Below are positions 1-64,000 of a stretch of DNA of 64,000 bases, in pieces. Positions within the stretch are counted from its first letter, which is position 1, and each line of letters starts with the position of its first letter. The DNA is taken from the NCBI RefSeq assembly GCF_003072625.1, contig NZ_CP027805.1:1449501-1513500 (forward strand), read 5' to 3'. Source of the DNA: Limosilactobacillus reuteri (GTDB lineage: Bacteria; Bacillota; Bacilli; Lactobacillales; Lactobacillaceae). Both the position numbers and the translations under genes were made by a program. The notes under the pieces are model-generated. The model saw only the letters and a list, made by a program, of their open reading frames with translations, ran no database searches and was not told the origin of the DNA.

Positions 1-468
1 AGGGTTATCATAATCAAAGATTTCAAGATTAACAATTGGTACCGTTATGCCCTGTTGTCGAAGCCATTTTGTCATCGATGCATTGTGAGAAATAATACCA
101 TCACAATTTTTAAGTTGGTTAAGTTCCTCTTGATTTTCTTTTTCACGTCCATCTTCATGATTTAAGCGTAAACATTCAATATCATGAATTAAAATAATTA
201 GTTTATTCGAACTCTTTCTAATAGAATCTAACATTTTCCTCCGCAAAAACGGTTTCCCAGATGGAAATTGAAAAACAATAGTACTATTTTTAATGTTTTT
301 TATCTCTTGCGGAAATTTTAAATAGGTAAATAATATTTTATTTATTTTTCCACTAGGAGTATCAATTATTTTTGCCCCTTCGTTTTGAAGAAAGAATTCC
401 ACATCCTGTTTAGCTTTACTTCCTCCATGATTTGCAGAATCATGCCATGAAATCACATAATTTGTCAT
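1..468 (-). CDS. Galactofuranosyltransferase-like glycosyltransferase (partial)
   Basis: The reading frame starts at ATG 468 behind an AGAGG ribosome binding site and runs off the left edge, so only about 156 N-terminal residues are visible. They begin MTNYVISWHDSANHGGSKAK and contain IIDTPSG, FQFPSGKPFLRR and LIILIHDIECLR. This pattern resembles the Gtf3 / beta-1,6-galactofuranosyltransferase-like cytoplasmic enzymes of lactic acid bacteria. A UDP-galactopyranose mutase gene, which supplies the UDP-galactofuranose donor, lies in the same cluster and supports that role. It is probably the 3' gene of the exopolysaccharide operon in view, 27 bases after the acyltransferase stop. The exact acceptor and linkage cannot be read from the sequence. 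Confidence 0.6.
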   Translation of the reverse strand, partial: MTNYVISWHDSANHGGSKAKQDVEFFLQNEGAKIIDTPSGKINKILFTYLKFPQEIKNIKNSTIVFQFPSGKPFLRRKMLDSIRKSSNKLIILIHDIECLRLNHEDGREKENQEELNQLKNCDGIISHNASMTKWLRQQGITVPIVNLEIFDYDNP

Positions 469-495
469 TATATATCCTCTCAGTCTTAAAATATT

Positions 496-1566
496 TTAAG
501 GTAATATGTATTTCATAAATGAAATTCTCTTTAAACTCAAAATTATTGGTACTAAAATTATATAAATTAAAATCGGTAAAACGAAAATATGAACTGGATT
601 TTTTAAGACTTGCATATAGGAATCAAAATGAGCTGCTGATCGACTAAAAAATAACCAATCAAAACCAGCAATAAAAAGAGGATGTAAAATATAAATTCCC
701 AGACTAGTCGAAGCCAGTTTTTCCATTAAAATTGTAACATGTTCATTGTTCTTATATCTATCCGCACATCGTTTTATAATGAGATAAATTGCAACAGCAT
801 AAGGAAAATCACTAATATTTTGAAGTAAATTATAGTTGTTGATAGTTAAATCATTAACAATATCCAGGATAAAAGTAAACATTCCAAAAATAATCATTCC
901 GTTTTCTACTTTTCTTGAAAAATAATCTTCCTTTATCAAATAACCAAATATAAAATATTGAATCCACGACGAGGCTAGTAAAGGTTGAGTAAGCATACTT
1001 TTCATTAAATTTAAGTGAAGTGTATGATCAATGTAAGAATAAACATCGGCACTAATAAATGCAATAACTGCAACATAACAAAGAATATCTTTATGCTTTT
1101 TAGCCAAAATGGCGAATACAGGAGTGGCAACATACAATTGAATTATTATATAAAAAAACCAGAAAAGACTATTAATTTTATTATCAACAAAAGCTTCAGT
1201 AAAATCACGTAATCCAAAAGTAGTATGGTGAAATATACCCGGAAAAGCATATTGGTAATAACCATAAATATAATAAAAGATACTCCAAATAAGAAATGGA
1301 AGAGCTACTCGTAGTAAACGTCTCTTAAAAAAATGTGAAGTATTTTGGCGTTCCCGATAATTCAGCAACATCGCACCAGAATTCATAAAAAATATCCCTA
1401 CAGCAGGAAGAAAAATTGTTTGGATAACGTTACCAATAATAGTGATCGTTTGAGTTGAAACACCAACATGTGCAATCTGAGCCGTATGCTGCACCAAAAC
1501 ACCAAAAATAGCAATGCAATTTAGTAAATCAATATAAAACAACCTGCTGTTTTTCTTTTTTGTCAT
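496..1566 (-). CDS. Membrane acyltransferase family 3 protein (polysaccharide O-acyltransferase)
   Basis: A 356-residue integral membrane protein with about ten hydrophobic helices. The N-terminal RLFYIDLLNCIAIFGVLVQHT carries the histidine expected for acyltransferase family 3 (the OatA/NodX membrane domain). The C-terminal TSLGIYILHPLF is also typical of the family. Such proteins transfer acetyl or succinyl groups onto extracytoplasmic sugars. Its place inside an exopolysaccharide cluster suggests that it decorates the polymer made here. The start ATG has a GAAGAGGAA site upstream, and the preceding flippase gene ends 12 bases away, so the two are probably co-transcribed. There is no extracellular esterase/SGNH domain, unlike OatA. 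Confidence 0.8.
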   Translation of the reverse strand: MTKKKNSRLFYIDLLNCIAIFGVLVQHTAQIAHVGVSTQTITIIGNVIQTIFLPAVGIFFMNSGAMLLNYRERQNTSHFFKRRLLRVALPFLIWSIFYYIYGYYQYAFPGIFHHTTFGLRDFTEAFVDNKINSLFWFFYIIIQLYVATPVFAILAKKHKDILCYVAVIAFISADVYSYIDHTLHLNLMKSMLTQPLLASSWIQYFIFGYLIKEDYFSRKVENGMIIFGMFTFILDIVNDLTINNYNLLQNISDFPYAVAIYLIIKRCADRYKNNEHVTILMEKLASTSLGIYILHPLFIAGFDWLFFSRSAAHFDSYMQVLKNPVHIFVLPILIYIILVPIILSLKRISFMKYILP

Positions 1567-1578
1567 ATTAATTCCTCT

Positions 1579-3006
1579 TCAATTATTTATTTTTCTTATT
1601 AAGACTCTAGCCTGATCTATTACAGGAGCCTTTACTATAAATAACGCAACTAAATATATTACTATTCCCATCAAAATTTGAACAGTCAAATTTACGATAT
1701 TCATTGTCATCATTTGATTAAAACGATAGACTACTGCACACATAACAATTCCACAAAAGAAGTAGCGCCAAGTTGCAGCAAAAAGTTTTCTTCTCTTAAT
1801 CGTATTTCGAATAAAGAAAAGTTGCATTGCAGTAACTGCAAACTCTGAAATAACAGTTGCCATTGCTGCACCATTTGCTGCAAAAAAGTGAATTAAAAAT
1901 AAGTTTGCAATTATATTTAATACAGCCCCTACTGTAACGGATGTAGTATATTCTTTAACGCGATTAACAGGCATCAAATACTGATTTCCAGTTACCGTAC
2001 TCCAAGCAATTAAAACAATAATAGGGGATTCAATAATCATTATTTTTCCTGTAGCTAAGTACTGATTACCTAAAAACCAAGGAGCAAATTTATTTGCAAT
2101 TGCTACTAAACCAAACATCATTGGAACAGCAATTGCAGTTACAAAGTCAAAAGAATCATATAAACTTTCGCGTACGCCTTTTATATCATTGTCTGCAAAC
2201 TTTTTAGCAACATTTGGTAACATTACAGAACCAGTTGCTGTTGCTAAAGCTAATAGTAATTTAACTAATCGATCGGCATAAGTAAAATTTCCTAAGTCTG
2301 AAGGTGTAGCCATATGTCCCAACATTAAACGGTTAACAACAAGGTAAACCTGCGTAGTTATAGTGGGAATAAAAAGTAAGAATGCAGGATAAAAATGCTT
2401 AAAAGGATGCAAGTCTTTTAATGGAACTCGACATACCATTTGTTTTAGATAAGGCCAGAGCGTTAAATTCCCGCCAAGTTGTGCTAATCCTAATAACAAA
2501 ATGTACTTCCACAAATCATTACCATTTCTTACAACAATAAAAATCAAACTTATTGTTATTAACTTAACTAATGTATTACGCATTACTGTTTTCTTAAAAT
2601 CTTCCATTCCCATGAAAAACCAAGAAACATCGAAAGCCGTTGCAAGAATCCATAATGTTTGAAGTAAAAAATACTTTTTATATGTGGTACTAAAGAGGAC
2701 CACTGCTGATAAATAAGTAATTAGCGTAAGAGACATTGTACATGTTTGAAGTAATTCAATCTCCCAGAACGTCTTAGAACGTTTATAAAAATCGTTGTGA
2801 TTATAAGCAATCTCTCGATTCCCATATAATGTAATTCCTAATTGACCAACTAAATAAAAAAATGTTACCCAACTATTAGTGTATTCATTAACCCCTGTAT
2901 TATGTGCACCTAACACTCGTGCAACGTAAGGTGTGGTTATTAGCGGAGCAAACATTATTAGTATTTGATATCCTGCATTATATAAATAGTTTTTGATGAC
3001 CTTCAT
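1579..3006 (-). CDS. Wzx-like flippase (polysaccharide biosynthesis protein)
   Basis: A 475-residue polytopic membrane protein of the MOP/PST superfamily. The N-terminus has YLYNAGYQILIMFAPLITTPYVARVLG, a typical start of Wzx/RfbX flippases, and 12 to 14 hydrophobic segments follow. It is expected to flip undecaprenyl-linked repeat units from the inner to the outer face of the membrane for polymerisation. Start ATG 3006 follows a GAGG site. It sits between the acyltransferase and the UDP-galactopyranose mutase. A gap of 138 bases separates it from glf, slightly larger than elsewhere in the operon. Sugar specificity cannot be inferred. Confidence 0.87.
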   Translation of the reverse strand: MKVIKNYLYNAGYQILIMFAPLITTPYVARVLGAHNTGVNEYTNSWVTFFYLVGQLGITLYGNREIAYNHNDFYKRSKTFWEIELLQTCTMSLTLITYLSAVVLFSTTYKKYFLLQTLWILATAFDVSWFFMGMEDFKKTVMRNTLVKLITISLIFIVVRNGNDLWKYILLLGLAQLGGNLTLWPYLKQMVCRVPLKDLHPFKHFYPAFLLFIPTITTQVYLVVNRLMLGHMATPSDLGNFTYADRLVKLLLALATATGSVMLPNVAKKFADNDIKGVRESLYDSFDFVTAIAVPMMFGLVAIANKFAPWFLGNQYLATGKIMIIESPIIVLIAWSTVTGNQYLMPVNRVKEYTTSVTVGAVLNIIANLFLIHFFAANGAAMATVISEFAVTAMQLFFIRNTIKRRKLFAATWRYFFCGIVMCAVVYRFNQMMTMNIVNLTVQILMGIVIYLVALFIVKAPVIDQARVLIRKINN

Positions 3007-3144
3007 ATAACAACCTCATTTAATTTTCAAACTAAATGTTAATTTTACCACTGTTATACCTTAAACAAAAGATACCTTAAACTAACTTTGTTTAATATTA
3101 AAAGGTAAATTTAAGAATAAAGATCCTAAATTCACCTTCTTAAT

Positions 3145-4263
3145 TTAGTTAAATTCTTGATTAACAGCCGTCAATGCTGCGTGTAATACTTGATCCATGT
3201 TGTAGTAACGATATTGGCCTAAACGACCACCAAAGATCACATTATTAGCCTGCTCACTCGCTAACTTCGTATATTGCTTATAAAGTTCGTTGTTCCGTTG
3301 ATTATTAATTGGGTAATATGGTTCATCACCCCGATGCCAATCAGCTGGATATTCACGGGTAATCACTGTCTTATCCTTATCACCTTTACCGAATTCAAAG
3401 TGCTTATGTTCAATAATCCGGGTATATGGTGTTTCTGCATCAGTATAGTTAATTACCGCGTTACCTTGGTAATTGCCAATGTTCTTTTCCTCAGTTTCAA
3501 AGCGTAAACTACGGTATTGTAATTCACCTAACTGGTAGTCAAAGAATTGGTCAATCATTCCGGTAAAGACGATCTTTGGATAATCTTTGAGGTACTCATC
3601 CTTTTTATCAAAAAAGTCTACTCCAGTTTCAACATCAATCAAATCACTGTCTAACATTTTTTCAACAATCTGGGTGTAACCACCAACCGGAATTCCTTGA
3701 TAGGTGTCATTAAAGTAGTTGTTATCGTAAACTAATCGCACTGGCAGACGCCGAATGATAAAGGCTGGCAATTCAGTTGCCTTTTGTCCCCACTGCTTTT
3801 CAGTATAACCTTTGATGAGCTTTTCATAGATATCGCGACCGATTAAGGAAATAGCTTGCTCTTCCAAATTCTGTGGTTCTTTACCTGCCATCTCTTGACG
3901 TTGTTCATTGATCTTTGCCATTGCTTCCGCTGGTGTCCGTACACCCCACATCTGACTAAAAGTATTCATGTTAAATGGGAGGTTATACATTTGGCCTTTA
4001 TAATTAGCTACCGGACTATTCGTATAGCGGTTAAATTCTGCAAATTGGTTCACATAATCCCATACTTCCTTATTAGACGTATGGAAAATATGAGCGCCAT
4101 ATTGATGAACTTGAATACCGTCTACTTCTTTAGTATAAATGTTACCAGCAATATGGTCTCGTTTTTCAATTACTTTTACGCGCTTACCACGCTTAGCAGC
4201 TTCGTAGGCAAAGGTCGCACCAAAAAGGCCCGCCCCTACTACTAGATAATCATAGTTTTTCAT
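3145..4263 (-). CDS. glf: UDP-galactopyranose mutase
   Basis: A 372-residue flavoprotein, the normal length for bacterial Glf. It interconverts UDP-galactopyranose and UDP-galactofuranose, the donor for galactofuranosyltransferases. The N-terminal dinucleotide-binding motif GAGLFGATFAYEAAKRG is at residues 10-26, followed by VIEKRDHIAGNIYT. The family signature near the end, GGRLGQYRYYNMDQV, is at about residues 346-360. The arginine and tyrosine residues of the active-site region are retained. Start ATG 4263 follows GAGG. Together with the galactofuranosyltransferase-like gene at the left edge it indicates that the polymer contains galactofuranose. Confidence 0.96.
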   Translation of the reverse strand: MKNYDYLVVGAGLFGATFAYEAAKRGKRVKVIEKRDHIAGNIYTKEVDGIQVHQYGAHIFHTSNKEVWDYVNQFAEFNRYTNSPVANYKGQMYNLPFNMNTFSQMWGVRTPAEAMAKINEQRQEMAGKEPQNLEEQAISLIGRDIYEKLIKGYTEKQWGQKATELPAFIIRRLPVRLVYDNNYFNDTYQGIPVGGYTQIVEKMLDSDLIDVETGVDFFDKKDEYLKDYPKIVFTGMIDQFFDYQLGELQYRSLRFETEEKNIGNYQGNAVINYTDAETPYTRIIEHKHFEFGKGDKDKTVITREYPADWHRGDEPYYPINNQRNNELYKQYTKLASEQANNVIFGGRLGQYRYYNMDQVLHAALTAVNQEFN

Positions 4264-4281
4264 ACATAATACCTCACTTAA

Positions 4282-4899
4282 TTAAATTAAATGTTTCCAA
4301 GTAGTGATACTAAATGCAATCACCATTCCAATCAAAAAGCCAACAGCAGCCCCCAATAAAGTATATTTTTTAGTAGAAGGACTTGTATGACTCACTGTAT
4401 CTGAAAGGCGTGCTTTAGAGAAAAGTTTAACTGTTCCTGCAGAAGGGGCCATTTCCTTAATTTCTTTGGCCGCTGCATTCGTTACTGAATTAACAATTTT
4501 TACAGAATCTTTTGCACTTCCTGACATCGTACCAACTTTAATAACCAAACTTTGATCAATAGGATCAGTGTTAACCATCGCCTGAATATCTTTAGCACTA
4601 TACTTTTTCTTTAGATTAGTGGGAAGATCTTTACGCGCTTGTTCTGCAACATCTCTACTATCAATAATTTTTGCATACGTTTTTGTCAAGCTCAAATCAG
4701 CCATTGCCTGTTCATTTGCATAATCCCCAGTATAATCATGCTCCACCATCATATATCTATTTGCTTCGTATGATGTCTGCTTTTTATGATGAGCGTATAA
4801 GCAACCAAGTACGCCACCAACAATTGTAATTAACATGATTAAAATAATATTGCGAAAGATGACTTTACTTATACTGTTTATTGTTAATTTTGAATTCAT
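4282..4899 (-). CDS. Wzz/CpsC-type chain-length regulator
   Basis: A 205-residue protein with two membrane segments, near residues 15-35 and 180-200, flanking an extracytoplasmic domain. This is the layout of Wzz/CpsC chain-length determinants and tyrosine kinase modulators. The periplasmic part has YEANRYMMVEHDYTGD and a proline-containing stretch (SHTSPSTKKY) just before the second segment, as in the Wzz family. No BY-kinase (CpsD/Wze) or CpsB phosphatase gene is visible next to it, which is unusual for the CpsBCD system. The start overlaps the end of the polymerase gene by four bases, so translation is probably coupled. Confidence 0.75.
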   Translation of the reverse strand: MNSKLTINSISKVIFRNIILIMLITIVGGVLGCLYAHHKKQTSYEANRYMMVEHDYTGDYANEQAMADLSLTKTYAKIIDSRDVAEQARKDLPTNLKKKYSAKDIQAMVNTDPIDQSLVIKVGTMSGSAKDSVKIVNSVTNAAAKEIKEMAPSAGTVKLFSKARLSDTVSHTSPSTKKYTLLGAAVGFLIGMVIAFSITTWKHLI

Positions 4900-6092
4900 T
4901 CTTTAATCTCCCTAAATTTAGTTTCCTTAGCTAATAACGCCAATAAAAATGGATTATAAATAATCTGAAGGATATGTGGCTCTAGAACAGCATTAATTGC
5001 TATTAAAAGAAAAATTGCTGGTAATACATATTCTTTATGTGCCGTTCCTCTTATTGTGATCCACATTATAGTACCAATAACAAGGACAAAAATTATCGAT
5101 CCCCAAACTAATAACATTCTGACAAATGAAGAGTCAAGGTAAAAGTAATTGGTGCTAAGTTCAAATAAATTATGATTAGCAAAAGTTGCGCCTTTTGTTC
5201 CACCAAAAGAATGCTCAACAATTTTTCGTCCAAATAATGTAATTGGATATCGTTCAAACCCAACATGGCTTAAGTGTAAACGCCCTGATAATAGACTGTT
5301 TAACTTAAAAAAGATATGATTATTTTGATTATAGAAATAGGCTGAAATCAAAGTAATGGATGCTAAGAATGGAGTAGCAATACACCAAAATGAAGCGAAG
5401 TAACGTGAATATTTTTGCCCTTTTTCAGCCCGTTGAGCGATTATCATTATCGGAATTAAAAGAATCATTTCATAAAAATCTAATCTAGTATCTGTTACCT
5501 TCATAACAACAAGGCCAATAAGAAAAATCGCTAAATAATCTATCCATTTTAGTTTGCTAAAACGTAAATAACAATAGGCTAAAGAAATATACACAATATG
5601 AGAAGCAACAAATGTTGTATACGCCATTCCTAAAGAATACCTTGTTGGTCTTAGCATAGAATAATATGTTAAATTTGGAATTATATTTAACAATGAGATA
5701 ATGGCAATTGCCATGATAAAAGATAGACTTAGGTAAAAATACCAGCTAATAATCTCGTTGAAAGGAACGCCTCTAGCACCAATAACAAATACCATCATCA
5801 TTAAAATTTCTGGATATTTTGCTGCTCGCCATCCAAGAACACCAATTATAAGAAATACAGAAACTATAATTAATTGTCGCCAATTCCAATTGTCTAATAC
5901 ATATATTTTAAGTAGAAGAATCGGGATCGCAATATAAGAAATAATCCTTAGCTTTGACCAACTCAAATATACCGTAAATGTCGTATCAATTAAATATGCT
6001 GGAATAAAGTATATTACAAAAGCTAGGAAATATAACTGAGTACCAGAAATAGGTGCATTAAACAATTGATGAGTTTTCTTCGAAAGATCCAT
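4896..6092 (-). CDS. Wzy-like polysaccharide polymerase
   Basis: A 398-residue membrane protein with about ten to twelve hydrophobic helices and a polar loop between them (SLLSGRLHLSHVGFERYPITLFG), the layout of O-antigen ligase/polymerase proteins. These proteins are poorly conserved, so the call rests on topology and position between the chain-length protein and the priming transferase. The motif with GRL and a downstream histidine fits the large extracellular loop seen in Wzy proteins. A ribosome binding site AAGGAG lies about 12 bases before ATG 6092. It overlaps the downstream Wzz-like gene by four bases. Confidence 0.72.
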   Translation of the reverse strand: MDLSKKTHQLFNAPISGTQLYFLAFVIYFIPAYLIDTTFTVYLSWSKLRIISYIAIPILLLKIYVLDNWNWRQLIIVSVFLIIGVLGWRAAKYPEILMMMVFVIGARGVPFNEIISWYFYLSLSFIMAIAIISLLNIIPNLTYYSMLRPTRYSLGMAYTTFVASHIVYISLAYCYLRFSKLKWIDYLAIFLIGLVVMKVTDTRLDFYEMILLIPIMIIAQRAEKGQKYSRYFASFWCIATPFLASITLISAYFYNQNNHIFFKLNSLLSGRLHLSHVGFERYPITLFGRKIVEHSFGGTKGATFANHNLFELSTNYFYLDSSFVRMLLVWGSIIFVLVIGTIMWITIRGTAHKEYVLPAIFLLIAINAVLEPHILQIIYNPFLLALLAKETKFREIKE

Positions 6093-6119
6093 TACTTTTA
6101 TATTCTCCTTTTTAATTTT

Positions 6120-6767
6120 CTAATATGCCCCCTCACTCTTAAAGATACTAATAATATTCTTAAACATTATTTTCGTGTCAAATCCGAGTGAAGCCTCATC
6201 AACATATTCTAATTCAACATCACAACGTTCTGGATATGGGATATTACTGCGACCACTCGATTGCCAGAGTCCCATTGCTCCTGGCTTTACCGATAAAAAC
6301 TTATCAACCCGGTCGCCATATTCTGCTAATTCAGCCTTTACAACTGGTCGTGGTCCAATAATACTCATCTCACCACGCAAGATATTAATAAACTGGGGAA
6401 TTTCATCAATGGATGTTTTCCGTAGCCATCTACCCAAACGAGTAATTCGGGGGTCTTCTTCTGGTTCCAACTTATAGTTATTTGCTACATATTTAGCATA
6501 AAGTTCAGGATCATCTTCCAAAATTTTATCTGCATTTACAACCATGGACCGGAATTTGTAGATTTTAAAGGGCTTCCCATGCCAGCCGATCCGTTCTTGC
6601 TTATAAAACAGTGGTCCCTTATTATCACCAAAGCGATTCATTATAAAAACAGCTAAAAATACTAGGCTAAAACAAACTAATGCTCCTGATGATAGCACAA
6701 TATCAAAGAACCTCTTCCAGAAAAGGTAGCTCTTAGATTGTTGTTTAATTTTTACCTTCTCATTCAT
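6120..6767 (-). CDS. Priming undecaprenyl-phosphate sugar phosphotransferase
   Basis: A sugar transferase of the WbaP/RfbP/CpsE family without the long N-terminal membrane domain. It starts the lipid-linked repeat unit by moving a sugar phosphate onto undecaprenyl phosphate. One N-terminal membrane segment (FFDIVLSSGALVCFSLVFL) is followed by the catalytic domain with the markers KQERIGWHGKPFKIYKFRSM, RLGRWLRKTSIDEIPQ and MSIIGPRPV. TSIDEIPQF carries the Asp-Glu pair typical of catalysis. The frame is open from a TTG at 6776, but the ATG at 6767 is the more likely start because the TTG would abut the ribosome site. The length of 215 residues is normal. Confidence 0.9.
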   Translation of the reverse strand: MNEKVKIKQQSKSYLFWKRFFDIVLSSGALVCFSLVFLAVFIMNRFGDNKGPLFYKQERIGWHGKPFKIYKFRSMVVNADKILEDDPELYAKYVANNYKLEPEEDPRITRLGRWLRKTSIDEIPQFINILRGEMSIIGPRPVVKAELAEYGDRVDKFLSVKPGAMGLWQSSGRSNIPYPERCDVELEYVDEASLGFDTKIMFKNIISIFKSEGAY

Positions 6768-6778
6768 GATTCTCAACC

Positions 6779-7708
6779 CTACTTTTTCTCTTTAATAATA
6801 TATATCGGTCGTTTCTTTGTCTGCATATATATCCGACCAATGTAACGACCAACTATTCCTAAACAGAGTAACTGAATACCGCCGAGGAATAAAATGATAC
6901 AAACCATTGACGCCCAGCCAAAAGCACTACTCCCAGGCTCAACAATTTTACGGACAATAACAATAATCATCCCGATAATGGAAATGAAAGCTGTTAAGCC
7001 ACCAGCCCAGGTAGCAATTGCCAATGGTGCTTCAGAAAAATCAGTGATCCCGTCAATTGCGTATTTAAATAATTTCCAGGTCGACCAGTCTGTTGTTCCA
7101 GCTACTCGTTCGACATTTTTATAGGGAAGGTATTTAGTCTTAAACCCAACCCAGTTAAAAATACCTTTTGAGAACCGGTTATATTCAGTTAATGATAACA
7201 CCGCATCCACCATCTGACGCGTCATCATCCGGTAGTCACGAGCCCCAGAGACAATTTTAGTATCAGAAATCTTATTGATAACATTATAGAATTGGTTAGA
7301 AAGAAAAGACTTAAACTTCGCCTCACCCTTTCGATCTGTCCGCCGCATCCCCACACAATCATATTCACCAGTAGAAATAGCCTTATACATCTTCGGCAAA
7401 TATTCCGGTGGATCCTGTAAATCAGCATCCATCACAACGATATAATCACCTGTTGCAGCCTGTAATCCTGCATAAAGCCCTGCTTCTTTACCAAAATTCC
7501 GTGAAAAAGAAACATAATGAACCCGTTCTGGATCCTGTTCGTGAAGCTTGCGTAGTTCTGCTAAAGTCCCATCATTTGATCCATCATTGACAAACCAATA
7601 CTCAGTGTCCACTGGCATCTGTTTAACCACTTTTTCAACTGCCGGGTAAAAAAGTGGAATAGTTTCTTCCTCATTATAACAGGGAACAACTATTGACAAT
7701 TTTGGCAT
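6779..7708 (-). CDS. GT2 family glycosyltransferase (GtrB/dolichol-phosphate mannosyltransferase type)
   Basis: A 309-residue protein. The N-terminal GT-A domain has LSIVVPCYNEEETIPLFY and the metal-binding DxD region VMDADLQDPPEYLP, at about residues 93-106. Two C-terminal membrane helices (residues 235-258 and 265-295) follow. This is the layout of GtrB/DPM1-like enzymes that make undecaprenyl-phosphate-linked sugars for extracytoplasmic glycosylation. A GtrA family protein is encoded elsewhere in the window (17036), and such proteins often partner with GtrB enzymes; that pairing is inference. The gene lies three bases before the priming transferase frame, in the same operon. Confidence 0.9.
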   Translation of the reverse strand: MPKLSIVVPCYNEEETIPLFYPAVEKVVKQMPVDTEYWFVNDGSNDGTLAELRKLHEQDPERVHYVSFSRNFGKEAGLYAGLQAATGDYIVVMDADLQDPPEYLPKMYKAISTGEYDCVGMRRTDRKGEAKFKSFLSNQFYNVINKISDTKIVSGARDYRMMTRQMVDAVLSLTEYNRFSKGIFNWVGFKTKYLPYKNVERVAGTTDWSTWKLFKYAIDGITDFSEAPLAIATWAGGLTAFISIIGMIIVIVRKIVEPGSSAFGWASMVCIILFLGGIQLLCLGIVGRYIGRIYMQTKKRPIYIIKEKK

Positions 7709-7725
7709 TCTTGTCTCTCCAATCG

Positions 7726-8493
7726 TTAATGTTCACCATGGCCGGTGACTTTACGTTTTAAGAACTTTGCAATCTTTAACGGCCAGTTTTGCTTTTCAAG
7801 AAATACCCGATTAACCTCCACTGTCTTGTATTGCGGATTAGTCAACAACCAAGTATCGAGTAAAAGCTCACTCAAAAAACCAAAGACCCGTTGCTCATAT
7901 GGTGTATAGTCAGAATAATCAACTTTTTTCTCAACTTCGCCTAAAACATCAAACAGCCAGGTACAATATTCATCCAATGGCTGCTTTTTCATAATCATCA
8001 TGTTGAAATAGTGAGCTGATGTCTGTTTCATTACCCTTTCGAAAGCAGATAAGTACTGAGGATATTTCTCTTTTAACACCTGCCGCGTAATTTCAAGCGG
8101 CTCGTGCTCATGAACATGGAGGTAATGTGATTCATTTGTTTCAATGTAGTAATGCCGCTTCTTTGGCAAGATTACATCGGCATCTTTCAATAACTCTTCA
8201 ACCTGTTCATGATTGAGGATGGTCGAAAGATCCTTTGAGTGTCCCATCGTCAAGTAACGACGGTAGTGGACTAATCCTAATGCATCCACATCAAGGTTTT
8301 TCCATCCCCAATACAAAGCTGTTAGCTCATTGTAATGCGGATTCTTTTTTGAAATATTATCTCCGGTGTTATCACCCTGAAATGTACGGTTAACAGTCGG
8401 GTGAATCTCTTTACCAACAAAAACTGGTAAATACATTGGATCATCTGGCATCCGATAATTTTTATGGACAGCCACTAAGATTTTAATATTCAC
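7726..8493 (-). CDS. DUF4422 putative glycosyltransferase
   Basis: A 255-residue protein. It opens MNIKILVAVHKNYRMPDDPMYLPVFVG and includes NPHYNELTALYWGWKN and LGLVHYRRYL, features of the DUF4422 family found in capsule and exopolysaccharide loci. Some members are annotated as galactosyl- or rhamnosyltransferases, but the activity here is not established. The start is a GTG at 8493, with TAGGAG eight bases upstream. It is the first gene of the visible exopolysaccharide cluster. A 77-base gap separates it from recX, and I see no convincing promoter there. Confidence 0.78.
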   Translation of the reverse strand: MNIKILVAVHKNYRMPDDPMYLPVFVGKEIHPTVNRTFQGDNTGDNISKKNPHYNELTALYWGWKNLDVDALGLVHYRRYLTMGHSKDLSTILNHEQVEELLKDADVILPKKRHYYIETNESHYLHVHEHEPLEITRQVLKEKYPQYLSAFERVMKQTSAHYFNMMIMKKQPLDEYCTWLFDVLGEVEKKVDYSDYTPYEQRVFGFLSELLLDTWLLTNPQYKTVEVNRVFLEKQNWPLKIAKFLKRKVTGHGEH

Positions 8494-8570
8494 TATTTTA
8501 CTCCTAATTATTGTTTTTAAACATAATCATTAAAATGATACCAGTAATTCCTAATCTTGGAAAGTTATTA

Positions 8571-9362
8571 TTATAAATCTTGCGCATCTAGCCAGCTCTG
8601 CACGTCATCCAGATCAAATCCTTTGCGATACATTGTCTGCTTAAAATGCTGCTCACGCTCGTATCCTTGATAACGGCGAACACGACGCCATTGCTTTGCT
8701 GCTTCTTTTGCTAAAAGGTCGTTCTCTTGCTCCAGATCAGGTTGTGGAACAACTTCATCCTTAATCATTTCATACACACTACTGGAAAATCCTTTTGTCA
8801 TGAGTCCCTGTTGTACTTTTTGTTCTCGTCGCCGCTCTGGCTGGTTTCGATAACGGCGAAATAACTTTACAGCTAACTTCTTTGCCAATTCTGCTTGAAC
8901 TTCGGGAGTAAATTGCGTTAAAGCATCATCAATATCGTTTTCGCCAATCCCTTTTTGTCGTAAGTGTTGACGAATCACACTGGGCCCCTTCAAGTCTGTA
9001 TTAATCATCGTGCGGACATAAGAAGCTGCATAGGCATGATCATCGATTAACTGTTGGCTTCGCAGCTTTTTTAAGATTGGCTCAACAAACTCTTCTGGCG
9101 TATCAATTTCTTTTAGCTTCTTAATGATGTCGCTTTCCGTCCGCATCTGGTAAGAAAGGTAATCAAGCATTCGTGAATAAGCCCTTGCTTGCTGGTCAGC
9201 AGTCGCAATGGCCGCAATTTGCTTTTTATCTAGCTCGGTTCCCTTCATCAAACGGAACTGAATCAAAACACTTTCTGCAACCGGAAAAGCATACTTACCA
9301 TCAAGGTATATGTTATATCGACCCTTCCGTTTTTGCGCCTCAATTTTCGAAATTTTTGCCAT
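8571..9362 (-). CDS. recX: Regulatory protein RecX
   Basis: A 263-residue RecX family protein. RecX binds RecA filaments and modulates recombination and the SOS response. The body has the repeated three-helix pattern: YSRMLDYLSYQMRTESDIIKKL, then DDHAYAASYVRTM, then RQKGIGENDIDDAL, and KGFSSSVYEMIK near the end. Firmicute RecX proteins of about 260-270 residues are common, so the length fits. The frame is open from 9389, but the ATG at 9362 has an AAGGAGA site eight bases upstream and begins MAKISKIEAQ, so it is chosen. It is divergent from the DUF1659 gene. Confidence 0.92.
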   Translation of the reverse strand: MAKISKIEAQKRKGRYNIYLDGKYAFPVAESVLIQFRLMKGTELDKKQIAAIATADQQARAYSRMLDYLSYQMRTESDIIKKLKEIDTPEEFVEPILKKLRSQQLIDDHAYAASYVRTMINTDLKGPSVIRQHLRQKGIGENDIDDALTQFTPEVQAELAKKLAVKLFRRYRNQPERRREQKVQQGLMTKGFSSSVYEMIKDEVVPQPDLEQENDLLAKEAAKQWRRVRRYQGYEREQHFKQTMYRKGFDLDDVQSWLDAQDL

Positions 9363-9463
9363 TTTTAAATTTCTCCTTAACATTCTCAATTTTTAATCGT
9401 TTATAAAGGTGTAAGCAGTGGCCGCTACTTAACAAATCAAATTAAACAAAGGAAGTTTTTATC

Positions 9464-9679
9464 ATGCAAATGGTTCGTAATTTCAAGTCCGCTAAAATTC
9501 AACTTACCCTCACCAACAGTGAACATCCCAAGGGCGTTAAACATCCCTTTAACAACATCATTGAGGATATCACTAATGAGCAGGTAGCGCAATTTAGTGC
9601 AGCAATTGAAATGCTCACTGCTGAAAAATGCCTTGATACAGACATTATCGTTACTAGTCAAGTCGCATTGAACAACTAA
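9464..9679 (+). CDS. DUF1659 family small protein
   Basis: A 71-residue protein (MQMVRNFKSAKIQLTLTN...) that matches DUF1659 in size and pattern. These proteins are found paired with DUF2922 proteins in bacilli and lactobacilli, and their function is unknown. An AAAGGAAG site lies upstream of the ATG. The DUF2922 gene follows 21 bases downstream with its own AAGGAGG site, so the two form a small operon. There is no signal peptide or membrane segment. The opposite strand also has an open frame here, but it has no ribosome site and is not accepted. Confidence 0.8.
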   Translation: MQMVRNFKSAKIQLTLTNSEHPKGVKHPFNNIIEDITNEQVAQFSAAIEMLTAEKCLDTDIIVTSQVALNN

Positions 9680-9700
9680 TCTCAAGGAGGAAATTAATTT

Positions 9701-9928
9701 ATGCGTACATTAAGCTTAACTTTCAAGGGTAGTCTTGGTAAAAAACATTCATTAAAGTTGAACTATGCCAGTGGTGATCTTGATGCCGAAACCGTTCGGA
9801 AGGCAATGCAAGAGATTGCACAAACCCACCTCTTTACTAAGGAAGGCGAAGATATTTACCAACAACCTCTTTCCGCGAAATACATTGATACTGTTTCTAC
9901 CGTTATCTTTAACGATGATCAAAAGTAA
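9701..9928 (+). CDS. DUF2922 family small protein
   Basis: A 75-residue protein starting MRTLSLTFKGSLGKKHSLKLNYA, with DAETVRKAMQEIA and TVSTVIFNDDQ. This resembles the DUF2922 family, commonly encoded next to DUF1659. No biochemical role is known. The start has a strong CAAGGAGGAAA site. Transcription probably ends at the bidirectional hairpin centred near 9975, which also serves the convergent yihY gene. Confidence 0.82.
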   Translation: MRTLSLTFKGSLGKKHSLKLNYASGDLDAETVRKAMQEIAQTHLFTKEGEDIYQQPLSAKYIDTVSTVIFNDDQK

Positions 9929-9959
9929 TTAAATATCAAGTTCTAAAGATCTTCAACAT

Positions 9960-9999
9960 TTGGAGGCTAGGAAATTTCCTAGCCTCCATTTTTGTTTTT
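9960..9999. terminator. Bidirectional terminator between DUF2922 and yihY
   Basis: A perfect palindrome GGAGGCTAGGAAATTTCCTAGCCTCC (two 13-base arms, positions 9962-9987) is followed on the plus strand by a T-rich stretch. On the minus strand the yihY stop codon (9979-9981) lies inside the stem, so the element can terminate both converging genes. Confidence 0.85.
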
Positions 10000-10869
10000 T
10001 CTTTCTACCAGTTGCCAAAAGTGTTTCTTGGCATGCAATTCACCTTCATGACATTCTTGCAAAGCAGCATTTAGCGCCGCCCCCAGCATGATAATATAGC
10101 CAGAAAAGTCAAGCCATACCATCATTGCAATAAAAGCTCCAATTGTCTTGTAGGAAATTACCCCGTGACCAAATAATAAGGTATAGAACGAGAATAAACG
10201 TGATAATCCCATCCAAAGCAATGAAGCCAAGAATGAACCAGCAAGTGCATAGCGCAACCGGACCTTCGCATTAGGAACAAAGTAATACAAAAGCGTGAGC
10301 GCGATAAACAAGACGCCAAATGTTACTGGCCATCTTAATGAGCTAAAGATAGCAATGTAATCGCGTCGGAAATTAAAAATTGGCTGGATACTCTTAAGAA
10401 CCTGTTCCCCAAAACCGTATAAAATAATGATGATAAAGATAATTACTAAGAGGACAATCATCCAAACAAATGAGACGATTCGGTTCATCACTGGATTCTG
10501 ATTTTCCGCAATCCCATACGCATGATTAACGCTACGTTGAAAAGCGGCAATCCCCTGGCTAGTCGACCAAAGAGCAATCAGGGCCCCGGTTGTCAGCACA
10601 CCACCACTCCCCCGCCGTAAGAAATCATAGATCAACGGCTGGATAAAATCATAGACTGATTTAGGAATTGCCGTGGAGAGGTAGGCTAAAATCGTCTTAG
10701 CATCAATTCCAATCATAGGTAATAAATTTCCTACTACCATCACGGCGGGAAAAATAGATAACAAGGTATAATAAGCTAAGACTGCAGCAGAACTTGAAAT
10801 CTGGGCCATGGTAATATGTTGGATTAATAACGCAATAAAAGTTTTACCTTTGCCCGGTTCCTTGTCCAT
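9979..10869 (-). CDS. YihY/BrkB family membrane protein
   Basis: A 296-residue membrane protein of the YihY/virulence-factor BrkB family (formerly called RNase BN by mistake). The N-terminal SSSAAVLAYYTLLSIFPAVMVVGNLLP is the family hallmark, and five or six further hydrophobic segments follow. The role is uncertain; transport or cell-envelope functions have been proposed. A TTG at 10881 is in frame, but the ATG at 10869 has GGAGGT seven bases upstream and is chosen. It stands alone, convergent with the DUF2922 gene. Confidence 0.87.
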   Translation of the reverse strand: MDKEPGKGKTFIALLIQHITMAQISSSAAVLAYYTLLSIFPAVMVVGNLLPMIGIDAKTILAYLSTAIPKSVYDFIQPLIYDFLRRGSGGVLTTGALIALWSTSQGIAAFQRSVNHAYGIAENQNPVMNRIVSFVWMIVLLVIIFIIIILYGFGEQVLKSIQPIFNFRRDYIAIFSSLRWPVTFGVLFIALTLLYYFVPNAKVRLRYALAGSFLASLLWMGLSRLFSFYTLLFGHGVISYKTIGAFIAMMVWLDFSGYIIMLGAALNAALQECHEGELHAKKHFWQLVERKNKNGG

Positions 10870-10943
10870 AATAACCTCCAAAAATATTTTATAGGTTTAA
10901 TTATAACAAACTGAACACCCGACAAATATTACAGAATAGATAA

Positions 10944-10983
10944 AAAAGCGGCTGGGAGAAAACTTTTGTTTTCTCTCAGCCTC
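10944..10983 (-). terminator. Terminator downstream of the YjeM-like permease gene
   Basis: The minus strand reads GGCTGAGAGAAAAC-loop-GTTTTCTCCCAGCC (arms 10950-10963 and 10969-10982, one mismatch) and then CGC followed by six T. This is a clear rho-independent terminator for transcription coming from the permease gene on the minus strand. Confidence 0.75.
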
Positions 10984-11035
10984 AACTACTTATTATGAAT
11001 AATAGTAAGATAACGCGGAACTAGCTTCGCGTCGC

Positions 11036-11115
11036 CACAAGGCTCGAGTCTAAGTACGAACGATAATCAGCCCGTGCCGTGCTAATCATCGTTCTAGCTT
11101 AGCCCACCGCCTTGT
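11036..11115. repeat. Long imperfect palindrome in the permease 3' region
   Basis: Nested inverted repeats share one axis: ACAAGGC (11037-11043) with GCCTTGT (11109-11115); CTAAG (11050-11054) with CTTAG (11098-11102); CGAACGAT (11057-11064) with ATCGTTC (11088-11094); and AATCAGC with GCTAATC closer in. The unit is about 80 bases and more GC-rich than its surroundings. There is no T tract, so it is not a simple terminator. It may be a copy of an extragenic palindromic repeat or a structured 3' untranslated region. Confidence 0.65.
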
Positions 11116-11149
11116 CGAGGAGGTTATTTCCCACTTACTTTTTTATCAT

Positions 11150-12655
11150 TTACCCTTCAACATGGTGACGCTTTGCGGAGATTTGATAGAAGACCAACGC
11201 AACGATTGCAAAGAAGATTGGTCCAGCAAGTGTCCAGAAAGCAGTTTGATAATCTTTTTGTAATAGTGGTTGAACAAACGTAAAGACGATTCCGACAATT
11301 AAAATCAATTCAACGAAACATACTAATACGTCTGTCCAGAAACGGTTCTTAAAGACAACGAATGGCCGGTCAAGGTTCTTCTTCGCCTTAAAGAATGGGA
11401 AGGCCCCGATCAAGAAGATATATGGGAAACAAGTTGAAACGTTCGCCATATCAGTCAAAATCAAGTAGAACTGTTGAGCAGCATTTCCACCAAAGGCAAC
11501 CAAGAAAACAATAATTGAAACAATAATTGCTTGAAGCCACATTGCATTTGCAGGCATCCCCGCCTTATTAAGTTTTGTAAGTTTCTTTGGCCATAAGTCT
11601 GGATTAGAACCAAGAATGAATGCCTTGATTGGGGAATAAAGCAGAATAAACAATGCGCCCAAGAAGCCAAGGGTCTGTGCAAAGGCAACGATCCGCGTCA
11701 TGATAAGTCCAAAAGTAAGGGCAGCCCCGTGCGACCAACCAAGTGCATCCCCCATGGTAACCCCTAATTGATTAAAGACAACATAGGTAACATTACCAAG
11801 GTTAACGCTGCTCTTAGTCAAAGTTTGTTGATAATTTACTGACCAACCAAGCATGAAGATCATTAAGACATAAGTACCAATCGTAAAGATACTTGCAATG
11901 ATCAATCCACGAGGGAATGTCTTTTCAGGATTTTTCATACTATCAGTAACAGACCCTAACGATTCCATTCCACCGTAAGCAAAAATAGCATAAGCAACAA
12001 ATGAAATAATGGCAATTGGTGTCTGGAATTGTGGATTAGGTGATGTAATGAAAGTTGAAGCACCATGAATTGGTTGCTTTAAGATTCCCTTATCGGCGAC
12101 TAAAACAATAACGCTGACAATAACAAAGATAATGTTAACAACAATTGTAAAAATACCACCAAGTGAACCAACTTTAGCAATGGCGGTCATTCCCCGTGAA
12201 CTGCACCAAGTTGTTCCAAGAATCAACAGAATCCCAAGAACCCCAATCAATTGAGTCGAGGTCAGGCCAAATGCGTGCCATTGCTGGGTGGTATCCTTAC
12301 CAAAAAGTAAGGCAGAAAAGGTAATCCAAACCCGTGATGCCGTTGACACCATCCATACAATCCAAGATGCTAACCATACGAAAGTACCGACAAAAGCGAT
12401 TCGTTCACCAACTGAGCCGGCAAGCCAGGAATAAATGCCCCCTTTGGCATCCTTAAATGTGGAACCGTACTCTGCCATCATCAAGCCACAAGGAAAGAAG
12501 AAACAAATCCCTGCTAATGCGTACCAAATAATACTACCGTAACCCATTTGTAAGTAGGCGTTTGAAACATTCCCAAAGCCAAAAATGGCGGTAATGACCA
12601 TCGTCACTAGTCCAAAGGTAGTAATCATCTTTTTATTACTACTCTGTTCGTCCAA
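11150..12655 (-). CDS. APC family amino acid permease, YjeM-like
   Basis: A 501-residue transporter with 12 predicted membrane helices. The first helices contain MVITAIFGFGNVSNAYLQMG and FPCGLMMAEYGSTFKDAKGGIYSWL, as in the amino acid/polyamine/organocation superfamily. The pattern FVWLASWIVWMVSTASRVWI is like the YjeM branch of the glutamate/GABA antiporter group. The substrate is not certain. The start is the ATG at 12655, behind GGAGGCATTATTTT. The 358 bases upstream are AT-rich and are shared with the divergent arcD remnant. Confidence 0.85.
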   Translation of the reverse strand: MDEQSSNKKMITTFGLVTMVITAIFGFGNVSNAYLQMGYGSIIWYALAGICFFFPCGLMMAEYGSTFKDAKGGIYSWLAGSVGERIAFVGTFVWLASWIVWMVSTASRVWITFSALLFGKDTTQQWHAFGLTSTQLIGVLGILLILGTTWCSSRGMTAIAKVGSLGGIFTIVVNIIFVIVSVIVLVADKGILKQPIHGASTFITSPNPQFQTPIAIISFVAYAIFAYGGMESLGSVTDSMKNPEKTFPRGLIIASIFTIGTYVLMIFMLGWSVNYQQTLTKSSVNLGNVTYVVFNQLGVTMGDALGWSHGAALTFGLIMTRIVAFAQTLGFLGALFILLYSPIKAFILGSNPDLWPKKLTKLNKAGMPANAMWLQAIIVSIIVFLVAFGGNAAQQFYLILTDMANVSTCFPYIFLIGAFPFFKAKKNLDRPFVVFKNRFWTDVLVCFVELILIVGIVFTFVQPLLQKDYQTAFWTLAGPIFFAIVALVFYQISAKRHHVEG

Positions 12656-12986
12656 AATAATGCCTCCAAAGCTTTAGAATTCTTAAATAAAAACAAGAAA
12701 TTATTTAATAATTATTAGTATAGTCGTCTTTTAAAAAAATAAAAGTCTTTTACATAATTTTACATTACTTTTATACTAATTTTTGGTATTTTTATGCTAA
12801 TTTAGAAATATTTATTCGCGTATTTGTATATTTAATTTTAAGTGATGTATACTATTTTCATCATTTAATAATCATTTTCACATTTAATCTTAACGATATT
12901 CATAGCGTTTTCTGACGTTGCTATAATTGGGTTAAGAACATTTATGTGATTTTCACTCTAATATATAAGATCGTGAGGTGGAGTAA
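12656..12986. promoter_or_regulatory. Divergent intergenic region with an arcD promoter
   Basis: An AT-rich gap between the YjeM-like permease and the arcD remnant. On the plus strand there is an extended -10 box, TGCTATAAT (12919-12927), with a weak -35, TTCATA (12899-12904), 17 bases upstream. A GAGGTGGAG ribosome site follows near 12975. Several AT-rich imperfect palindromes lie near 12800-12880, where an ArgR or similar operator could sit, but no clear operator is recognised. Confidence 0.5.
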
Positions 12987-14408
12987 ATAAGTGAGAAAAA
13001 AGGTATTAATACGATGGAACTAACCCTTTTAATTGTGGGGTCGACAATTGGTTCGGGAGTATTTGGCATTACCAGTGATTTAGCTACCGCGGCGACTCCC
13101 GGCCCAGCAATCATCGCCTGGATAATAGTAATGATCGGCGTCTTGACTTTAGTGCTCTCCCTAACTAATCTTTCGCAAAAGCGGCCAGACCTTGATTCAG
13201 GGATTTTCAGCTATGCGGCAGCTGCTTTTGGTCCGCTGGGCGAATTTATTTCTGGTTGGGCATACTGGCTTTCCGCACGGCTCGGCAATATTGCTTTTGC
13301 AACGATTATGATGAGCGCTCTTGGAACGTTTTTCCCCAGTCTATTTGCCAATGGTCAGAACTTATTCTCAATTATTGTTGCAATTATTTTAACCTGGGTT
13401 TTGACATTCTTGGTAAATCGAGGGATCGAATCAGCGGCCTTTATTAATTCAATTGGGTCAATCTGCAAGATTATTCCATTAGTCGTCTTTGTTATCTGTG
13501 TGATTCTTGGTTTTAAGGCTAAGATTTTCACTGCCGATTTCTGGGGCAATGTAACGCAGAATCTTAGTTCAAAAATCGAAACCGGTTCAATCTATGACCA
13601 AGTAAAGGCCTCAATTATGGTAATGATGTAGCTATTTGTCGGCGTTGAAGGTGCTTCTGTCCTTTCCAGTCGTGCCAAAACGCGGACTGATGCTGAATGG
13701 GCTTCGATCTTCGGCCTGGTAAGCTTGCTTGTTATCTATATTGTGGTTTCTATTTTGCCATATGGGGTCATGACCCGGGCACAGTTAGCAGCTGGTGGTC
13801 AACCGGCGCTTGGGGCTATCATGCAACACCTGGTTGGAACGTGGGGTGCCGCCCTGATCAGCATTGGATTGATCATCTCAGTTTTAGTTTCGTGGCTCTC
13901 GTGGACAATGCTCCCAGCCGAATCATTAATGCTAATGGCTGATGATGAAACTCTTCCAACATCATGGGGTGAAGTAAATGATAAAAAAGCGCCAACACGG
14001 GCATTAGTAATTACCGGGGTTCTTCAATCAATCTTCCTCTTCTCTTTGCTTTTCACTACCTATGCTTTCAACTTTGCATATACGCTTTGTACGGCTGCGA
14101 TTTTGATCTGTTACCTCCTTGTTGGTATTTACCAGATGATGTACAGTTGGCAGCACCAAGAATGGGGACAATTTGTCATTGGACTAATCGCCACCCTCTT
14201 TGAACTGATGGCGATGGTTCTCTCTGGCTGGAAGGAAATAATGGTTGTTTCAGTCGGTTTTATTCCCGGATTCTTCTTCTATGTCCAAGCATGCAAGGAA
14301 TTCCATCACCCAATCACAGTAAAGGAAAAATGGGCAATGGGGATTATCGCTGTCTTTGCGGTTATTTCCTTAGTATTAGTAATCAACGGAACAATTTCAA
14401 TTAATTAA
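12987..14408 (+). pseudogene. arcD: Arginine/ornithine antiporter-like permease, broken by a nonsense codon
   Basis: An APC family basic amino acid antiporter of about 470 residues. It has LIVGSTIGSGVFGITSDLA at the start, followed by about 12 helices. A TAG codon at 13629-13631 interrupts the frame where MMWLFVGVEGAS would be expected (TGG changed to TAG); the frame is otherwise open to 14408. The start also looks damaged. The natural N-terminus SEKKGINTMELT follows a good ribosome site, but its first codon, 12987-12989, is ATA. The next ATG is at 13014 and would skip the first residues. The aminotransferase remnant arcT follows 15 bases downstream, which supports the arcD identity. Confidence 0.85.
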
Positions 14409-14423
14409 AGGAGGAAAAATATC

Positions 14424-15549
14424 ATGGTAGAAATAGCACATTTTGGTGTTGAATCATGGCTAAATAAGTGGGAAAAGAGCGCGACTTATGATATTTCACA
14501 AAGTACAATCGCTTCTTTAAGTATGCACGATCTCTTAAATTTAGATGGTAACAATGGCGAAGAGTTTTATGAGATGCTTGATAAGTAGCAAATGAACTAC
14601 GGGTGGATTGAAGGATCACCCGAGTTTAAAGAAGCAGTTGCTAAACTGTATCACCATGTTGATCCAGAAAATATCTTGCAAACGAATGGCGCCACTGGGG
14701 CAAACATTTTAGCCCTCTATGCCCTAATTAATCCCGGCGACCATGTAATTGCCGAATATCCTTCTTACCAACAACTCTACGATATTCCTAAATCATTAGG
14801 TGCAGATGTTGATTACTGGCATATTCATGAAGAAGATGATTGGTACCCACGAATCGATGACCTAAAAGCGATGGTTAAACCTAATACTAAAATGATTTGT
14901 CTAAACAACGCGAATAATCCAACGGGAACAGTTCTGGATAAAGAATTTCTCGAACAAGTTGTTGAAATTGCTAAGGCAGTCGATGCCTATGTTCTTGTTG
15001 ATGAAGTCTACCTGCCCCTAGATCACCCCGAAAAGTTTGCCCAGATTATTGACCTTTATGATAAGGGAATCTCTACTAATTCTCTTTCAAAGACTTATTC
15101 GGTGCCAGGGGTTCGGATCGGTTGGACTGCGACTAACGCTGAAGTTGCCGATGTCTTCCGTAAATTCCGCGATTACACCATGATCTGTGGAGGAGTCTTT
15201 AACGACCAGCTAGCTACCTACCTATGTCTTACGTCACCGTGATCAAGTTCTCGCCCGGAATCGGAAGTTAGTTCTTGGCAACCTCGCTATCTATAAGGAT
15301 TGGATTGACCATGAAGGCCGAGCAAGTGTCATCATGCCACAAGCAGTCTCCACATCCTTCCCAAAGCTTGATGTGCCAATTGATATTCATACCTTCTGTG
15401 AAAATTTGCTCCATGATGAGGGGGTTCTCCTCGTGCCCGGCGATGCTTTTGATACTCCGGGTCACGTTCGCCTCGGCTACTGTGCACCAGGGGCAACCCT
15501 AAAAGAAGGCTTAAAGCGGCTTTCAAAGTATATGCATCAATATGATTAG
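14424..15549 (+). pseudogene. arcT: ArcT-like aminotransferase, broken by nonsense and frameshift
   Basis: A class I/II PLP-dependent aminotransferase of about 373 residues. The recognisable parts are NYGWIEGSPEFKEAV, NNANNPTGTVLD, VDEVY and the pyridoxal lysine region SLSKTYSVPGVRIGW. The start ATG 14424 has AAAGGAGG upstream. Two lesions are visible. A TAG stands at 14586-14588. A four-base tandem duplication (ACCT ACCT, 15216-15223) shifts the frame by one; the rest of the protein, from YVLRHRDQVLARNR to the end at 15549, lies in the new frame. ArcT-like genes accompany arginine deiminase genes in some lactobacilli, but arcA, arcB and arcC are not in the window. Confidence 0.85.
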
Positions 15550-15553
15550 CGTA

Positions 15554-15604
15554 AAAAAAGGATGTTAGAAACATGCAAAAGTTTCCTAACATCCTTTTTC
15601 TGTT
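15554..15604. terminator. Bidirectional terminator between arcT and map
   Basis: AAAGGATGTTAG and CTAACATCCTTT form a 12-bp stem around a loop of about 20 bases, with A and T runs outside on both strands. It can stop arcT transcripts on the plus strand and map transcripts on the minus strand. Confidence 0.85.
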
Positions 15605-15613
15605 ACCAGGCAA

Positions 15614-16471
15614 CTAATTTTCAAACTGCTTAGCAACCTTTTCTGCGATCTCCCGGTAATGTTCCAAGTACCTAGCATAATTATCATCGTACATGTAATC
15701 AGCATCTGCTTCCGGATCCTGAGACGTCAAAATCTTCGGACCGTCATTCGTAATAACTAAGGTATGCTCGTATTGGCAACTCCAACCACCATCAGCAGTC
15801 TTAGCAAGCCAACCACTAGGATCACTAGTATCAGCTTCCCACGTACCAGTGTTAATCATTGGTTCAACAGTAATGGTCATTCCGTCACGAAGACGGATTC
15901 CTTGACCATGTTCGCCGTAATGTGGCACCATTGGATCTTCATGCATTGTTGGTTGAATACCGTGACCAACAAATTCTCGGACATCCCCATAGCCATTTTC
16001 ATCTTCTGTGTAGTATTGAATTACTGCACCAATATCACCAATCCGGTTACCAGGAACACATTGATCAATTCCCATAAATAGTGACTTCTTCGTAACGTCC
16101 ATTAATTTTTGGATCTCAGGAGAAACTTCTCCTACTGCATAGCTCCAGCAAGAGTCGCTGAAAGCACCGTCAACGCTGACAACAGTATCAACCTTTACTA
16201 AGTCGCCCTTCTTTAAGATTAACTTCTTACGAGGGAACCCATGACAAATTTCATCATTAACACTAACACAGGTAGCGTATTTGTATCCTTCAAAACCAAT
16301 TTGTTCAGCTTTAGCTCCCGCAGCCTTGAAGTACTTCCGAGCGAATTCTTCAATCTTCCAACTTGAGATGCCCGGTTTAATAATTTTGCGAAGGCCAAGG
16401 TGCATTGCCGCTAAGGCTGCCCCCGCCTTTTCCATTGCATCGATTTCTCGAGGTGATTTTAAACTAATCAT
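15614..16471 (-). CDS. map: Methionine aminopeptidase, type I
   Basis: A 285-residue metallopeptidase that removes the initiator methionine from new proteins in the cytoplasm. It has MEKAGAALAAMHLGLRKIIKPG, GFPRKKLILKKGDLVKVDTVV, the metal-ligand region VDGAFSDSCWSYAVG, the histidine motif EFVGHGIQPTMHEDP and the glutamate motif TVEPMIN. All five expected metal ligands appear present. Start ATG 16471 has AAGGAGA nine bases upstream. It is slightly longer than the E. coli enzyme because of a C-terminal tail (EADADYMYDDNYARYLEHYREI), a form seen in lactobacilli. It is divergent from the flavodoxin gene. Confidence 0.95.
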   Translation of the reverse strand: MISLKSPREIDAMEKAGAALAAMHLGLRKIIKPGISSWKIEEFARKYFKAAGAKAEQIGFEGYKYATCVSVNDEICHGFPRKKLILKKGDLVKVDTVVSVDGAFSDSCWSYAVGEVSPEIQKLMDVTKKSLFMGIDQCVPGNRIGDIGAVIQYYTEDENGYGDVREFVGHGIQPTMHEDPMVPHYGEHGQGIRLRDGMTITVEPMINTGTWEADTSDPSGWLAKTADGGWSCQYEHTLVITNDGPKILTSQDPEADADYMYDDNYARYLEHYREIAEKVAKQFEN

Positions 16472-16541
16472 TTTCGCAATCTCCTTATTTACAATCTAAC
16501 ATAAACAGTATACCACTTGTCTGCCCTGATATCGCAAACCG

Positions 16542-16550
16542 TGCTATACT
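16542..16550 (+). promoter_or_regulatory. Extended -10 promoter of flavodoxin-gtrA
   Basis: TGCTATACT is an extended -10 box, 34 bases before the flavodoxin ATG. No strong -35 hexamer is seen, as is common with extended -10 promoters. A TGGAGG ribosome site follows. Confidence 0.6.
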
Positions 16551-16584
16551 ATATGAACGTTATAGATTTAATGGAGGTTATAAA

Positions 16585-17043
16585 ATGGCAAAAGCACTTG
16601 TAGTATACACAACCATTACAGGTAATAATGAAGACGTTGCAGATATCATTACTGACGCTCTTGAAGATTTAGGAGTAGAAGTCGATGAAGTTGAAATGAC
16701 AATGGCTGATCCAGCTGACTTTGAAGAAGCTGATATTTGTGTGATCTGTCCTTACACTTATGATGAAGGGACTCTTCCAGAAGAAGGAATTGACTTTTAT
16801 GAAGACCTGCAAGAAGAACAATTAGCAGGCAAAGTATACGGGGTTGCCGGCTCTGGTGATACTTTCTATGGGGATGACTTCTGTGTTGCCGTCGATAAGT
16901 TTGGGGATGCTCTTGCCAAGACAGGGGCAACTAAGGGCGCTGAAAATGTTAAAGTCAATCTTGCACCAGATGAGGAAGACATTCAAAAGCTCGATGCCTT
17001 CGCTAAGCAATTAGTAGAAAAGGCGGCTAAACTGAATGATTAA
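16585..17043 (+). CDS. Flavodoxin
   Basis: A 152-residue flavodoxin. These small FMN-binding proteins carry electrons in the cytoplasm. The N-terminal VVYTTITGNNEDVADII is the phosphate-binding loop of FMN (T/S-x-T-G-N). YDEGTLPEE and GVAGSGDTFYGDDFCVAVDKF are the other flavin-contact regions. Many acidic residues are present, as usual. Start ATG 16585 has TGGAGG upstream. The gene overlaps the following gtrA gene by eight bases, so the two are translated from one message; there is no known functional reason for the link. Confidence 0.93.
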   Translation: MAKALVVYTTITGNNEDVADIITDALEDLGVEVDEVEMTMADPADFEEADICVICPYTYDEGTLPEEGIDFYEDLQEEQLAGKVYGVAGSGDTFYGDDFCVAVDKFGDALAKTGATKGAENVKVNLAPDEEDIQKLDAFAKQLVEKAAKLND

Positions 17044-17479
17044 GGATCTATGGGTAAAATATAAGTCAATCATCGCCTACATTTTCTGGGGCGTTGTTAC
17101 AACGGTGGTTAACTTAGCAGTATTCCAGATTTTGAGTTCTGGGATCCATTGGAATTATCAAGTAGCTAATGTTATTGCCTGGTTTTTATCGGTTTTAGTA
17201 GCTTACTTCACTAATAAAGTCTGGGTATTTGGATCACATTACACTACTGTTAGTGACTTTATTGTTGAATTTCTTCGTTTCTACTTCTATCGGGGCCTCA
17301 CGCTTGTATTAGATATAATTATTATGTATGTTGGAGTTTCTTTATTAGGATTCAATGATCCTCTCCAACAATTTATCGTTAAATTTATTGATAATGTCAT
17401 TGTGGTAATTGCTAATTATATTTTCTCAAAGTGGTTAATCTTCAAAGATAACCGTGATATTGCAGATAAAATCGAGTAG
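17036..17479 (+). CDS. GtrA family membrane protein
   Basis: A 147-residue protein with four predicted membrane helices. IAYIFWGVVTTVVNLAVFQIL, ANVIAWFLSVLVAYFTNKVWVF and the last segment IVVIANYIFSKWLIF are characteristic of the GtrA/DPMS family. These proteins assist transport of lipid-linked sugars or teichoic-acid glycosylation; the partner here is unknown, but a GtrB-like enzyme is encoded at 6779-7708. The start overlaps the flavodoxin end. The stop at 17477-17479 is only a few bases from the 3' end of a group II intron, which now separates this gene from the terminator it once shared with wecB. Confidence 0.87.
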   Translation: MIKDLWVKYKSIIAYIFWGVVTTVVNLAVFQILSSGIHWNYQVANVIAWFLSVLVAYFTNKVWVFGSHYTTVSDFIVEFLRFYFYRGLTLVLDIIIMYVGVSLLGFNDPLQQFIVKFIDNVIVVIANYIFSKWLIFKDNRDIADKIE

Positions 17480-17481
17480 GA

Positions 17482-19380
17482 GATAATTGATTAGTTCAAT
17501 TATCGACCTCTCACACCACCGTACGTACGGTTCCGTATACGGCGGTTCGACAACTTAATCACATTGAATTGACTGGAGCGTCTTGGACATATTCATAAGT
17601 CCGAGTTGTTCCAGTTTTCTATTAGTTAGAGAATAGCTCAAGGTCTTACTATGTGCAGTTCGCCAGTAGCCCTTTCGGGTACTAGCGAAGACATATGCAT
17701 CATGCTGGGACAGCCCCAACTTCTGTAAGTTAGTTACCTTAGTTTTAAACTTTTTCCATTGCTTCCAAATATACTGCCTTATTCGGACCCTCAACCACTT
17801 GTCAAGGCGTTGAATAAAGTTAGTTAGTTTCCCAATTGAGTAGTACTGAAGCCACCCACGCATTTTTCGATGAATTTCTTCAAACATTCTTGTCAGAGAT
17901 ATTCCACGATTACGTTTAGTTAATAACTTCAGTGCTTTCTTTACTCGTTGTTGCGATTGTTTAGCTGGACGGGCGTAGGCCCCATTGTGGTCTACACCCA
18001 ACGAAAAGCCAAGGAACTTCAACCGTAGCGGGCTACCGACTTTGGTTTTATCTGGGTTCACTTTAACTTTCAAGCGCTTTTCTAGAAACTGGGTAATGCT
18101 TCGCATTACTCGTTCTCCGGCTCGTTGACTTTTAACATAGATGTTACAATCATCCGCATAGCGCACAAAGTGGTGACCACGTCTAGTCAACTCTTTGTCC
18201 AACTCATTTAGATAGATGTTCGCCAGTAGTGGTGACAATGGCCCTCCTTGTGGGGTTCCTTTTTCACTCTTAGCGAAAAGCCCATGGTCTAAGACTCCGC
18301 TAGTTAGAAACTTACGAATGAGTCTTAGTGTCCATGGGTCATCAATATATTGTTGGAGATACTTAATCATCAAGTCATGATTAACGTTATCAAAATAGGC
18401 TTTTAGGTCTAAGTCGACAACTCTTCGATAACCTTGATTATAAAGATCTACTACTTTCGAAATAGCGTCATGGGCCCCACGGTGGGGACGGAAGCCAAAG
18501 CTATTATCAGAGAAAACACGCTCAAAGATAGGCGTAAGAATTTGGGCTACAGCTTGTTGAACCATTCGGTCCACCACCGTTGGTATTCCAAGTCTTCTTA
18601 CTCCACCATTAGGCTTCGGAATTTCTACCCGTTTGACTGGAGCTGGTTTATACTTGCCCTCACGCAAACTAGCGATCAGTTCCGTCTTATTTTCTCTGAG
18701 ATATGGTAGAAGGTCATTGACTGTCATATCATCAACGCCTGCTGCTCCTTTATTTCTCTTAACTCGCAAATAAGCCTGATTAAGGTTATTGCGATCCAAG
18801 ACCAGGTCTTGGATAGTGACACTCATACCTTTACCTTCACCATAACCGGTACTACGCGCCCTTGTGTACTTTCGGTTTTCCAAACCTATCCTCGACAAGC
18901 GGTCAGCTTGTTGTTCTGTTTTCTGCGATTGTCGCACCTGATTACACCTCCGATATAAGTTACAAGTTATTGTCGTTCAGTCCTTCATCCGATTATTCAA
19001 ACTACTATGACCTCGGCTGACTTCTGGCTTACTCAACACTGCATCACTGCATCGCTTGTTTCTGTGGAAATTAAACTTATTCCTCTTGTCGGAAACGTGT
19101 AGGCCAGATCTCCCCGGGTAAGAATATTAGCTTTCGTACCATGTCATCGTTAGCTTTACTGAAACCAATTTCGAGTAGTATTGGACTTCAACTTGTCTAG
19201 CAGCCTTATCCAGTTAATTTCAGCCTTATAGCTACTTCTTGTTCATCGATGCAGTACTTTGCCTTAGACTTCCTTCAGATTCCACCTCACGGTGGACACC
19301 CTTGTCCTCAGCTCATGGTTCCGACTACTACGGCCCATAGCGGACTTTCACCACCTAGCTAATACCCATGCCGGGCGCAC
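17482..19380 (-). mobile_element. Group II intron (about 1.9 kb) inserted after the wecB terminator
   Basis: On the minus strand the intron starts with GTGCGCCCGGCATGGGT at 19380, matching the conserved 5' end GUGYG. It contains a reverse transcriptase/maturase gene (17555-18937). It ends with a domain V helix (GAACCGCC...GGTGGT, about 17515-17549) and a domain VI hairpin (GATAATTGA / TCAATTATC, 17482-17504). The exact 3' nucleotide is uncertain by one or two bases. The 5' splice site falls directly after the T-rich foot of the wecB terminator hairpin, the target preference known for group IIC introns. The RNA domains look complete, so it may still splice. Confidence 0.88.
17555..18937 (-). 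CDS. ltrA: Group II intron reverse transcriptase/maturase
   Basis: A 460-residue intron-encoded protein that assists splicing and copies intron RNA into DNA at new sites. The reverse transcriptase domain has the blocks VEIPKPNGGVRRLGIPTVVDR (residues 104-124), FGFRPHRGAHDAI, VVDLDLKAYFDNVNH, KGTPQGGPLSPLLANIYL and the active-site YADD (260-263). It is followed by a maturase domain containing MRGWLQYYSIG. No HNH endonuclease domain is seen at the end, as in group IIC and some other classes. The start is a GTG at 18937 with GGAGGTG upstream. The gene is intact, in intron domain IV. Confidence 0.93.
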   Translation of the reverse strand: MRQSQKTEQQADRLSRIGLENRKYTRARSTGYGEGKGMSVTIQDLVLDRNNLNQAYLRVKRNKGAAGVDDMTVNDLLPYLRENKTELIASLREGKYKPAPVKRVEIPKPNGGVRRLGIPTVVDRMVQQAVAQILTPIFERVFSDNSFGFRPHRGAHDAISKVVDLYNQGYRRVVDLDLKAYFDNVNHDLMIKYLQQYIDDPWTLRLIRKFLTSGVLDHGLFAKSEKGTPQGGPLSPLLANIYLNELDKELTRRGHHFVRYADDCNIYVKSQRAGERVMRSITQFLEKRLKVKVNPDKTKVGSPLRLKFLGFSLGVDHNGAYARPAKQSQQRVKKALKLLTKRNRGISLTRMFEEIHRKMRGWLQYYSIGKLTNFIQRLDKWLRVRIRQYIWKQWKKFKTKVTNLQKLGLSQHDAYVFASTRKGYWRTAHSKTLSYSLTNRKLEQLGLMNMSKTLQSIQCD

Positions 19381-19382
19381 TA

Positions 19383-19428
19383 AAATAAACAGGTCGGTAA
19401 AAATCTCGTTTTGCCGGCCTGTTTATTG
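19383..19428. terminator. wecB terminator, the intron target
   Basis: AATAAACAGG (19385-19394 area) pairs with CCTGTTTATT (19418-19427), extended inward by CGG/CCG and A/T pairs. The wecB stop codon (19423-19425) lies inside the stem. On the minus strand the stem is followed by TTTTA and then directly by the intron. Before insertion the hairpin could also have ended the convergent flavodoxin-gtrA transcript. Confidence 0.8.
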
Positions 19429-20544
19429 TTGTGATAAGTATTTTTCAATAATTTTAAGAATCTTTTTGCTCGCGTGCCCATCCCCAAACGGTACTTCCGC
19501 CTGTTCCATCCGCCGATACTTCTTTTCATCATTTAACAATTCAAAAACTGCTTGCTGAATCGTTGTTGGATCAGTTCCAACAATTTTTACGCCTCCCAGG
19601 CTGACCGCTTCTTGACGTTCTGTTTCATCCCGTAAAAGCAAGAGGGGGCGATGCAATGCTGGAGCTCCTTCCTGCAAACCGCCTGAATCAGTTAACAGAA
19701 TCGAACTCCGGGCAGCAATATTTAAGAAATCATGATGATTTAATGGTGCAATAAGATGAATTCGGTCATGGTCTCCTAAAATATCATTAGCCAGTGATTC
19801 TTCTTCTGGATGAGGATAAACAGGAAATATCAGGTCAAGATTGTTGTTAGTCTCCACAATATCACGCATTGTATGGAAAACACGCTTCATGGGGGCACCC
19901 AGGTTATCTTTGCGCCGCATTGTCATTAATAAAATCCGATTGTCTGCTGGGATAGACTGCAGTAAAGGATGCGTAAAATCTTCTTGTAAATTATGCTTCA
20001 CGCTATCAATGGAAGTATTTCCAGTAACATAGATTCGTTTTGCCGGATGGTGCTCTTGCAACAAATTATCGCGGGCACTTGTCGTTGGCGCAAAATAAAG
20101 GTCTGCTAGATTATCTGTAAGGCGCCGATACATTTCATCAGGGAATGGCGAATACCGTTCATAAGTACGCAAACCAGCTTCAACATGGCCAAGTGAAATA
20201 TGATGATAAAAGCTAATCAAGCTGGCAGCCAAACTTGTAGTAGCATCACCAGCGACAAGGATCATATCTGGTTGTCCAGCATTAATCACATTATTTAAGT
20301 TATGCAACAGTTGGCTCAATAGTTCAACTTCATTTGTACTTGTTACGTTCGATGAATCAACACTGAAATCAATTTGGAAATTCAAATATGCCAACGTGTC
20401 GTTTAATAATTGTGAATTTCCCGTTGCAACAAGAACCGGTTGCCAGGTCGCAGGATTTTGATGCATCAATCTAATGATCGGCGCCAACTTCAAAACCTCA
20501 GCCCGCGTACCAAACAAAAACATAATCTTATATGGTGGCTGCAT
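19423..20544 (-). CDS. wecB: UDP-N-acetylglucosamine 2-epimerase (non-hydrolysing)
   Basis: A 373-residue enzyme that converts UDP-GlcNAc to UDP-ManNAc, a precursor for cell-wall polymers. It has FLFGTRAEVLKLAPIIR at the start, GHVEAGLRTYERYSPFPDEMYRRL in the middle and LLTDSGGLQEGAPAL in the C-terminal half, the usual nucleotide and active-site segments. The length is normal. The first position of the GTRPE motif variant is altered to GTRAE, a mild deviation. No partner such as UDP-ManNAc dehydrogenase is adjacent, so the pathway is not fixed. A tRNA-Arg gene lies upstream on the same strand. Confidence 0.9.
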   Translation of the reverse strand: MQPPYKIMFLFGTRAEVLKLAPIIRLMHQNPATWQPVLVATGNSQLLNDTLAYLNFQIDFSVDSSNVTSTNEVELLSQLLHNLNNVINAGQPDMILVAGDATTSLAASLISFYHHISLGHVEAGLRTYERYSPFPDEMYRRLTDNLADLYFAPTTSARDNLLQEHHPAKRIYVTGNTSIDSVKHNLQEDFTHPLLQSIPADNRILLMTMRRKDNLGAPMKRVFHTMRDIVETNNNLDLIFPVYPHPEEESLANDILGDHDRIHLIAPLNHHDFLNIAARSSILLTDSGGLQEGAPALHRPLLLLRDETERQEAVSLGGVKIVGTDPTTIQQAVFELLNDEKKYRRMEQAEVPFGDGHASKKILKIIEKYLSQQ

Positions 20545-20569
20545 TAATGACTCTCCCTTCAGCTTTTAA

Positions 20570-20613
20570 TAAAAAAGACGTAATCACTAAACAAAGCAAT
20601 CACGTCGACAGTG
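20570..20613 (-). terminator. Terminator after tRNA-Arg
   Basis: The minus strand reads GACGTGATT-loop-AATCACT/ATTACGTC and then six T (complement of AAAAAAGACGT at 20573). It stands 11 bases beyond the tRNA 3' end, just upstream of wecB. Confidence 0.65.
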
Positions 20614-20623
20614 CATTATCAAA

Positions 20624-20696
20624 TGGTCCCATCCGGATTTGAACCGGAATCGACCGCTTAGGAGGCGGATGTACTATCCAATTATACTATAGGACC
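20624..20696 (-). tRNA. tRNA-Arg (anticodon CCU)
   Basis: A 73-base cloverleaf on the minus strand. The acceptor GGTCCTA pairs with TGGGACC and leaves discriminator A. The D arm is GTATAATTGGATAGTAC. The anticodon loop is CTCCTAA with anticodon CCT, so it reads AGG arginine codons. The T arm CCGG-TTCAAAT-CCGG is perfect. CCA is not encoded. It has its own terminator and lies between the helicase and wecB genes. Confidence 0.95.
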
Positions 20697-20755
20697 AAAC
20701 TAAAGAATATTATCGCATTTACGAAGGATTTCGTAAAGACGGTAATTATTCTTTT

Positions 20756-22057
20756 TTAGTTTTCGTTATTTTTACGACGATGCTTCAAACGAATTCCTTT
20801 ATTTTTGCGATTCTTTTTCTTTCGCCGTTTCTTTGGCTTAGAGAATCCACTGAGAGTTTGATTCATCTTTTTATGGGTTTCCCCACTTAATTGTTCTTTT
20901 TGCAAGTGACGACTAGCCTGCTTTTTGATTGAAACCACCCGTTGACCCTCTTCTGGTTTCTGGTTGGTTAATTTATTATCACCAATGTAGAGCTTAGTTA
21001 GTTCATAATCACTATCAGCAAGCAGCTTCTTAAGGTCACGAATATCATGATCATCACCTAAACTAAGTGCTAACCCTGGTTCTCCCTGTCGCCCAGTACG
21101 GCCAACCCGATGAATATAGGTATTGAGCGATGTCGGCAAGTCAAAGTTAATAACGGCAGGCAATTTAGGAATATCAATCCCCCGGGCTGCCAAATCCGTT
21201 GTCAATAATAACTTAATTTGCCGTTTCCGAAACATCCGCATTGCTTTTTCACGTTGTACTTGTTTCTGTCTACCACCCAAAGTATCTACCGCAACATGTT
21301 CGTGCCACAACCGACTTGCAGCATAGTTAAGGGTACGGGTACTGTTGAAGAAGACAAGCGCCCGAAAATCTTTAATACTCGTCAACTGGCGTAAAGTTGC
21401 TGTTTTTTGCGCATTGGTTCGTGCACTTAAGTAACCATGTTCTACCGGTCCCTGAGAAGTATCCTCATCCCGCACATCAATGGTTTCAATATCGCGACCA
21501 AACATCACGTTCAATTCGTCCAGAACAGGAGATTTGGTAGCAGAGAAGAATGCTAATTGAGTAGATAGTGGGGTTGCACGCTCAATATCTTCTACGACAG
21601 CTAAAGTATCGTCTTGAAGCATATCATCGGCTTCATCAATAACCATTGTCATTAGATGGCCGAGCTTTAAGTGGTGGTTATCAAGCATATGGAGTACCCG
21701 TCCAGGTGTCCCTACCACGATATCAGGGTGTTGGTGCAAATTCATAACTTGTCGCCGTAAATTTGCCCCCCCTGTCAGTGATTGGACGCTAACACCAATT
21801 AAAGTTGCCCATTCACGGATTACCTTGGTTGTTTGAATTGCCAATTCTTGTGAAGGTGCGAGAACCAATAATTGAGTTCCCTCGCCTGGCATAATCTTAG
21901 GCAAGATTGGCAACGTAAAAGCTAGGGTCTTTCCAGAGCCAGTCGGTGCTATTCCAAGGACAGATTGGTCAGTCTTTAATACTGGCGAAACTGCTTCTTG
22001 GATTGCTGTGGGCTGCTTGTATTTTTCATCAAAGTGTTTTTGAAATTGTTCGATCAA
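20756..22057 (-). CDS. DEAD-box RNA helicase
   Basis: A 433-residue ATP-dependent RNA helicase. Motifs in order: Q motif (FDEKYKQPTAIQEAV), Walker A APTGSGKT, TPGRVLHML, DEAD in VIDEADDML, SAT in FFSATKSP, then GRQKQVQREKAM, LLTTDLAARGID and HRVGRTGRQGEPG. All catalytic motifs are intact. The C-terminal tail is rich in lysine and arginine (KPKKRRKKKNRKNK) and likely binds RNA, as in the CshB type. It likely helps ribosome assembly or mRNA turnover at low temperature. The start at 22057 directly follows the upstream oxidoreductase gene in the same direction (11-base gap). Confidence 0.93.
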   Translation of the reverse strand: MIEQFQKHFDEKYKQPTAIQEAVSPVLKTDQSVLGIAPTGSGKTLAFTLPILPKIMPGEGTQLLVLAPSQELAIQTTKVIREWATLIGVSVQSLTGGANLRRQVMNLHQHPDIVVGTPGRVLHMLDNHHLKLGHLMTMVIDEADDMLQDDTLAVVEDIERATPLSTQLAFFSATKSPVLDELNVMFGRDIETIDVRDEDTSQGPVEHGYLSARTNAQKTATLRQLTSIKDFRALVFFNSTRTLNYAASRLWHEHVAVDTLGGRQKQVQREKAMRMFRKRQIKLLLTTDLAARGIDIPKLPAVINFDLPTSLNTYIHRVGRTGRQGEPGLALSLGDDHDIRDLKKLLADSDYELTKLYIGDNKLTNQKPEEGQRVVSIKKQASRHLQKEQLSGETHKKMNQTLSGFSKPKKRRKKKNRKNKGIRLKHRRKNNEN

Positions 22058-22068
22058 ATTAAATCATC

Positions 22069-23088
22069 CTATTCTTGATTGTTATCAGATGGGAAAACTA
22101 GTTGAGCAGATTGACGAAGGGAGTACATAACTGAGTTGACCGTCTTAGATAATTCTAACCAATGCTTGTACTTCTTCATTTCCTCTTCATCATCAGGATT
22201 GTTAAAGAGGTCTGCGAAATCATTCATTTCATCAGTCATTGAATTTTCTTCAACTGGTGCTTCGATTGGGTGCGCATTTTGGTCAGCATCATAGTAAGTA
22301 ACCTTTCGCGTATCAAAAATACTATCAAAGACTAAGGTATCCTTCAAGCCGTAAACTTCAGAATAGAGGTGAGAGTTGGCGGTCTTACCGAAGTTTAAAG
22401 TGACAGTAAATTTGTCATAGTTAAGGATTGCAACCCCTTTACCATCAACCCCGGTTTTAGTAAGAGTTGGGAAGTAAATTACAGATTCTGGTTCACCATA
22501 AATAGTAACGGCACCATAAGCAGCATATACACCGAGGTCCATTAATGCTCCCCCTGCATACTTAAGGGTAAAGATATTTGGATATGGTTCACTGCCACTA
22601 AGAACTTTGTCAAAACGCGATGAGTATTTCATTACAGTTATGGTTGCGCCTTGAACGTAATGTTCCTTCATCTCATCAACTTTCTTCAAGGCAGCTTGAT
22701 AAATCTTGGTATGGATATGACGAGCTGCTTCAACCAAACGAGCCTTAGGGTGGGCTGCTAATAATGATTCAATCGCACTGTATTCACTTGGATTTACGAA
22801 GGCTGGCTTTTCAACAATGATAAATTTATCATTTTCGATTGCTTTCCGTGCTTGTTGATAATGTAAACTATTTGGTGAAGCAATATAAACAACATCAAAG
22901 TCGCCCTCTTCAAAAAACTTATCAATGTCATCATAAAATTCAGCTGCTCCATATGGCTTACCAAACTTCTCAGCGTGCTCTAATGTCCGAGAATAGACAG
23001 CAGTCAATTCATATTTCCCAGTTGTCTTGGCCGCATCTAGCATCTGATCAGTAATAATATTTGTTCCAATAACACCAAGTTTTAGCAT
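22069..23088 (-). CDS. Gfo/Idh/MocA family oxidoreductase
   Basis: A 339-residue NAD(P)-dependent oxidoreductase. The N-terminal Rossmann fold has LGVIGTNIITDQMLDAAKTTG; YIASPNSLHYQQARKAIENDKFIIVEKPAFVNPSEY contains the EKP lysine typical of the family. The C-terminal domain has the family pattern ALMDLGVYAAYGAVTIYGEPESV. The substrate, probably a sugar or polyol derivative, cannot be deduced. It is translated from ATG 23088 with an AAGGAAGAG site, and lies 11 bases before the helicase gene. Confidence 0.9.
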   Translation of the reverse strand: MLKLGVIGTNIITDQMLDAAKTTGKYELTAVYSRTLEHAEKFGKPYGAAEFYDDIDKFFEEGDFDVVYIASPNSLHYQQARKAIENDKFIIVEKPAFVNPSEYSAIESLLAAHPKARLVEAARHIHTKIYQAALKKVDEMKEHYVQGATITVMKYSSRFDKVLSGSEPYPNIFTLKYAGGALMDLGVYAAYGAVTIYGEPESVIYFPTLTKTGVDGKGVAILNYDKFTVTLNFGKTANSHLYSEVYGLKDTLVFDSIFDTRKVTYYDADQNAHPIEAPVEENSMTDEMNDFADLFNNPDDEEEMKKYKHWLELSKTVNSVMYSLRQSAQLVFPSDNNQE

Positions 23089-23248
23089 AAAATCAACTCT
23101 TCCTTTTCAAATATTTCTTTGCTTACATTTAATTTTAACAATTATTGCGCGTTTTTAACAGAAATGAAATCTTCTGATAATAGAAATGTGTGTATAATTA
23201 GTTATGTTATAGAATGACTTATCACTTAATTGAGGGGACTGATAAAAT

Positions 23249-23611
23249 ATGAGAAAAAAAGGAATGTTACTTTTCGGCGCGGGACTAATGGCTGGACTCA
23301 CCAGTACTTTAGGGTTCAGTCGTGCGAAGAAAAGCGATAATACGATCTCGTTACCTATCTTTTATGCGGGCACATGGCAATATTACGATAAAGAACGAGA
23401 TCGCTCTCATAAAATAACCATCTCTCCTGAATTAAAGCTCGGCATCGATAACCAAATCATTCCGGCAACGGTTCAAAAAATCAAACCTGATAAGTTAGTT
23501 TTCCTTGATCGGTTTGGTTATCACATTACTATCCGGGCAAATGAACAACGGCCAGTTTCATTAACCGATGAAGCTGATGACCAAGTTTATACTATTCAAT
23601 CATTAAAATAA
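23249..23611 (+). CDS. DUF4828 family protein
   Basis: A 120-residue protein that resembles DUF4828 proteins of lactobacilli. The N-terminus ([23 protein letters not shown]) is a hydrophobic anchor or signal-like segment. The rest is a small beta-rich domain: [23 protein letters not shown], then [14 protein letters not shown]. The function is unknown. The ATG lies behind TGAGGGGACTG. A TATAAT box at 23193-23198 could be its promoter. A hairpin terminator follows the stop. Confidence 0.75.
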
Positions 23612-23616
23612 TGTTG

Positions 23617-23644
23617 GCGCTGTAAGACAGCGTTTTTTCTTTTT
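23617..23644 (+). terminator. Terminator after the DUF4828 gene
   Basis: CGCTGT-AAG-ACAGCG (23622-23636) followed by TTTTTTCTTTTT. It lies between convergent genes and may act mainly on the plus strand. Confidence 0.8.
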
Positions 23645-23647
23645 AAA

Positions 23648-24223
23648 TTATTTTTGAGTGTACTGACGATGTGCCGGTGCTTTATAATTTTGCATAAATG
23701 CCAAAATCTGGTCAAACTGGTCGCTAAAACAGATACTATTTAGATAAGGATCTTCTACAAAGCCCGCCTTATTCATTTGCTTAAATAGATCGTTTAACGA
23801 ATCATAAAAACCATTAAAGTTGTAAAAAGCAACTGGCTTATGATTATCCCCAACTGTTGTCCATGAAGCAGCTTCGGTAATTTCCTCTAGTGTCCCAAAG
23901 CCGCCGGGAAAAGCTAACAATCCATCTGCAAGGTTCATCATCGTTTGCTTGCGAATATCCATATTAGGGACAATTCTTACATCGGTTAATTCGTTATAGA
24001 TAGCTCCACGTTCAGCTAATTCAGTAGTAATTACCCCGTGAACAATGCCCCCATTTCGCAAGACTGTCCGAGCAAGGGTTCCCATCAAGCCAAACGCACC
24101 GGCACCATAAACCAATTCAATATCGTGTTGGACTAGCCATTCACCAAATCGTTGTGCTTCACGATTAAACGCCGGATTATTTCCATCACGCGCACCACAA
24201 TAAACTGCAATTCGTTTAATCAT
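23648..24223 (-). CDS. LOG family protein (TIGR00730)
   Basis: A 191-residue Rossmann-like protein of the LOG/YgdH family, which includes cytokinin riboside 5'-monophosphate phosphoribohydrolases and bacterial nucleotide hydrolases. The signature PGGFGTLEEITEA (around residues 104-116) and VYGAGAFGLMGTLA are present. In bacteria the enzyme probably cleaves AMP-like nucleotides to base and ribose phosphate, but the real substrate is not known. The stop and start of the neighbouring dehydrogenase gene are four bases apart, so they form an operon. Confidence 0.9.
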   Translation of the reverse strand: MIKRIAVYCGARDGNNPAFNREAQRFGEWLVQHDIELVYGAGAFGLMGTLARTVLRNGGIVHGVITTELAERGAIYNELTDVRIVPNMDIRKQTMMNLADGLLAFPGGFGTLEEITEAASWTTVGDNHKPVAFYNFNGFYDSLNDLFKQMNKAGFVEDPYLNSICFSDQFDQILAFMQNYKAPAHRQYTQK

Positions 24224-24227
24224 ACAA

Positions 24228-25151
24228 CTACTCCCCTTTAATATTTTTTAGAGAATCTAATTGATGCTTAATTGTTGCTGCCGCACTCTTAATCTCTTCT
24301 TCTTCTAATGGGTAAAGTTTTAAGAGAAGAAGATTACCAATCCCTTGCCGGCCAATCAACGCTGGAAAACTGATGTAAGTTGAATACTGTGGCTGATAAA
24401 TTGCAACTGGCAACGCTAATTGTTCATCCGCGAAAATCGCCGTAATAATTCGGAGAGTCCAGGCAGTAACAGCACTAATATTATACCCTAATCCATCAAG
24501 CGTGTACCAATTACTAAGGTTCGCCTTAATTTTAAGCTGGCTTTGGTCTAAGTGGTGACCATTGATTGCCGCGGTTAAGGGTTGGCCATTCACGCGAACA
24601 GTTGACCAAGCAAATACTTGATGACCATCATGCTGACCATAGACAAAGCCCGTTACATTGGCAGCAGCTACCTTTGCTGCTTCTGCAATTGCCCGATAGA
24701 CGCGCGCAGTTTCAACAACGGTGCCAATCCCAATTACTTGCTTTTGCGGTAAGCCAACTTTTTGCTGGAGGACAGCAGTAATTGCCTCATTAGGATTAGT
24801 AAGGTTAATTAAGATCCCACTAAAATCACTCTTAAAAATCTTATTACCAACTTGTAAGGCCTGCTGATAGCTGGTCTCAAGCTCGGCCATTGGTTGCTGC
24901 TTCATCAACGCACTCTTTCCAAAGGCGGTAATAAGGACATCCGCATCAGCTAAGGCAGCATAATCTTGAATAATTATTTTTGTATGGGTTGCCAAGACCG
25001 TCTGCGCATCATTTAAATCGGCCTGAATTGCAATTGCTAGTTGATCTTTCTTATCAATCAACACTAATTCGTCAGCTTTTCCGTTCATTACCAACTGGTT
25101 AGCTAACATTTCACCCATATGACCGAGACCAATAATTCCAATCTTTCTCAT
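24228..25151 (-). CDS. L-2-hydroxyacid dehydrogenase (lactate/malate dehydrogenase family)
   Basis: A 307-residue NAD-dependent dehydrogenase. It has the GIIGLGHMGEMLANQLVM Rossmann motif, VLIDKKDQLAIAIQADLNDA, ILINLTNPNEAITAVLQQKVGLPQKQVIGIGTVVETARV and GFVYGQHDGHQVFAWS. The last contains the active-site histidine of the lactate dehydrogenase family. The VETARV segment (not LDTAR) suggests a branch resembling L-2-hydroxyisocaproate dehydrogenase rather than the main lactate dehydrogenase. The start ATG 25151 follows AGAAAGAAGCG. It is upstream of the LOG gene in the same operon. Confidence 0.85.
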   Translation of the reverse strand: MRKIGIIGLGHMGEMLANQLVMNGKADELVLIDKKDQLAIAIQADLNDAQTVLATHTKIIIQDYAALADADVLITAFGKSALMKQQPMAELETSYQQALQVGNKIFKSDFSGILINLTNPNEAITAVLQQKVGLPQKQVIGIGTVVETARVYRAIAEAAKVAAANVTGFVYGQHDGHQVFAWSTVRVNGQPLTAAINGHHLDQSQLKIKANLSNWYTLDGLGYNISAVTAWTLRIITAIFADEQLALPVAIYQPQYSTYISFPALIGRQGIGNLLLLKLYPLEEEEIKSAAATIKHQLDSLKNIKGE

Positions 25152-25212
25152 TTTTAGCGCTTCTTTCTATTTCCCGGGAAATAACGAAAGTGAAGATAAG
25201 GTTATTACCCTA

Positions 25213-25259
25213 CTTTAAAAAGATAGAGACTAGGAAATAATCTCCTCAGTCTCTTTTAT
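25213..25259 (-). terminator. Terminator at the end of gshA
   Basis: AGAGACT-AGGA ... TCCT-AGTCTCT is a bipartite stem. On the minus strand it is followed by ATCTTTTT. It overlaps the last codons of the glutamate-cysteine ligase gene. Confidence 0.75.
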
Positions 25260-26784
25260 TTTCCTGAAAATCCTGAACTTCTGGGAAATCACTAAGAATT
25301 ACATCACGAGCACCCTTTGAGAAATCAAAAGCTGCTTGAGCATTATAGCTTTCTTGATGATTCCCTATATGTAATACTACTTGCGTTGGTTGCAAATCTA
25401 CTTGAACGCCTAACTCAATGGCAGCTTTGACCAATTGTTGAACATCATCTGAGTAAACATCGCTAATTGCTTGCAGAGGATGTTGGAAATTAATATTTTT
25501 TGTATAACGATCATTAGCAATCTTCAATCCAAATGATAATAAGTCACCATTTTCAAGTTGATCTGCTAACTGACCGCTAAGAGTTAAGGAGGGGTCATCC
25601 ACTCGTCGTTGAACGAACTTCAAAGCAAGCTGATATTCTCGCGGAGCATTAAACTCAACAATAAAGTTTTGCAATTCTGCAATTAACTGCATCGCTTCTT
25701 CATGCATCCACGGTAACTGCTCTTTCGGTTTTTGCAAGGCTACTTCATTATTCCGCTTTTTTGCTTCCGCTAAGCGTTCTTCTAAGTTATCAGGTAATGG
25801 TGAAAGAATACTATTTAAAAGCATTAATTCAAGGAAGTTAATCGTATCATCACTAATTCCTGTCCGCGACAACGGATCAAGGTCAAAATTACGAAACTCA
25901 AGATAATCAATACCTTCTTGTAAAGCCCCATCAATGTCATGCACATCATGGTTATGCCGTCGTAATCGTACTGGACCAAAGAATTCCTTCATACTATAGT
26001 AAGTGCCATTATCCATGAAGTGCTTTAGTTCTGTAAAATGCTGGTCATAGGAAGTATAGGTAACTTGCTCATTGGTGAAATTGTCATCCCCATAATCACT
26101 ACAACGCAAACTACGAACTGGCAGCTCCAAATTCTCTGGAATACTATGTGGCATATCTTCAGAAACCGGACTTGCACCATATAAGTACGTAAATAACCAT
26201 TGATAAAGGTAGAATTTTTGCGCTAGTTTAAAGTAAAGATGATTTTGAAAATCAATGCGGTTTGGATACCGGTCCGCATAAAAGCGGTGATAAATCTCGT
26301 TGATTAATCCACCATCTAAACTAAAATTAACATGAACATCCCCAAAGATTTCTTGAACAATGCCGTATTTTTTGCCTAGATAATCATGAGTCTGTTGGTC
26401 CCATTTTTTTGTAAATGCCGTTTGTAAATACTCAAGATCATGCTGATAAGTCGGTCCCGGTGCCATACTTAGCGGCCATAAGCGTTCATCACTCCGTAAA
26501 TGTGAGATAACAATTTGTTCTAACATTTTTAGTTGCCGGACTGCATTCTTAGCTCCAACAACTGGATCAGTTTCAAAGTCCATCATGTCATCCGTATAGC
26601 CTGAGTTCAAATAAATATTATATTGCCGTGAACGCAGATTTTCAGGATATGGATAACGACTTGCCCGCCCATTGGTCAAAATTCGGTGCTTCTTTGCCTC
26701 TAAACCAAACTGTGAAGAAAAAAGTTTGGCATTTAATGACGGTTCTTTTAAAGCTGCTTTAAGTTGATCATAATCGGTTCCCAT
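25246..26784 (-). CDS. gshA: Glutamate-cysteine ligase (gamma-glutamylcysteine synthetase)
   Basis: A protein of about 512 residues in the E. coli GshA-type family, which joins glutamate and cysteine in the first step of glutathione synthesis. Conserved parts include LTNGRASRYPYPENLRSR, WPLSMAPGPTYQ, DVHVNFSL, LPVRSLRCSDYGDD and DGALQEGIDYLEFRNFDLDPLS, as in this ATP-grasp-independent glutamine-synthetase-like fold. There is no fused glutathione synthetase domain, unlike GshF of streptococci. The frame is open from 26838, but ATG 26784 has GGAGGG eight bases before it and is the better start. The presence of a glutathione reductase-like gene at 34332 fits thiol metabolism. Confidence 0.88.
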   Translation of the reverse strand: MGTDYDQLKAALKEPSLNAKLFSSQFGLEAKKHRILTNGRASRYPYPENLRSRQYNIYLNSGYTDDMMDFETDPVVGAKNAVRQLKMLEQIVISHLRSDERLWPLSMAPGPTYQHDLEYLQTAFTKKWDQQTHDYLGKKYGIVQEIFGDVHVNFSLDGGLINEIYHRFYADRYPNRIDFQNHLYFKLAQKFYLYQWLFTYLYGASPVSEDMPHSIPENLELPVRSLRCSDYGDDNFTNEQVTYTSYDQHFTELKHFMDNGTYYSMKEFFGPVRLRRHNHDVHDIDGALQEGIDYLEFRNFDLDPLSRTGISDDTINFLELMLLNSILSPLPDNLEERLAEAKKRNNEVALQKPKEQLPWMHEEAMQLIAELQNFIVEFNAPREYQLALKFVQRRVDDPSLTLSGQLADQLENGDLLSFGLKIANDRYTKNINFQHPLQAISDVYSDDVQQLVKAAIELGVQVDLQPTQVVLHIGNHQESYNAQAAFDFSKGARDVILSDFPEVQDFQENKRD

Positions 26785-26920
26785 CCAAGAATCCCTCCAA
26801 TCAATCATTTTAATTTTATTCAAATTTAACCATAACACTTTTGGAACATAATAGACAATAATAACTTAATTATTTTACTGGATAATCACTTTAACATTGA
26901 TTAAAGCTTTCTGTCCTTAA

Positions 26921-27952
26921 TTATACCAATCTCCGCCACCAAGGAACATAAAATTGCTGATACGCTTTATTCTTAGCAAAGAAATGATTAATTCCGCTAT
27001 TTTTACACTGATGTTCTTTTAATGAATTGACATAATCAGCATAAACCTTTATTCGTTGCGAATCCGGAACACCCCGCCATGCGATAACATCCTGCATATT
27101 TTTTACTAAGTCAGCATAATTACCGCCATCATCATAATCACTAGGTGCCTGCCAATATTTTTTAGCGACCTTTCGAAGCTGACTATCGGTTGGTTGAGTA
27201 ATATCAAGACGTTGATGAGTGTGCCGATATTTACCAGTTACATAATAATCTCCATAGGGAATTCCATAGTTAAAAGATTCTGTATCCGCAATTTGCCGTA
27301 ATTGATTGGTCGAATAGTGTGCGGGATCTGAATCAATTCTTCCTTGGTTATCATATTGATAGGTATTCCATTGACTAACAAACTTTCCTGTTTCGATATC
27401 AACAATAAATTCAATCATCCTAGCAGGATTAGCATGCCAACGATACGAATTACGAACTAATTGAACTTTCATATTAAAAGGATAAGCAAATTTATGGTGG
27501 TAACGATTATGGTAATTAGCACCAGTTTTAAAATCCAATTTAAGGTGATTGTCGTGGGCATAGGAAAGCAATCGTTGAAAATCAGTTGCTTCCGGCGAAA
27601 GAGAAGGACGCTGATATTGACGAATAAAGGCGATATTTTGCCGATCAAGATAACTACGAAATAAATGAATTTTGCGTCCTAACAAATCAGCTTTTAGCCC
27701 TTTCTTCCCTGAATAAGCCGTCACAACTAAATCACGAAAATAAGGATAGAAAAAACTGGTAGGGGCTAACTGCGGTGAAAATTGATAGACGGTTGGTGGA
27801 AATTGAAGAAATCCATAGTTATCAATGTAAGCTTGTAAATGGTGATTAATAATTAAGTCAAGCTGTTCACGAGCGTTGAGACCGCTTTGCTTCAAGGTTC
27901 TTATATAATTAATAGAGCCAATTTGATTTGCTTTCATTATATTATTTGTCAT
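26921..27952 (-). CDS. DUF3114-like protein of unknown function
   Basis: A 343-residue soluble protein with no signal peptide or membrane segment. It is rich in tyrosine, histidine and asparagine (GANYHNRYHHKFAYPF, YGIPYGDYYVTGKYRHTHQRLD) and resembles DUF3114 proteins of lactobacilli and streptococci. No catalytic motif is recognised. The start ATG 27952 lies inside the end of the upstream GNAT gene (11-base overlap), so the two are translationally coupled. The assignment to DUF3114 is from memory of the pattern and should be checked. Confidence 0.6.
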   Translation of the reverse strand: MTNNIMKANQIGSINYIRTLKQSGLNAREQLDLIINHHLQAYIDNYGFLQFPPTVYQFSPQLAPTSFFYPYFRDLVVTAYSGKKGLKADLLGRKIHLFRSYLDRQNIAFIRQYQRPSLSPEATDFQRLLSYAHDNHLKLDFKTGANYHNRYHHKFAYPFNMKVQLVRNSYRWHANPARMIEFIVDIETGKFVSQWNTYQYDNQGRIDSDPAHYSTNQLRQIADTESFNYGIPYGDYYVTGKYRHTHQRLDITQPTDSQLRKVAKKYWQAPSDYDDGGNYADLVKNMQDVIAWRGVPDSQRIKVYADYVNSLKEHQCKNSGINHFFAKNKAYQQFYVPWWRRLV

Positions 27953-28397
27953 AAATATCGTTTAACGGTTCATGAACCATCCTAACATGCTCACGCTCGG
28001 CCTCTATAAAATGGTCACCAACAGATTCAAAACCATATTTTTTATAAAAGTCCTCAACATAGGCTTGGGCATGAATAATTATTTTAAATTGCGGAAAATT
28101 CTCTTCAATTCCGCTTAATAAATGTTCAATAATGTTTCCGCCCAAGCCAATACCGCGTGCTTGCGGAGCCACAACTACGCGGCCAAAAGTTACAACATCA
28201 TTCTGAATAAAATAACGTGCATAGGCCACTACTTCATCATCAGCAGTCGCAAAAACATGGTGCGCAATTAGGTCACTATTGTCTGGATCAGGATAATAAC
28301 TCTGCTGTTCTCCATTAAAAACTTGTGCTCGTAACTTAAGTATGGCAAAAAGTTCATTAACTGTTAGTTCAGTAAATTGTTTATCAAACCATTGCAT
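27942..28397 (-). CDS. GNAT family N-acetyltransferase, ElaA-like
   Basis: A 151-residue acetyltransferase. The start (WFDKQFTELTVNELFAILKLRAQVFN) and YYPDPDNSDLIAHHVFA resemble the ElaA branch. The acetyl-CoA binding region is FGRVVVAPQARGIGLGGNIIEHLL, with the Q/RxxGxG/A motif. The substrate is unknown. It precedes the DUF3114-like gene with an overlap of 11 bases. A good GGAGGGATAAATT site lies before ATG 28397. Confidence 0.88.
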   Translation of the reverse strand: MQWFDKQFTELTVNELFAILKLRAQVFNGEQQSYYPDPDNSDLIAHHVFATADDEVVAYARYFIQNDVVTFGRVVVAPQARGIGLGGNIIEHLLSGIEENFPQFKIIIHAQAYVEDFYKKYGFESVGDHFIEAEREHVRMVHEPLNDIYDK

Positions 28398-28533
28398 AAT
28401 TTATCCCTCCTATAATTTTATATATTATACAAAAATTAGTAATTTAGCATAGTTTTTCCGCAAAACAATTTTATTATTAAATTTATGGAATATAATAAAG
28501 GTAAAGATTTATTTGTGAAGGGAGCGTTCAATA

Positions 28534-29240
28534 ATGGATAATTTTTAACCTAACCGTTGAAACGTTGTTGATATTACCGACTTAAATAGGTTTTTAACGA
28601 AAATGTATGGTTTAATGACCCTGGCAGTATTGCTTTCTGCCTTAACCGCTTGGCTCGTAATGACTGTTTTCGCTCAGCAATTTACTGCTTTTATGGTTAA
28701 TAACCGCTGGGGGATGTGGTTAATTATCCTCTTGCCAATTATTTTAACGTTTGGGATTAATTTTAATGCCACCCGTAGTCCTGGCCTTTGTCTATTCCTA
28801 TTAATTTTAACAGCGATCGTCTACGGAATTACTTTGCTTTTATTGCAGGTGCTTATGCTGGTACCGATATTGCAACAGCCTTCGTTTCCTCAGCGGGTGT
28901 ATTCTTAACAATGGCGATTATTGGTACTTTCTCTCACCGTGATTTTACGCGAATTGGTTCTTATGCTAGTGCAGCCTTAATTGGCTTGATTATCGCCATG
29001 CTGATTAACTTTTTTGTGCAAAGTCCAATGATTAATTATCTGCTTTCAATCGTTGCAGTAATCATTTTTACGGCATTAACCGCTTGGGACGCGCAACGAA
29101 TGAAAAATATCTATACCGAATGTAATGGTCAAGTCTCATCCAACGGGCTAGCTGTCCTTGGTGCATTACAGCTTTACCTTGATTTTATTAATCTCTTTAT
29201 TAGTTTCTTAGACATTTTTGGATCAAGTAATGAAAGATAA
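28534..29240 (+). pseudogene. Bax inhibitor-1 family membrane protein, inactivated
   Basis: A YccA/BI-1-like protein of about 235 residues with seven membrane segments. The natural start is ATG 28534 behind AAGGGAGCG. Three lesions are visible. TAA at 28546-28548 and TGA at 28558-28560 each fit single C-to-T changes of CAA and CGA codons (MDNF-Q-PNR-R-NVVDITDLN). A one-base deletion in the T run at 28833-28835 shifts the frame before FAFIAGAYAGTDIATAFVSSAGVF. The rest reads correctly to YLDFINLFISFLDIFGSSNER. It cannot make a full product. BI-1 proteins are proposed membrane-stress or calcium-leak proteins. Confidence 0.9.
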
Positions 29241-29252
29241 AAACATTAAATC

Positions 29253-29525
29253 ATGAAATCAAATACAAATATTCACCGCTTATCCTATAAGCTATCACTC
29301 TTAGCAATTTCATTATTTATAATGATGTCGGCAGTAATTTCGCCGGCCCTTCCGCTAATGATGCACGCATTTTCCACAATTAGTCATGTAAAGATTTAAT
29401 TGCTCGCTACTATTCCTAATCTTGGCATGATTTTTGGATTATTGATCAGTCCTTTTCTCAACAGAAACTGGTCACCAAAAAGAATTATTCTTAATCAGCA
29501 ATTCATGGTTTACTTAGGAGCTTAA
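29253..29525 (+). pseudogene. Remnant of an MFS transporter N-terminus
   Basis: The translation MKSNTNIHRLSYKLSLLAISLFIMMS, with the following SAVISPALPLMM and IPNLGMIFGLLISPFLNRN, looks like the first three helices of a major facilitator superfamily exporter. A TAA at about 29397-29399 interrupts the frame, and the frame closes again near 29525. All further helices are absent. The IS30-family element inserted 20 bases downstream does not itself remove them, because the flank beyond it does not continue the gene. This is a decayed stub. Confidence 0.7.
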
Positions 29526-30149
29526 AACACATTTTTATCGAATAGGCAGATTGCAAGAAATAACTTGAACGAATTTAGTGACGTAGATTAAGCAAGAAGA
29601 TCTCGATTGGTGCGTGCCAGTTAAGACATTTAATTGGTCGGGAATTCAGATACCAATTGATTTGAACCAGCTGGCGATCGCTCAGCTCTTCAATGGCTTG
29701 TCCCTTGGGAATAAACCGTCGCAAAACTCGGTTACGGTTCTCATTACTACCGCGTTCATGTGGTGAATAAGCATGGGCAAAATAAACCTGAGTACCTGTT
29801 AGCTGTTCAATTGCCTGATAGTTAGCGAACTCTTTCCCATGATCCACGGTAAGCGTCTTGAGCTTGTCTTGAAGTTGACTAGCTAGTTCAAGTACGGCTT
29901 GAGTCATGGACTGACTGTCGCGACCATGGAGCCGTTTAACAATTGTCAGGCGACTCTTACGCTCCACAAAAGTCGCCACAGCTTGACCTTTACGTTTGCC
30001 AGAAAGTACGGTATCAGCTTCAAAGTGGCCGAATTCTTGGTGAGTTTCGACTTTATGAGGACGCTCCTTGGGCCTAGAATAAAAAGTATACAAGTTAAAT
30101 AGAGACTCTGATTTAGTATAATTAAGGAAGTAAATTGGAGGATCAAATA

Positions 30150-30437
30150 ATGACGAAGCACAGTTATGACAAGGAATTTAAGGAACAGGCCGTTCAGTAT
30201 TACTTAGATAACAAGGATCACATGACCATGAATGAAATAAGTAAGAATCTAGGTATTGGGGCTAGTACATTACATAAATGGATTAAGCTGTTTACTGAGA
30301 CTGGGGAGTTTGGCCGTGGCTCTGGTAATTTTGCCAGCGATAAGGACAAGGAGATTGCACGACTAAAGCGTCAACTTCGTGACGCTGAAGGAGCGATCGA
30401 AGTATTAAAAAAATCAATCGGGATTCTGAGCAAGTAA
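30150..30437 (+). CDS. IS3-family transposase OrfA
   Basis: A 95-residue helix-turn-helix protein that binds the IS ends. It has MTKHSYDKEFKEQAVQYYLD, MNEISKNLGIGASTLHKWIK and a leucine-zipper-like tail (DKEIARLKRQLRDAEGAIEVLKK). The frame is open from 30135, but ATG 30150 has GGAGG eight bases upstream. The orfB frame begins 23 bases after the orfA stop. A run of seven A at the orfA end looks like a frameshift site, but a -1 shift there soon meets a stop. Confidence 0.9.
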   Translation: MTKHSYDKEFKEQAVQYYLDNKDHMTMNEISKNLGIGASTLHKWIKLFTETGEFGRGSGNFASDKDKEIARLKRQLRDAEGAIEVLKKSIGILSK

Positions 30438-30460
30438 CTACCGAAAAGGTATACCAAGAA

Positions 30461-31339
30461 ATGGACGTTCAGCACGCTTTGGAATCCCACCCTTCCATCA
30501 ATGGTATGTGTGATTATGTTGGAATCTCAAGAAGTGGTTACTATCAACGAGAAAAGCGTCATAATCACCAATCACCGCGAAAGCTTCGGAAGAAGTTTAT
30601 TCAAGGTGAAATTAAAGCAATTTGGCTCAAAAGCCTTTGTATTTACGGTGCCGGCAAAATCACCCAAGAACTTCGCTCAAAAGGATATAAGATCGCTGAA
30701 CGAACTGTTGGTAAGTATATGCGTGAACTTGGCATTCACGCCGTTTACCTAACCCCTTGGACGACTACCACTCGCAATTCTAAGTTTGATAAACAGCTAA
30801 TAAATATTTTAGACGAGCAGTTCAATCCATTGCGACCAAACGCCGTTTGGTGCATTGACACCACTTATATTCCAGTTCATGACGGATTCGTTTATTTAAC
30901 CAGTATTATGGACTTGTACTCCCGACGGATCATTGGTTGGGACTTATCTGAAACCTTGGAGGTATCGAATGTCATCCCACTTATTGAAAAGACTAAGCAC
31001 AGTCGCCATATTAGCAAGCCATTAATCATGCACAGTGATCGTGGTAGTCAGTTTACGTCTGAAGCTTACAATCAAGTTACAGCTAACATGACATTAAGCT
31101 ATTCAAAGAAAGCTTATCCTTGGGATAATGCCTGCATTGAGTCGTTTCATGCCTTGATTAAGCGTGAATGGATAAATCGGTTTAAAATCCATTCATACTC
31201 CGAAGCTAAACGACTAGTTTTTCAGTACATTGAAACGTTTTACAACACAGTTAGAATTCACAGTCATTGTGGATTCAAATCACCAAAGCAACTTGAAGAT
31301 GAGTATCAAACTCAAATTCAAAATTTAGTCGTGGCATAG
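30461..31339 (+). CDS. IS3-family transposase OrfB (DDE integrase)
   Basis: A 292-residue integrase-type transposase. An N-terminal HTH_21 region (YRRxxG-like YGAGKITQELRSKGYKIAERTVGKYMRELGI) is followed by the catalytic domain. The three acidic residues are visible in WCIDTTYIPV, MHSDRGSQFTS and WDNACIESFHALIKREW. The last segment, YNTVRIHSHCGFKSPKQLE, is typical of the IS150 group. It appears intact and could act in trans on other copies. Confidence 0.93.
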   Translation: MDVQHALESHPSINGMCDYVGISRSGYYQREKRHNHQSPRKLRKKFIQGEIKAIWLKSLCIYGAGKITQELRSKGYKIAERTVGKYMRELGIHAVYLTPWTTTTRNSKFDKQLINILDEQFNPLRPNAVWCIDTTYIPVHDGFVYLTSIMDLYSRRIIGWDLSETLEVSNVIPLIEKTKHSRHISKPLIMHSDRGSQFTSEAYNQVTANMTLSYSKKAYPWDNACIESFHALIKREWINRFKIHSYSEAKRLVFQYIETFYNTVRIHSHCGFKSPKQLEDEYQTQIQNLVVA

Positions 31340-31927
31340 GACAAAAAAGTCTCTATTTAAATTGTCTATTTTATTGACAGGGGACCACCTCAATGGAGCG
31401 GCCGTGACTGAACGTACCACGCTTTTCTTTAGCACGATGACGACGAATTCCATGATCAGGCAAATCGGGTAACTGTACATCAAGCCATCCTTGATCAATC
31501 CAGTTATAGACCGTCTTGTAGGCAATCCCAACTACATGGGCAACTTGTTCAGGGGACCACTTCTGGACTTGAATCTTTTCCTCAATCAAGTGCTTAAGGC
31601 TTTTAGTGAGTGAAGACTTCCGCCCCCGTTGACTAACCTTGCGTTCAAAGTCAGTTTGCGCTAGTTCAGCCTGATACTCACCGTTGAGCCGGTGAAGTTC
31701 GTTAAAGACTGTGGTTTTACTAAAGCCTAAGTAATTAGCGATGTATCGTAAGGAACGTCCTTCATTATGAAGCGTTTCAATGACAATGCGGTTCTGGAAT
31801 GATAAAATAGTGGTGCCCATTAAGGTCCTTCTTTCTAATGGAATGTTGTGGTAACACCATTAAAGACCTTGATGGGTTTTTCTGTCCACTTAAATGTTCA
31901 ACTCAATTTTTACAATCTGCCAATAAC

Positions 31928-31972
31928 AAAAAAGGTCAGTGAAAAATGCTAGTTTTTTCCTGACCTTTTTTT
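31928..31972. terminator. Bidirectional terminator
   Basis: AAAAAAGGTCAG pairs with CTGACCTTTTTTT around a 20-base loop. It lies directly next to the IS30 right end and overlaps the 3' end of the minus-strand membrane protein pseudogene. Confidence 0.8.
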
Positions 31973-32518
31973 CTTAGCATACCTTTTCCAAACTAATGCC
32001 TCTTTAATACATGGATAGTGACGAATAAGAATTAATGTGTACGTAGCAGTTGTGACCGTGAGCAATAGCCAAATTACCCACCCATTATCTGGCAAAAACT
32101 TAAAGCGTTCTCGTAAAACTTCATCTAATAATTCAAATATCAGTCCTTTAAACGTCATTCTTAACCCTAAAAGGTGATCCGTCGCAATTTCAACCATAAA
32201 CACAAGGGCGAATCCTTATAAATAAGCCCAACCACGCCGATATTTAAATATATGGTTGCCATATTTATCCTTTTTCGCTGTCTTCACAATGCGAACGCTA
32301 AAGGTTTGAAACCAGCCAAGCATGATGCCAATTAAAATTAGAACAATTGTAACCAGCAAATGCCATTCCTGTTGCTCCGTAAAGATCGAAATAATGGTCA
32401 TGATTAACGCATAAATCGGAATAATTATAAAACTAGTCTTAGTCATAGACTCAAATTGAAATGTTCCTTTAATAAAGTTATATAAAATCAGCAAACAAAA
32501 AATTATTAAGAGAGTCAT
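31949..32518 (-). pseudogene. Membrane protein of unknown family with an internal stop
   Basis: Two frames in the same phase are separated by one TAA at 32216-32218. Read through it, they give a 189-residue protein with about five hydrophobic segments and a basic C-terminus (WKRYAKKKRSGKN). The upstream part begins MTLLIIFCLLILYNFIKG behind AGGAGGG. The join reads KYRRGWAYL-stop-GFALVFMVEIATDHLL, so a single base change explains the break. I do not recognise the family. Because both halves have lost the other half, it is treated as a pseudogene. Confidence 0.7.
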
Positions 32519-32585
32519 TAACCATCCCTCCTAATATAAATATAGGATAGATTTTGATAACTCTCCACTATTACACCTTTAATAA

Positions 32586-32936
32586 GACAAATTAAAAGGT
32601 TTCACGAACACCGAATCAGTATTATGGTGTTATGACCGAGATCAAATTATCCCTATTAAATTCCCTGACATCTTTGAATTAACTGTTGCTAAGACCGGTA
32701 CTAAAATTTTAATAAAAGATCATACCTACTTTTATCGTGAACGGTTATCCCACTTCAAAAGCGATCTTCCAAATGACTTTATTGAAGCATCTGGTAGCAC
32801 TGTTTTTAATTATCATTATCTTGATCACCTTGAACTATTAGATAATGGATTAATAGATGTAATTTTAACAAATGGTAGCCACATTCAGATTTCACGACGA
32901 AAAATTAAAAATTTGAAAGCAAGGTTAGGACTATGA
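32586..32936 (+). pseudogene. LytTR-type DNA-binding regulator, N-terminus missing
   Basis: The frame is open from 32586 with no start codon or ribosome site at a suitable place. The translation contains HTYFYRERLSHFKSDLP, DFIEASGSTVFNYHYLDHL and LTNGSHIQISRRKIKNLKARLGL, which match the LytTR DNA-binding fold. Its stop overlaps the ATG of the DUF3021 gene. LytTR-DUF3021 pairs are common small regulatory operons in lactobacilli. About 30 to 40 N-terminal residues are absent, so expression is unlikely. Confidence 0.75.
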
Positions 32937-33172
32937 AAAAATACGTCAAATATACTATCGGTTTCTCAGCGACCGGGGTTCTAATTGGTTTAGCTATCTC
33001 TTTAATTTTTAGCTATCTTAATGGCAGTACAATTTACTACCCCTCATCCCCTAATTTCGTTAACCAATTTGCCCATCCTCTTAACAGCGTAACTGTTTCC
33101 GTTGTTTTATGGATGCTAATCGGTTGTGTTTTTGGATTTGGAAGTTTAATTTTTGAACTTGGCAGATTGTAA
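32933..33172 (+). pseudogene. DUF3021 membrane protein, 3' end cut by IS30 copy 2
   Basis: A DUF3021-like membrane protein begins MKKYVKYTIGFSATGVLIGLAIS and has two or more hydrophobic helices. The IS30 element begins at 33161. The last three residues (GRL) and the stop come from the IS end, giving 79 residues instead of about 130 to 150. The sequence on the far side of the IS does not continue the gene. It is coupled to the LytTR remnant by a four-base overlap. Confidence 0.75.
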
Positions 33173-34215
33173 AATTTGAGTTGAACATTTAAGTGGACAG
33201 AAAAACCCATCAAGGTCTTTAATGGTGTTACCACAACATTCCATTAGAAAGAAGGACCTTAATGGGCACCACTATTTTATCATTCCAGAACCGCATTGTC
33301 ATTGAAACGCTTCATAATGAAGGACGTTCCTTACGATACATTGCTAATTACTTAGGCTTTAGTAAAACCACAGTCTTTAACGAACTTCACCGGCTCAACG
33401 GTGAGTATCAAGCTGAACTAGCGCAAACTGACTTTGAACGCAAGGTTAGTCAACGGGGGCGGAAGTCTTCACTCACTAAAAGCCTTAAGCACTTGATTGA
33501 GGAAAAGATTCAAGTCCAGAAGTGGTCCCCTGAACAAGTTGCCCATGTAGTTGGGATTGCCTACAAGATGGTCTATAACTGGATTGATCAAGGATGGCTT
33601 GATGTACAGTTACCCGATTTGCCTGATCATGGAATTCGTCGTCATCGTGCTAAAGAAAAGCGTGGTACGTTCAGTCACGGCCGCTCCATTGAGGAGCGTC
33701 CTCATAAAGTCGAAACTCGCCAAGAATTCGGCCACTTTGAAGCTGATACCGTACTTTCTGGCAAACGTAAAGGTCAAGCTGTGGCGACTTTTGTGGAGCG
33801 TAAGAGTCGCCTGACAATTGTTAAACGGCTCCATGGTCGCGACAGTCAGTCCATGACTCAAGCCGTACTTGAACTAGCTAGTCAACTTCAAGACAAGCTC
33901 AAGACGCTTACCGTGGATCATGGGAAAGAGTTCGCTAACTATCAGGCAATTGAACAGCTAACAGGTACTCAGGTTTATTTTGCCCATGCTTATTCACCAC
34001 ATGAACGCGGTAGTAATGAGAACCGTAACCGAGTTTTGCGACGGTTTATTCCCAAGGGACAAGCCATTGAAGAGCTGAGCGATCGCCAGCTGGTTCAAAT
34101 CAATTGGTATCTGAATTCCCGACCAATTAAATGTCTTAACTGGCACACACCAATCGAGATCTTCTTGCTTAATCTACGTCACTAAATTCGTTCAAGTTAT
34201 TTCTTGCAATCTGCC
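33161..34215 (+). mobile_element. IS30-family element, copy 2 (1055 bp, complete)
   Basis: Inverted repeats GGCAGATTGTAAAAT at 33161 and, reversed, GGCAGATTGCAAGAA ending at 34215. It is nearly identical to copy 1 but in the opposite orientation. The flanks (GAACTT before, AATTAC after) show no target duplication. The interrupted DUF3021 gene does not resume on the other side. An adjacent deletion or recombination after insertion is likely. Confidence 0.9.
33262..34185 (+). CDS. IS30-family transposase
   Basis: A 307-residue DDE transposase. The N-terminal helix-turn-helix region (RYIANYLGFSKTTVFNELHRL) and a second one (QVAHVVGIAYKMVYNWIDQGWL) bind the IS ends. The catalytic domain has HFEADTVLSGKRKGQA, LKTLTVDHGKEFANY and SPHERGSNENRNRVLRRFIPKG, with the DDE residues in place. 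The gene is intact, with GAAGGACCTT before ATG 33262. Confidence 0.95.
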   Translation: MGTTILSFQNRIVIETLHNEGRSLRYIANYLGFSKTTVFNELHRLNGEYQAELAQTDFERKVSQRGRKSSLTKSLKHLIEEKIQVQKWSPEQVAHVVGIAYKMVYNWIDQGWLDVQLPDLPDHGIRRHRAKEKRGTFSHGRSIEERPHKVETRQEFGHFEADTVLSGKRKGQAVATFVERKSRLTIVKRLHGRDSQSMTQAVLELASQLQDKLKTLTVDHGKEFANYQAIEQLTGTQVYFAHAYSPHERGSNENRNRVLRRFIPKGQAIEELSDRQLVQINWYLNSRPIKCLNWHTPIEIFLLNLRH

Positions 34216-34284
34216 AATTACAAATATAGTCATTGATAATACCCTAACTTTTAAGTTTGTATTTGTATTGTACTATAGGACAAA

Positions 34285-34332
34285 GACTAAAAAAATCTCT
34301 TCAAACTTACATAGAAGAGATTTTTTAGTATT
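34285..34332. terminator. Bidirectional terminator after the disulfide reductase gene
   Basis: ACTAAAAAAATCTCTTC pairs with GAAGAGATTTTTTAGT around an 11-base loop. It is a strong stem with A and T runs on both sides. The minus strand direction follows the reductase gene. Confidence 0.85.
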
Positions 34333-35657
34333 TACGGTAATAGCCCCGCAACCTTATCGCCTAACGTTGGATAAATCGCCATTACTTTTTGGCGATACTC
34401 ATCTCCATTAATCTTCAAACCAATAATTGGCAAGAAGTTATTAATATCATCAGCCGCATAATCGCCAATTTCACTTGCCCCTACCAATTGCTGATCTTTA
34501 AAGACTAAGGTAAGGGTACTGATTTGATCGTTTTGGCCCGCGTAAAGGCTACCATATTTTAGTGAAACTGTCTTCACTTGATATTGTGAGTCACCAGCGA
34601 CATCATCTGGATTAACACCGGCACGGGCAACTTCTGGGAATGTAAAAGCCGCTTGTCCAATTGTTGGATAAACAATATCTTGATCTGTTTTACCAGTTAA
34701 GTAGTCAAAAAGATATTGACCTTCAAATTCAGCAACCGGTGTTAATTTAGGTTGTTTTCGATTAACAACATCCCCAATTGCGTACACACCGTCAACCGTT
34801 GTCATTAAGTGACCGTTGACATTAATACCATGACGATCATATTCAATATCAGTATTTTCAAGCGCTAATTTCTCGATATTTGGATGACGCCCAGTTGCAT
34901 CAAGTACATAGTCAGTCTGTATTTCCCCCTGATCAGTCGTAACGAGCAAACCATCTTTCCCTTGGCTTACTTTTTGGGTATCAGTATTAAAACTGAATTT
35001 GATTCCCCGTTGCTGCATCGCATTAACTAGCGCTTCATCTTCCGCCTTTGTAAATTCACGAAGGACGCGGTCGGAATGAACAATGATTGTTACTTCAGCG
35101 CCAGCAGCTGCTACAAGGGTTGCTAACTCTAAGCCCACAAAACCCGCACCGATTATCGTAATCCGTTGTGGAAGTTCTTTTAACGAGAGAAAGCCATAAC
35201 TGGTATGAAGATATTCTTTACCCGGAATATCCAGAATATTTGGTGTTTGCCCCGTCGCAATGATAATATGATCGGCCTGGTATTGGTGACCGTTTACAGT
35301 AATAGTATGGTTATCAACGAAACTTGCATAACCATCTTCAACATCGTGATTTTTCTTAATAATATCGCGAGTTTCGCCTGGCCATGGATCAAACCGCTCA
35401 AGCTTAGTCTGCATTAATGCTTCCCAATCTAATTTTGCTGGCTGACTAATGCCTCTACCAAGAAGTTGCTGAGATTGGAGAACAGTCCGGGTTGCTCCCT
35501 CCAGAAAAATTTTGGGCTCACATCCATAATTAGGACAAGTACCCCCATATTCGAAGCCTTCAATTACCAATACTCTACGATCAGTTTGGGCTAAGAGGTT
35601 AGACATCTTATAGGCAGCCGGTCCAGATCCAATTAAAATATCGTCATACTTTTTCAT
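34332..35657 (-). CDS. Pyridine nucleotide-disulfide oxidoreductase, glutathione reductase-like
   Basis: A flavoprotein of about 441 residues. FAD is bound by ILIGSGPAAYKMSNLLAQ. The redox-active disulfide is in GGTCPNYGCEPK, at about residues 38-49. The NAD(P) fold is ITIIGAGFVGLELATLVAAAGAEV. The second FAD motif is VDGVYAIGDVV. The C-terminal dimerisation domain is present, but the active-site His-Glu pair of true glutathione reductases (HPT motif) is not obvious. The substrate is therefore open: glutathione, another small thiol or a coenzyme A derivative. ATG 35657 is chosen because the ribosome site GGAGGG is directly against the earlier ATG at 35663. Confidence 0.85.
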   Translation of the reverse strand: MKKYDDILIGSGPAAYKMSNLLAQTDRRVLVIEGFEYGGTCPNYGCEPKIFLEGATRTVLQSQQLLGRGISQPAKLDWEALMQTKLERFDPWPGETRDIIKKNHDVEDGYASFVDNHTITVNGHQYQADHIIIATGQTPNILDIPGKEYLHTSYGFLSLKELPQRITIIGAGFVGLELATLVAAAGAEVTIIVHSDRVLREFTKAEDEALVNAMQQRGIKFSFNTDTQKVSQGKDGLLVTTDQGEIQTDYVLDATGRHPNIEKLALENTDIEYDRHGINVNGHLMTTVDGVYAIGDVVNRKQPKLTPVAEFEGQYLFDYLTGKTDQDIVYPTIGQAAFTFPEVARAGVNPDDVAGDSQYQVKTVSLKYGSLYAGQNDQISTLTLVFKDQQLVGASEIGDYAADDINNFLPIIGLKINGDEYRQKVMAIYPTLGDKVAGLLP

Positions 35658-35888
35658 GTTCATCCCTCCAGATTCTTACATTATTGAATCAAGTGTAACT
35701 TAAGTAGTGAAAAGAGTACAAACGTTTTGTTTCGTCGTATCAAAATATTAACCAAAATTCAATTAATACTTATCCTCTTTCATCATGAAAGCGAATTCAA
35801 CTAATGATTTAACAGTATTTTGTCTAACCTATTGTATGATCCATTCAAGAATGATAGATTAGCCTTTAATTATTAGGAGGTGGTCTAC

Positions 35889-37070
35889 ATGTTAAAAGTT
35901 AATACATTATTTATCATGATCGCCAGTATTCTCGTGTTATTGATGACACCAGGACTGGCTTTTTTCTATGGTGGCCTAATCAATCGGCGCCATGCTAATA
36001 ACATGTTGCTAACTGTTTTTATGATGTGTGGCTTAGCCGTACTTCTCTGGATTACAGTAGGCTATTCTCTTTCATTTTCTGGCAACCATTGGGGAATAGT
36101 CGGAAATTTAAATAATATATTAATGATTCATGTGCCAATCGATGCTATCACTAAAACCGGTATTCCAATTGGCGATTATGCAATGTTTATGATGATGTTT
36201 GCAATTATTACCCCGGCAATCTTTTGTGGATCGGTCGTCGGCCACGGACTCTTTAATTTTTTAGTAATGTTTACTATTTGCTGGTCTATCTTTGTTTACT
36301 ACCCCCTTGTCCATATGGTTTGGGCACCACATGGACTATTAGCAAGATTAGGGGCAGTTGACTTTGCTGGTGGATTAGTTGTTCATGTAAATGCGGGGAT
36401 AACGGCCTTAATCCTTTCAGCCTGGGTTGGTCGACGGAAAGATGTTCATTCTCAACGTAATAATTTATCGTGGGTATTAATTGGAACAGCCCTTTTATGG
36501 ATTGGTTGGTACGGCTTTAACGCTGGTTCGGCCCTCGCCGTTAATGATACGGCCGTACAAGCCATGTTAACAACGACCATCTCATGTTCAAGTGCAATGG
36601 TAACATGGATGTTATTGGATCGTTATCAGTTTAATCATATTACCCTAGCTGGAGTCTGTAACGGTGCAATTACCGGTTTAGTAGCAATCACTCCTGGAGC
36701 AGGCTACGTTACACTAGGTGGTTCAATGATTATTGGAATAGTCGGTGCAATCGTTAGCCAATACTTTATTACTAAGATCAAACCACAACTGCCAATTGAT
36801 GATGTTGTTGATGCATTCGGTTGCCATGGGGTTAGTGGTATCTGGGGAAGTATTGCAACTGGTATTTTTGCTAGCCATCAGATAAGTCATCTAGTACCTA
36901 ATGGGCTTTCATTTGGTGGTGGTTTGCACCTTTTGCTTGTTCAAATCTTCGTTACCTTATTGACAATTATATTTATCGGTGTGATGGATATTATCTTAAT
37001 AAAACTGCTCTCAATTGTTTTACCGGTTTCGATTGATAATGAAAAACTGGCAGCAATTCAAAGTAAGTGA
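35889..37070 (+). CDS. amtB: Ammonium transporter
   Basis: A 393-residue membrane protein of the Amt/MEP/Rh family with 11 helices. MTPGLAFFYGGLINRRHANNML at the start, FDFAGG-like VDFAGGLVVHVNAGITALI and CHGVSGIWGSIATGIFAS are the family signatures. The pore histidines appear in VVHVNAG and in GCHGVSG. The ATG at 35889 has AGGAGGTGG seven bases upstream. No glnK (PII) gene follows, as is usual for many lactobacilli. It probably supplies ammonium under nitrogen limitation, but no regulatory site is seen. Confidence 0.93.
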   Translation: MLKVNTLFIMIASILVLLMTPGLAFFYGGLINRRHANNMLLTVFMMCGLAVLLWITVGYSLSFSGNHWGIVGNLNNILMIHVPIDAITKTGIPIGDYAMFMMMFAIITPAIFCGSVVGHGLFNFLVMFTICWSIFVYYPLVHMVWAPHGLLARLGAVDFAGGLVVHVNAGITALILSAWVGRRKDVHSQRNNLSWVLIGTALLWIGWYGFNAGSALAVNDTAVQAMLTTTISCSSAMVTWMLLDRYQFNHITLAGVCNGAITGLVAITPGAGYVTLGGSMIIGIVGAIVSQYFITKIKPQLPIDDVVDAFGCHGVSGIWGSIATGIFASHQISHLVPNGLSFGGGLHLLLVQIFVTLLTIIFIGVMDIILIKLLSIVLPVSIDNEKLAAIQSK

Positions 37071-37085
37071 ACTTAAATTTTTGCT

Positions 37086-37700
37086 GCAAAATTAGATTAT
37101 TTACGTATATATTCCTTTAGAAGCAAAAATAACATACCAGCACGGTTACGTTATTACCAAAAACAGGTTGATCATGAGCTATTAAGACCTGGAGATAATT
37201 ATTCAGTATTTAATAATTACCCTACTTATATTATTGTGTTTTGTAATTTTGATTATTTTAAGCAGGGATGGGCACGATATGAATTTAATCTTACGTGTAC
37301 TCGAGACCATAATCTAAAATTTGGTAATAATCGGACAGTCATTATCTTCAATGCTCTTGCTAAAAAATTTGATAAAAATGATGAACCGATTAAGAACTTC
37401 CTTGCTTTAATGTGCAATCAAGGCGACAATAAGAATAGATTTATTGCACAGATTCAAGACGAAATTGATAAAGTCAAACAAGATCCAGAAAGGAGAAATG
37501 GCTTTATGAAGTACGAATTAAACTTGATGGACGCTAAAATTGAAGCACGAGAAGAAGGAATGGCAAAAGCAAAAAGGGAAGATATTAAAAAGTTAATTGA
37601 CTCTCTTTATGAACTCAATATTAAACCAGAGATCATTAAACAAAAAGTTATGGAAAAATATGATTTAACCGATAATGCATATGATAAATTTCTCGAATAA
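37086..37700 (+). pseudogene. Rpn/PD-(D/E)XK nuclease-transposase family protein, N-terminus missing
   Basis: The frame without a plausible start gives LDYLRIYSFRSKNNIPARLRYYQKQVDHELLRPG (from about 37092), then IIVFCNFDYFKQGWARYEFNLTC and a coiled C-terminus (NLMDAKIEAREEGMAKAKRE). This resembles the C-terminal two thirds of the Rpn/PD-(D/E)XK 'recombination-promoting nuclease' family. The catalytic N-terminal part is missing. A shorter protein could start at a GTG at 37236, but no good ribosome site is present. It lies right after the ammonium transporter gene. Confidence 0.6.
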
Positions 37701-37745
37701 TAAAAAGAGTGCGTACAAATGAACTTTTTGTATAGCACTCTTATT
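37701..37745. terminator. Bidirectional terminator
   Basis: AAAAAGAGTGC pairs with GCACTCTTATTTT around an 18-base loop. It separates the Rpn-like remnant (plus) from the surface protein gene (minus). Confidence 0.8.
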
Positions 37746-38297
37746 TTATTGATGTGTCCGATACCCAGCTGCCTGAGCATCAGCTAATGAATCGAAATAA
37801 ACCACATTTTCAGGAGCAATTCCAGGATCAGGATATTGTTCTGGCAAGTAACAATACATTGTAGAACTATCACCAATAATTGAATTTGGTTCATAATTAC
37901 CGGGATCAACCCATGGCTCTGGTTCCTTTGGTGGGGTTATCGTTCCATTATTAGGCTGCTGAATTGTTGAAGAGGCTGTCTGACTATTATTATTTGGATA
38001 ACTCTTCTCATTATTCGGTTGCTGAGACTGTTGCGCGCTTATCGAGTTCGCTGATTGATTATTACTATTACTGGAAGATTTAGTAGCAGAACTATCTTTC
38101 CCTTTATTCTTAGATTCTTTTGTCGACTTTTTCTTCTTATCTGATTCTGTGGTTGTTTTAACGACTGAATCTCTTTGAGTTTTCTGTGCCTGATTATGGT
38201 TACTAATAAACCATCCCCCACCAACTAGTAATAGGGCAACTACTATCCATAGCCATGGACGGCGGTAAAATGGTTTCTGATGTTGTTTCCTGTTCAT
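37746..38297 (-). CDS. Membrane-anchored surface protein with a Ser/Asn/Lys-rich linker
   Basis: A 183-residue protein. A basic N-terminus and one membrane helix (LWIVVALLLVGGGWFI, residues 15-30) are followed by a low-complexity linker of Lys, Ser, Asn and Gln (40-115). A short C-terminal module, SIIGDSSTMYCYLP...VVYFDSLADAQAAGYR, resembles the 'YFDSxxxAxAAGYR' end found in small extracellular and nuclease-associated domains. The helix could be a signal anchor, so the module would lie outside the cell. Its role is unknown. AGGGAGGTTA lies before ATG 38297. The DNA of the linker is more repetitive than that of its neighbours. Confidence 0.65.
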   Translation of the reverse strand: MNRKQHQKPFYRRPWLWIVVALLLVGGGWFISNHNQAQKTQRDSVVKTTTESDKKKKSTKESKNKGKDSSATKSSSNSNNQSANSISAQQSQQPNNEKSYPNNNSQTASSTIQQPNNGTITPPKEPEPWVDPGNYEPNSIIGDSSTMYCYLPEQYPDPGIAPENVVYFDSLADAQAAGYRTHQ

Positions 38298-38624
38298 AAC
38301 TAACCTCCCTTATATCTGGACTTTCTATTTTGTATCAATTATTTTCTGCTTTTATTATATAAAATCTACATACGGACAAGGTACTGCATTTACAAAAAAT
38401 TAATGCGGTTAATTAATTTTTAGAAGATTAGTTATAGGATATTCATAATTTAAAAAGCCAAGCAACAGCCACCTTCTCTAAAGAATTTAGTAATTACTTG
38501 GCTTTTTATCAAAATTTATTCCATTGCGGGGATATTAGTTTCTGTTCTTTACCTATTTCTATGTAAGTAAGCTCCATTTTAGCTATTTACTGTTATTACC
38601 CATCAAGATTCTCAAAATTTTAGA
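38298..38624. other. Intergenic region with a large-loop hairpin
   Basis: A 327-base gap without a recognisable gene. AAAAAGCCAAG (38453-38463) pairs with CTTGGCTTTTT (38497-38507) around a 33-base loop. With A and T runs on both sides it may act as a bidirectional terminator for the gene at 38625. Nothing else is recognised. Confidence 0.5.
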
Positions 38625-38948
38625 TTAACCAAATCGTTTAATAACAGTATTAATATCATCTCTTAATTCTTCGCTAAAACCATTTAAATCTTCATCTGTA
38701 ATTACTTTCTCTGATATTAACTGCAGTAAAGTTTGAAACATAGCTCTCTTCGATACTTCAACAATAACCCCCGGCGATTTTCGATCTGCTTTTATTCGTT
38801 TTTCCAACTTCCAAAATTTATTTGATGGCGAACCATCACCATTTAATATTCTTTTGTATTCTTGGTTAAGTCGATTCATATATCTTTCTTGCCATTCTAG
38901 AAGCAACTTGTTGAATAATTGCCAGTCACTTTTAGAGATATTATTCAT
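38625..38948 (-). CDS. Conserved small protein of unknown function
   Basis: A 107-residue soluble helical protein with MSKSDW-like start NNISKSDWQLFNKLLLEWQERYMNRLNQEY, then SNKFWKLEKRIKADRKSPGV and a C-terminal helical part. It looks like a small protein that is common in lactobacilli and is sometimes labelled a multidrug transporter, a name the sequence does not support because there is no membrane segment. AGGGGAAAT stands before ATG 38948. The neighbours are mobile or decayed genes. No function is proposed. Confidence 0.6.
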   Translation of the reverse strand: MNNISKSDWQLFNKLLLEWQERYMNRLNQEYKRILNGDGSPSNKFWKLEKRIKADRKSPGVIVEVSKRAMFQTLLQLISEKVITDEDLNGFSEELRDDINTVIKRFG

Positions 38949-39051
38949 TTCCCCTTACCTCGTTTTTACTTTAATTATATCCAGAAAGATCAATTTAGGA
39001 GCAAAAAATTGCTTTGAAATGTAAAAGAATGTAAAAATGAGGTGAACTAAA

Positions 39052-39747
39052 ATGATTAATAAGCTAAAAAATCCATTTGACCCAAGCTTTGGGACCCCAC
39101 CTCAAATTATCCTTCCTAACTATCAAAGTGATTTTGAAAGTCCCACATCAGTTGCCCAAGCGATTGCCTACGATGATCCTAATCGAGTAATTTTCATTAC
39201 GGGGTTACGCGGGTCTGGCAAAACTGCTCTCCTGACTCAAATTGAGCAACAAGTAGTGAAATTGCCTAACACATATGTAGTAGAGATTGATAATAATCAA
39301 CGAATGGTTCAAAACTTTGGACACAATCTTAAAAATATTTTCAAAATGCACACCCTTACTGATAAGATTGCTTCAATTTCAGTAATGGGCTTTGGACTTA
39401 GTTTTAACAAAACTAACGAGGATTACACTACTCAAGATATTGAGAATTTTATGACAATGTTGATAAAGCTTAATAAACGCGTCGTTATTTTTATTGATAA
39501 ATTTAATCATAAGGAAAATACCCGTGAATTTATCCAACTTCTCCAGAATTTAAAGCGACATAATCTTAATTTTTATTTAGTTGCTGATGGTTTGCCTAAA
39601 ATGATTTATGATATTGAGCATGATCAAACATTAACCTTTTTAAAACGAGCTCGACATATTCAAACAACCATGTTAAATATCAATGAGATTGAAATGGAAT
39701 ATCAAAAGCATCTCAATTTTGACTCCGTTGTCACCCATCAAATTGGG
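39052..39747 (+). pseudogene. ATP-binding protein (AAA/Orc1-type), truncated by an IS3-family element
   Basis: An ATPase with Walker A GLRGSGKTALL (about residues 51-61) and a Walker B-like VVIFIDKFN (about 144-152), in which the expected Glu after Asp is Lys. The frame runs to ...SVVTHQIG and is then entered by the IS end at 39748, which adds ten unrelated residues before the stop at 39780. The C-terminal lid/wHTH part is missing; no continuation is recognised after the IS at 41398. The start ATG 39052 has GAGGTG upstream. Related proteins resemble Orc1/Cdc6-like ATPases of lactobacilli without a known role. Confidence 0.75.
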
Positions 39748-39786
39748 TACTGTACCCTGTCAAGTTTACACACTAAATAATAAAAA

Positions 39787-40631
39787 TTAATTGGCTTTGC
39801 CGTAACGAAATTCCGTTGCAGTAAGGTCATTTCTTTTAGCTGAAATAAATGTATTTGTAAAGTATTCAATTCCTTCAGCCACTAGTGTTTGAAGTTCATC
39901 AAGTGTTTGTGGCTTAGATGAATGCGCTAGCCAAATTGCTTTAAAGTCGGCCCACCAGTACTCGATAACTGCGTTATCTGCTGGTGTGCCAGGAGCTGAA
40001 TAGCTATGTTGACTATTATTGCTAGTTAAATATTGATTGAACGCCTTAGAAGTATAAGCAGCTCCGCGATCAGTATGAATAAGTGGGGCTAATACACCTT
40101 CTTGTTTCTGAGCTTTCTTGAATACTTGAATTGCTCCCTCACTAGTTTCTGTTGGGGTAATTAGCCAGCTAATTGGAAATTGACCATATAAATCAAGAGC
40201 CACATGTAAACGAACTTTATAATTATGAATATTGTAGGCGAGTTCTGTTGTATCAGTTACCCAAACCTGATTAGCCGCTTCCTGTTTAAATTGACGATTA
40301 AGTATATTTTCAGCTTGATAGGTTTGACGTTCCTTGTCGCGTTTTCTTTTAGCTTGACGATAGTCAGCTTTAATCCCATGTTCCTTCATAATTCTAATAA
40401 CTCGTTTTTTGTTGACCAAATATCCAAGACCTGCGCGCTTAATAAGACGAGTCATTTCCCATAGCCAATACTTTGCTTATTAGTTTTCTCAATTTCTTTA
40501 ATCAAATTAAGGATCTCTTGATCCTGGATATCCTTAGTAGTTAATTCTCGTTTTAGCCACTTATAGTAGGCTTGCCGGCTCACTTTAGCCGCTTTAACTA
40601 GTTCTGATACTGTATAACCGTCTTTAATCAT
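39787..40631 (-). pseudogene. IS3-family OrfB transposase, frameshifted
   Basis: The N-terminal part reads MIKDGYTVSELVKAAKVSRQAYYKWLKREL and stops after QSIGYGK. A one-base deletion in the A run at about 40454-40457 (GGGAAATGACT where GGGAAAATGACT is expected) moves the frame. The rest reads MTRLIKRAGLGYLVNKKRV and on to the DDE core: VWVTDTTELAYNI, IHTDRGAAYTS and PADNAVIEYWWADFK. The repaired length would be 281 residues. Confidence 0.88.
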
Positions 40632-41343
40632 TTCTTGAATCGCTTGATATCGTCCGGTCGATGCACCTCCCGATTGCGTATTTCGACTAATTTTTTTGCG
40701 AACGCAATTTGTACCTCGCTTTCTCGTTTCTCAGCTTCTAATTCACGTACTCGTTTTCTCAACCGTTCGAGCTCATTGTCGGTTCTTTCTCTTTATTTCT
40801 GCCACGATTATCTTTTAGTACTTCCCAATTATGATCGTGCAAATATTTACGTACCCACGAATAAACCCGCTGATAACTAATATCATACTTACTAGCTGCT
40901 TCTTTATAGTTGTTCTGGTGGTTAATCGTCCACTGCACAATCTGCTTTTTCTCATCAAAGGATACTTTCCGGCCCATTTTCTTAACTCGCTTTCTTGTTG
41001 CGTAAGCAACAGTTAGTTTGTCACTATTGTACTGGATAATCCATTGTTTTAGTTGAGAAATATGGCGTATTTTGTACTTAATTAAAACCTCACGACTAGC
41101 CAGTCCGTTAAGCTGATAATCTTTCACCGCGGCAATCTTTGTCTTAAGTGAATATTTTTGGTTATGTTTAGGACGAATTAATCCTGCCAGTCCTGCTAAT
41201 AAAAATTGTTTAATCCATTTAGTCATGTTCGCTGTTCTCACTTCGTGATAGTCAGCGAATACTCCTAATGAGCAATCTGAATCCTGATAATTACTTAGTA
41301 ATCTTAATTTTTCTGTTGTGGAATAACTAGAAACGAAAAGCAC
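40628..41343 (-). pseudogene. IS3-family OrfA, frameshifted
   Basis: A 238-residue OrfA with two or three helix-turn-helix units (FADYHEVRTANMTKWIKQ, IRHISQLKQWIIQYN, YDISYQRVYSWVRKY). The frame breaks at about 40779, where one G is missing from CCGGACAAT (read as CCGACAAT). The natural continuation is NELERLRKRVRELEAEKRESEVQIAFAKKLVEI, ending at TGA 40628-40630. That stop overlaps the orfB ATG. Confidence 0.85.
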
Positions 41344-41402
41344 CCCCTAGAATTGGCACTTTTATTATTTAAAGTGTCAACCCTAAAGGGTATTGTACGA
41401 CG

Positions 41403-41493
41403 CAACATAGAGTCCAAGATGGTGACTTTTTAAATACTCTGAAAAATTACTACCTACAATTCCCGTTCAAAAATGGTGAAGTGATTAAAATAT
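41403..41493 (+). other. Short orphan coding-like fragment after the IS
   Basis: The frame reads QHRVQDGDFLNTLKNYYLQFPFKNGEVIKI and stops at 41491-41493. It could be the last 30 residues of a gene cut by the IS. It has no start and I cannot assign it. CAAGATGGTGA (41415) and CAAAAATGGTGA (41468) are similar to the palindrome at 42523-42568. Confidence 0.3.
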
Positions 41494-41499
41494 AAATAT

Positions 41500-41538
41500 A
41501 GAATTGTAAGGCACTCAGCTATTTTGGCTGGGTGTTAC
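41500..41538 (-). terminator. Terminator at the 3' end of the fusion gene
   Basis: CACTCAGC-TATTTT-GGCTGGGTG forms a stem with one G-T pair at 41511-41534. It overlaps the stop codon of the minus-strand fusion gene and is followed on that strand by CCTTACAATTC; the T run is weak. Confidence 0.45.
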
Positions 41539-42493
41539 TTTTATTCCATTGCATTAGGTATTCTTCATTTCCCGTTTCATCTATTTGTTTCTTAATAACT
41601 TTCAGTCCACGTTGTTGATAAAAATGATAAGCTGACTCATTTTTTACATACACATGGAGTGTCAACGAAGCGTGATTCTGCTGAATTACTGTTAATAATT
41701 GACTACCAATTCCGCGGCTTCGAAATTCTTTTTTGATAAAAATTCCTGCTAAGTAGTTTTCTTGCAAGCCAGCAAATCCAACTAACTGATCACCACTTTC
41801 TGCAACCAATACATTAGATTGCAATAACGCCTTTCGAACTTCTTGAAAATGCTCACGCCAATATTGTTGCTTAACAAATGGATGTGCTTCAATATTACAA
41901 TTCAACCAAATTTCCATGACTTGATCAAGATCACTCGCCTTAAATTTTCTGGTAGTTATTTCTGCCTTTTGCTGATATCTTAGCTCAGTAAATCCATTAT
42001 AACTTTTTGTCCCAATCAATTGCAGATTAATTGGATTGAGCAAAGTGTTAAATAAGCATATGCCCTGGCCAAGCAATGTAGGAACGATGGTCAGGTAATA
42101 TTCATCAATCAAATTTTGTTGTGCAAGTTGTTGAACTAAACTAGCTCCACCACAAATCCAAATATCTTTACCTGATTGTTGTTTTAGTTGCTTAACTACT
42201 TCAGCAGGTTGTTCTGCCGTGAAATGAATATTGTCGGTTGAAGTTTCTTGGCGATGGGTAAAAACGTATGATTGTAAATCTTCATATACCCATTTATTGG
42301 GGGACAATTCTGTTCTCACTTGATGATATGTGTTCCACCCCATCAACACTGTATCAATATCCTTGATAAATTCTGAATATGTATCTGGGTTATTGCTATC
42401 CTCACTATGACCATGAATCCAATCAATTCCACCGTTGTTATCAGCAATATATCCGTCAAGACTCAGTGAGATAAATAGTATTGCTTTACGCAT
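41519..42493 (-). CDS. Fusion of a RibD/DHFR-like reductase domain and a GNAT acetyltransferase
   Basis: A 324-residue two-domain protein. Residues 1-175 match the RibD C-terminal/YyaP-type dihydrofolate-reductase fold: ILFISLSLDGYIADNNGGIDW, DTVLMGWNTYHQV and IWICGGASLVQQLAQQNLIDEYYLTIVPTLLGQG. Residues 180-324 are a GNAT domain: RKFKASDLDQVMEIWL, LAGIFIKKEFRSRGIGSQLL with the RxxGxG acetyl-CoA loop, and LHVYVKNESAYHFYQQRGL. Both domains appear complete and the frame is continuous. The two parts are normally separate proteins. The substrates are unknown; drug or nucleoside modification is a guess. The ATG at 42493 has a weak AAGGGAAG site. Confidence 0.85.
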   Translation of the reverse strand: MRKAILFISLSLDGYIADNNGGIDWIHGHSEDSNNPDTYSEFIKDIDTVLMGWNTYHQVRTELSPNKWVYEDLQSYVFTHRQETSTDNIHFTAEQPAEVVKQLKQQSGKDIWICGGASLVQQLAQQNLIDEYYLTIVPTLLGQGICLFNTLLNPINLQLIGTKSYNGFTELRYQQKAEITTRKFKASDLDQVMEIWLNCNIEAHPFVKQQYWREHFQEVRKALLQSNVLVAESGDQLVGFAGLQENYLAGIFIKKEFRSRGIGSQLLTVIQQNHASLTLHVYVKNESAYHFYQQRGLKVIKKQIDETGNEEYLMQWNKSNTQPK

Positions 42494-42522
42494 CCTAATT
42501 ACTTCCCTTTTCCTTTAGTAAA

Positions 42523-42568
42523 TCACCATCTTTCAACGTTACATGAAGTTCACGTTCAAAGATGGTGA
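42523..42568. repeat. Inverted repeat, possible terminator
   Basis: TCACCATCTTTCAACGT (42523-42539) and ACGTTCAAAGATGGTGA (42552-42568) are 17-base arms with one central C/C mismatch and a 12-base loop. No strong T run follows on either strand. It sits beyond the stop of the pRiA4b-like pseudogene. The arm motif CAAAGATGGTGA recurs nearby at 41415 and 41468. Confidence 0.7.
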
Positions 42569-42574
42569 GGCGAA

Positions 42575-43813
42575 TTATTTAATTAACTGGTTTAATTCGT
42601 TGATGTCCACAGCATTGAGGTCAATTGCTTCTCCACCTAACCAGTCTAAAAGGTCAGGCTCGACTTACCCTTTTTGGTAATCATCATAATACTGCTCTAA
42701 ACCACCGACACCACCAATATCTTCAATAATACCGTAACCACGGGCTTTTTGAACATACGGTAGCTTCTCATCAGTAACCGGTTGAATTTTTTGGACATGA
42801 AGTTTAAATTCCCAGCCGTCACCATAGTCATAATGAATAGTTAATTTATCTTTTTCATTTAATAATGATACCGTTGCTAGATCAAGCTTAACTTTTGTCA
42901 TCCCGCCTGGCACAAAATCCTCTGACTGAGTATAAAATTCCTTAGTCTGTTCATTAATCGCATCATACAAGTGTGCCAAGTCACCATGAAACATTAAAAT
43001 CACTGTTTCAGCGAGTTCCTCAATTGTACTACTACCCTTAATCACGAACGTACGGCTTGCTAGCGGTTTAAAATCAGCTAATTTAGCAGTAATTACATAC
43101 GCTTGGTCATAGTTTTGCGGATTAATCAATTGACGGTTACTAACATTCGCTGGTATATCTGCTTGTGCTGGAGCTAGTTCGTCAAGCAGCTGCTGAATAA
43201 GAGAATCTTGATAGTCATCTTCTGGCATAGCTAATTCCGGTTCTCCATAGATAATATCGTAGCTAGTATCTAGATAGTCTACAACATCCCTAGCAGCTGA
43301 TTGGCTCACGATCCCTGTGTGACTTAGAAAAACATAAAAATTGGATAACGTAGCAGAAAGAAGATCCTCATCAATTTGATCTCCTACCCCGGCAAAAAAG
43401 ATATTGGGGATAGCCAGGTTAGTAGTGACCGTGCAAATTTTATTTTTTAACATGAAGTGATTCAAAAATTGGTCCAAGATACGACGAGCAGTCTTATCAT
43501 CCCCCATTAACTGACCATCGGCACTGGCGATAAATTGGTCAATCATTTGCTGATTGTTTTGGCTAATCGCTTGAACTATTGCTGGATTATCCGCTGACGC
43601 TTTGCCCTCGTCATCCGCCCAAATACGGGGGCCTTTAAATTGTGGCTTGATAGTACAATATTTAGCCCCCGGTCGTGGAGCTTTCACCTTCACCGGATGT
43701 TCTTCATTAACCAATTGGCAAAATTGCATTAAAACTTTCTGATCGTTTCCAGATAAAGCTAACGACAAGTAAACAAGATCATTAAAATCCTCAGTTGAGG
43801 AAAAATCATCATC
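42575..43813 (-). pseudogene. Plasmid pRiA4b ORF-3-like protein, 5' truncated and with a nonsense codon
   Basis: The C-terminal domain has TFVIKGSSTIEELAETVILMFHGDLAHLYDA and LTIHYDYGDGWEFKLHVQKI, the hallmark of the pRiA4b ORF-3-like (IS1096 TnpR-type) fold. The frame enters from the IS3 fragment at 43814 (DDDFSSTEDFNDLVYLSLALSG), so the true start is lost. A TAA at 42665-42667 cuts off VEPDLLDWLGGEAIDLNAVDINELNQLIK, which continues in frame to 42575; a CAA-to-TAA change explains it. The role of this family is unknown. A shortened product from an internal start is possible. Confidence 0.8.
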
Positions 43814-44203
43814 TGGTCCCCTGTCAATAAAATAGACAATTTAAATAGAGACTTTTTTGTCCTATGCCACGACTAAATTTTGAATTTGAGTTTGATACTC
43901 ATCTTCAAGTTGCTTTGGTGATTTGAATCCACAATGACTGTGAATTCTAACTGTGTTGTAAAACGTTTCAATGTACTGAAAAACTAGTCGTTTAGCTTCG
44001 GAGTATGAATGGATTTTAAACCGATTTATCCATTCACGCTTAATCAAGGCATGAAACGACTCAATGCAGGCATTATCCCAAGGATAAGCTTTCTTTGAAT
44101 AGCTTAATGTCATGTTAGCTGTAACTTGATTGTAAGCTTCAGACGTAAACTGACTACCACGATCACTGTGCATGATTAATGGCTTGCTAATATGGCGACT
44201 GTG
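43814..44203 (-). mobile_element. Partial IS3-family element (390 bp of the 1319 bp element)
   Basis: The outer end TGGTCCCCTGTCAATAAAA at 43814 and 103 codons of the OrfB C-terminus (43862-44173) are nearly identical to the complete element at 30069-31387. Identity stops after GGCGACTGTG at 44203, where the phage gene DUF2800 begins in mid-frame. The rest of the IS is missing, so a deletion starting inside this IS removed the left part of the phage element. Confidence 0.9.
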
Positions 44204-44979
44204 TGATTGTTTCTGACCACCTACTTCATATTATCGACTTCAAATATGGGAAAGGTGTCCGAGTGGAAGCCAAGAATAATCCACAGATGAAGCTCTACGC
44301 CATTGGTGCCCTAGAAATGTTCGGTAACTTGTACAACGTTGGCGAAATCAAAACTACAATTTTTCAACCTCGCATGGCCAATATTAGTACTTGGAGGATT
44401 GATGCCAAGCAGCTCATACACTGGGCTAACACCGAACTCAAGCAAAAGGCTGAATTAGCTTTTTCTGGCAAAGGTACTATCCGTTATGGTCCCTGGTGCC
44501 AATTCTCTGCTTGTAATGCTGTGCTGCGAGCCCGATATGACTATCACCATAAGCTGACTCGTTTTCAGCTTTGCTCTCCCAATCTGTTAACAGACAAAGA
44601 AGTTACTGAGGTTCTGGAACATATTGATGACTTAAACCGCTGGGCTCACGAAGTTAAAGATTACGCTGCTGATTTAGCCATCAACCATGGCAAGCAGTGG
44701 CCAGGTTACAAAATTGTCGAAGGACGATCCGTTCGACACTATAAGGATGAAGCAGCTGTGGCAAAAATTGCTGAAGCTAATGGCTATCACAACATTTATC
44801 AAAAGAAGCTACTACCAATTACAAAATTAGAAAAGCAGCTCGGCAAGAAGAAATTTACCGAACTGTTCAGTCAGGAAATCGTTAAACCCGCGGGTAAGCC
44901 AACCCTAGTACCAAATTCTGATCGGCGCCAAGGTATTGGTGAAGCAAACCCCAAGGATGAATTTAAGGAGGAAAAATAA
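44204..44979 (+). pseudogene. DUF2800 (RecB-like exonuclease fold) phage protein, 5' truncated
   Basis: The remaining C-terminal part reads IVSDHLLHIIDFKYGKGVRVEAKNNPQMKLYAIGAL, with the D-x-KYGKG motif of the PD-(D/E)XK fold in DUF2800. It then has GPWCQFSACNAVLRARYDYHHKL, with one cysteine pair of an iron-sulfur or zinc site. About 100 N-terminal residues expected for DUF2800 are missing at the junction with the IS3 fragment. In related phages it precedes DUF2815 and the DNA polymerase, as here. It ends with AAGGAGG, the ribosome site of the next gene. Confidence 0.82.
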
Positions 44980-44980
44980 T

Positions 44981-45307
44981 ATGTCACAACAAACTAAGGT
45001 CGTTACTGGTATTAACACTCGTCTTTCTTACGCCAACATCTGGGAACCAAAGTCTATTAATGGCGGCAAAGAGAAATACTCGGTCAGTCTGATTATCCCA
45101 AAGTCAGATCAGAAGACGGTCGCTGCAATTGAGAAAGCTACCAATGCTGCCATCCAAGAAGGCATTGGAAAGTTTGGTGGCAAGAAGCCTAACAAGGCTA
45201 CTCTGAAGCTTCCACTTCGTGATGGTGAACCACTAGGTGGACATGCTAGTGCTAGTGATGACTTCACAGCTATTGATGATAGTAGCGACGATAATTTCTT
45301 AGCTTAA
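44981..45307 (+). CDS. DUF2815 phage protein with an internal in-frame deletion
   Basis: A 108-residue product. The first part (KVVTGINTRLSYANIWEPKSINGGKEKYSVSLIIPKSD) is DUF2815, probably a single-stranded-DNA-binding protein of phage replication. Normal members have about 170 to 190 residues. Here PLRDG is followed at once by EPLGGHASASDDFTAIDDSSDDNFLA, the usual C-terminus, so the central 65 to 75 residues are absent while the frame is kept. Recombination between two short repeats that encode RDG is a plausible cause. Start ATG 44981 has AAGGAGGAAAA. Function of the short form is doubtful. Confidence 0.8.
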   Translation: MSQQTKVVTGINTRLSYANIWEPKSINGGKEKYSVSLIIPKSDQKTVAAIEKATNAAIQEGIGKFGGKKPNKATLKLPLRDGEPLGGHASASDDFTAIDDSSDDNFLA

Positions 45308-45315
45308 ATCAGAAA

Positions 45316-45346
45316 ACGGGTAGTTACTTTGGCTACCCATTTTTTG
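45316..45346 (+). terminator. Terminator after the DUF2815 gene
   Basis: GGGTAG (45318-45323) pairs with CTACCC (45333-45338), followed by ATTTTTTG. Confidence 0.8.
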
Positions 45347-45361
45347 TAGAAAGGATTCCTA

Positions 45362-47285
45362 ATGAAGCAAATCTCGATTGATATCGAAACTTATTCTAGT
45401 ACCAACCTGAATCAAACTGGTGTTTATCGCTATGCTGATAGCGACGATTTTAAACTTTTGCTCTTTGGTTATGCCACTGACTTTGGACCAGTCAAGGTGG
45501 TGGACTTAACTCAAGGTGAAAAAATTCCACAACAAATTGTTGAAGCCCTAGATGATCCCACCATTATCAAAAGTGCATTTAATGCTCAATTTGAACGAGT
45601 TTGCCTATCACGGTTTGTGGGGCATTGCCTAAAACCGGTCGGTTGGCACTGCTCACGAGTATGGTCTGCTACCCTTATCGTTACACGACGTGGGTACTGT
45701 TTTAGGACTCCCTCGTCAAAAGATTACGGCTGGAAAAGAACTCGTGCGCTACTTCTGTACTCCCTGCAAGCCAACCAAATCTAATCAAAATCGCACACGT
45801 AATTTTCCTTATCATGCACCTGACAAATGGCAGCAATTCAAACATTACAACCAACGTGACGTTGAAGTTGAAATGGAAATTACCCAGAAACTTGAACGCT
45901 TTCCAGTTCCCCAAAATGAATGGGAAAACTACTGGATGGATCAGGATATCAATGACCGCGGTATTCGGATTGATCAACAACTTGTCAACAACGCCATCAA
46001 ATGTCAGGAAAAGTTCCATGATAAGTACTTGCAAAACTCCAAAGAACTAACTGGTCTGGCCAATCCCAATTCACCATTGCAGTTGAAAGATTGGCTCAAC
46101 CAGCAGGGAGTAAAAACTAATTCGCTCTCGAAGGCTGCGGTAACTCAACTTTTGCAAACTACCACCGGTAAGGTTCATCAAATTCTAAGCCTGCGTCAAC
46201 TGTTATCAAAATCTAGTGTAAAGAAGTATCAGGCGATGCAAAAAGCAATGTGCCAAGATGGCCGCGTTCATGGACTCCTACAATTTTATGGTGCCAATCG
46301 GACTGGTCGGTGGGCTGGGCGCTTAGTACAAGTACAAAACCTACCCCGTAATTCAATGCCTGACCTAGAAGAAGCTCGTGAACTAGTTAAACAAGGCAAC
46401 ACTACTACGATCTCGATGCTTTACGACTCAGTACCAGCCGTCCCATCACAATTAATTAGGACCGCCTTCATCCCCAGCCAAGGGCACCATTTCTATGTGG
46501 CTGACTTTTCGGCCGTTGAAGCGCGGGTGATCGCCTGGCTGTCGGATGAAGAATGGCGACAAAAAGCTTTCGCCAATAATGAGGACATCTACTGTGCATC
46601 CGCTAGTCAGATGTTTGGCGTTCCCGTTGTTAAACACGGAGTTAATGGTGAGCTCCGGCAAAAAGGCAAGATTGCTGAACTTGCATTAGGGTATGGTGGC
46701 TCCATCGGGGCACTCAAAGCTATGGGTGCGACTAAATTAGGCCTAACCGAGGAAGAATTACCTCCATTGGTACAAATGTGGCGTAATGCTAGCCCTCACA
46801 TCGTGCAGTTTTGGTGGGATATCGACAAAGCAGCAAAAGAATGTATTAAAACGCACCTACCACGAACCACCCACGGAATGAAGTTTATTTATCGTAGTGG
46901 CTGTATGTTCTTACGATTACGGTCAGGTCGCAACCTTTGCTACCCTCAGCCAAAGATTGGTACTAACCGTTTTGGTAGCGAATCCATTACCTTTATGGGT
47001 ATTAACACTGTTAAAAAGTGGTCCCGTATTGAAACCTATGGGGCAAAGCTCGTTGAAAACATTGTCCAAGCAACCAGTCGTGACTTGTTAGCTGAAGCAA
47101 TGCGACGCTTAGAAGCTACTGGTAACCATATTGTCATGCACATTCATGATGAAGCCGTGATCGATGCCCCAGCTGATCGTTCATTAGAAAAAATAGTCAA
47201 GATTATGACCGAAGTCCCGGCCTGGGCTGATGGTTTAATTCTCAATGCTGCTGGTTTTGTCAGTGACTTTTACAAAAAAGATTAA
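45362..47285 (+). pseudogene. Phage DNA polymerase I (family A), frameshifted
   Basis: The first part (ISIDIETYSSTNLNQTGVYRYA, FNAQFERVCLSRF) is a DnaQ-like 3'-5' exonuclease domain. The second part holds the family A polymerase core: FHPSQG-like FIPSQGHHFYVADFSAVEARVIAWL (motif A), RQKGKIAELALGYGGSIGAL (motif B) and MHIHDEAVID (motif C). At about 45669-45675, VWSA is followed by LIVTRRG instead of the expected LGLPLSLHDVGTVLGL, which appears in the other frame. A small deletion (for instance 11 bases between GCT repeats) restores a 644-residue protein. Split products are unlikely to be active. Confidence 0.88.
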
Positions 47286-47304
47286 ACATAATGGTTTACT
47301 TTCT

Positions 47305-47337
47305 GCCCTCATCTGGCTTATCAGTGAGGGCTTTTTG
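47305..47337 (+). terminator. Terminator after the DNA polymerase
   Basis: GCCCTCA pairs with TGAGGGC, followed by TTTTTG, between 47305 and 47337. Confidence 0.8.
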
Positions 47338-47369
47338 AGTTCTCAAACTATATGAAAGGATCTGAATTT

Positions 47370-47756
47370 ATGTCAGAAGCAACCATGGCAATTGCCAAGC
47401 TGCGCAATAACAAGCCGAATCCTAATTACCGGCCAATGATTTTCGTAATTGCACCCTTTACTGAGGTAGTAAAAGGTGATGCAGCAGTCATTGAAGCAGT
47501 TCGATCTTACTGCCGTTTTGTCTACCAACAAGGTGGAATCCCGGTTTGTCCGCAGCTCTATTTACCCCAATTTATTAATCTTCGTCACTCGCAGGAATTT
47601 CAAGTAGCTGCCTTTATCAACATCGTGCTGCTAACCAAGTGTGCAGAAGCTTGGTCGTTTGGCAACTCCACTCACGATACACGTTATTTTATCCGCCTTG
47701 CTAAACGTAAAAATAAGGAAGTCCGCTACTTTAATTCAGAAATGGAGGATTATTAA
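47370..47756 (+). CDS. Phage DUF4406-like protein (nucleoside deoxyribosyltransferase fold)
   Basis: A 128-residue protein. MIFVIAPFTEVVKGDAAVIEAVRSYCRFVYQQGGIPVCPQLYLPQF has the pattern of the DUF4406 family, whose fold is related to nucleoside 2-deoxyribosyltransferases. CAEAWSFGNSTHDTRYFIRLAKRKNKEVRYF continues the fold. The catalytic residues cannot be assigned. Start ATG 47370 is behind AAAGGA and is preferred to the earlier ATG at 47352. The next gene follows after one base, with its ribosome site inside this gene. Confidence 0.72.
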   Translation: MSEATMAIAKLRNNKPNPNYRPMIFVIAPFTEVVKGDAAVIEAVRSYCRFVYQQGGIPVCPQLYLPQFINLRHSQEFQVAAFINIVLLTKCAEAWSFGNSTHDTRYFIRLAKRKNKEVRYFNSEMEDY

Positions 47757-47757
47757 G

Positions 47758-50006
47758 ATGCACTTTACTTTATCGACAGCAACCAATTCCGGTCAGGCCA
47801 GCAATACTATTTATCCAAACCAGCTGGCCATTGCTAGCCCTCAAGAACTAAAAAAAGTCGTACAGTACGACCATGTTTGTGGATTATTCAAGAACAATCA
47901 ACGCAACATTGGCAATTTTGTTAAGGCCGACTGCCTAGTCATGGACTGTGATAATGACCATTCAGATGATCCTGCCACCTGGATTAATCCAACCAGTATT
48001 GCTAACTACTTTGATGACGTTTCCTACGCTATCACCTTGTCGCGTAACAATATGAAAACGAAAAATAAGAAAGCTCCGCGACCAAAGTTTCATATCTACT
48101 TTCCAATTAGTGAAATTGGTGATGCAAGAACCTATGCCGAATTGAAACACGAAATTCAAGAATACTTTCCCTACTTTGATGATAATGCTCTCGACGCTGC
48201 CCGCTTCGTCTTTGGTGTTCCTAATACAGAAACTAGTTGGCACGAGGGGTCACAAACCATCGACCAGTTTATGATGGCCCAACGTTACTTTGCTAAGCAA
48301 AACGTGGGATCAATTCATGTAGGAAAACGCAATACGACCCTCTCTCACTTTGCTGGTCGAATCATTATGCGACTTGGTAACACCTCCGAAGCCCGACAAG
48401 CATTCCAAGATGAAGCCGCTAAGTGTGACCCACCATTAAAAGATCCAGAGTTAAGAACAATCTGGCACAGTGCTATTAAATTTGGCCAGCGGATGACTAG
48501 TCAAAAAGGCTATATTCCACCTGAAGAATATAACCAACCAAACGATGACCTTCGACCGGATGATTACTCTGATACTGGTGAATCTTATGTATTTGTCGAC
48601 AACTGCAAAGACCAGGTTTGCTACACCAATCAGTCCGGTTTCATGTGGTTTGACGGTAAAGTTTGGCAAGAATCAGAACCACTCGCCCTCGGTGAGGTTC
48701 AGCGCTTTACTGATAGGCAACTCGCCGATGCTCAATTACGGGTCACCAAGGCTTATCAGGTAATCCAGCAAAATGGTGTGGCAAAAGATATCCAAACAAT
48801 GGGCAAAACTAAGGCCAGTCGGTCATTTAATGATGATCAACAGACTGCCTTTAAGGAATACGAAAATGCCAAGGCTTATGAAGCTTTTGTTCTCAAGGAA
48901 CGGAGTACCCGTGGTATTAATGGAATCCTGACAAATGCACGCCCAAAGCTAGTCAAAGAAATTAATGAGTTTGATGCTGACCCATTTCTATTGAATACTC
49001 CGAATGGCCCCTTCAACTTAAAGAAAGGGATCCATGGTCGACAAGATATTCAGGCTAGTGAGTTAATCACTAAGTCCACATCTTGCATTCCTAGTGACCA
49101 AGGAACTGCAATCTGGCAAGAAACACTGAATACATTCTTTTGCGGTGATCAGGATCTGATGAATTATGTTCAAGAAATTGTAGGACTCGTGGCTATCGGT
49201 CAAGTCTATCTTGAAGCGTTGATTATTGCTTATGGTAGTGGGCGAAATGGTAAATCCACTTTCTGGAACACAATCGCCAATGTACTTGGATCTTATACTG
49301 GTCACCTCTCAGCCGATGCCTTGACCACCGGTGTCCGCCGCAATGTCAAGCCGGAAATGGCTGAAGTTAAAGGAAAACGCCTGATCATCTCTGCCGAACT
49401 GGAAGAAGGTAAACGACTTAACACCTCAATCGTCAAACAACTTTGTTCAACTGATGAAATCTATGCTGAAAAGAAATACATGAAACCCTTCTCCTTTACG
49501 CCAAGCCACACCATTGTGCTTTATACCAACTATCTACCTCACGTTGGTGGAAATGATGAAGGAATCTGGCGTCGATTAATCGTGATTTTTTTAAAGCCAC
49601 GATCGCTAAATGCAACGATATTAAAAATTATGCTCAGTATCTAACCGAAAAAGCCGGTCCAGCTGTTCTGCAGTGGATCATTAAGGGTGCGCAGCGAATC
49701 ATTCAGCAAAATTACCAGCTAACTACTCCGGCAGCAGTTAGTAAAGCAGTCAAAGCCTATCATGCTGATAACGACTGGCTAGGTCATTTTCTCAATGAAA
49801 ATTGCGAACTTGACCCCAGCTATGAGCAAAAGTCAGGTGATCTCTATCAAAAATACCGAGAGTACTGCCAAGGTATCGGCGAATATATTCGAAGTACCAC
49901 TGACTTTTATACAGCTCTCAAGAATGCAGGTTTTCAACGTCAGCGTAAGAATACTGGATCCTATGTTCACGGACTGCGCTTAAAGACATCAGAATTTCTC
50001 GACTAA
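47758..50006 (+). pseudogene. Phage primase-helicase (P4/D5 type), frameshifted near the C-terminus
   Basis: A protein that would have 749 residues. An N-terminal primase-polymerase-like part (GNFVKADCLVMDCDNDHSDD, KAPRPKFHIYFPISE, LDAARFVFGVP) is followed by a D5/VapE superfamily 3 helicase domain with Walker A YGSGRNGKSTFWN and SHTIVLYTNYLPHVGGNDEGIWRRL. At the T run 49577-49583, IVI should continue with PFKATIAKCNDIKNYAQYL but one base is missing, so the frame ends at 49644. The lost part continues in the other frame to 50006. Most of the ATPase survives, but the winged-helix end is lost. Confidence 0.88.
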
Positions 50007-50208
50007 CACTTAACTTACACAAAAATAATCATCAAAATCACTGTCACAGCAAGCTTTTTAGCTAGTTAGTGTTGGTCATGATGGTCTTTTACCTTACATG
50101 TATATAGAAATAAAAAATTTAAAAAAAGAGATATAGAAAAGAGTAGTAAATCGCCTAACACCACTTACACAAAGCCTGATGTCAAGGCGATTAGAAAGGA
50201 TTTCTAAA
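50007..50208. other. Intergenic region with repeated CTTACACAAA and a hairpin
   Basis: CTTACACAAA occurs twice, preceded by TAACACTTAA (50003-50022 area) and by CTAACACCA (50154-50172 area). AATCGCCT (50149) and AGGCGATT (50185) form an outer stem that encloses the second copy, just before the VRR-NUC gene. No gene is recognised. The site could be a replication or regulatory element of the phage; this is not supported by anything beyond the repeats. Confidence 0.4.
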
Positions 50209-50490
50209 ATGTTAGAAAAACGAATTGAAGCAGCTTTTGTCAAGGCTACTCAACTACGCGGTGGACTTTGCCTAAAATTCACCTCCCCATCGATGGCTGG
50301 AGTACCGGATCGACTGGTCCTACTTCCTGATGGCCACATGGGTTTTGTTGAAATGAAGGCCCAAGGTATGCATCCTCGTCCCTTGCAAGTCCAAAGACTT
50401 AATCAACTAAAGCAACTTGGTTATCAAGTTTTTGTTTGTGATCAATTTGAACAGATCGGAGGAATGCTAGATGCAATACAAGCCGCATGA
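50209..50490 (+). CDS. VRR-NUC domain nuclease
   Basis: A 93-residue phage-type nuclease. MAGVPDRLVLLPDGHMGFVEMKAQGMHPRPLQVQRLNQLKQLGYQVFVCDQ shows the VRR-NUC core, with Asp in PDR and the E-x-K motif in FVEMKAQ. It is a single-domain version of the Holliday-junction-like endonucleases, probably helping phage recombination or replication. ATG 50209 has GAAAGGA upstream. It overlaps the SNF2-like gene by 20 bases. Confidence 0.87.
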   Translation: MLEKRIEAAFVKATQLRGGLCLKFTSPSMAGVPDRLVLLPDGHMGFVEMKAQGMHPRPLQVQRLNQLKQLGYQVFVCDQFEQIGGMLDAIQAA

Positions 50491-51823
50491 ATACCAACAA
50501 TATGCAACCAGGTTCATTCTGGAACATCCGGTAGCTGCAATCTTACTTGACATGGGTTTAGGTAAGAGTGTCATTACTCTGACGGCCATCAAGCAACTCA
50601 TCCATCAAGATAAAGTTCACCGGGTACTAGTTGTTGCCCCGCTGCGTGTTGCCAAGCAAACCTGGCCGGAAGAAATCAATAAGTGGGATCACTTAAAAGA
50701 TTTAACTTACTCAGTAATCACTGGCAACAAAAGCCAACGGGTCAAGGCTGCCCAAAAAGAAGTCGATATCTACATCATTAACCGAGAAAACTTAAAATGG
50801 CTCATCGAATCATCCATTCCATTTGATTACGACATGCTCGTCATTGATGAACTGTCTAGCTTCAAGTCTTATCGCTCCCAACGCTTCAAAGCCTTAAAAC
50901 GAGTTCGACCGTTGATTAAACGCATTGTGGGATTGACTGGTACTCCATCGTCCAACGGTTTGATGGATTTGTGGGCGGAGTTCCGGGTGCTGGATATGGG
51001 TAAACGTCTTGGTCGCTTCATCTCATATTACAGAGCAAACTATTTTGACCCCGACAAGCGCAACATGTATCAGGTGTTTACTTACAAGCCAAAGCCAGGT
51101 GCAGAACAAAGTATTTACCGTGCTATTGATGACATTACCATTTCCATGAAGTCCAAGGACTACTTGCAACTACCACCCTTAACAATGAACACCGTGCCAG
51201 TAAAGATGAGTCCCAGCGAGCAGGCCATTTATGATGAATTAAATGCGCAGTTAGTGGTTTCCACCCAAGGTAAACAAATCGATGCCCTTAACGCTGCTAG
51301 TCTTTCTAATAAGCTTTGCCAGATGGCCAACGGTTGTGTCTATGATGATCAGCAACAAATGGTGCAAATCCATCAACGCAAACTAGACGCTCTAGAAGAT
51401 TTAGTTGAAGCCGCCAATGGCAAGCCGGTACTCATTGCTTACTGGTTCAAACATGACCTAGCACAAATTAAACAACGCTTCCAGGCACGTGAGATTAAAA
51501 CCACTCAGGACATTAAAGACTGGAACGCTGGTAAAATTCCACTGGCTTTAATTCACCCCGCTTCAGCCGGTCATGGTTTAAACTTGCAGGCTGGTGGCTC
51601 CACCTTAATCTGGTATGGTCTGACCTGGAGTCTGGAGCTTTACCAGCAAACTAATGCCCGACTATGGCGGCAAGGTCAGCAACAGCCTGTGGTAATTTAC
51701 CATCTCATTACTGAAGGCACTATCGATGAAAACATTATGACAGCCTTAAAGCAAAAGGATAAAACTCAGTTGGCTTTGATTAATGCGGTGAAGGCTAACT
51801 TGAAAGGAAGTGTTGTAGCATGA
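50471..51823 (+). CDS. Phage SNF2/DEAD-like helicase
   Basis: A 450-residue helicase of superfamily 2. Walker A is in DMGLGKSVITLT (residues 27-38), and the DEAH box is DELS in VIDELSSFKSYRS (124-136). TGTPSSNGLMDLWAEF is motif III. The C-terminal helicase lobe has SAGHGLNLQAGGSTLIWYGLTWSLELYQQTNARLWRQGQQQPV. It is typical of the genes that precede the packaging module in this phage family. ATGA overlaps with the next gene, so translation is coupled. The frame is intact. Confidence 0.9.
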   Translation: MQYKPHEYQQYATRFILEHPVAAILLDMGLGKSVITLTAIKQLIHQDKVHRVLVVAPLRVAKQTWPEEINKWDHLKDLTYSVITGNKSQRVKAAQKEVDIYIINRENLKWLIESSIPFDYDMLVIDELSSFKSYRSQRFKALKRVRPLIKRIVGLTGTPSSNGLMDLWAEFRVLDMGKRLGRFISYYRANYFDPDKRNMYQVFTYKPKPGAEQSIYRAIDDITISMKSKDYLQLPPLTMNTVPVKMSPSEQAIYDELNAQLVVSTQGKQIDALNAASLSNKLCQMANGCVYDDQQQMVQIHQRKLDALEDLVEAANGKPVLIAYWFKHDLAQIKQRFQAREIKTTQDIKDWNAGKIPLALIHPASAGHGLNLQAGGSTLIWYGLTWSLELYQQTNARLWRQGQQQPVVIYHLITEGTIDENIMTALKQKDKTQLALINAVKANLKGSVVA

Positions 51824-52287
51824 GTATTATGTGGAATTACTTAGACAAACGGCGAGCAACCGTTGCAGCATTGAAAGACTACGATGGCATGAAGTTTATC
51901 ATTGACTCTTACCAAGACGACCTGAAGCTAGCCAAGGAACAAATGATTGGTGTCAGTTCGCCACGCTACGGTTTCGTACCTGGCAGCAGTAAAAAAGATA
52001 ACCCAACTGAGCATCGCCTGCTGCATGGCATCGATGAGACAACCAAGCTGAACGAACGTTACCAGCAAGCGCGTCTTTACTTCAAGTGGTTCGAGCCAGC
52101 CTGGAAAAAGCTGTCTGAGAACGAGCGCTTCGTACTGGACGCCTGCTACCGAACACCAAACCAATCGATGAATGAAGGACTGACCCTGTTGATGGACAAG
52201 TTCTTTATTGCTAAGACCACTGCTTACAATAGGAAAAACAAGGCAATTGACCATCTCACTCTCCTGCTCTATGGAGCACATCACTAG
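51820..52287 (+). CDS. Phage protein, DUF1492/RinA-ArpU-like putative late regulator
   Basis: A 155-residue protein. The C-terminal half (WKKLSENERFVLDACYRTPNQSMNEG... FFIAKTTAYNRKNKAIDHLTLLLYG) looks like a sigma-70 region-4-type helix-turn-helix, as in the phage ArpU/RinA/DUF1492 proteins that activate late genes. The N-terminal half is helical. Its position directly before the HNH and terminase genes fits this role, but the assignment to a named family is uncertain. It overlaps the helicase gene by four bases. Confidence 0.6.
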   Translation: MSIMWNYLDKRRATVAALKDYDGMKFIIDSYQDDLKLAKEQMIGVSSPRYGFVPGSSKKDNPTEHRLLHGIDETTKLNERYQQARLYFKWFEPAWKKLSENERFVLDACYRTPNQSMNEGLTLLMDKFFIAKTTAYNRKNKAIDHLTLLLYGAHH

Positions 52288-52374
52288 AAAGGTAAAACGG
52301 AGAACAAACAAGAGGCTTATCCATGTTACGATGATAGTGTAGAAAATTAGGACAAGGCATTTGCTTTATAACAT

Positions 52375-52412
52375 CACAGCCTGGCAGGTTAACCTGCTGG
52401 GCTTTTCTTATG
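52375..52412 (+). terminator. Hairpin terminator before the packaging genes
   Basis: AGCCTGGCAGG-TTAA-CCTGCTGGGCT (52379-52404) is followed by TTTCTT. It separates the replication genes from the HNH and terminase genes. Confidence 0.7.
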
Positions 52413-52433
52413 CCTACAGGAAAGAGGAGTTCC

Positions 52434-52811
52434 ATGCCTTACTCACCCAAGAAACCATGTCGTTATCCTGGCTGCCCGCGGCTCACCCACAACACTTATT
52501 GTGATGTCCATGCCAAACAAGTCAGCTCTCATTACAATCGTTACCAACGTCCCAAGCGTAATCGTCCACGTTATCATCGTGGCTGGCCTAGGATCAGACA
52601 AAGATACTTACTCCACCATCCCTTTTGTGAAATGTGTCTAAGTCAAGGGAAGTATACCCAGGCTACTGAGGTCCATCACGTGCTGCCACTGGAGCATGGC
52701 GGCAACAACGACTCCAAGAATCTGATGGCACTATGTAAGCCATGCCACTCACGCATTACTGCACAAATGGATGATCGTTGGCACGAAACACCACGTCAAT
52801 ATCATTATTAG
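52434..52811 (+). CDS. Phage HNH endonuclease
   Basis: A 125-residue HNH nuclease. It has a zinc-binding part (CRYPGCPRLTHNTYCDVHAK), then PFCEMCLSQG, EVHHVLPLEHGGNNDSKNLMALCKPCHSRIT with the HH...N...H catalytic motif and two CxxC pairs. In cos-type HK97-like phages such nucleases next to the terminase are needed for DNA packaging. ATG 52434 follows AAGAGGAG; the earlier ATG at 52410 has no such site. Confidence 0.88.
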   Translation: MPYSPKKPCRYPGCPRLTHNTYCDVHAKQVSSHYNRYQRPKRNRPRYHRGWPRIRQRYLLHHPFCEMCLSQGKYTQATEVHHVLPLEHGGNNDSKNLMALCKPCHSRITAQMDDRWHETPRQYHY

Positions 52812-52814
52812 ACC

Positions 52815-52925
52815 ACGGAGGGGGCCATCGAATCGTTAAAAAATTTTTGTGCGGGAGCGGGCCTGGGCCTTCGTGTACAAAAAATCGAAATCAAACAGGG
52901 TATTAACCCCTGCCGGAAGGAGGGA
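52815..52925 (+). other. Candidate cos / packaging region
   Basis: A non-coding strip between the HNH and small-terminase genes. It holds GTGCGGGAGCGGGCCTGGGC and the strand-symmetric stretch AAAAAATTTTT, much richer in GC than the surrounding phage DNA. In HK97-like phages the cos site lies at this place, between hnh and terS. No defined cos sequence can be recognised, so this is a positional inference. Confidence 0.4.
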
Positions 52926-52930
52926 GAGAT

Positions 52931-53473
52931 TTGGCTAAAGATGGTACAAATCGTGGTGGCGCTCGGGTTGGGGCTGGCAGAAAATCTAAATCACTTCACG
53001 ATAAGCTCGAAGCTGGCCAAGAAGCAACCGTCATCGATTTGCCAGAACCAGCTAATCTGGAAGGTCACGTGATGCCGCCAGTCAAGAAGTACCTCAAGGC
53101 CAAACAGAAGAATGGTTTAGAATTTGACGCCGCTGATATTTTCAAAGAAACCTGGGAATGGTTGCTCGAGCGTGGTTGTGAAAAACTAGTTAACACTCAA
53201 TTGATTGAACAATATGCCGTTAGCGTCAGCCGGTGGATTCAGTGTGAAGAATGTATCTCTAAGTTTGGTTTCCTCGCTCGCCACCCTACGACTGGTAACG
53301 CAATTGCTTCACCATATGTTTCCATGAGCCGCGACTATATGAAACAGTCCAGCCAATTATGGTTTCAAATTTTTCAAGTGGTTAAGGAAAATAACGCCAC
53401 AACTTATCAAGGATCAACACCACAAGATGATGTCATGGAACGGCTCTTAAGAAGCCGGAAAGGAATGAACTAA
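52931..53473 (+). CDS. terS: Phage terminase small subunit (P27 family)
   Basis: A 180-residue terminase small subunit, which recognises the phage packaging site. MAKDGTNRGGARVGAGRKSKSLHDK at the N-terminus and the P27-like segment SRWIQCEECISKFGFLARHPTTGNAIASPYV are characteristic. The start is TTG at 52931 behind GGAAGGAGGGAG. It overlaps the methyltransferase ATG by one base. The frame is intact. Confidence 0.88.
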   Translation: MAKDGTNRGGARVGAGRKSKSLHDKLEAGQEATVIDLPEPANLEGHVMPPVKKYLKAKQKNGLEFDAADIFKETWEWLLERGCEKLVNTQLIEQYAVSVSRWIQCEECISKFGFLARHPTTGNAIASPYVSMSRDYMKQSSQLWFQIFQVVKENNATTYQGSTPQDDVMERLLRSRKGMN

Positions 53474-54699
53474 TGAAATTTGTTAAAAAGAAAATTACCG
53501 ATTTAATCCCTGCCGATTACAATCCAAGGAAGGATCTCAAGCCTGGTGATCCTGATTATGAAAAATTAAAACGCTCGATGCATGAATTTGGCTATGTCGA
53601 TCCAATTATTTGGAACCAACAAACTGGTCACGTGGTTGGTGGACACCAACGGTTAAAAATCCTCCAAGATGAAGGAATCCAGGAAGCCGAATGTGTGGTC
53701 GTTAGTCTGGATGATGAGAAAGAAAAGGCACTGAACATTGCACTTAACAAAATCAGCGGTGATTGGGATAAGGATAAGTTGGCTCTGCTCATGACCGACT
53801 TACAAGCCAGCGACTTGGATGTTTCCTTAACTGGCTTTGACGAGAATGAGATCTCAGACCTTCTTAGCACCGCTGACGATACGCATGATGATGATTTTGA
53901 CGTTGATAGCGAATTGGATAAACCGACCTTTTCAAAGCCTGGTGACTTATGGCACTTAGGTAAACATACTTTATTATGTGGTGACGCTACTAAAACAGAA
54001 AGCTACCAGAAATTACTGGGTGATCATAAGGTCAACCTAGTGTTAACTGATCCACCATACAATGTCGATTACTCCAGCAAGGCTGGCAAGATTAAGAATG
54101 ATCATCAAGCCGATGACAAGTTCTACCAGTTTCTGCTCGCTGCTTTTCAAAATATGAATCAAGCGATGGCTAACGATGCCAGCATCTATGTATTTCACGC
54201 CGATACGGAAGGCCTTAACTTCCGCCGTGCTTTCCAAGATGTTGGTTTTTATTTATCTGGTTGCTGTATCTGGAAGAAGCAATCATTAGTACTTGGTCGC
54301 TCTCCCTATCAGTGGCAACATGAACCCGTACTCTATGGATGGAAGAAAGATGGCAAACACGAATGGTACACCGGGCGAAAGGAATCCACCATCTGGGAAT
54401 TTGATCGCCCAAAGCAGAGTAAGGAACACCCAACGATGAAACCAATCCCACTACTAGCCTATCCAATCATGAATTCCACCATGTCCAACTGTACCGTTCT
54501 CGATCCATTCGGTGGTTCCGGTTCAACTCTGATTGCATGCGAGCAAACTAATCGGATTTGTTACATGATGGAACTCGATCCTAAATATTGCGATGTGATT
54601 GTGCAACGTTATATTGAACAGGTTGGTTCAAGCAAAAACGTTAGTGTGGAAAGAAATGGTAAAACTATTCTTTACAGCAAAGTAAAAAAGCCGGCTTAA
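53473..54699 (+). CDS. ParB-domain DNA methyltransferase (beta class)
   Basis: A 408-residue fusion. Residues 1-110 are a ParB-like nuclease domain (LIPADYNPRKDLKPGDPDYEKL, VVGGHQRLKIL). Residues 155-408 are a DNA methyltransferase with DPPY at 193-196 (VLTDPPYNVDYSSKAGK) and FGGSG at 346-350 (DPFGGSGSTLIACE). This motif order is that of the beta group, which methylates adenine N6 or cytosine N4. It lies between the two terminase genes, and could protect or mark phage DNA. There is no cognate restriction gene. The start overlaps the terS end. Confidence 0.92.
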   Translation: MKFVKKKITDLIPADYNPRKDLKPGDPDYEKLKRSMHEFGYVDPIIWNQQTGHVVGGHQRLKILQDEGIQEAECVVVSLDDEKEKALNIALNKISGDWDKDKLALLMTDLQASDLDVSLTGFDENEISDLLSTADDTHDDDFDVDSELDKPTFSKPGDLWHLGKHTLLCGDATKTESYQKLLGDHKVNLVLTDPPYNVDYSSKAGKIKNDHQADDKFYQFLLAAFQNMNQAMANDASIYVFHADTEGLNFRRAFQDVGFYLSGCCIWKKQSLVLGRSPYQWQHEPVLYGWKKDGKHEWYTGRKESTIWEFDRPKQSKEHPTMKPIPLLAYPIMNSTMSNCTVLDPFGGSGSTLIACEQTNRICYMMELDPKYCDVIVQRYIEQVGSSKNVSVERNGKTILYSKVKKPA

Positions 54700-54771
54700 A
54701 TCGTCGAAGTTCCTTGCTATCTGTACCCTTTAGAGTGATGTATACAGTGATCAAACAAGGAGGTACAGAAG

Positions 54772-55392
54772 ATGGAAATTAAATTTAATGTACACGGCCA
54801 GCAACGAAAAGAATTGGTGACGAAGCTGGCTGACTATACTCATCGAAAGGCCGAATATCAATACACACCTACCTACGCTTATCAGATTGGCAAGTACACT
54901 GTTAACAAAGATGGAGTCCTAACATCCCCGGATGAGATCCCGGCCAATTTACTCGATTATCTTGAACAGCAAGGCTTCCACCCTACTGAAATAATCAAGT
55001 TGAACCTAGCCTACCAGCGAGATAAGTTTACAGATCAAGCTCTTGATAACCTGCGCCACCTAATCTGGGCTAAGGGGCAGTTAATTAAGGATGCTTGCCA
55101 GCTGGAAGCCCTCCCCTTAAACGTCGATGAAAAACAGGTATCCTTCGATTGGTTTAAAGAAGTGAAACTTGACGATGCTTTGGCTTATCAACAATTTGTC
55201 GACAAGCTGGTCCAATATGCCATCAGCCACCAGCGAATCATGTCAGAACCACACGAAGAGAGTAATGAAAAATATGCTTTCCGCTGTTTCCTGCTACGCC
55301 TAGGATTTATCGGTCCCAAGTTTAAAGACCAACGGAAAGTATTGTTACGCAACTTAACTGGATCAGCTGCTTTTAAGAACCAGGGGGACTAA
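54772..55392 (+). CDS. Phage 'virulence-related' protein of unknown function
   Basis: A 206-residue protein beginning MEIKFNVHGQQRKELVTKLADYTHRKAEYQYTPTYAYQIGKYTV. This resembles proteins labelled virulence-related that lie in prophages of the same family, near amidoligase genes. The central part is a helical domain. No catalytic motif is seen. Here no amidoligase gene follows; the next gene is the DUF5049 gene, two bases away. GGAGGTACAGAAG is before the ATG. Confidence 0.6.
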   Translation: MEIKFNVHGQQRKELVTKLADYTHRKAEYQYTPTYAYQIGKYTVNKDGVLTSPDEIPANLLDYLEQQGFHPTEIIKLNLAYQRDKFTDQALDNLRHLIWAKGQLIKDACQLEALPLNVDEKQVSFDWFKEVKLDDALAYQQFVDKLVQYAISHQRIMSEPHEESNEKYAFRCFLLRLGFIGPKFKDQRKVLLRNLTGSAAFKNQGD

Positions 55393-55394
55393 TC

Positions 55395-55601
55395 ATGAAT
55401 CGAATTAAGGACGAATTAGCTAAACGTAACCGAATCCGCCAGCAGGTCTTAAAAATCCGCAACACTGGTGTAGCCAATATGTTTGATGTGGAAAATGTCA
55501 AAAGACTGGCATACTACTATAACTGCCATGACTTAATCGATTACTTGAATACTGACCGCGCCGGATACGTAAATTTGATATTAACTGGCAAGTTTAATTA
55601 A
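55395..55601 (+). CDS. DUF5049 phage protein
   Basis: A 68-residue protein. QQVLKIRNTGVANMFDVENVKRLAYYYNCHDLIDYLNTDRAGYVNLILTGKF is typical of DUF5049, found just upstream of the large terminase gene in related phages. The function is unknown. The GGGGGAC site before the ATG lies inside the preceding gene. A terminator follows. Confidence 0.8.
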   Translation: MNRIKDELAKRNRIRQQVLKIRNTGVANMFDVENVKRLAYYYNCHDLIDYLNTDRAGYVNLILTGKFN

Positions 55602-55611
55602 TCATCAATCA

Positions 55612-55641
55612 AGCATTGAGTTAACACTCAGTGCTTTTTTA
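55612..55641 (+). terminator. Terminator after the DUF5049 gene
   Basis: AGCATTGAGT-TAAC-ACTCAGTGCT (one G-T pair) followed by TTTTTT. Confidence 0.8.
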
Positions 55642-55668
55642 GTACAACTGAAAGGATGTGATGCCCTC

Positions 55669-57267
55669 TTGCGAAAACTAAAAGATTACAAGCCAACTAG
55701 GTTCATGGCCAAGGACTCTACTTATAACAAAGACGCAGCTGATTTTGCAGTTTCATTTATCGAATGCCTATGCCATACCAAGGGAACCTGGGCGGGTAAG
55801 CCTTTTGACCTCATTGACTGGCAGGAAAAAATTATTCGCGACATTTTTGGCATCTTAAAACCTGATGGGTATCGTCAATTCAATACTGCTTACGTCGAAA
55901 TTCCAAAAAAGCAAGGCAAATCAGAACTGGCGGCGGCTGTTGCTCTACTGCTTTGCTGCGCTGATGGTGAAGAACGTGCAGAAGTTTATGGTTGTGCTGC
56001 TGATCGCCAGCAGGCCGCCATTGTTTTTGACGTCGCCGCTGATATGGTGCGGATGAACCCAGCCTTAAAAAAGCGTTGTAAGATCCTCGCTTCCCAAAAA
56101 CGGCTGATCTATGAGCCAACTAATAGTTTCTATCAAGTCCTATCTGCTGATGCTTATTCCAAGCACGGTTTCAACGTGTCAGGAGTAATTTTTGATGAAT
56201 TACACACTCAACCCAATCGTAAACTCTACGACGTCATGACTAAGGGTTCCGGCGATGCTCGAACGCAGCCGCTCTACTTTTTAATCACGACTGCCGGTAA
56301 TGATGAACACTCTATCTGTTACCAGGTTCATCAAAAAGCAATCGACATCATGAAGGGCCGTAAACATGACCCACGTTTTTATCCGGTTATTTACGGTGCT
56401 GGGCGTGATGAAGATTGGTCGAGTCCTGAAGTTTGGAAGAAAGCTAATCCCTCCCTGGGTATTACCGTCAAGATGGAGAAGGTTAAGGATGCTTATAATT
56501 CAGCTAAGGAGAATCCGGCTGAAGAGAATACCTTCCGACAACTACGGTTAAATCAGTGGGTGAAGCAGGATGTTCGATGGATGCCGATGGACAAATGGGA
56601 TGCTTGTGCCTTTCCTGTTGATCCCGATGAATTACGTGGCCGCGATTGCTATGGTGGTCTTGACCTGTCATCAACTACTGATATTACGGCTTTTGTACTG
56701 GTGTTTCCTCCTAGAGATGATTCAGAAGGTTACACCCTGCTACCTTACTTCTGGATTCCCGAGGATAACGTTGATTTGCGGGTTCGTCGTGATCACGTCC
56801 CCTACGATATTTGGAAGCAGCAGGGATATCTACAAACCACGGAAGGTAATGTCGTCCACTATGGCTTCATTGAACAATTTATTGATGATCTTGGTAAAAA
56901 ATACCACATCAAAGAAATCGCCTTTGACCGTTGGGGTGCAGTTGAAATGGTTCAAAATCTCGAAGGGATGGGATTCACTGTAGTTCCATTTGGTCAGGGA
57001 TTTAAAGATATGACCCCACCAACGAAAGAACTAATGCGATTAACTCTGGAAAAGAAGATCGCTCATGGTGATCACCCAGTCTTACGCTGGATGATGGACA
57101 ACATCTACATCCGCACTGACCCAGCCGGAAATATCAAACCGGATAAGGCTAAGTCAACCGAAAAAATTGATGGCGTAGTGGCTACCATTATGGGACTGGA
57201 TCGTGCTATCCGAAATGAGGATAATGGTGATTCTGTTTATGATGGTCGGGGTCTATTGATGTTGTAA
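55669..57267 (+). CDS. terL: Phage terminase large subunit
   Basis: A 532-residue packaging motor. The ATPase domain has a deviant Walker A EIPKKQGKSELAA (residues 77-89) and a Walker B in GVIFDELHTQP (172-182). The nuclease domain has CYGGLDLSSTTDITAFVLV, EIAFDRWGAVEMVQNL and a late Asp-containing segment IDGVVATIMGLDRA. This pattern is of the phage terminase 1-like (HK97-type) family. The start is TTG at 55669, behind AAAGGATGTG. All motifs are intact and the length is near that of related proteins. Confidence 0.94.
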   Translation: MRKLKDYKPTRFMAKDSTYNKDAADFAVSFIECLCHTKGTWAGKPFDLIDWQEKIIRDIFGILKPDGYRQFNTAYVEIPKKQGKSELAAAVALLLCCADGEERAEVYGCAADRQQAAIVFDVAADMVRMNPALKKRCKILASQKRLIYEPTNSFYQVLSADAYSKHGFNVSGVIFDELHTQPNRKLYDVMTKGSGDARTQPLYFLITTAGNDEHSICYQVHQKAIDIMKGRKHDPRFYPVIYGAGRDEDWSSPEVWKKANPSLGITVKMEKVKDAYNSAKENPAEENTFRQLRLNQWVKQDVRWMPMDKWDACAFPVDPDELRGRDCYGGLDLSSTTDITAFVLVFPPRDDSEGYTLLPYFWIPEDNVDLRVRRDHVPYDIWKQQGYLQTTEGNVVHYGFIEQFIDDLGKKYHIKEIAFDRWGAVEMVQNLEGMGFTVVPFGQGFKDMTPPTKELMRLTLEKKIAHGDHPVLRWMMDNIYIRTDPAGNIKPDKAKSTEKIDGVVATIMGLDRAIRNEDNGDSVYDGRGLLML

Positions 57268-57295
57268 TTCTGAAGAACTGAAAGGAGTTGATACC

Positions 57296-58561
57296 ATGAA
57301 CCTATTTAATAAATTGTTCCATACCAATAAAGCTTCACCAAAAAATACCCTGTCTAGCACCATGTCATTTTTCTTCGGCAGTTCGATGGCTGGCCAAAAT
57401 GTGACCGAACGCACTGCAATGCAGAATACAGCGGTTTATGCTTGTGTGCGGGTCTTGGCTGAAGGATTAGCTGAACTACCACTCCATATTTATCAATACA
57501 CCAGCGATGGTGGCAAACAGCGGGCAATTAACCACCCGCTTTATTTTTTGCTTCATGATGCGCCAAATCCAGAAATGACCAGTTTTATCTTTCGTGAAAC
57601 CATGATGAACCATTTATTGCTGTGGGGTAACGCCTATGCACAAGTCATTCGAAACGGTCAAGGTGAGATCACTGGGCTCTATCCTTTGATGCCAGATCGA
57701 ATGGACGTTAACCGTGCTGCCAACGGTGAAATCTACTACACCTATACTCGCAACTACGATGATTACCAGGCAAAGAATAAATCGAAGCAAGTAATTCTCT
57801 TATCCGATGAAGTTCTACATATAGCAGGACTAGGCTTTGATGGTTTGATTGGCTACAGTCCCATTGCTATGGCCAAGAATGCGATTGGTTTATCCATGGC
57901 TGCCGAACAATACGGTTCGACCTTCTTCAAAAATGACGCCACGCCTGGCGGTGTTCTCGAACACCCTAATGTCGTCAAAGACCCTGAACGACTTCGGAAA
58001 AGTTGGCAGTCACAATTTTCGGGATCTAATAATCACAGCATTGCCGTCTTGGAAGAAGGAATGACTTTCCATCAGTTATCAATTCCGCCCGATCAAGCGC
58101 AATTTCTCGATACCCGAAAGTTTCAGCTCGATGAAATCGCCAGAATTTTTCGTGTACCGCCACATATGGTTGGCGACCTAGACCGCTCAACCTTCTCGAA
58201 TATCGAGCAACAATCTCTTGAATTCGTTAAGTACACCTTGAACCCTTGGTGTATTCGCTGGGAGCAAGCTATGAATCAACAGCTACTTTCCACTGATGAT
58301 CAACGAAAGTTTTTCGTCAAATTCAATGTTGATGGACTACTACGTGGCGATTACGAAAGCCGAATGAACGGTTATGCGATTGGACGTCAAAATGGCTGGT
58401 TGTCCGCAAACGACATTCGGGAACTGGAAGATCTTAATCGTATTCCTGCTAATGAAGGCGGTGACGAATACTTGGTAAATGGCAATATGCTGCCACTCAA
58501 TCAAGCTGGTAATTTCTATAGTTCTCAACCACCTAAAGAAAGTGAGGAAGCAAAAGAATGA
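57296..58561 (+). CDS. Phage portal protein (HK97 family)
   Basis: A 421-residue portal protein, which forms the DNA entry ring of the capsid. AMQNTAVYACVRVLAEGLAELPLHIYQ, HPLYFLLHDAPNPEMTSFIFRETMMNHLLLWGNAYA, FKNDATPGGVLEHPN and EIARIFRVPPHMVGDLDRSTFSNIEQQ are family patterns. The gene has AAAGGAGTTGATACC before ATG 57296 and overlaps the protease gene by four bases. It is intact. Confidence 0.94.
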   Translation: MNLFNKLFHTNKASPKNTLSSTMSFFFGSSMAGQNVTERTAMQNTAVYACVRVLAEGLAELPLHIYQYTSDGGKQRAINHPLYFLLHDAPNPEMTSFIFRETMMNHLLLWGNAYAQVIRNGQGEITGLYPLMPDRMDVNRAANGEIYYTYTRNYDDYQAKNKSKQVILLSDEVLHIAGLGFDGLIGYSPIAMAKNAIGLSMAAEQYGSTFFKNDATPGGVLEHPNVVKDPERLRKSWQSQFSGSNNHSIAVLEEGMTFHQLSIPPDQAQFLDTRKFQLDEIARIFRVPPHMVGDLDRSTFSNIEQQSLEFVKYTLNPWCIRWEQAMNQQLLSTDDQRKFFVKFNVDGLLRGDYESRMNGYAIGRQNGWLSANDIRELEDLNRIPANEGGDEYLVNGNMLPLNQAGNFYSSQPPKESEEAKE

Positions 58562-59229
58562 AACGTTTCTGGAACTGGAGCGGCCCTCAGAATCAACGTG
58601 TCTTAACTATTAACGGTACGATTGCTGAAAATAGCTGGGTTGATGATGATGTCACTCCCCAAATATTTCAAGATGAACTAAATCAAGGGAAAGGGCCGAT
58701 TGATATCTGGTTAAATTCGCCCGGTGGTGACTGTGTCGCTGCCAGCCGTATTTATACGATGCTAATGAATTATCCTGATGATGTGAACGTCAAGATTGAT
58801 GGTATCGCTGCTTCGGCTGCATCAGTTATCGCCATGGCAGGCACAAAAGTTTCCATGGCTCCGACCGCGATGATCATGATTCATAATCCATTAACCATTG
58901 TTGGTGGACAAAAAGAAGACCTTGATCAAGCTGCACAGATGCTAGCGGAAACAAAAGAATCAATCATCAATGCCTATGAGCTTAAAACAAACCTTCCTCG
59001 TGAAAAGATTTCAGCCATGATGGATGATGAAACCTGGATGAATGTCAATAAAGCGATTGAATTGGGCTTTGCTGACGATATGCTAGGTCAAAATAAAGAT
59101 GTCACGGATTGTTACTCGTATTCAGATAAGCAATCTGAATTGGTTCTATTGAACAAACTAAAACCACAAACAAAATCTAATATCTCTGTTAAGTCGCTGC
59201 AAAAGCGGCTTTCTTTGTTATCACACTAA
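58558..59229 (+). CDS. ClpP-like head maturation protease
   Basis: A 223-residue serine protease that processes phage head proteins. It has LNSPGGDCVAASRIYTML, KIDGIAASAASVIAMAG with the nucleophile serine, and MAPTAMIMIHNPLTIVGG with the active-site histidine; the motif spacing is that of phage ClpP-type proteases. It overlaps the portal gene and precedes the capsid gene. The C-terminal tail (KSLQKRLSLLSH) is typical of these phage proteases. Confidence 0.93.
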   Translation: MKRFWNWSGPQNQRVLTINGTIAENSWVDDDVTPQIFQDELNQGKGPIDIWLNSPGGDCVAASRIYTMLMNYPDDVNVKIDGIAASAASVIAMAGTKVSMAPTAMIMIHNPLTIVGGQKEDLDQAAQMLAETKESIINAYELKTNLPREKISAMMDDETWMNVNKAIELGFADDMLGQNKDVTDCYSYSDKQSELVLLNKLKPQTKSNISVKSLQKRLSLLSH

Positions 59230-59248
59230 TTTTTAGGAGGACTTATCA

Positions 59249-60427
59249 ATGAGTAAGATTACTGAATTACAAGAAAAGCGTGCCCGTATTTGGAAACAAG
59301 CAAAGGATTTCCTAGATGCTAAGCAAAAGGAATCAGATGTACTCTCAGCCGAAGACAATGCCCGCTATGAAAAGATGGAGCAAGAAGTTGTCGACTTAGG
59401 TAAGGAAATCGATCGACGACACAAACAAGCAGAAATTGAAGTGGCACTGAACCAACCCACCAGTAAGGCCCTTACTAATTCCCCAACTGCTGATCAGCTA
59501 CCAAAGAGCCAGGATGCTTATGCAAAAGATTTCTGGCAAATGATGCGTGGACATGCCGTCGTGGATGCTCTTAAAGAAGGTGTGGACCCCGATGGTGGTT
59601 TCTTAGTGCCCGACGAATTTGAAAACCAACTTATCCAAAAGTTGCAAGAAGCAAACGTGCTGCGAACTATCAGTCATGTCATCCAAACCAATAGCGGCGA
59701 ACATAAAATTCCAGTGGTGGCCAGTGAGGGTACTGCAGCCTGGCTCGAAGAAGAAGCGGCCTACACAGAGTCCAATACTCAATTTAGTCAGGTGTCACTA
59801 GGAGCTCATAAGTTGGGGACCCTGATCAAAGTGTCAGAAGAATTACTAAACGATTCCGCATTTGATTTGATGTCCTATCTCTCTGATGAATTTGGCCGCC
59901 GACTCGGTAATACCGAAGAACAGGCCTTTTTAACCGGTACTGGTACTGGTCAACCTACTGGTATCTTAACCGACACTAATGGCGCTTCCGCCGGATCCAC
60001 AGCTGCCAAGGCCGATGCGTTAACTTTTGATGATTTAATTGACCTCTTCTATTCCTTAAAGGCGCCATATCGTCAAAACGCTGTCTTTTTGATGAACGAT
60101 GACACCGTAAAAGCCATCCGCAAAATGAAAGATAAGAACGACCAATATATTTGGCAACCTTCCGTTCAAGCAGGTCAGCCAGACCGAATTCTTAACTGCC
60201 CGGTGTACACTAGTCCATTCATGCCGACGTTGGCTGCCTCTAATAAGCCAATCCTCTTTGGTGACTTCAATTACTACTGGATTGCAGATCGACAAGGTCG
60301 AACCTTCAAACGTCTGAATGAACTTTATGCCGTAACTGGTCAAGTTGGCTTCTTAGGCTCACAACGAGTTGACGGCAAAGTTATCCTACCAGAAGCAATT
60401 AAGACCTTGTCCATGGCTGCTAAATAG
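59249..60427 (+). CDS. Phage major capsid protein (HK97 family)
   Basis: A 392-residue capsid protein. Residues 1-75 are a coiled-coil delta domain (ELQEKRARIWKQAKDFLDAKQKES...EVVDLGKEIDRRHKQAE), which is normally removed by the protease. The mature part begins near DALKEGVDPDGGFLVPDEFENQLIQKL and shows GTGTGQPTGILTDTNGA, KAPYRQNAVFLMND and ILFGDFNYYWIADRQG, as in HK97-like heads. The gene is intact behind TAGGAGG. With TerL, portal and protease it forms a complete head module. Confidence 0.95.
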   Translation: MSKITELQEKRARIWKQAKDFLDAKQKESDVLSAEDNARYEKMEQEVVDLGKEIDRRHKQAEIEVALNQPTSKALTNSPTADQLPKSQDAYAKDFWQMMRGHAVVDALKEGVDPDGGFLVPDEFENQLIQKLQEANVLRTISHVIQTNSGEHKIPVVASEGTAAWLEEEAAYTESNTQFSQVSLGAHKLGTLIKVSEELLNDSAFDLMSYLSDEFGRRLGNTEEQAFLTGTGTGQPTGILTDTNGASAGSTAAKADALTFDDLIDLFYSLKAPYRQNAVFLMNDDTVKAIRKMKDKNDQYIWQPSVQAGQPDRILNCPVYTSPFMPTLAASNKPILFGDFNYYWIADRQGRTFKRLNELYAVTGQVGFLGSQRVDGKVILPEAIKTLSMAAK

Positions 60428-60443
60428 AAAGGATTGATGAAAT

Positions 60444-60722
60444 GTGGCTGCTATTACTTTGGCCGAAGCAAAAGCCTACCTGAGGGTGGATAACACTGTC
60501 GAGGATGACCTAATTACGAAGTTAATCAGCTCGGCAACTGCTACAGTCGAGAATGTACTTCGTCAACCTCTATCCGCATTCGACCCCCTCCCCGATGATA
60601 TTCATACCGCCATTCTCTATACCGTTGCTTACCTTTATGAATATCGGGAAACAGCCGATTTTGATGCCATGATTAAGTTTCTTCGGGCCATCTTGTCCCC
60701 TTACCGGAAGGAGGAGTTTTAG
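60444..60722 (+). CDS. Phage head-tail connector (gp6-like)
   Basis: A 92-residue protein. ITLAEAKAYLRVDNTVEDDLITKLISSATATVENVLRQPL is the head-tail connector (DUF3199/gp6 type) start, and HTAILYTVAYLYEYRETADFDAMI follows. The start is a GTG at 60444 with AAAGGATTGATG upstream. It overlaps the next gene by one base. The frame is intact. Confidence 0.88.
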   Translation: MAAITLAEAKAYLRVDNTVEDDLITKLISSATATVENVLRQPLSAFDPLPDDIHTAILYTVAYLYEYRETADFDAMIKFLRAILSPYRKEEF

Positions 60723-61112
60723 TGCAACAGCAAAATAAACGTGTCAGTAAGATTGTTGACATTGGTGAACTAGACCGACGCATCACTCTATTGAAAAAGA
60801 AATATATCGGTGAAAATCCAAATACCGGTATGGAAATGTACAAGGATGTACGCCTAGGAGATGTATGGGCAAAAGTTTCTGCCCTACACGGTCAAGAGTA
60901 TTACACAGCAGTTACTGTGAAATTGGAAAAGCAACTATCATTTATCATTCATCATTCGTTATCGTGATGACATCGATGAACAAACCAACATTTGGTTTGA
61001 AGGTCGCGGCTATAATATTGGTTTTATTGATGATGTCAAATACAACCATGAGTATATGGAAATCAAAGCTGAATATTCGAGAGGAGTTGATAACCCCGAT
61101 GAAGACAACTAG
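60722..61112 (+). pseudogene. Phage head-closure/head-tail adaptor protein, frameshifted
   Basis: A SPP1 gp16-like head-closure protein (GELDRRITLLKKKYIGENPNTGMEMYKDVRLGDVWAKVSALHGQEYYTA). After LSFII the frame runs into HHSLS and stops at 60965-60967. The natural continuation RYRDDIDEQTNIWFEGRGYNIGFIDDVKY...MEIKAEYSRGVDN lies in the next frame and ends at 61110-61112. The cause is a seven-base tandem duplication, ATCATTC ATCATTC, at 60944-60957. Repaired, it has 127 residues. The last codons overlap the holin start by 14 bases. Confidence 0.88.
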
Positions 61113-61512
61113 TTTAACAATAATTAATACTTGTTTTGGTGCAATTGGTGCCTTTCTTGGCTGGTTTCTAGGAGGACTCGACGGTTTCCTATATATTCTC
61201 CTGATTTTTATGATCGTGGACTATATTACCGGAGTTCTTTGCGCAGTTAATGAGCATAAATTATCCAGTGAAATTGGATTTCGTGGACTTACTCGCAAGG
61301 TTTTAATCCTGTTATTGGTTGGTATCGCCCACTGCCTTGATGTGTATTTACTAAAGAATGGCTCTGCTATTCGCACAGCAACCATTTTCTTCTATATTTC
61401 TAACGAAGGTATCTCTCTGTTAGAAAACACAAGCCGGTTAGGATTACCCGTACCCGATAAATTAAAAAATGTCCTTCAACAACTTCACAATAAGGATGGT
61501 GACAATCAATGA
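61099..61512 (+). CDS. Phage holin
   Basis: A 137-residue holin (toxin-secretion/phage-lysis type, pfam05105-like). Three membrane segments are visible: INTCFGAIGAFLGWFLGG, FLYILLIFMIVDYITGVLCAV and LILLLVGIAHCLDVYLL. KLSSEIGFRGLTRKVLILLL is typical of the family. ATG 61099 is chosen as the start because it begins a normal-length holin; the longer open frame from 60865 belongs to the adaptor. It overlaps the end of the adaptor frame, so no tail genes fit in between. The lysin start overlaps its stop. Confidence 0.88.
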   Translation: MKTTSLTIINTCFGAIGAFLGWFLGGLDGFLYILLIFMIVDYITGVLCAVNEHKLSSEIGFRGLTRKVLILLLVGIAHCLDVYLLKNGSAIRTATIFFYISNEGISLLENTSRLGLPVPDKLKNVLQQLHNKDGDNQ

Positions 61513-61796
61513 TTCCCGGAATTGATATTTCTGAATGGCAAGGCCACGTAGACTTTAATGCAGTTAAAGCTAGTGGCGTAAAATTCGTCCTAATTCGAGC
61601 CGGCTATGGTCGTTCTGCTAGCCAAGTAGACCATTATTTTGCTGAACACTACACACAGGCTAAAGCGGCTGGTTTGCAAGTTGGTGCCTATTGGTATTCC
61701 TACGCTACTTCACCTGCTGATGCAGCTAATGAAGCGCGGGCCTGCTTAACTGTCCTTGGCAATCGTCACTTTGATTATCCAATCTACTTTGATCTA

Positions 61797-62649
61797 GGGA
61801 CTGTCTGAAAACTAAAAATTCAGGTATAATCTGAGGAAAAACGAATCGAGGCATTCCGATGACAACACCTAAACGATACGAACTGGAAGATGCTCAATGG
61901 GACCGAATCAAAGGATACTTCCCGCCATACCGGACTGGCCGTCCATCAAGCCTAGACAACCGTACCGCCCTCAACGCTATCCTCTGGCTCATGCGCAGCG
62001 GGGCTCCTTGGCGTGATCTACCTGAACGCTATGGCTCTTGGAAAACGGTGTATAGTCGCTTCCGAGCCTGGGTAAGTTCAGGCTTGTTCGAACAGGTTTT
62101 TCTCAAATTGATTGACGATCCCGACATGGAAAACTTGAGCTTAGATTCAACGATCGTTCGAGCGCATCAAAAGGCCACTGGGGCAAAAAAAACGCCGAAT
62201 GTATGGTCGAAAATCAAGCTATTGGACTAAGTCGAGGTGGCCGAACGACCAAGATTCACGCACTCGTTGACGGATTAGGGAATCCCTTGGTTTTTCGCCT
62301 AACAGGTGGTCAAGTACATGATAGCCAAGTTGCCAGTGAGTTGCTGGAAGGCTTCGATATTTCTCAATCAAATATTATCGCGGATAAAGCCTATGGCACC
62401 GCGAAACTTCGCCAGTATATTAAAGATAAAGCAGCCGTCTATACCATTCCGCCAAAGGAAAATACCAAAGACAAGTGGACCTGTGATTACCACGTTTATT
62501 GTGAGCGCCATTTGATTGAGAACTTCTTCAATCAGTTGAAGAACTTTCGTAGGATTGCAACGCGTTATGATAAGCTCGCTCATGTTTATCTGGCTACGGT
62601 TTACATTGCCTCAATTTGCATCTTACTTAAGTAGTTTTCAGACGGACCC
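61797..62649 (+). mobile_element. IS5-family (IS427-like) element in the lysin gene (853 bp)
   Basis: Ends read GGGACTGTCTGAAAACTA at 61797 and, reversed, GGGTCCGTCTGAAAACTA ending at 62649. The target TA is duplicated (61795-61796 and 62650-62651). Removing it restores FDLEEKW in the lysin frame. It has two overlapping transposase frames and appears recent, since the inverted repeats and frames are intact. Confidence 0.93.
61859..62634 (+). CDS. IS5-family transposase (two frames, programmed frameshift likely)
   Basis: The first frame (61859-62230) has YELEDAQWDRIKGYFPPYRTGRPSSLDNRTALNAILWLMRSGAPWRDLPERYGSWKTVYSRFRAW, then DSTIVRAHQKATGAKK. The second frame (62203-62634) continues IGLSRGGRTTKIHALVDGLGNPLVF, IIADKAYGT and CERHLIENFFNQLKNFRRIATRYDK, completing the DDE core of the IS427 group. 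The frames are joined at GGGCAAAAAAAACG (eight A, near 62184-62191), a slippery run that fits programmed frameshifting in this group. The joined product would be about 258 residues. Confidence 0.88.
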
Positions 62650-63245
62650 TAGAAGAAAAGTGGCAATTTGCTAATGGACGTAATTTCTGTAATAGCTTAG
62701 TAAAAAGCTTCTGTAGTGTTTTGGAACAGAATGGTTGCTATGCGGGGCTGTATATTTCACGATCACCACTGCAAAACTATATCTCGCCCGCTGTTGCTCA
62801 GCGGTATGCCATCTGGGTCGCCGAATATGGATCGCGTTGTAACTATGGTGGCAACTATGGAATCTGGCAACATTCCTCTACTGGTTCTGTTCCAGGTGTC
62901 AGTGGTAACTGCGACCTAGATTATGCCTACATTGACTATGCAGCAGTAATTAACAAAAAGCAGCCAGCCACCAGAAAGAATTCTGATCAGCTGGCTGCAG
63001 AAGTATTGAATGGACAATGGGGTAATGGTGTCGATCGTCAAAAAAGGTTATCCGCTGCCGGTTATGACTATGCGGTGGTCCAAGAAAAAGTTAACCGTCT
63101 ATTGAACCATAAGTCAGTCGACCAAATTGCACGCGAAGTTATCCGTGGTTCCTGGGAAAATGGTAATGAGCGAATCAACCGCTTGAAACAAGCTGGCTAT
63201 GACCCCACCCAAATTCAACAACGTGTTAATCAATTACTCTGATTT

Positions 63246-63280
63246 ATGCCTGTGGACTATGGTCTGCAGGCTTTTTTCTT
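63246..63280 (+). terminator. Terminator after the lysin gene
   Basis: GCCTGTGGAC-TAT-GGTCTGCAGGC forms a stem with one mismatch, followed by TTTTTTCTTTTG. Confidence 0.8.
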
Positions 63281-63334
63281 TTGCCATGGTTTACTTTTCC
63301 GCTTGTTCTGGCTTATCAGTGGAGGTAATTAAAC

Positions 63335-63568
63335 ATGGTAAAGAAAGTACAACCAGTGACCCATCAACCACTAATAGCAACAAGTGAGCATATCAATTCA
63401 GAGCAATTATTGAATGATTTGCACTATCAACAATCAAAACAAATCATACAGAATATGCTTAATAAAGGCTTAATCTCGCTCACCGAATTTAAGGACATTG
63501 ATGCCTTAAACAAGCAGTCATTTCCACCATTATTAGGGCCCGGAAACGTTGATACATCAAAGTTCTAG
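63335..63568 (+). CDS. Small SHOCT-like protein next to the recombinase
   Basis: A 77-residue protein. NDLHYQQSKQIIQNMLNKGLISLTEFKDIDALNKQSFPPLLG resembles the short SHOCT-like helix pair (an 'L-x-x-G-x-I-T-x-x-E-F' pattern). Small proteins of this kind often sit before large serine recombinase genes in prophages and integrative elements. The function is unknown; an accessory role in recombination is a guess. ATG 63335 has GTGGAGG upstream. Confidence 0.6.
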   Translation: MVKKVQPVTHQPLIATSEHINSEQLLNDLHYQQSKQIIQNMLNKGLISLTEFKDIDALNKQSFPPLLGPGNVDTSKF

Positions 63569-63603
63569 AGCTAACATACCACACTGACGAAAGGAGGGTT
63601 GTC

Positions 63604-64000
63604 ATGTCAACCATTACTAAAATCCAAAGCTACCACCGCGATGTCAAGCATCTCCGTGTAGCGGCCTATTGCAGAGTTTCAACTGACAACATTGAACAAC
63701 TGGAAAGTCTTGAAAACCAACGTATTCATTACCAAGAATACATCAGTAATCATTCAGACTGGCAATTAGCTAAGGTCTATTACGATGAAGGAATCTCAGG
63801 CACCCAACTAACGAAGCGTGATGCTTTAAAAGAACTACTGGCAGATTGTCATAATCATCGAATTGACCTCGTGGTTACAAAGTCAATCAGCCGCTTATCC
63901 CGAAACACAACCGACTGTCTACAAATCGTTCGAGAACTGCAGCAGTTGAACATCCCAATTATCTTTGAGAAAGAGCACATCAATACTGGAGCAATGACTA
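63604..64000 (+). CDS. Large serine recombinase (partial)
   Basis: The first 132 residues of a serine recombinase run off the right edge. The N-terminal catalytic domain has RVAAYCRVSTDNIEQLESLENQ, with the active serine in CRVST, then YYDEGISGTQLTKRDALKELLADC and LVVTKSISRLSRNTTDCLQIVREL. The missing rest should hold the DNA-binding recombinase domain and zinc ribbon. In this phage family such recombinases, often two or three in a row, act as integrase. GAAAGGAGGGTTGTC stands before ATG 63604. Confidence 0.92.
   Translation, partial: MSTITKIQSYHRDVKHLRVAAYCRVSTDNIEQLESLENQRIHYQEYISNHSDWQLAKVYYDEGISGTQLTKRDALKELLADCHNHRIDLVVTKSISRLSRNTTDCLQIVRELQQLNIPIIFEKEHINTGAMT

Follow-up and report, generated by a model that had tools for sequence, protein, structure and literature searches.

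Does a phage-type element whose head and packaging genes run directly into its lysis genes represent a prophage that has lost its tail block, or an element that is built to do without tails of its own? This question is raised by a locus in a stretch of 64,000 nucleotides from Limosilactobacillus reuteri (hereafter, the window). We consider it likely that the locus is a decayed copy from a family of phage-derived, capsid-forming and tail-borrowing elements of Lactobacillaceae, and that less damaged relatives in several lactobacilli, which carry anti-phage genes, are probably spread by borrowed phage tails.

Gene content of the window copy

We identified the genes in the window by profile matches to Pfam and PHROGs (Table 1). 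The matches agreed with the gene order proposed in an earlier note on this DNA, in which HNH, TerS, TerL, portal, ClpP-like protease, capsid, gp6-type and closure genes are followed by a holin, a lysin, a small protein and a serine recombinase. No tail family was found among the core proteins of the window copy scanned against these two collections, and the element core yielded no recognisable lysogeny repressor of a typical kind.

Table 1. Features of the element in the window (positions in window numbering)
Feature	Position	Strand	Evidence
Transposase fragment at broken left edge of element	43862..44173	-	rve_3, rve_2 integrase core
Surviving element part	44193..64000	+	blastn to G124 element, matching from 44193 on
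DUF2800 protein, without first 118 residues	44203..44979	+	PF10926 (1e-90); comparison with G124
Enc34-type ssDNA-binding protein, apparent internal deletion	44936..45307	+	PF10991
Family A DNA polymerase, frameshift near 45670, two pieces in two frames	45362..47285	+	PF00476
DUF7768 protein	47352..47756	+	PF24963
D5-type primase/helicase, frameshift near 49600, two pieces	47641..50003	+	D5_N, DUF5906
VRR-NUC nuclease	50179..50490	+	PF08774, below its cut-off
SNF2-type helicase	50471..51823	+	PF00176
Conserved protein, homologue in G124	51820..52287	+	no Pfam match
HNH endonuclease	52410..52811	+	PF01844
Candidate cos site, HNH-TerS spacer	52812..52930	+	conservation; motif
Terminase small subunit (TerS, Terminase_4)	52931..53473	+	PF05119
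ParB-like/DNA methyltransferase	53473..54699	+	PF01555, PF02195
phrog_2443 family protein ('amidoligase enzyme')	54772..55392	+	PHROGs match
Small conserved protein	55395..55601	+	phrog_8677
Terminase large subunit (TerL), frame open, ATPase and nuclease domains	55669..57267	+	PF20441, PF03354
Portal protein	57296..58561	+	PF04860, phrog_12
ClpP-like head maturation protease (CLP_protease)	58558..59229	+	PF00574, phrog_94
HK97-fold major capsid protein (Phage_capsid)	59249..60427	+	PF05065, phrog_10
gp6-type head-tail adaptor (Ad1, Phage_connect_1)	60444..60722	+	PF05135, phrog_40
Head closure Hc1 (Phage_HCP), frameshifted in window	60722..61112	+	PF05521, phrog_25
Holin (Phage_holin_4_1), 14-base overlap with closure stop	61099..61512	+	PF05105, phrog_199
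GH25 endolysin, N-terminal part (Glyco_hydro_25)	61509..61808	+	PF01183
IS splitting lysin, two transposase-like ORFs by eye	61859..62634	+	ORFs; alignment to G124 element
Endolysin C-terminal part, CW_7 repeats	62721..63242	+	PF08230, PF01183
SHOCT-domain small protein (SHOCT_2)	63335..63568	+	PF20612
First large serine recombinase (Resolvase), cut by window end	63604..64000	+	PF00239, phrog_95

The window copy is decayed: its polymerase, primase, closure, lysin and first recombinase genes are broken, and its left end, for which no convincing att site was found, has been lost. Its right att core lies at 68389, and the element reaches the att site near 68420, beyond the window. Compared with the element in genome G124, which belongs to another genus, the Enc34-type protein lacks approximately residues 111–168, one stop falls within a longer match to the VRR-NUC homologue, and the alignment across the lysin gene halts at 61793 and picks up at 62652. 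The first recombinase contains a stop after residue 199, and the second, past the end of the window, is open. A frameshift, corresponding to a 7-base insertion relative to loci L026 and L109, ends the closure reading frame at 60967, and the rest of the gene, which encodes 124–127 amino acids in relatives, continues in another frame to approximately 61112. The holin ATG lies at 61099, and the 14-base overlap of closure and holin described in the earlier note was confirmed, although the listed reading frame ends early.

The spacer between the HNH and TerS genes showed a mean pairwise identity of 89.9%, compared with 62.9% at TerS third codon positions, and was the more conserved of the two in 116 of 120 pairs. 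Its exact motif was found, among the matches listed, only in loci of the family. Judged by this conservation, the spacer looks like a cos site.

The closure-holin junction among relatives

We examined 128 loci, and in all 57 having matches to both closure and holin the two genes were adjacent. Counted from residue 76 of the closure, the holin lay 134–150 bases further on in these 57 loci, a distance that corresponds to the remainder of the closure gene. The two genes overlapped in 55 of 56 loci measured, by 14 bases in 40 loci, 11 in 12, 4 in one and 2 in two; the sole locus without an overlap, L071, has a frameshifted closure with the same sequence as that in the window. The overlap is thus no product of chance, in agreement with the proposal that the junction is natural. 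No Sipho_tail match was found inside any element of 12 carrier genomes, and no tail family was found among ten unassigned cargo proteins scanned. A lysin match was absent from 26 of the 57 loci (one of them on a truncated contig), and those elements may therefore need another phage for lysis.

We then compared nonsynonymous and synonymous divergence for each gene. The median dN/dS values were 0.010 for TerL and 0.022 for TerS among packaging genes, 0.035 for portal, 0.062 for ClpP, 0.039 for capsid, 0.027 for gp6 and 0.022 for closure among head genes, and 0.032 for holin and 0.051 for recombinase. These values show strong purifying selection on the head and packaging genes, at high synonymous divergence. 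In the TerL tree (midpoint-rooted for drawing only), the 29 tailless rows of 65 all fell on one side of a single branch with a support of 100/100, and this branch was present in 100% of 200 bootstrap trees.

Tape-measure family matches were found in all ten long reading frames tested from more distant loci (the match in L150 being weak). The phage phi-SsuHCJ3_rum, which we take from its name to be a member of the Phi-m46.1/rum group, has the same gene order as the elements and a TerL 62.8% identical to that of the window, but approximately 10 kb, including a tape-measure gene, lies between its closure and holin genes. Tails were seen only in relatives with a capsid identity of 59% or less, and no close relative was seen to carry tail genes between closure and holin, the finding that the earlier note had named as evidence against a satellite family. 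The comparison that it suggested, for syntenic elements sharing the junction without tail genes, gave a positive result in junction, tree and selection alike. Most simply, the tail genes were lost once and the remainder was kept; the reading as a prophage that lost its tail block would suit no more than a distant ancestor.

Integration sites, cargo and the search for tail donors

Both ends were located for nine elements, all of which are integrated at the 3' end of rumA, a uracil-5 methyltransferase gene, or in tandem there (arrays in G151 and G160), and which measure 36.3–40.1 kb. The heavy damage noted earlier is real for the window copy and some others, but in five of the nine (G154, G156, G278 and the two in G151) every one of the 14 core genes tested is open. 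The other four are damaged: G155 by an early stop in portal, G124 by a stop in TerL, G160 by several breaks, and G274, which has clean att sites on both sides yet lacks DUF2800, the polymerase and most of the primase. At the family level, decay as the origin of the tail gap was rejected on the junction, the dN/dS values, the TerL branch and the five elements with open core genes.

Members of the family occur in two or more genera of lactobacilli; the G124 element and that of the window share 84–95% DNA identity over the element, whereas their rumA proteins are 50% identical. Defence genes (Hachiman, Lamassu-like and restriction) were found in all eight elements whose left-end proteins were scanned. 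The standard deviation of total size was 1.2 kb, whereas parts varying independently would be expected to give 1.5 kb (n = 8, G274 being counted among the nine sizes and left out of the part-length analysis), which is a modest argument, and an offsetting of cargo and core lengths was weak (correlations of -0.36 and -0.09, n = 8). The plasmid collection yielded a single record, with a short match.

No convincing helper with a matching closure was found in 301 Lactobacillaceae genomes, the phage collection or, among the loci inspected, viral_contigs. In a closure profile search of the 301 genomes, full-length copies occurred only in the element carriers G254, G284 and G124, and apart from these there were the broken window copy, a fragment in G285 and a weak match in G049 (E = 9.4e-4). 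Alignment of closure against viral_contigs gave 45 loci, most of them on contigs already known as members. A search with one tail family, Sipho_tail, gave matches elsewhere in 7 of 12 carrier genomes, at a distance from the element or on separate contigs, and none in the other five, including that of the window. Seven proteins of a Streptococcus suis phage, presumed to form its neck and tail, were compared with 20 assembled regions by tblastn and gave no match; the power of this search was low because the presumed closure of that phage also missed the closures of the elements.

Mode of spread and comparison with known systems

In the mode of spread that we propose, the element would be excised from the 3' end of rumA, where its att sites were observed, by its pair of large serine recombinases and, to judge from gene content, replicated by its own polymerase, primase and helicase. 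Its terminase would cut at a cos site in the constrained spacer between HNH and terS, and approximately 38 kb would be packed into HK97-type heads encoded by the element; its adaptor and closure proteins, the genes of which are present and under selection, would then seal these heads. The closed, tailless heads would be released by the holin of the element and a lysin, either its own or one supplied by another phage; they would then depend on a helper, docking on tails from a co-resident or foreign phage. A further step, on which we are evenly divided, is that one lineage of phages abandoned its tails a single time and then diversified in two or more genera of lactobacilli into phage-sized head factories, self-replicating, self-packaging and in part self-lysing, that use the tails of unrelated phages, the freed space serving to ship whole defence islands (Hachiman, Lamassu-like, restriction) between species, and that the result is neither a PICI nor a phage but a vehicle made of phage parts that spreads anti-phage immunity.

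Other explanations fit parts of these data. It is unlikely that the heads work without tails, with the DNA being protected, released and taken up via, for example, competence, or that they act as a gene transfer agent. The lack of a tail donor or matching closure in our searches, the retention of the holin and the reported movement of a satellite by natural competence (PMC13376191) would suit such a role, but the adaptor and closure, which by family join heads to tails, are constrained as much as the capsid. Moreover, gene transfer agents package random host DNA and have no element-specific ends, and the defined att sites and the element-specific candidate cos argue against one here. Still less likely is an element that is mainly a defence island, in which heads draw tails off invading phages and transfer is secondary; the defence genes in eight of eight elements and the conserved head-neck genes are in keeping with this, whereas the terminase, candidate cos and recombinases, needless for pure interference, are conserved too, and the family has spread over at least two genera.

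A split virus, with tail genes at a fixed partner locus elsewhere in the same chromosome, appears highly improbable: seven carrier genomes do have a Sipho_tail gene elsewhere, but it lies on another contig or far from the element, and for this one tail family five carriers gave no match. We regard as least probable an ordinary decayed prophage with an accidental junction, the tail block having been deleted in this strain or recently. The broken genes and lost left end of the window copy, as well as the damage in four of nine other elements, point that way, but they are set against a junction shared by 57 of 57 loci, strong purifying selection on the head genes at high synonymous divergence, the position of the tailless elements on one side of the 100/100 branch, and five elements open in every core gene tested. 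A tail-borrowing family remains the reading that we prefer.

Tail-stealing satellites are a recent idea, based on small PICI-type islands. If our reading is correct, an independent, phage-sized lineage with replication and lysis genes of its own shows that phages can persist stably after tail loss, and that complete defence islands are moved by such elements from one genus to another among bacteria of gut and food. Because the elements have clean att sites, carriers in cultured species and a candidate cos, the family is directly testable. Cultured carriers include Limosilactobacillus frumenti DSM 13145, L. coleohominis 101-4-CHN, in whose copy the portal gene contains a stop, and [Lactobacillus] timonensis.

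PICIs have an integration and regulation module with a tyrosine integrase and AlpA, neither of which was found among the element proteins scanned with Pfam. The capsid-forming cf-PICIs are defined by full head and packaging genes and the use of foreign tails (PMC10690885), which can be diverse (PMC13345588); one has been called in Pseudolactococcus (PMC13335696). The elements resemble them in having HNH, TerS, TerL, portal, protease, capsid and connectors, in lacking tail genes among the proteins scanned and, as we infer, in relying on foreign tails. However, cf-PICIs, whose hosts include Lactobacilli, average approximately 14 kb (PMC10803314), whereas the elements are 36–40 kb, are related to rum-type prophages and carry paired large serine recombinases, their own family A DNA polymerase, a holin, often a lysin and a large defence island. 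The kind of family envisaged in the earlier note, satellite-like, forming capsids without tails and equipped with a polymerase/primase block and serine recombinases, is supported, as is its junction; identity with cf-PICIs is not supported, nor are small capsids, in elements of phage size.

The Phi-m46.1/rum prophages of streptococci are found integrated into the 3' end of rum (PMC5053989), and their order of replication, packaging, head, lysis and recombinase genes at that site is also found in the elements, which differ in having no complete tail module for a virion alone. The resemblance to phi-SsuHCJ3_rum extends from gene order to protein identity (TerL 63%, portal 59%, capsid 54%, holin 51%) and to the two serine recombinases at the element end, although the annotated right-hand cargo of that phage consists of metal resistance genes. 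SCC elements of staphylococci use a pair of large serine recombinases (ccr) at the 3' end of the RNA methyltransferase gene rlmH and form tandem arrays with variable cargo. The present elements share the recombinase pair, the type of target site, the tandem arrays and the variable cargo, but the RNA methyltransferase gene that they target is of the rumA type, and genes for heads, packaging and lysis are absent from SCC. Mulch and Flayer, phage satellites of Streptomyces, have, like the elements, their own packaging and capsid genes; they are described as virulent-phage parasites with direct terminal repeats and without key replication genes (PMC10690885), whereas the elements have a replication block. 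Among the matches listed, judged by title and the start of the abstract, no published family of tailless elements at rumA in lactobacilli was found. On the best reading, the family functions in the manner of cf-PICIs without itself being a PICI.

Conservation of the tailless gene set among relatives

Searches with the capsid protein as the query yielded 46 loci from bacterial genomes and 80 of 88 from viral contigs, and these fetched loci, together with two pieces from genome G124, constituted the 128 loci examined. The head closure (Hc1) and holin genes were both matched in 57 loci, several of which apparently represent one strain present in two collections, and the two genes were adjacent in all 57; a shared closure-holin junction was the test that the earlier note had named for a satellite family. 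The remaining 71 loci comprised L021 (half of the G124 locus, which is split) and 70 loci with a capsid identity of at most 59%; in two of the latter (L052 and L128), the holin was located 8–9 kb behind the capsid. A closure start was found in 57 loci (counting L021 and not L022), corresponding to 28 distinct closure proteins. The closure comprised 124–127 residues in 55 loci, with the exceptions of a contig-end fragment (L021) and a frameshifted copy (L071). The closure and holin genes overlapped in 55 of 56 measurable loci, by 14 bases in 40, 11 in 12, 4 in one and 2 in two; the sole locus without an overlap was L071, which carries the window's sequence.

The tailless gene set is maintained by selection. 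For distinct sequences (matches with identity ≥75%, coverage ≥97% and no stops), the median dN/dS values of the packaging and head genes were 0.010 (TerL), 0.022 (TerS), 0.035 (portal), 0.062 (ClpP) and 0.039 (capsid), those of the connectors were 0.027 (gp6) and 0.022 (closure N-terminal part), and those of the subsequent genes were 0.032 (holin), 0.067 (lysin C-terminal part), 0.13 (SHOCT) and 0.051 (recombinase N-terminal part); since many dS values were near saturation (medians of 0.38–1.74 across the genes tested), these ratios are rough, yet far from 1.

Nine elements have both ends located, and in five of them (G154, G156, G278 and the two elements of G151, G151-1 and G151-2) all 14 core genes tested were open; two stops in the primase match of G156 and G151-2 precede residue 39, ahead of the point at which matches to other copies start, and the ClpP match of G278 spans residues 1–206 of 223. 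Among the other four, G155 has an early stop in the portal gene, G124 has one stop in TerL, and G160, a metagenomic contig, has several breaks in core genes. The fourth, G274, lacks DUF2800, the polymerase and most of the primase; clean att sites flank this element (G274:C3, about 1548364–1585001), and its left half contains insertion sequences and genes that read like sugar-polymer synthesis. Two viral contigs also stand out: L365 (IMGVR_UViG_3300028454_000721) carries TerL, portal and ClpP, then apparently a serine recombinase, with no capsid match, and may have arisen by deletion or represent an element reduced still further, and in the family member L320 (IMGVR_UViG_2808606958_000003) TerL leads directly into the recombinase, the head genes apparently being deleted.

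In the window, profile searches confirmed the head and packaging genes listed in the earlier note (HNH, small and large terminase, portal, ClpP-like protease, HK97-type capsid, gp6-type adaptor and Hc1 closure), as well as those named after the closure (holin, GH25 lysin with CW_7 repeats, SHOCT protein and serine recombinase). They also identified an upstream block of DUF2800, ssDNA-binding protein, family A DNA polymerase, D5-type primase, VRR-NUC and SNF2 helicase. The closure reading frame is stopped early, at 60967, by a frameshift, and the gene continues in another frame to a point 14 bases within the holin; the lysin is interrupted by an insertion sequence. Compared with the G124 copy, DUF2800 is truncated, the ssDNA-binding protein has an apparent deletion, the polymerase and primase are frameshifted, and the first recombinase is stopped after residue 199; the second one, past the window end, is open. 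Because several genes are damaged and the left end of the element is missing, this copy is probably dead, despite open terminase, portal, protease and capsid frames. A Schlafen/AlbA_2 protein (PDC-S50) is retained in the right-hand cargo slot, outside the window. To the left of the element (37000–44200), transposase fragments and short unrelated genes look abundant by eye, with one fragment confirmed, and this stretch may explain the lost left end.

Ends, cargo and spread of the element

The relatives adjoin rumA, which encodes a uracil-5 methyltransferase containing a TRAM domain, and are bounded by direct repeats overlapping the final rumA codons; judging from the sequence, the element would thereby rebuild the end of the gene. 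Tandem arrays occur. Lengths from repeat to repeat averaged 38187 (SD 1278, n = 9). Eight elements were measured: their core, which begins at a small early ORF and runs through the second recombinase, spanned 22.0–23.3 kb, and cargo occupied 10.8–13.2 kb at the left end and 1.7–4.9 kb at the right. A steady length despite changing cargo fits a packaging limit, with weak statistics (SD of total lengths of 1.2 kb versus 1.5 kb expected under independently varying parts). Outside the left att site, G156 carries a sequence resembling the element's right end, and L246 a second candidate cos motif (L246:5370–5391); we take these to be remnants of earlier insertions or the old rumA end.

Repeat-to-repeat lengths and cargo of elements with both ends
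Element	Length	Cargo
G156, [Lactobacillus] timonensis	37934	type I restriction, AAA_13/PDC-S06 protein
G155, L. coleohominis	37580	Hachiman, cytosine methyltransferase, NgoFVII-type nuclease, Vsr
G154	36327	Hachiman, type II methyltransferase
G124	37831	type III restriction, Lamassu-like/ABC-3C proteins
G151-1 (tandem pair)	39635	HamB helicase, SspE/Orf5-like protein, type IIG-like parts
G151-2 (tandem pair; spans joined contig ends)	40135	same type as G124
G278	38817	type I restriction, Abi-like protein
G274	36637	
G160 (within tandem array)	38784	same type as G151-1

Anti-phage defence made up most of the cargo, and was present in all eight elements whose left-end proteins were scanned. The 274-residue protein neighbouring HamB in G151-1 had no Pfam match to HamA. 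The right slot of G151-1 (L158:2645–5511) encodes an isochorismatase-family protein, a nicotinate phosphoribosyltransferase and a NUDIX/NrtR protein according to the scan, a predicted set of NAD salvage genes riding on a mobile element; similar genes, as judged from their sequence, occur in G274 (L222:18759–19334, L223:849–1607).

The spacer between HNH and TerS showed a mean pairwise identity of 89.9%, versus 62.9% at TerS third codon positions, in 16 distinct elements, and exceeded the latter in 116 of 120 pairs. An exact spacer motif occurred once each in 59 of 366 loci, and among the matches listed, all were family members or pieces of their contigs. The conserved spacer and the neighbouring HNH gene suggest cos packaging, with a candidate cos site here.

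Of 50 genomes from the window's genus, 10 (among them that of the window) contained a near full-length TerL with at least 95% identity, and two more contained fragments; in G124's genus, 2 of the 75 genomes contained such a TerL. Named carriers include Limosilactobacillus frumenti, L. coleohominis, L. panis, [Lactobacillus] timonensis and Lactiplantibacillus garii, the last on a contig of low stated coverage that could be contamination. The element DNA of G124 and the window is 84–95% identical, versus 50% for the neighbouring rumA proteins, which points to movement between genera; carriers belong to at least two.

Tails, origin and relation to known systems

No tail families were matched in ten unassigned cargo proteins (PHROGs) or in the core proteins scanned. 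Across 12 carrier genomes, no Sipho_tail match lay within an element; seven had one elsewhere, and five, including the window's own, had none. Closure searches of Lactobacillaceae genomes and viral contigs did not find a helper phage. Seven proteins of a Streptococcus suis phage, presumed to form its neck and tail, gave no tblastn match in 20 assembled regions, a result of little power, as the phage's presumed closure also missed the elements' closures. The element closure is approximately 30–36% identical to closures of HK022-like, clostridial and other tailed phages, and a siphovirus-type tail is thus a fair guess for the partner. Strong selection on the adaptor and closure in tail-free elements is best explained by heads that still meet tails. 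Moreover, this lysin was unmatched in 26 of the 57 loci (one truncated); in such loci (e.g. L029, L030 and L110), the holin-to-SHOCT gap was 101–547 bases where measured, and six gaps inspected contained no open lysin frame, which points to outside help. The element would most likely excise, replicate, be packaged and use foreign tails.

A TerL tree of 65 rows placed all 29 tailless rows on one side of a 100/100 branch, present in 200 of 200 bootstrap trees; as the tree was rooted at its midpoint for drawing, a single clade is the natural, not the sole, reading. The other rows were Bacillota, one Mycoplasmatota genome, viral contigs and the S. suis phage. Among more distant loci, all 43 that extend 5 kb or more beyond the capsid had a long ORF there (≥553 residues); all 10 tested matched tape-measure families, L150 weakly (2.5e-11), and the other 33 were assessed by length alone. 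The simplest history is that tails were lost once, followed by spread within lactobacilli.

Our search found no published description of this family, most subscription literature being outside its scope. The S. suis phage phi-SsuHCJ3_rum has the same gene order as the elements, with two recombinases at the end, but unlike them contains about 10 kb between closure and holin, where a tape-measure gene is annotated. According to PMC5053989, the 3' end of rum is the insertion site of prophages of the Phi-m46.1 group, and the elements are kin of such rum-type prophages. For cf-PICIs, capsid-forming phage satellites to which the earlier note had likened the element, PMC13345588 describes tails supplied from outside; such a supply would reconcile tail borrowing with two findings that speak against it, namely that the searches gave no helper and that five of the 12 carrier genomes had no Sipho_tail match. 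The elements would work like cf-PICIs, but depart from them in two of the features tested, namely size and the genes for integration and regulation. We file them among capsid-forming, tailless satellite-like elements, as a new variant.
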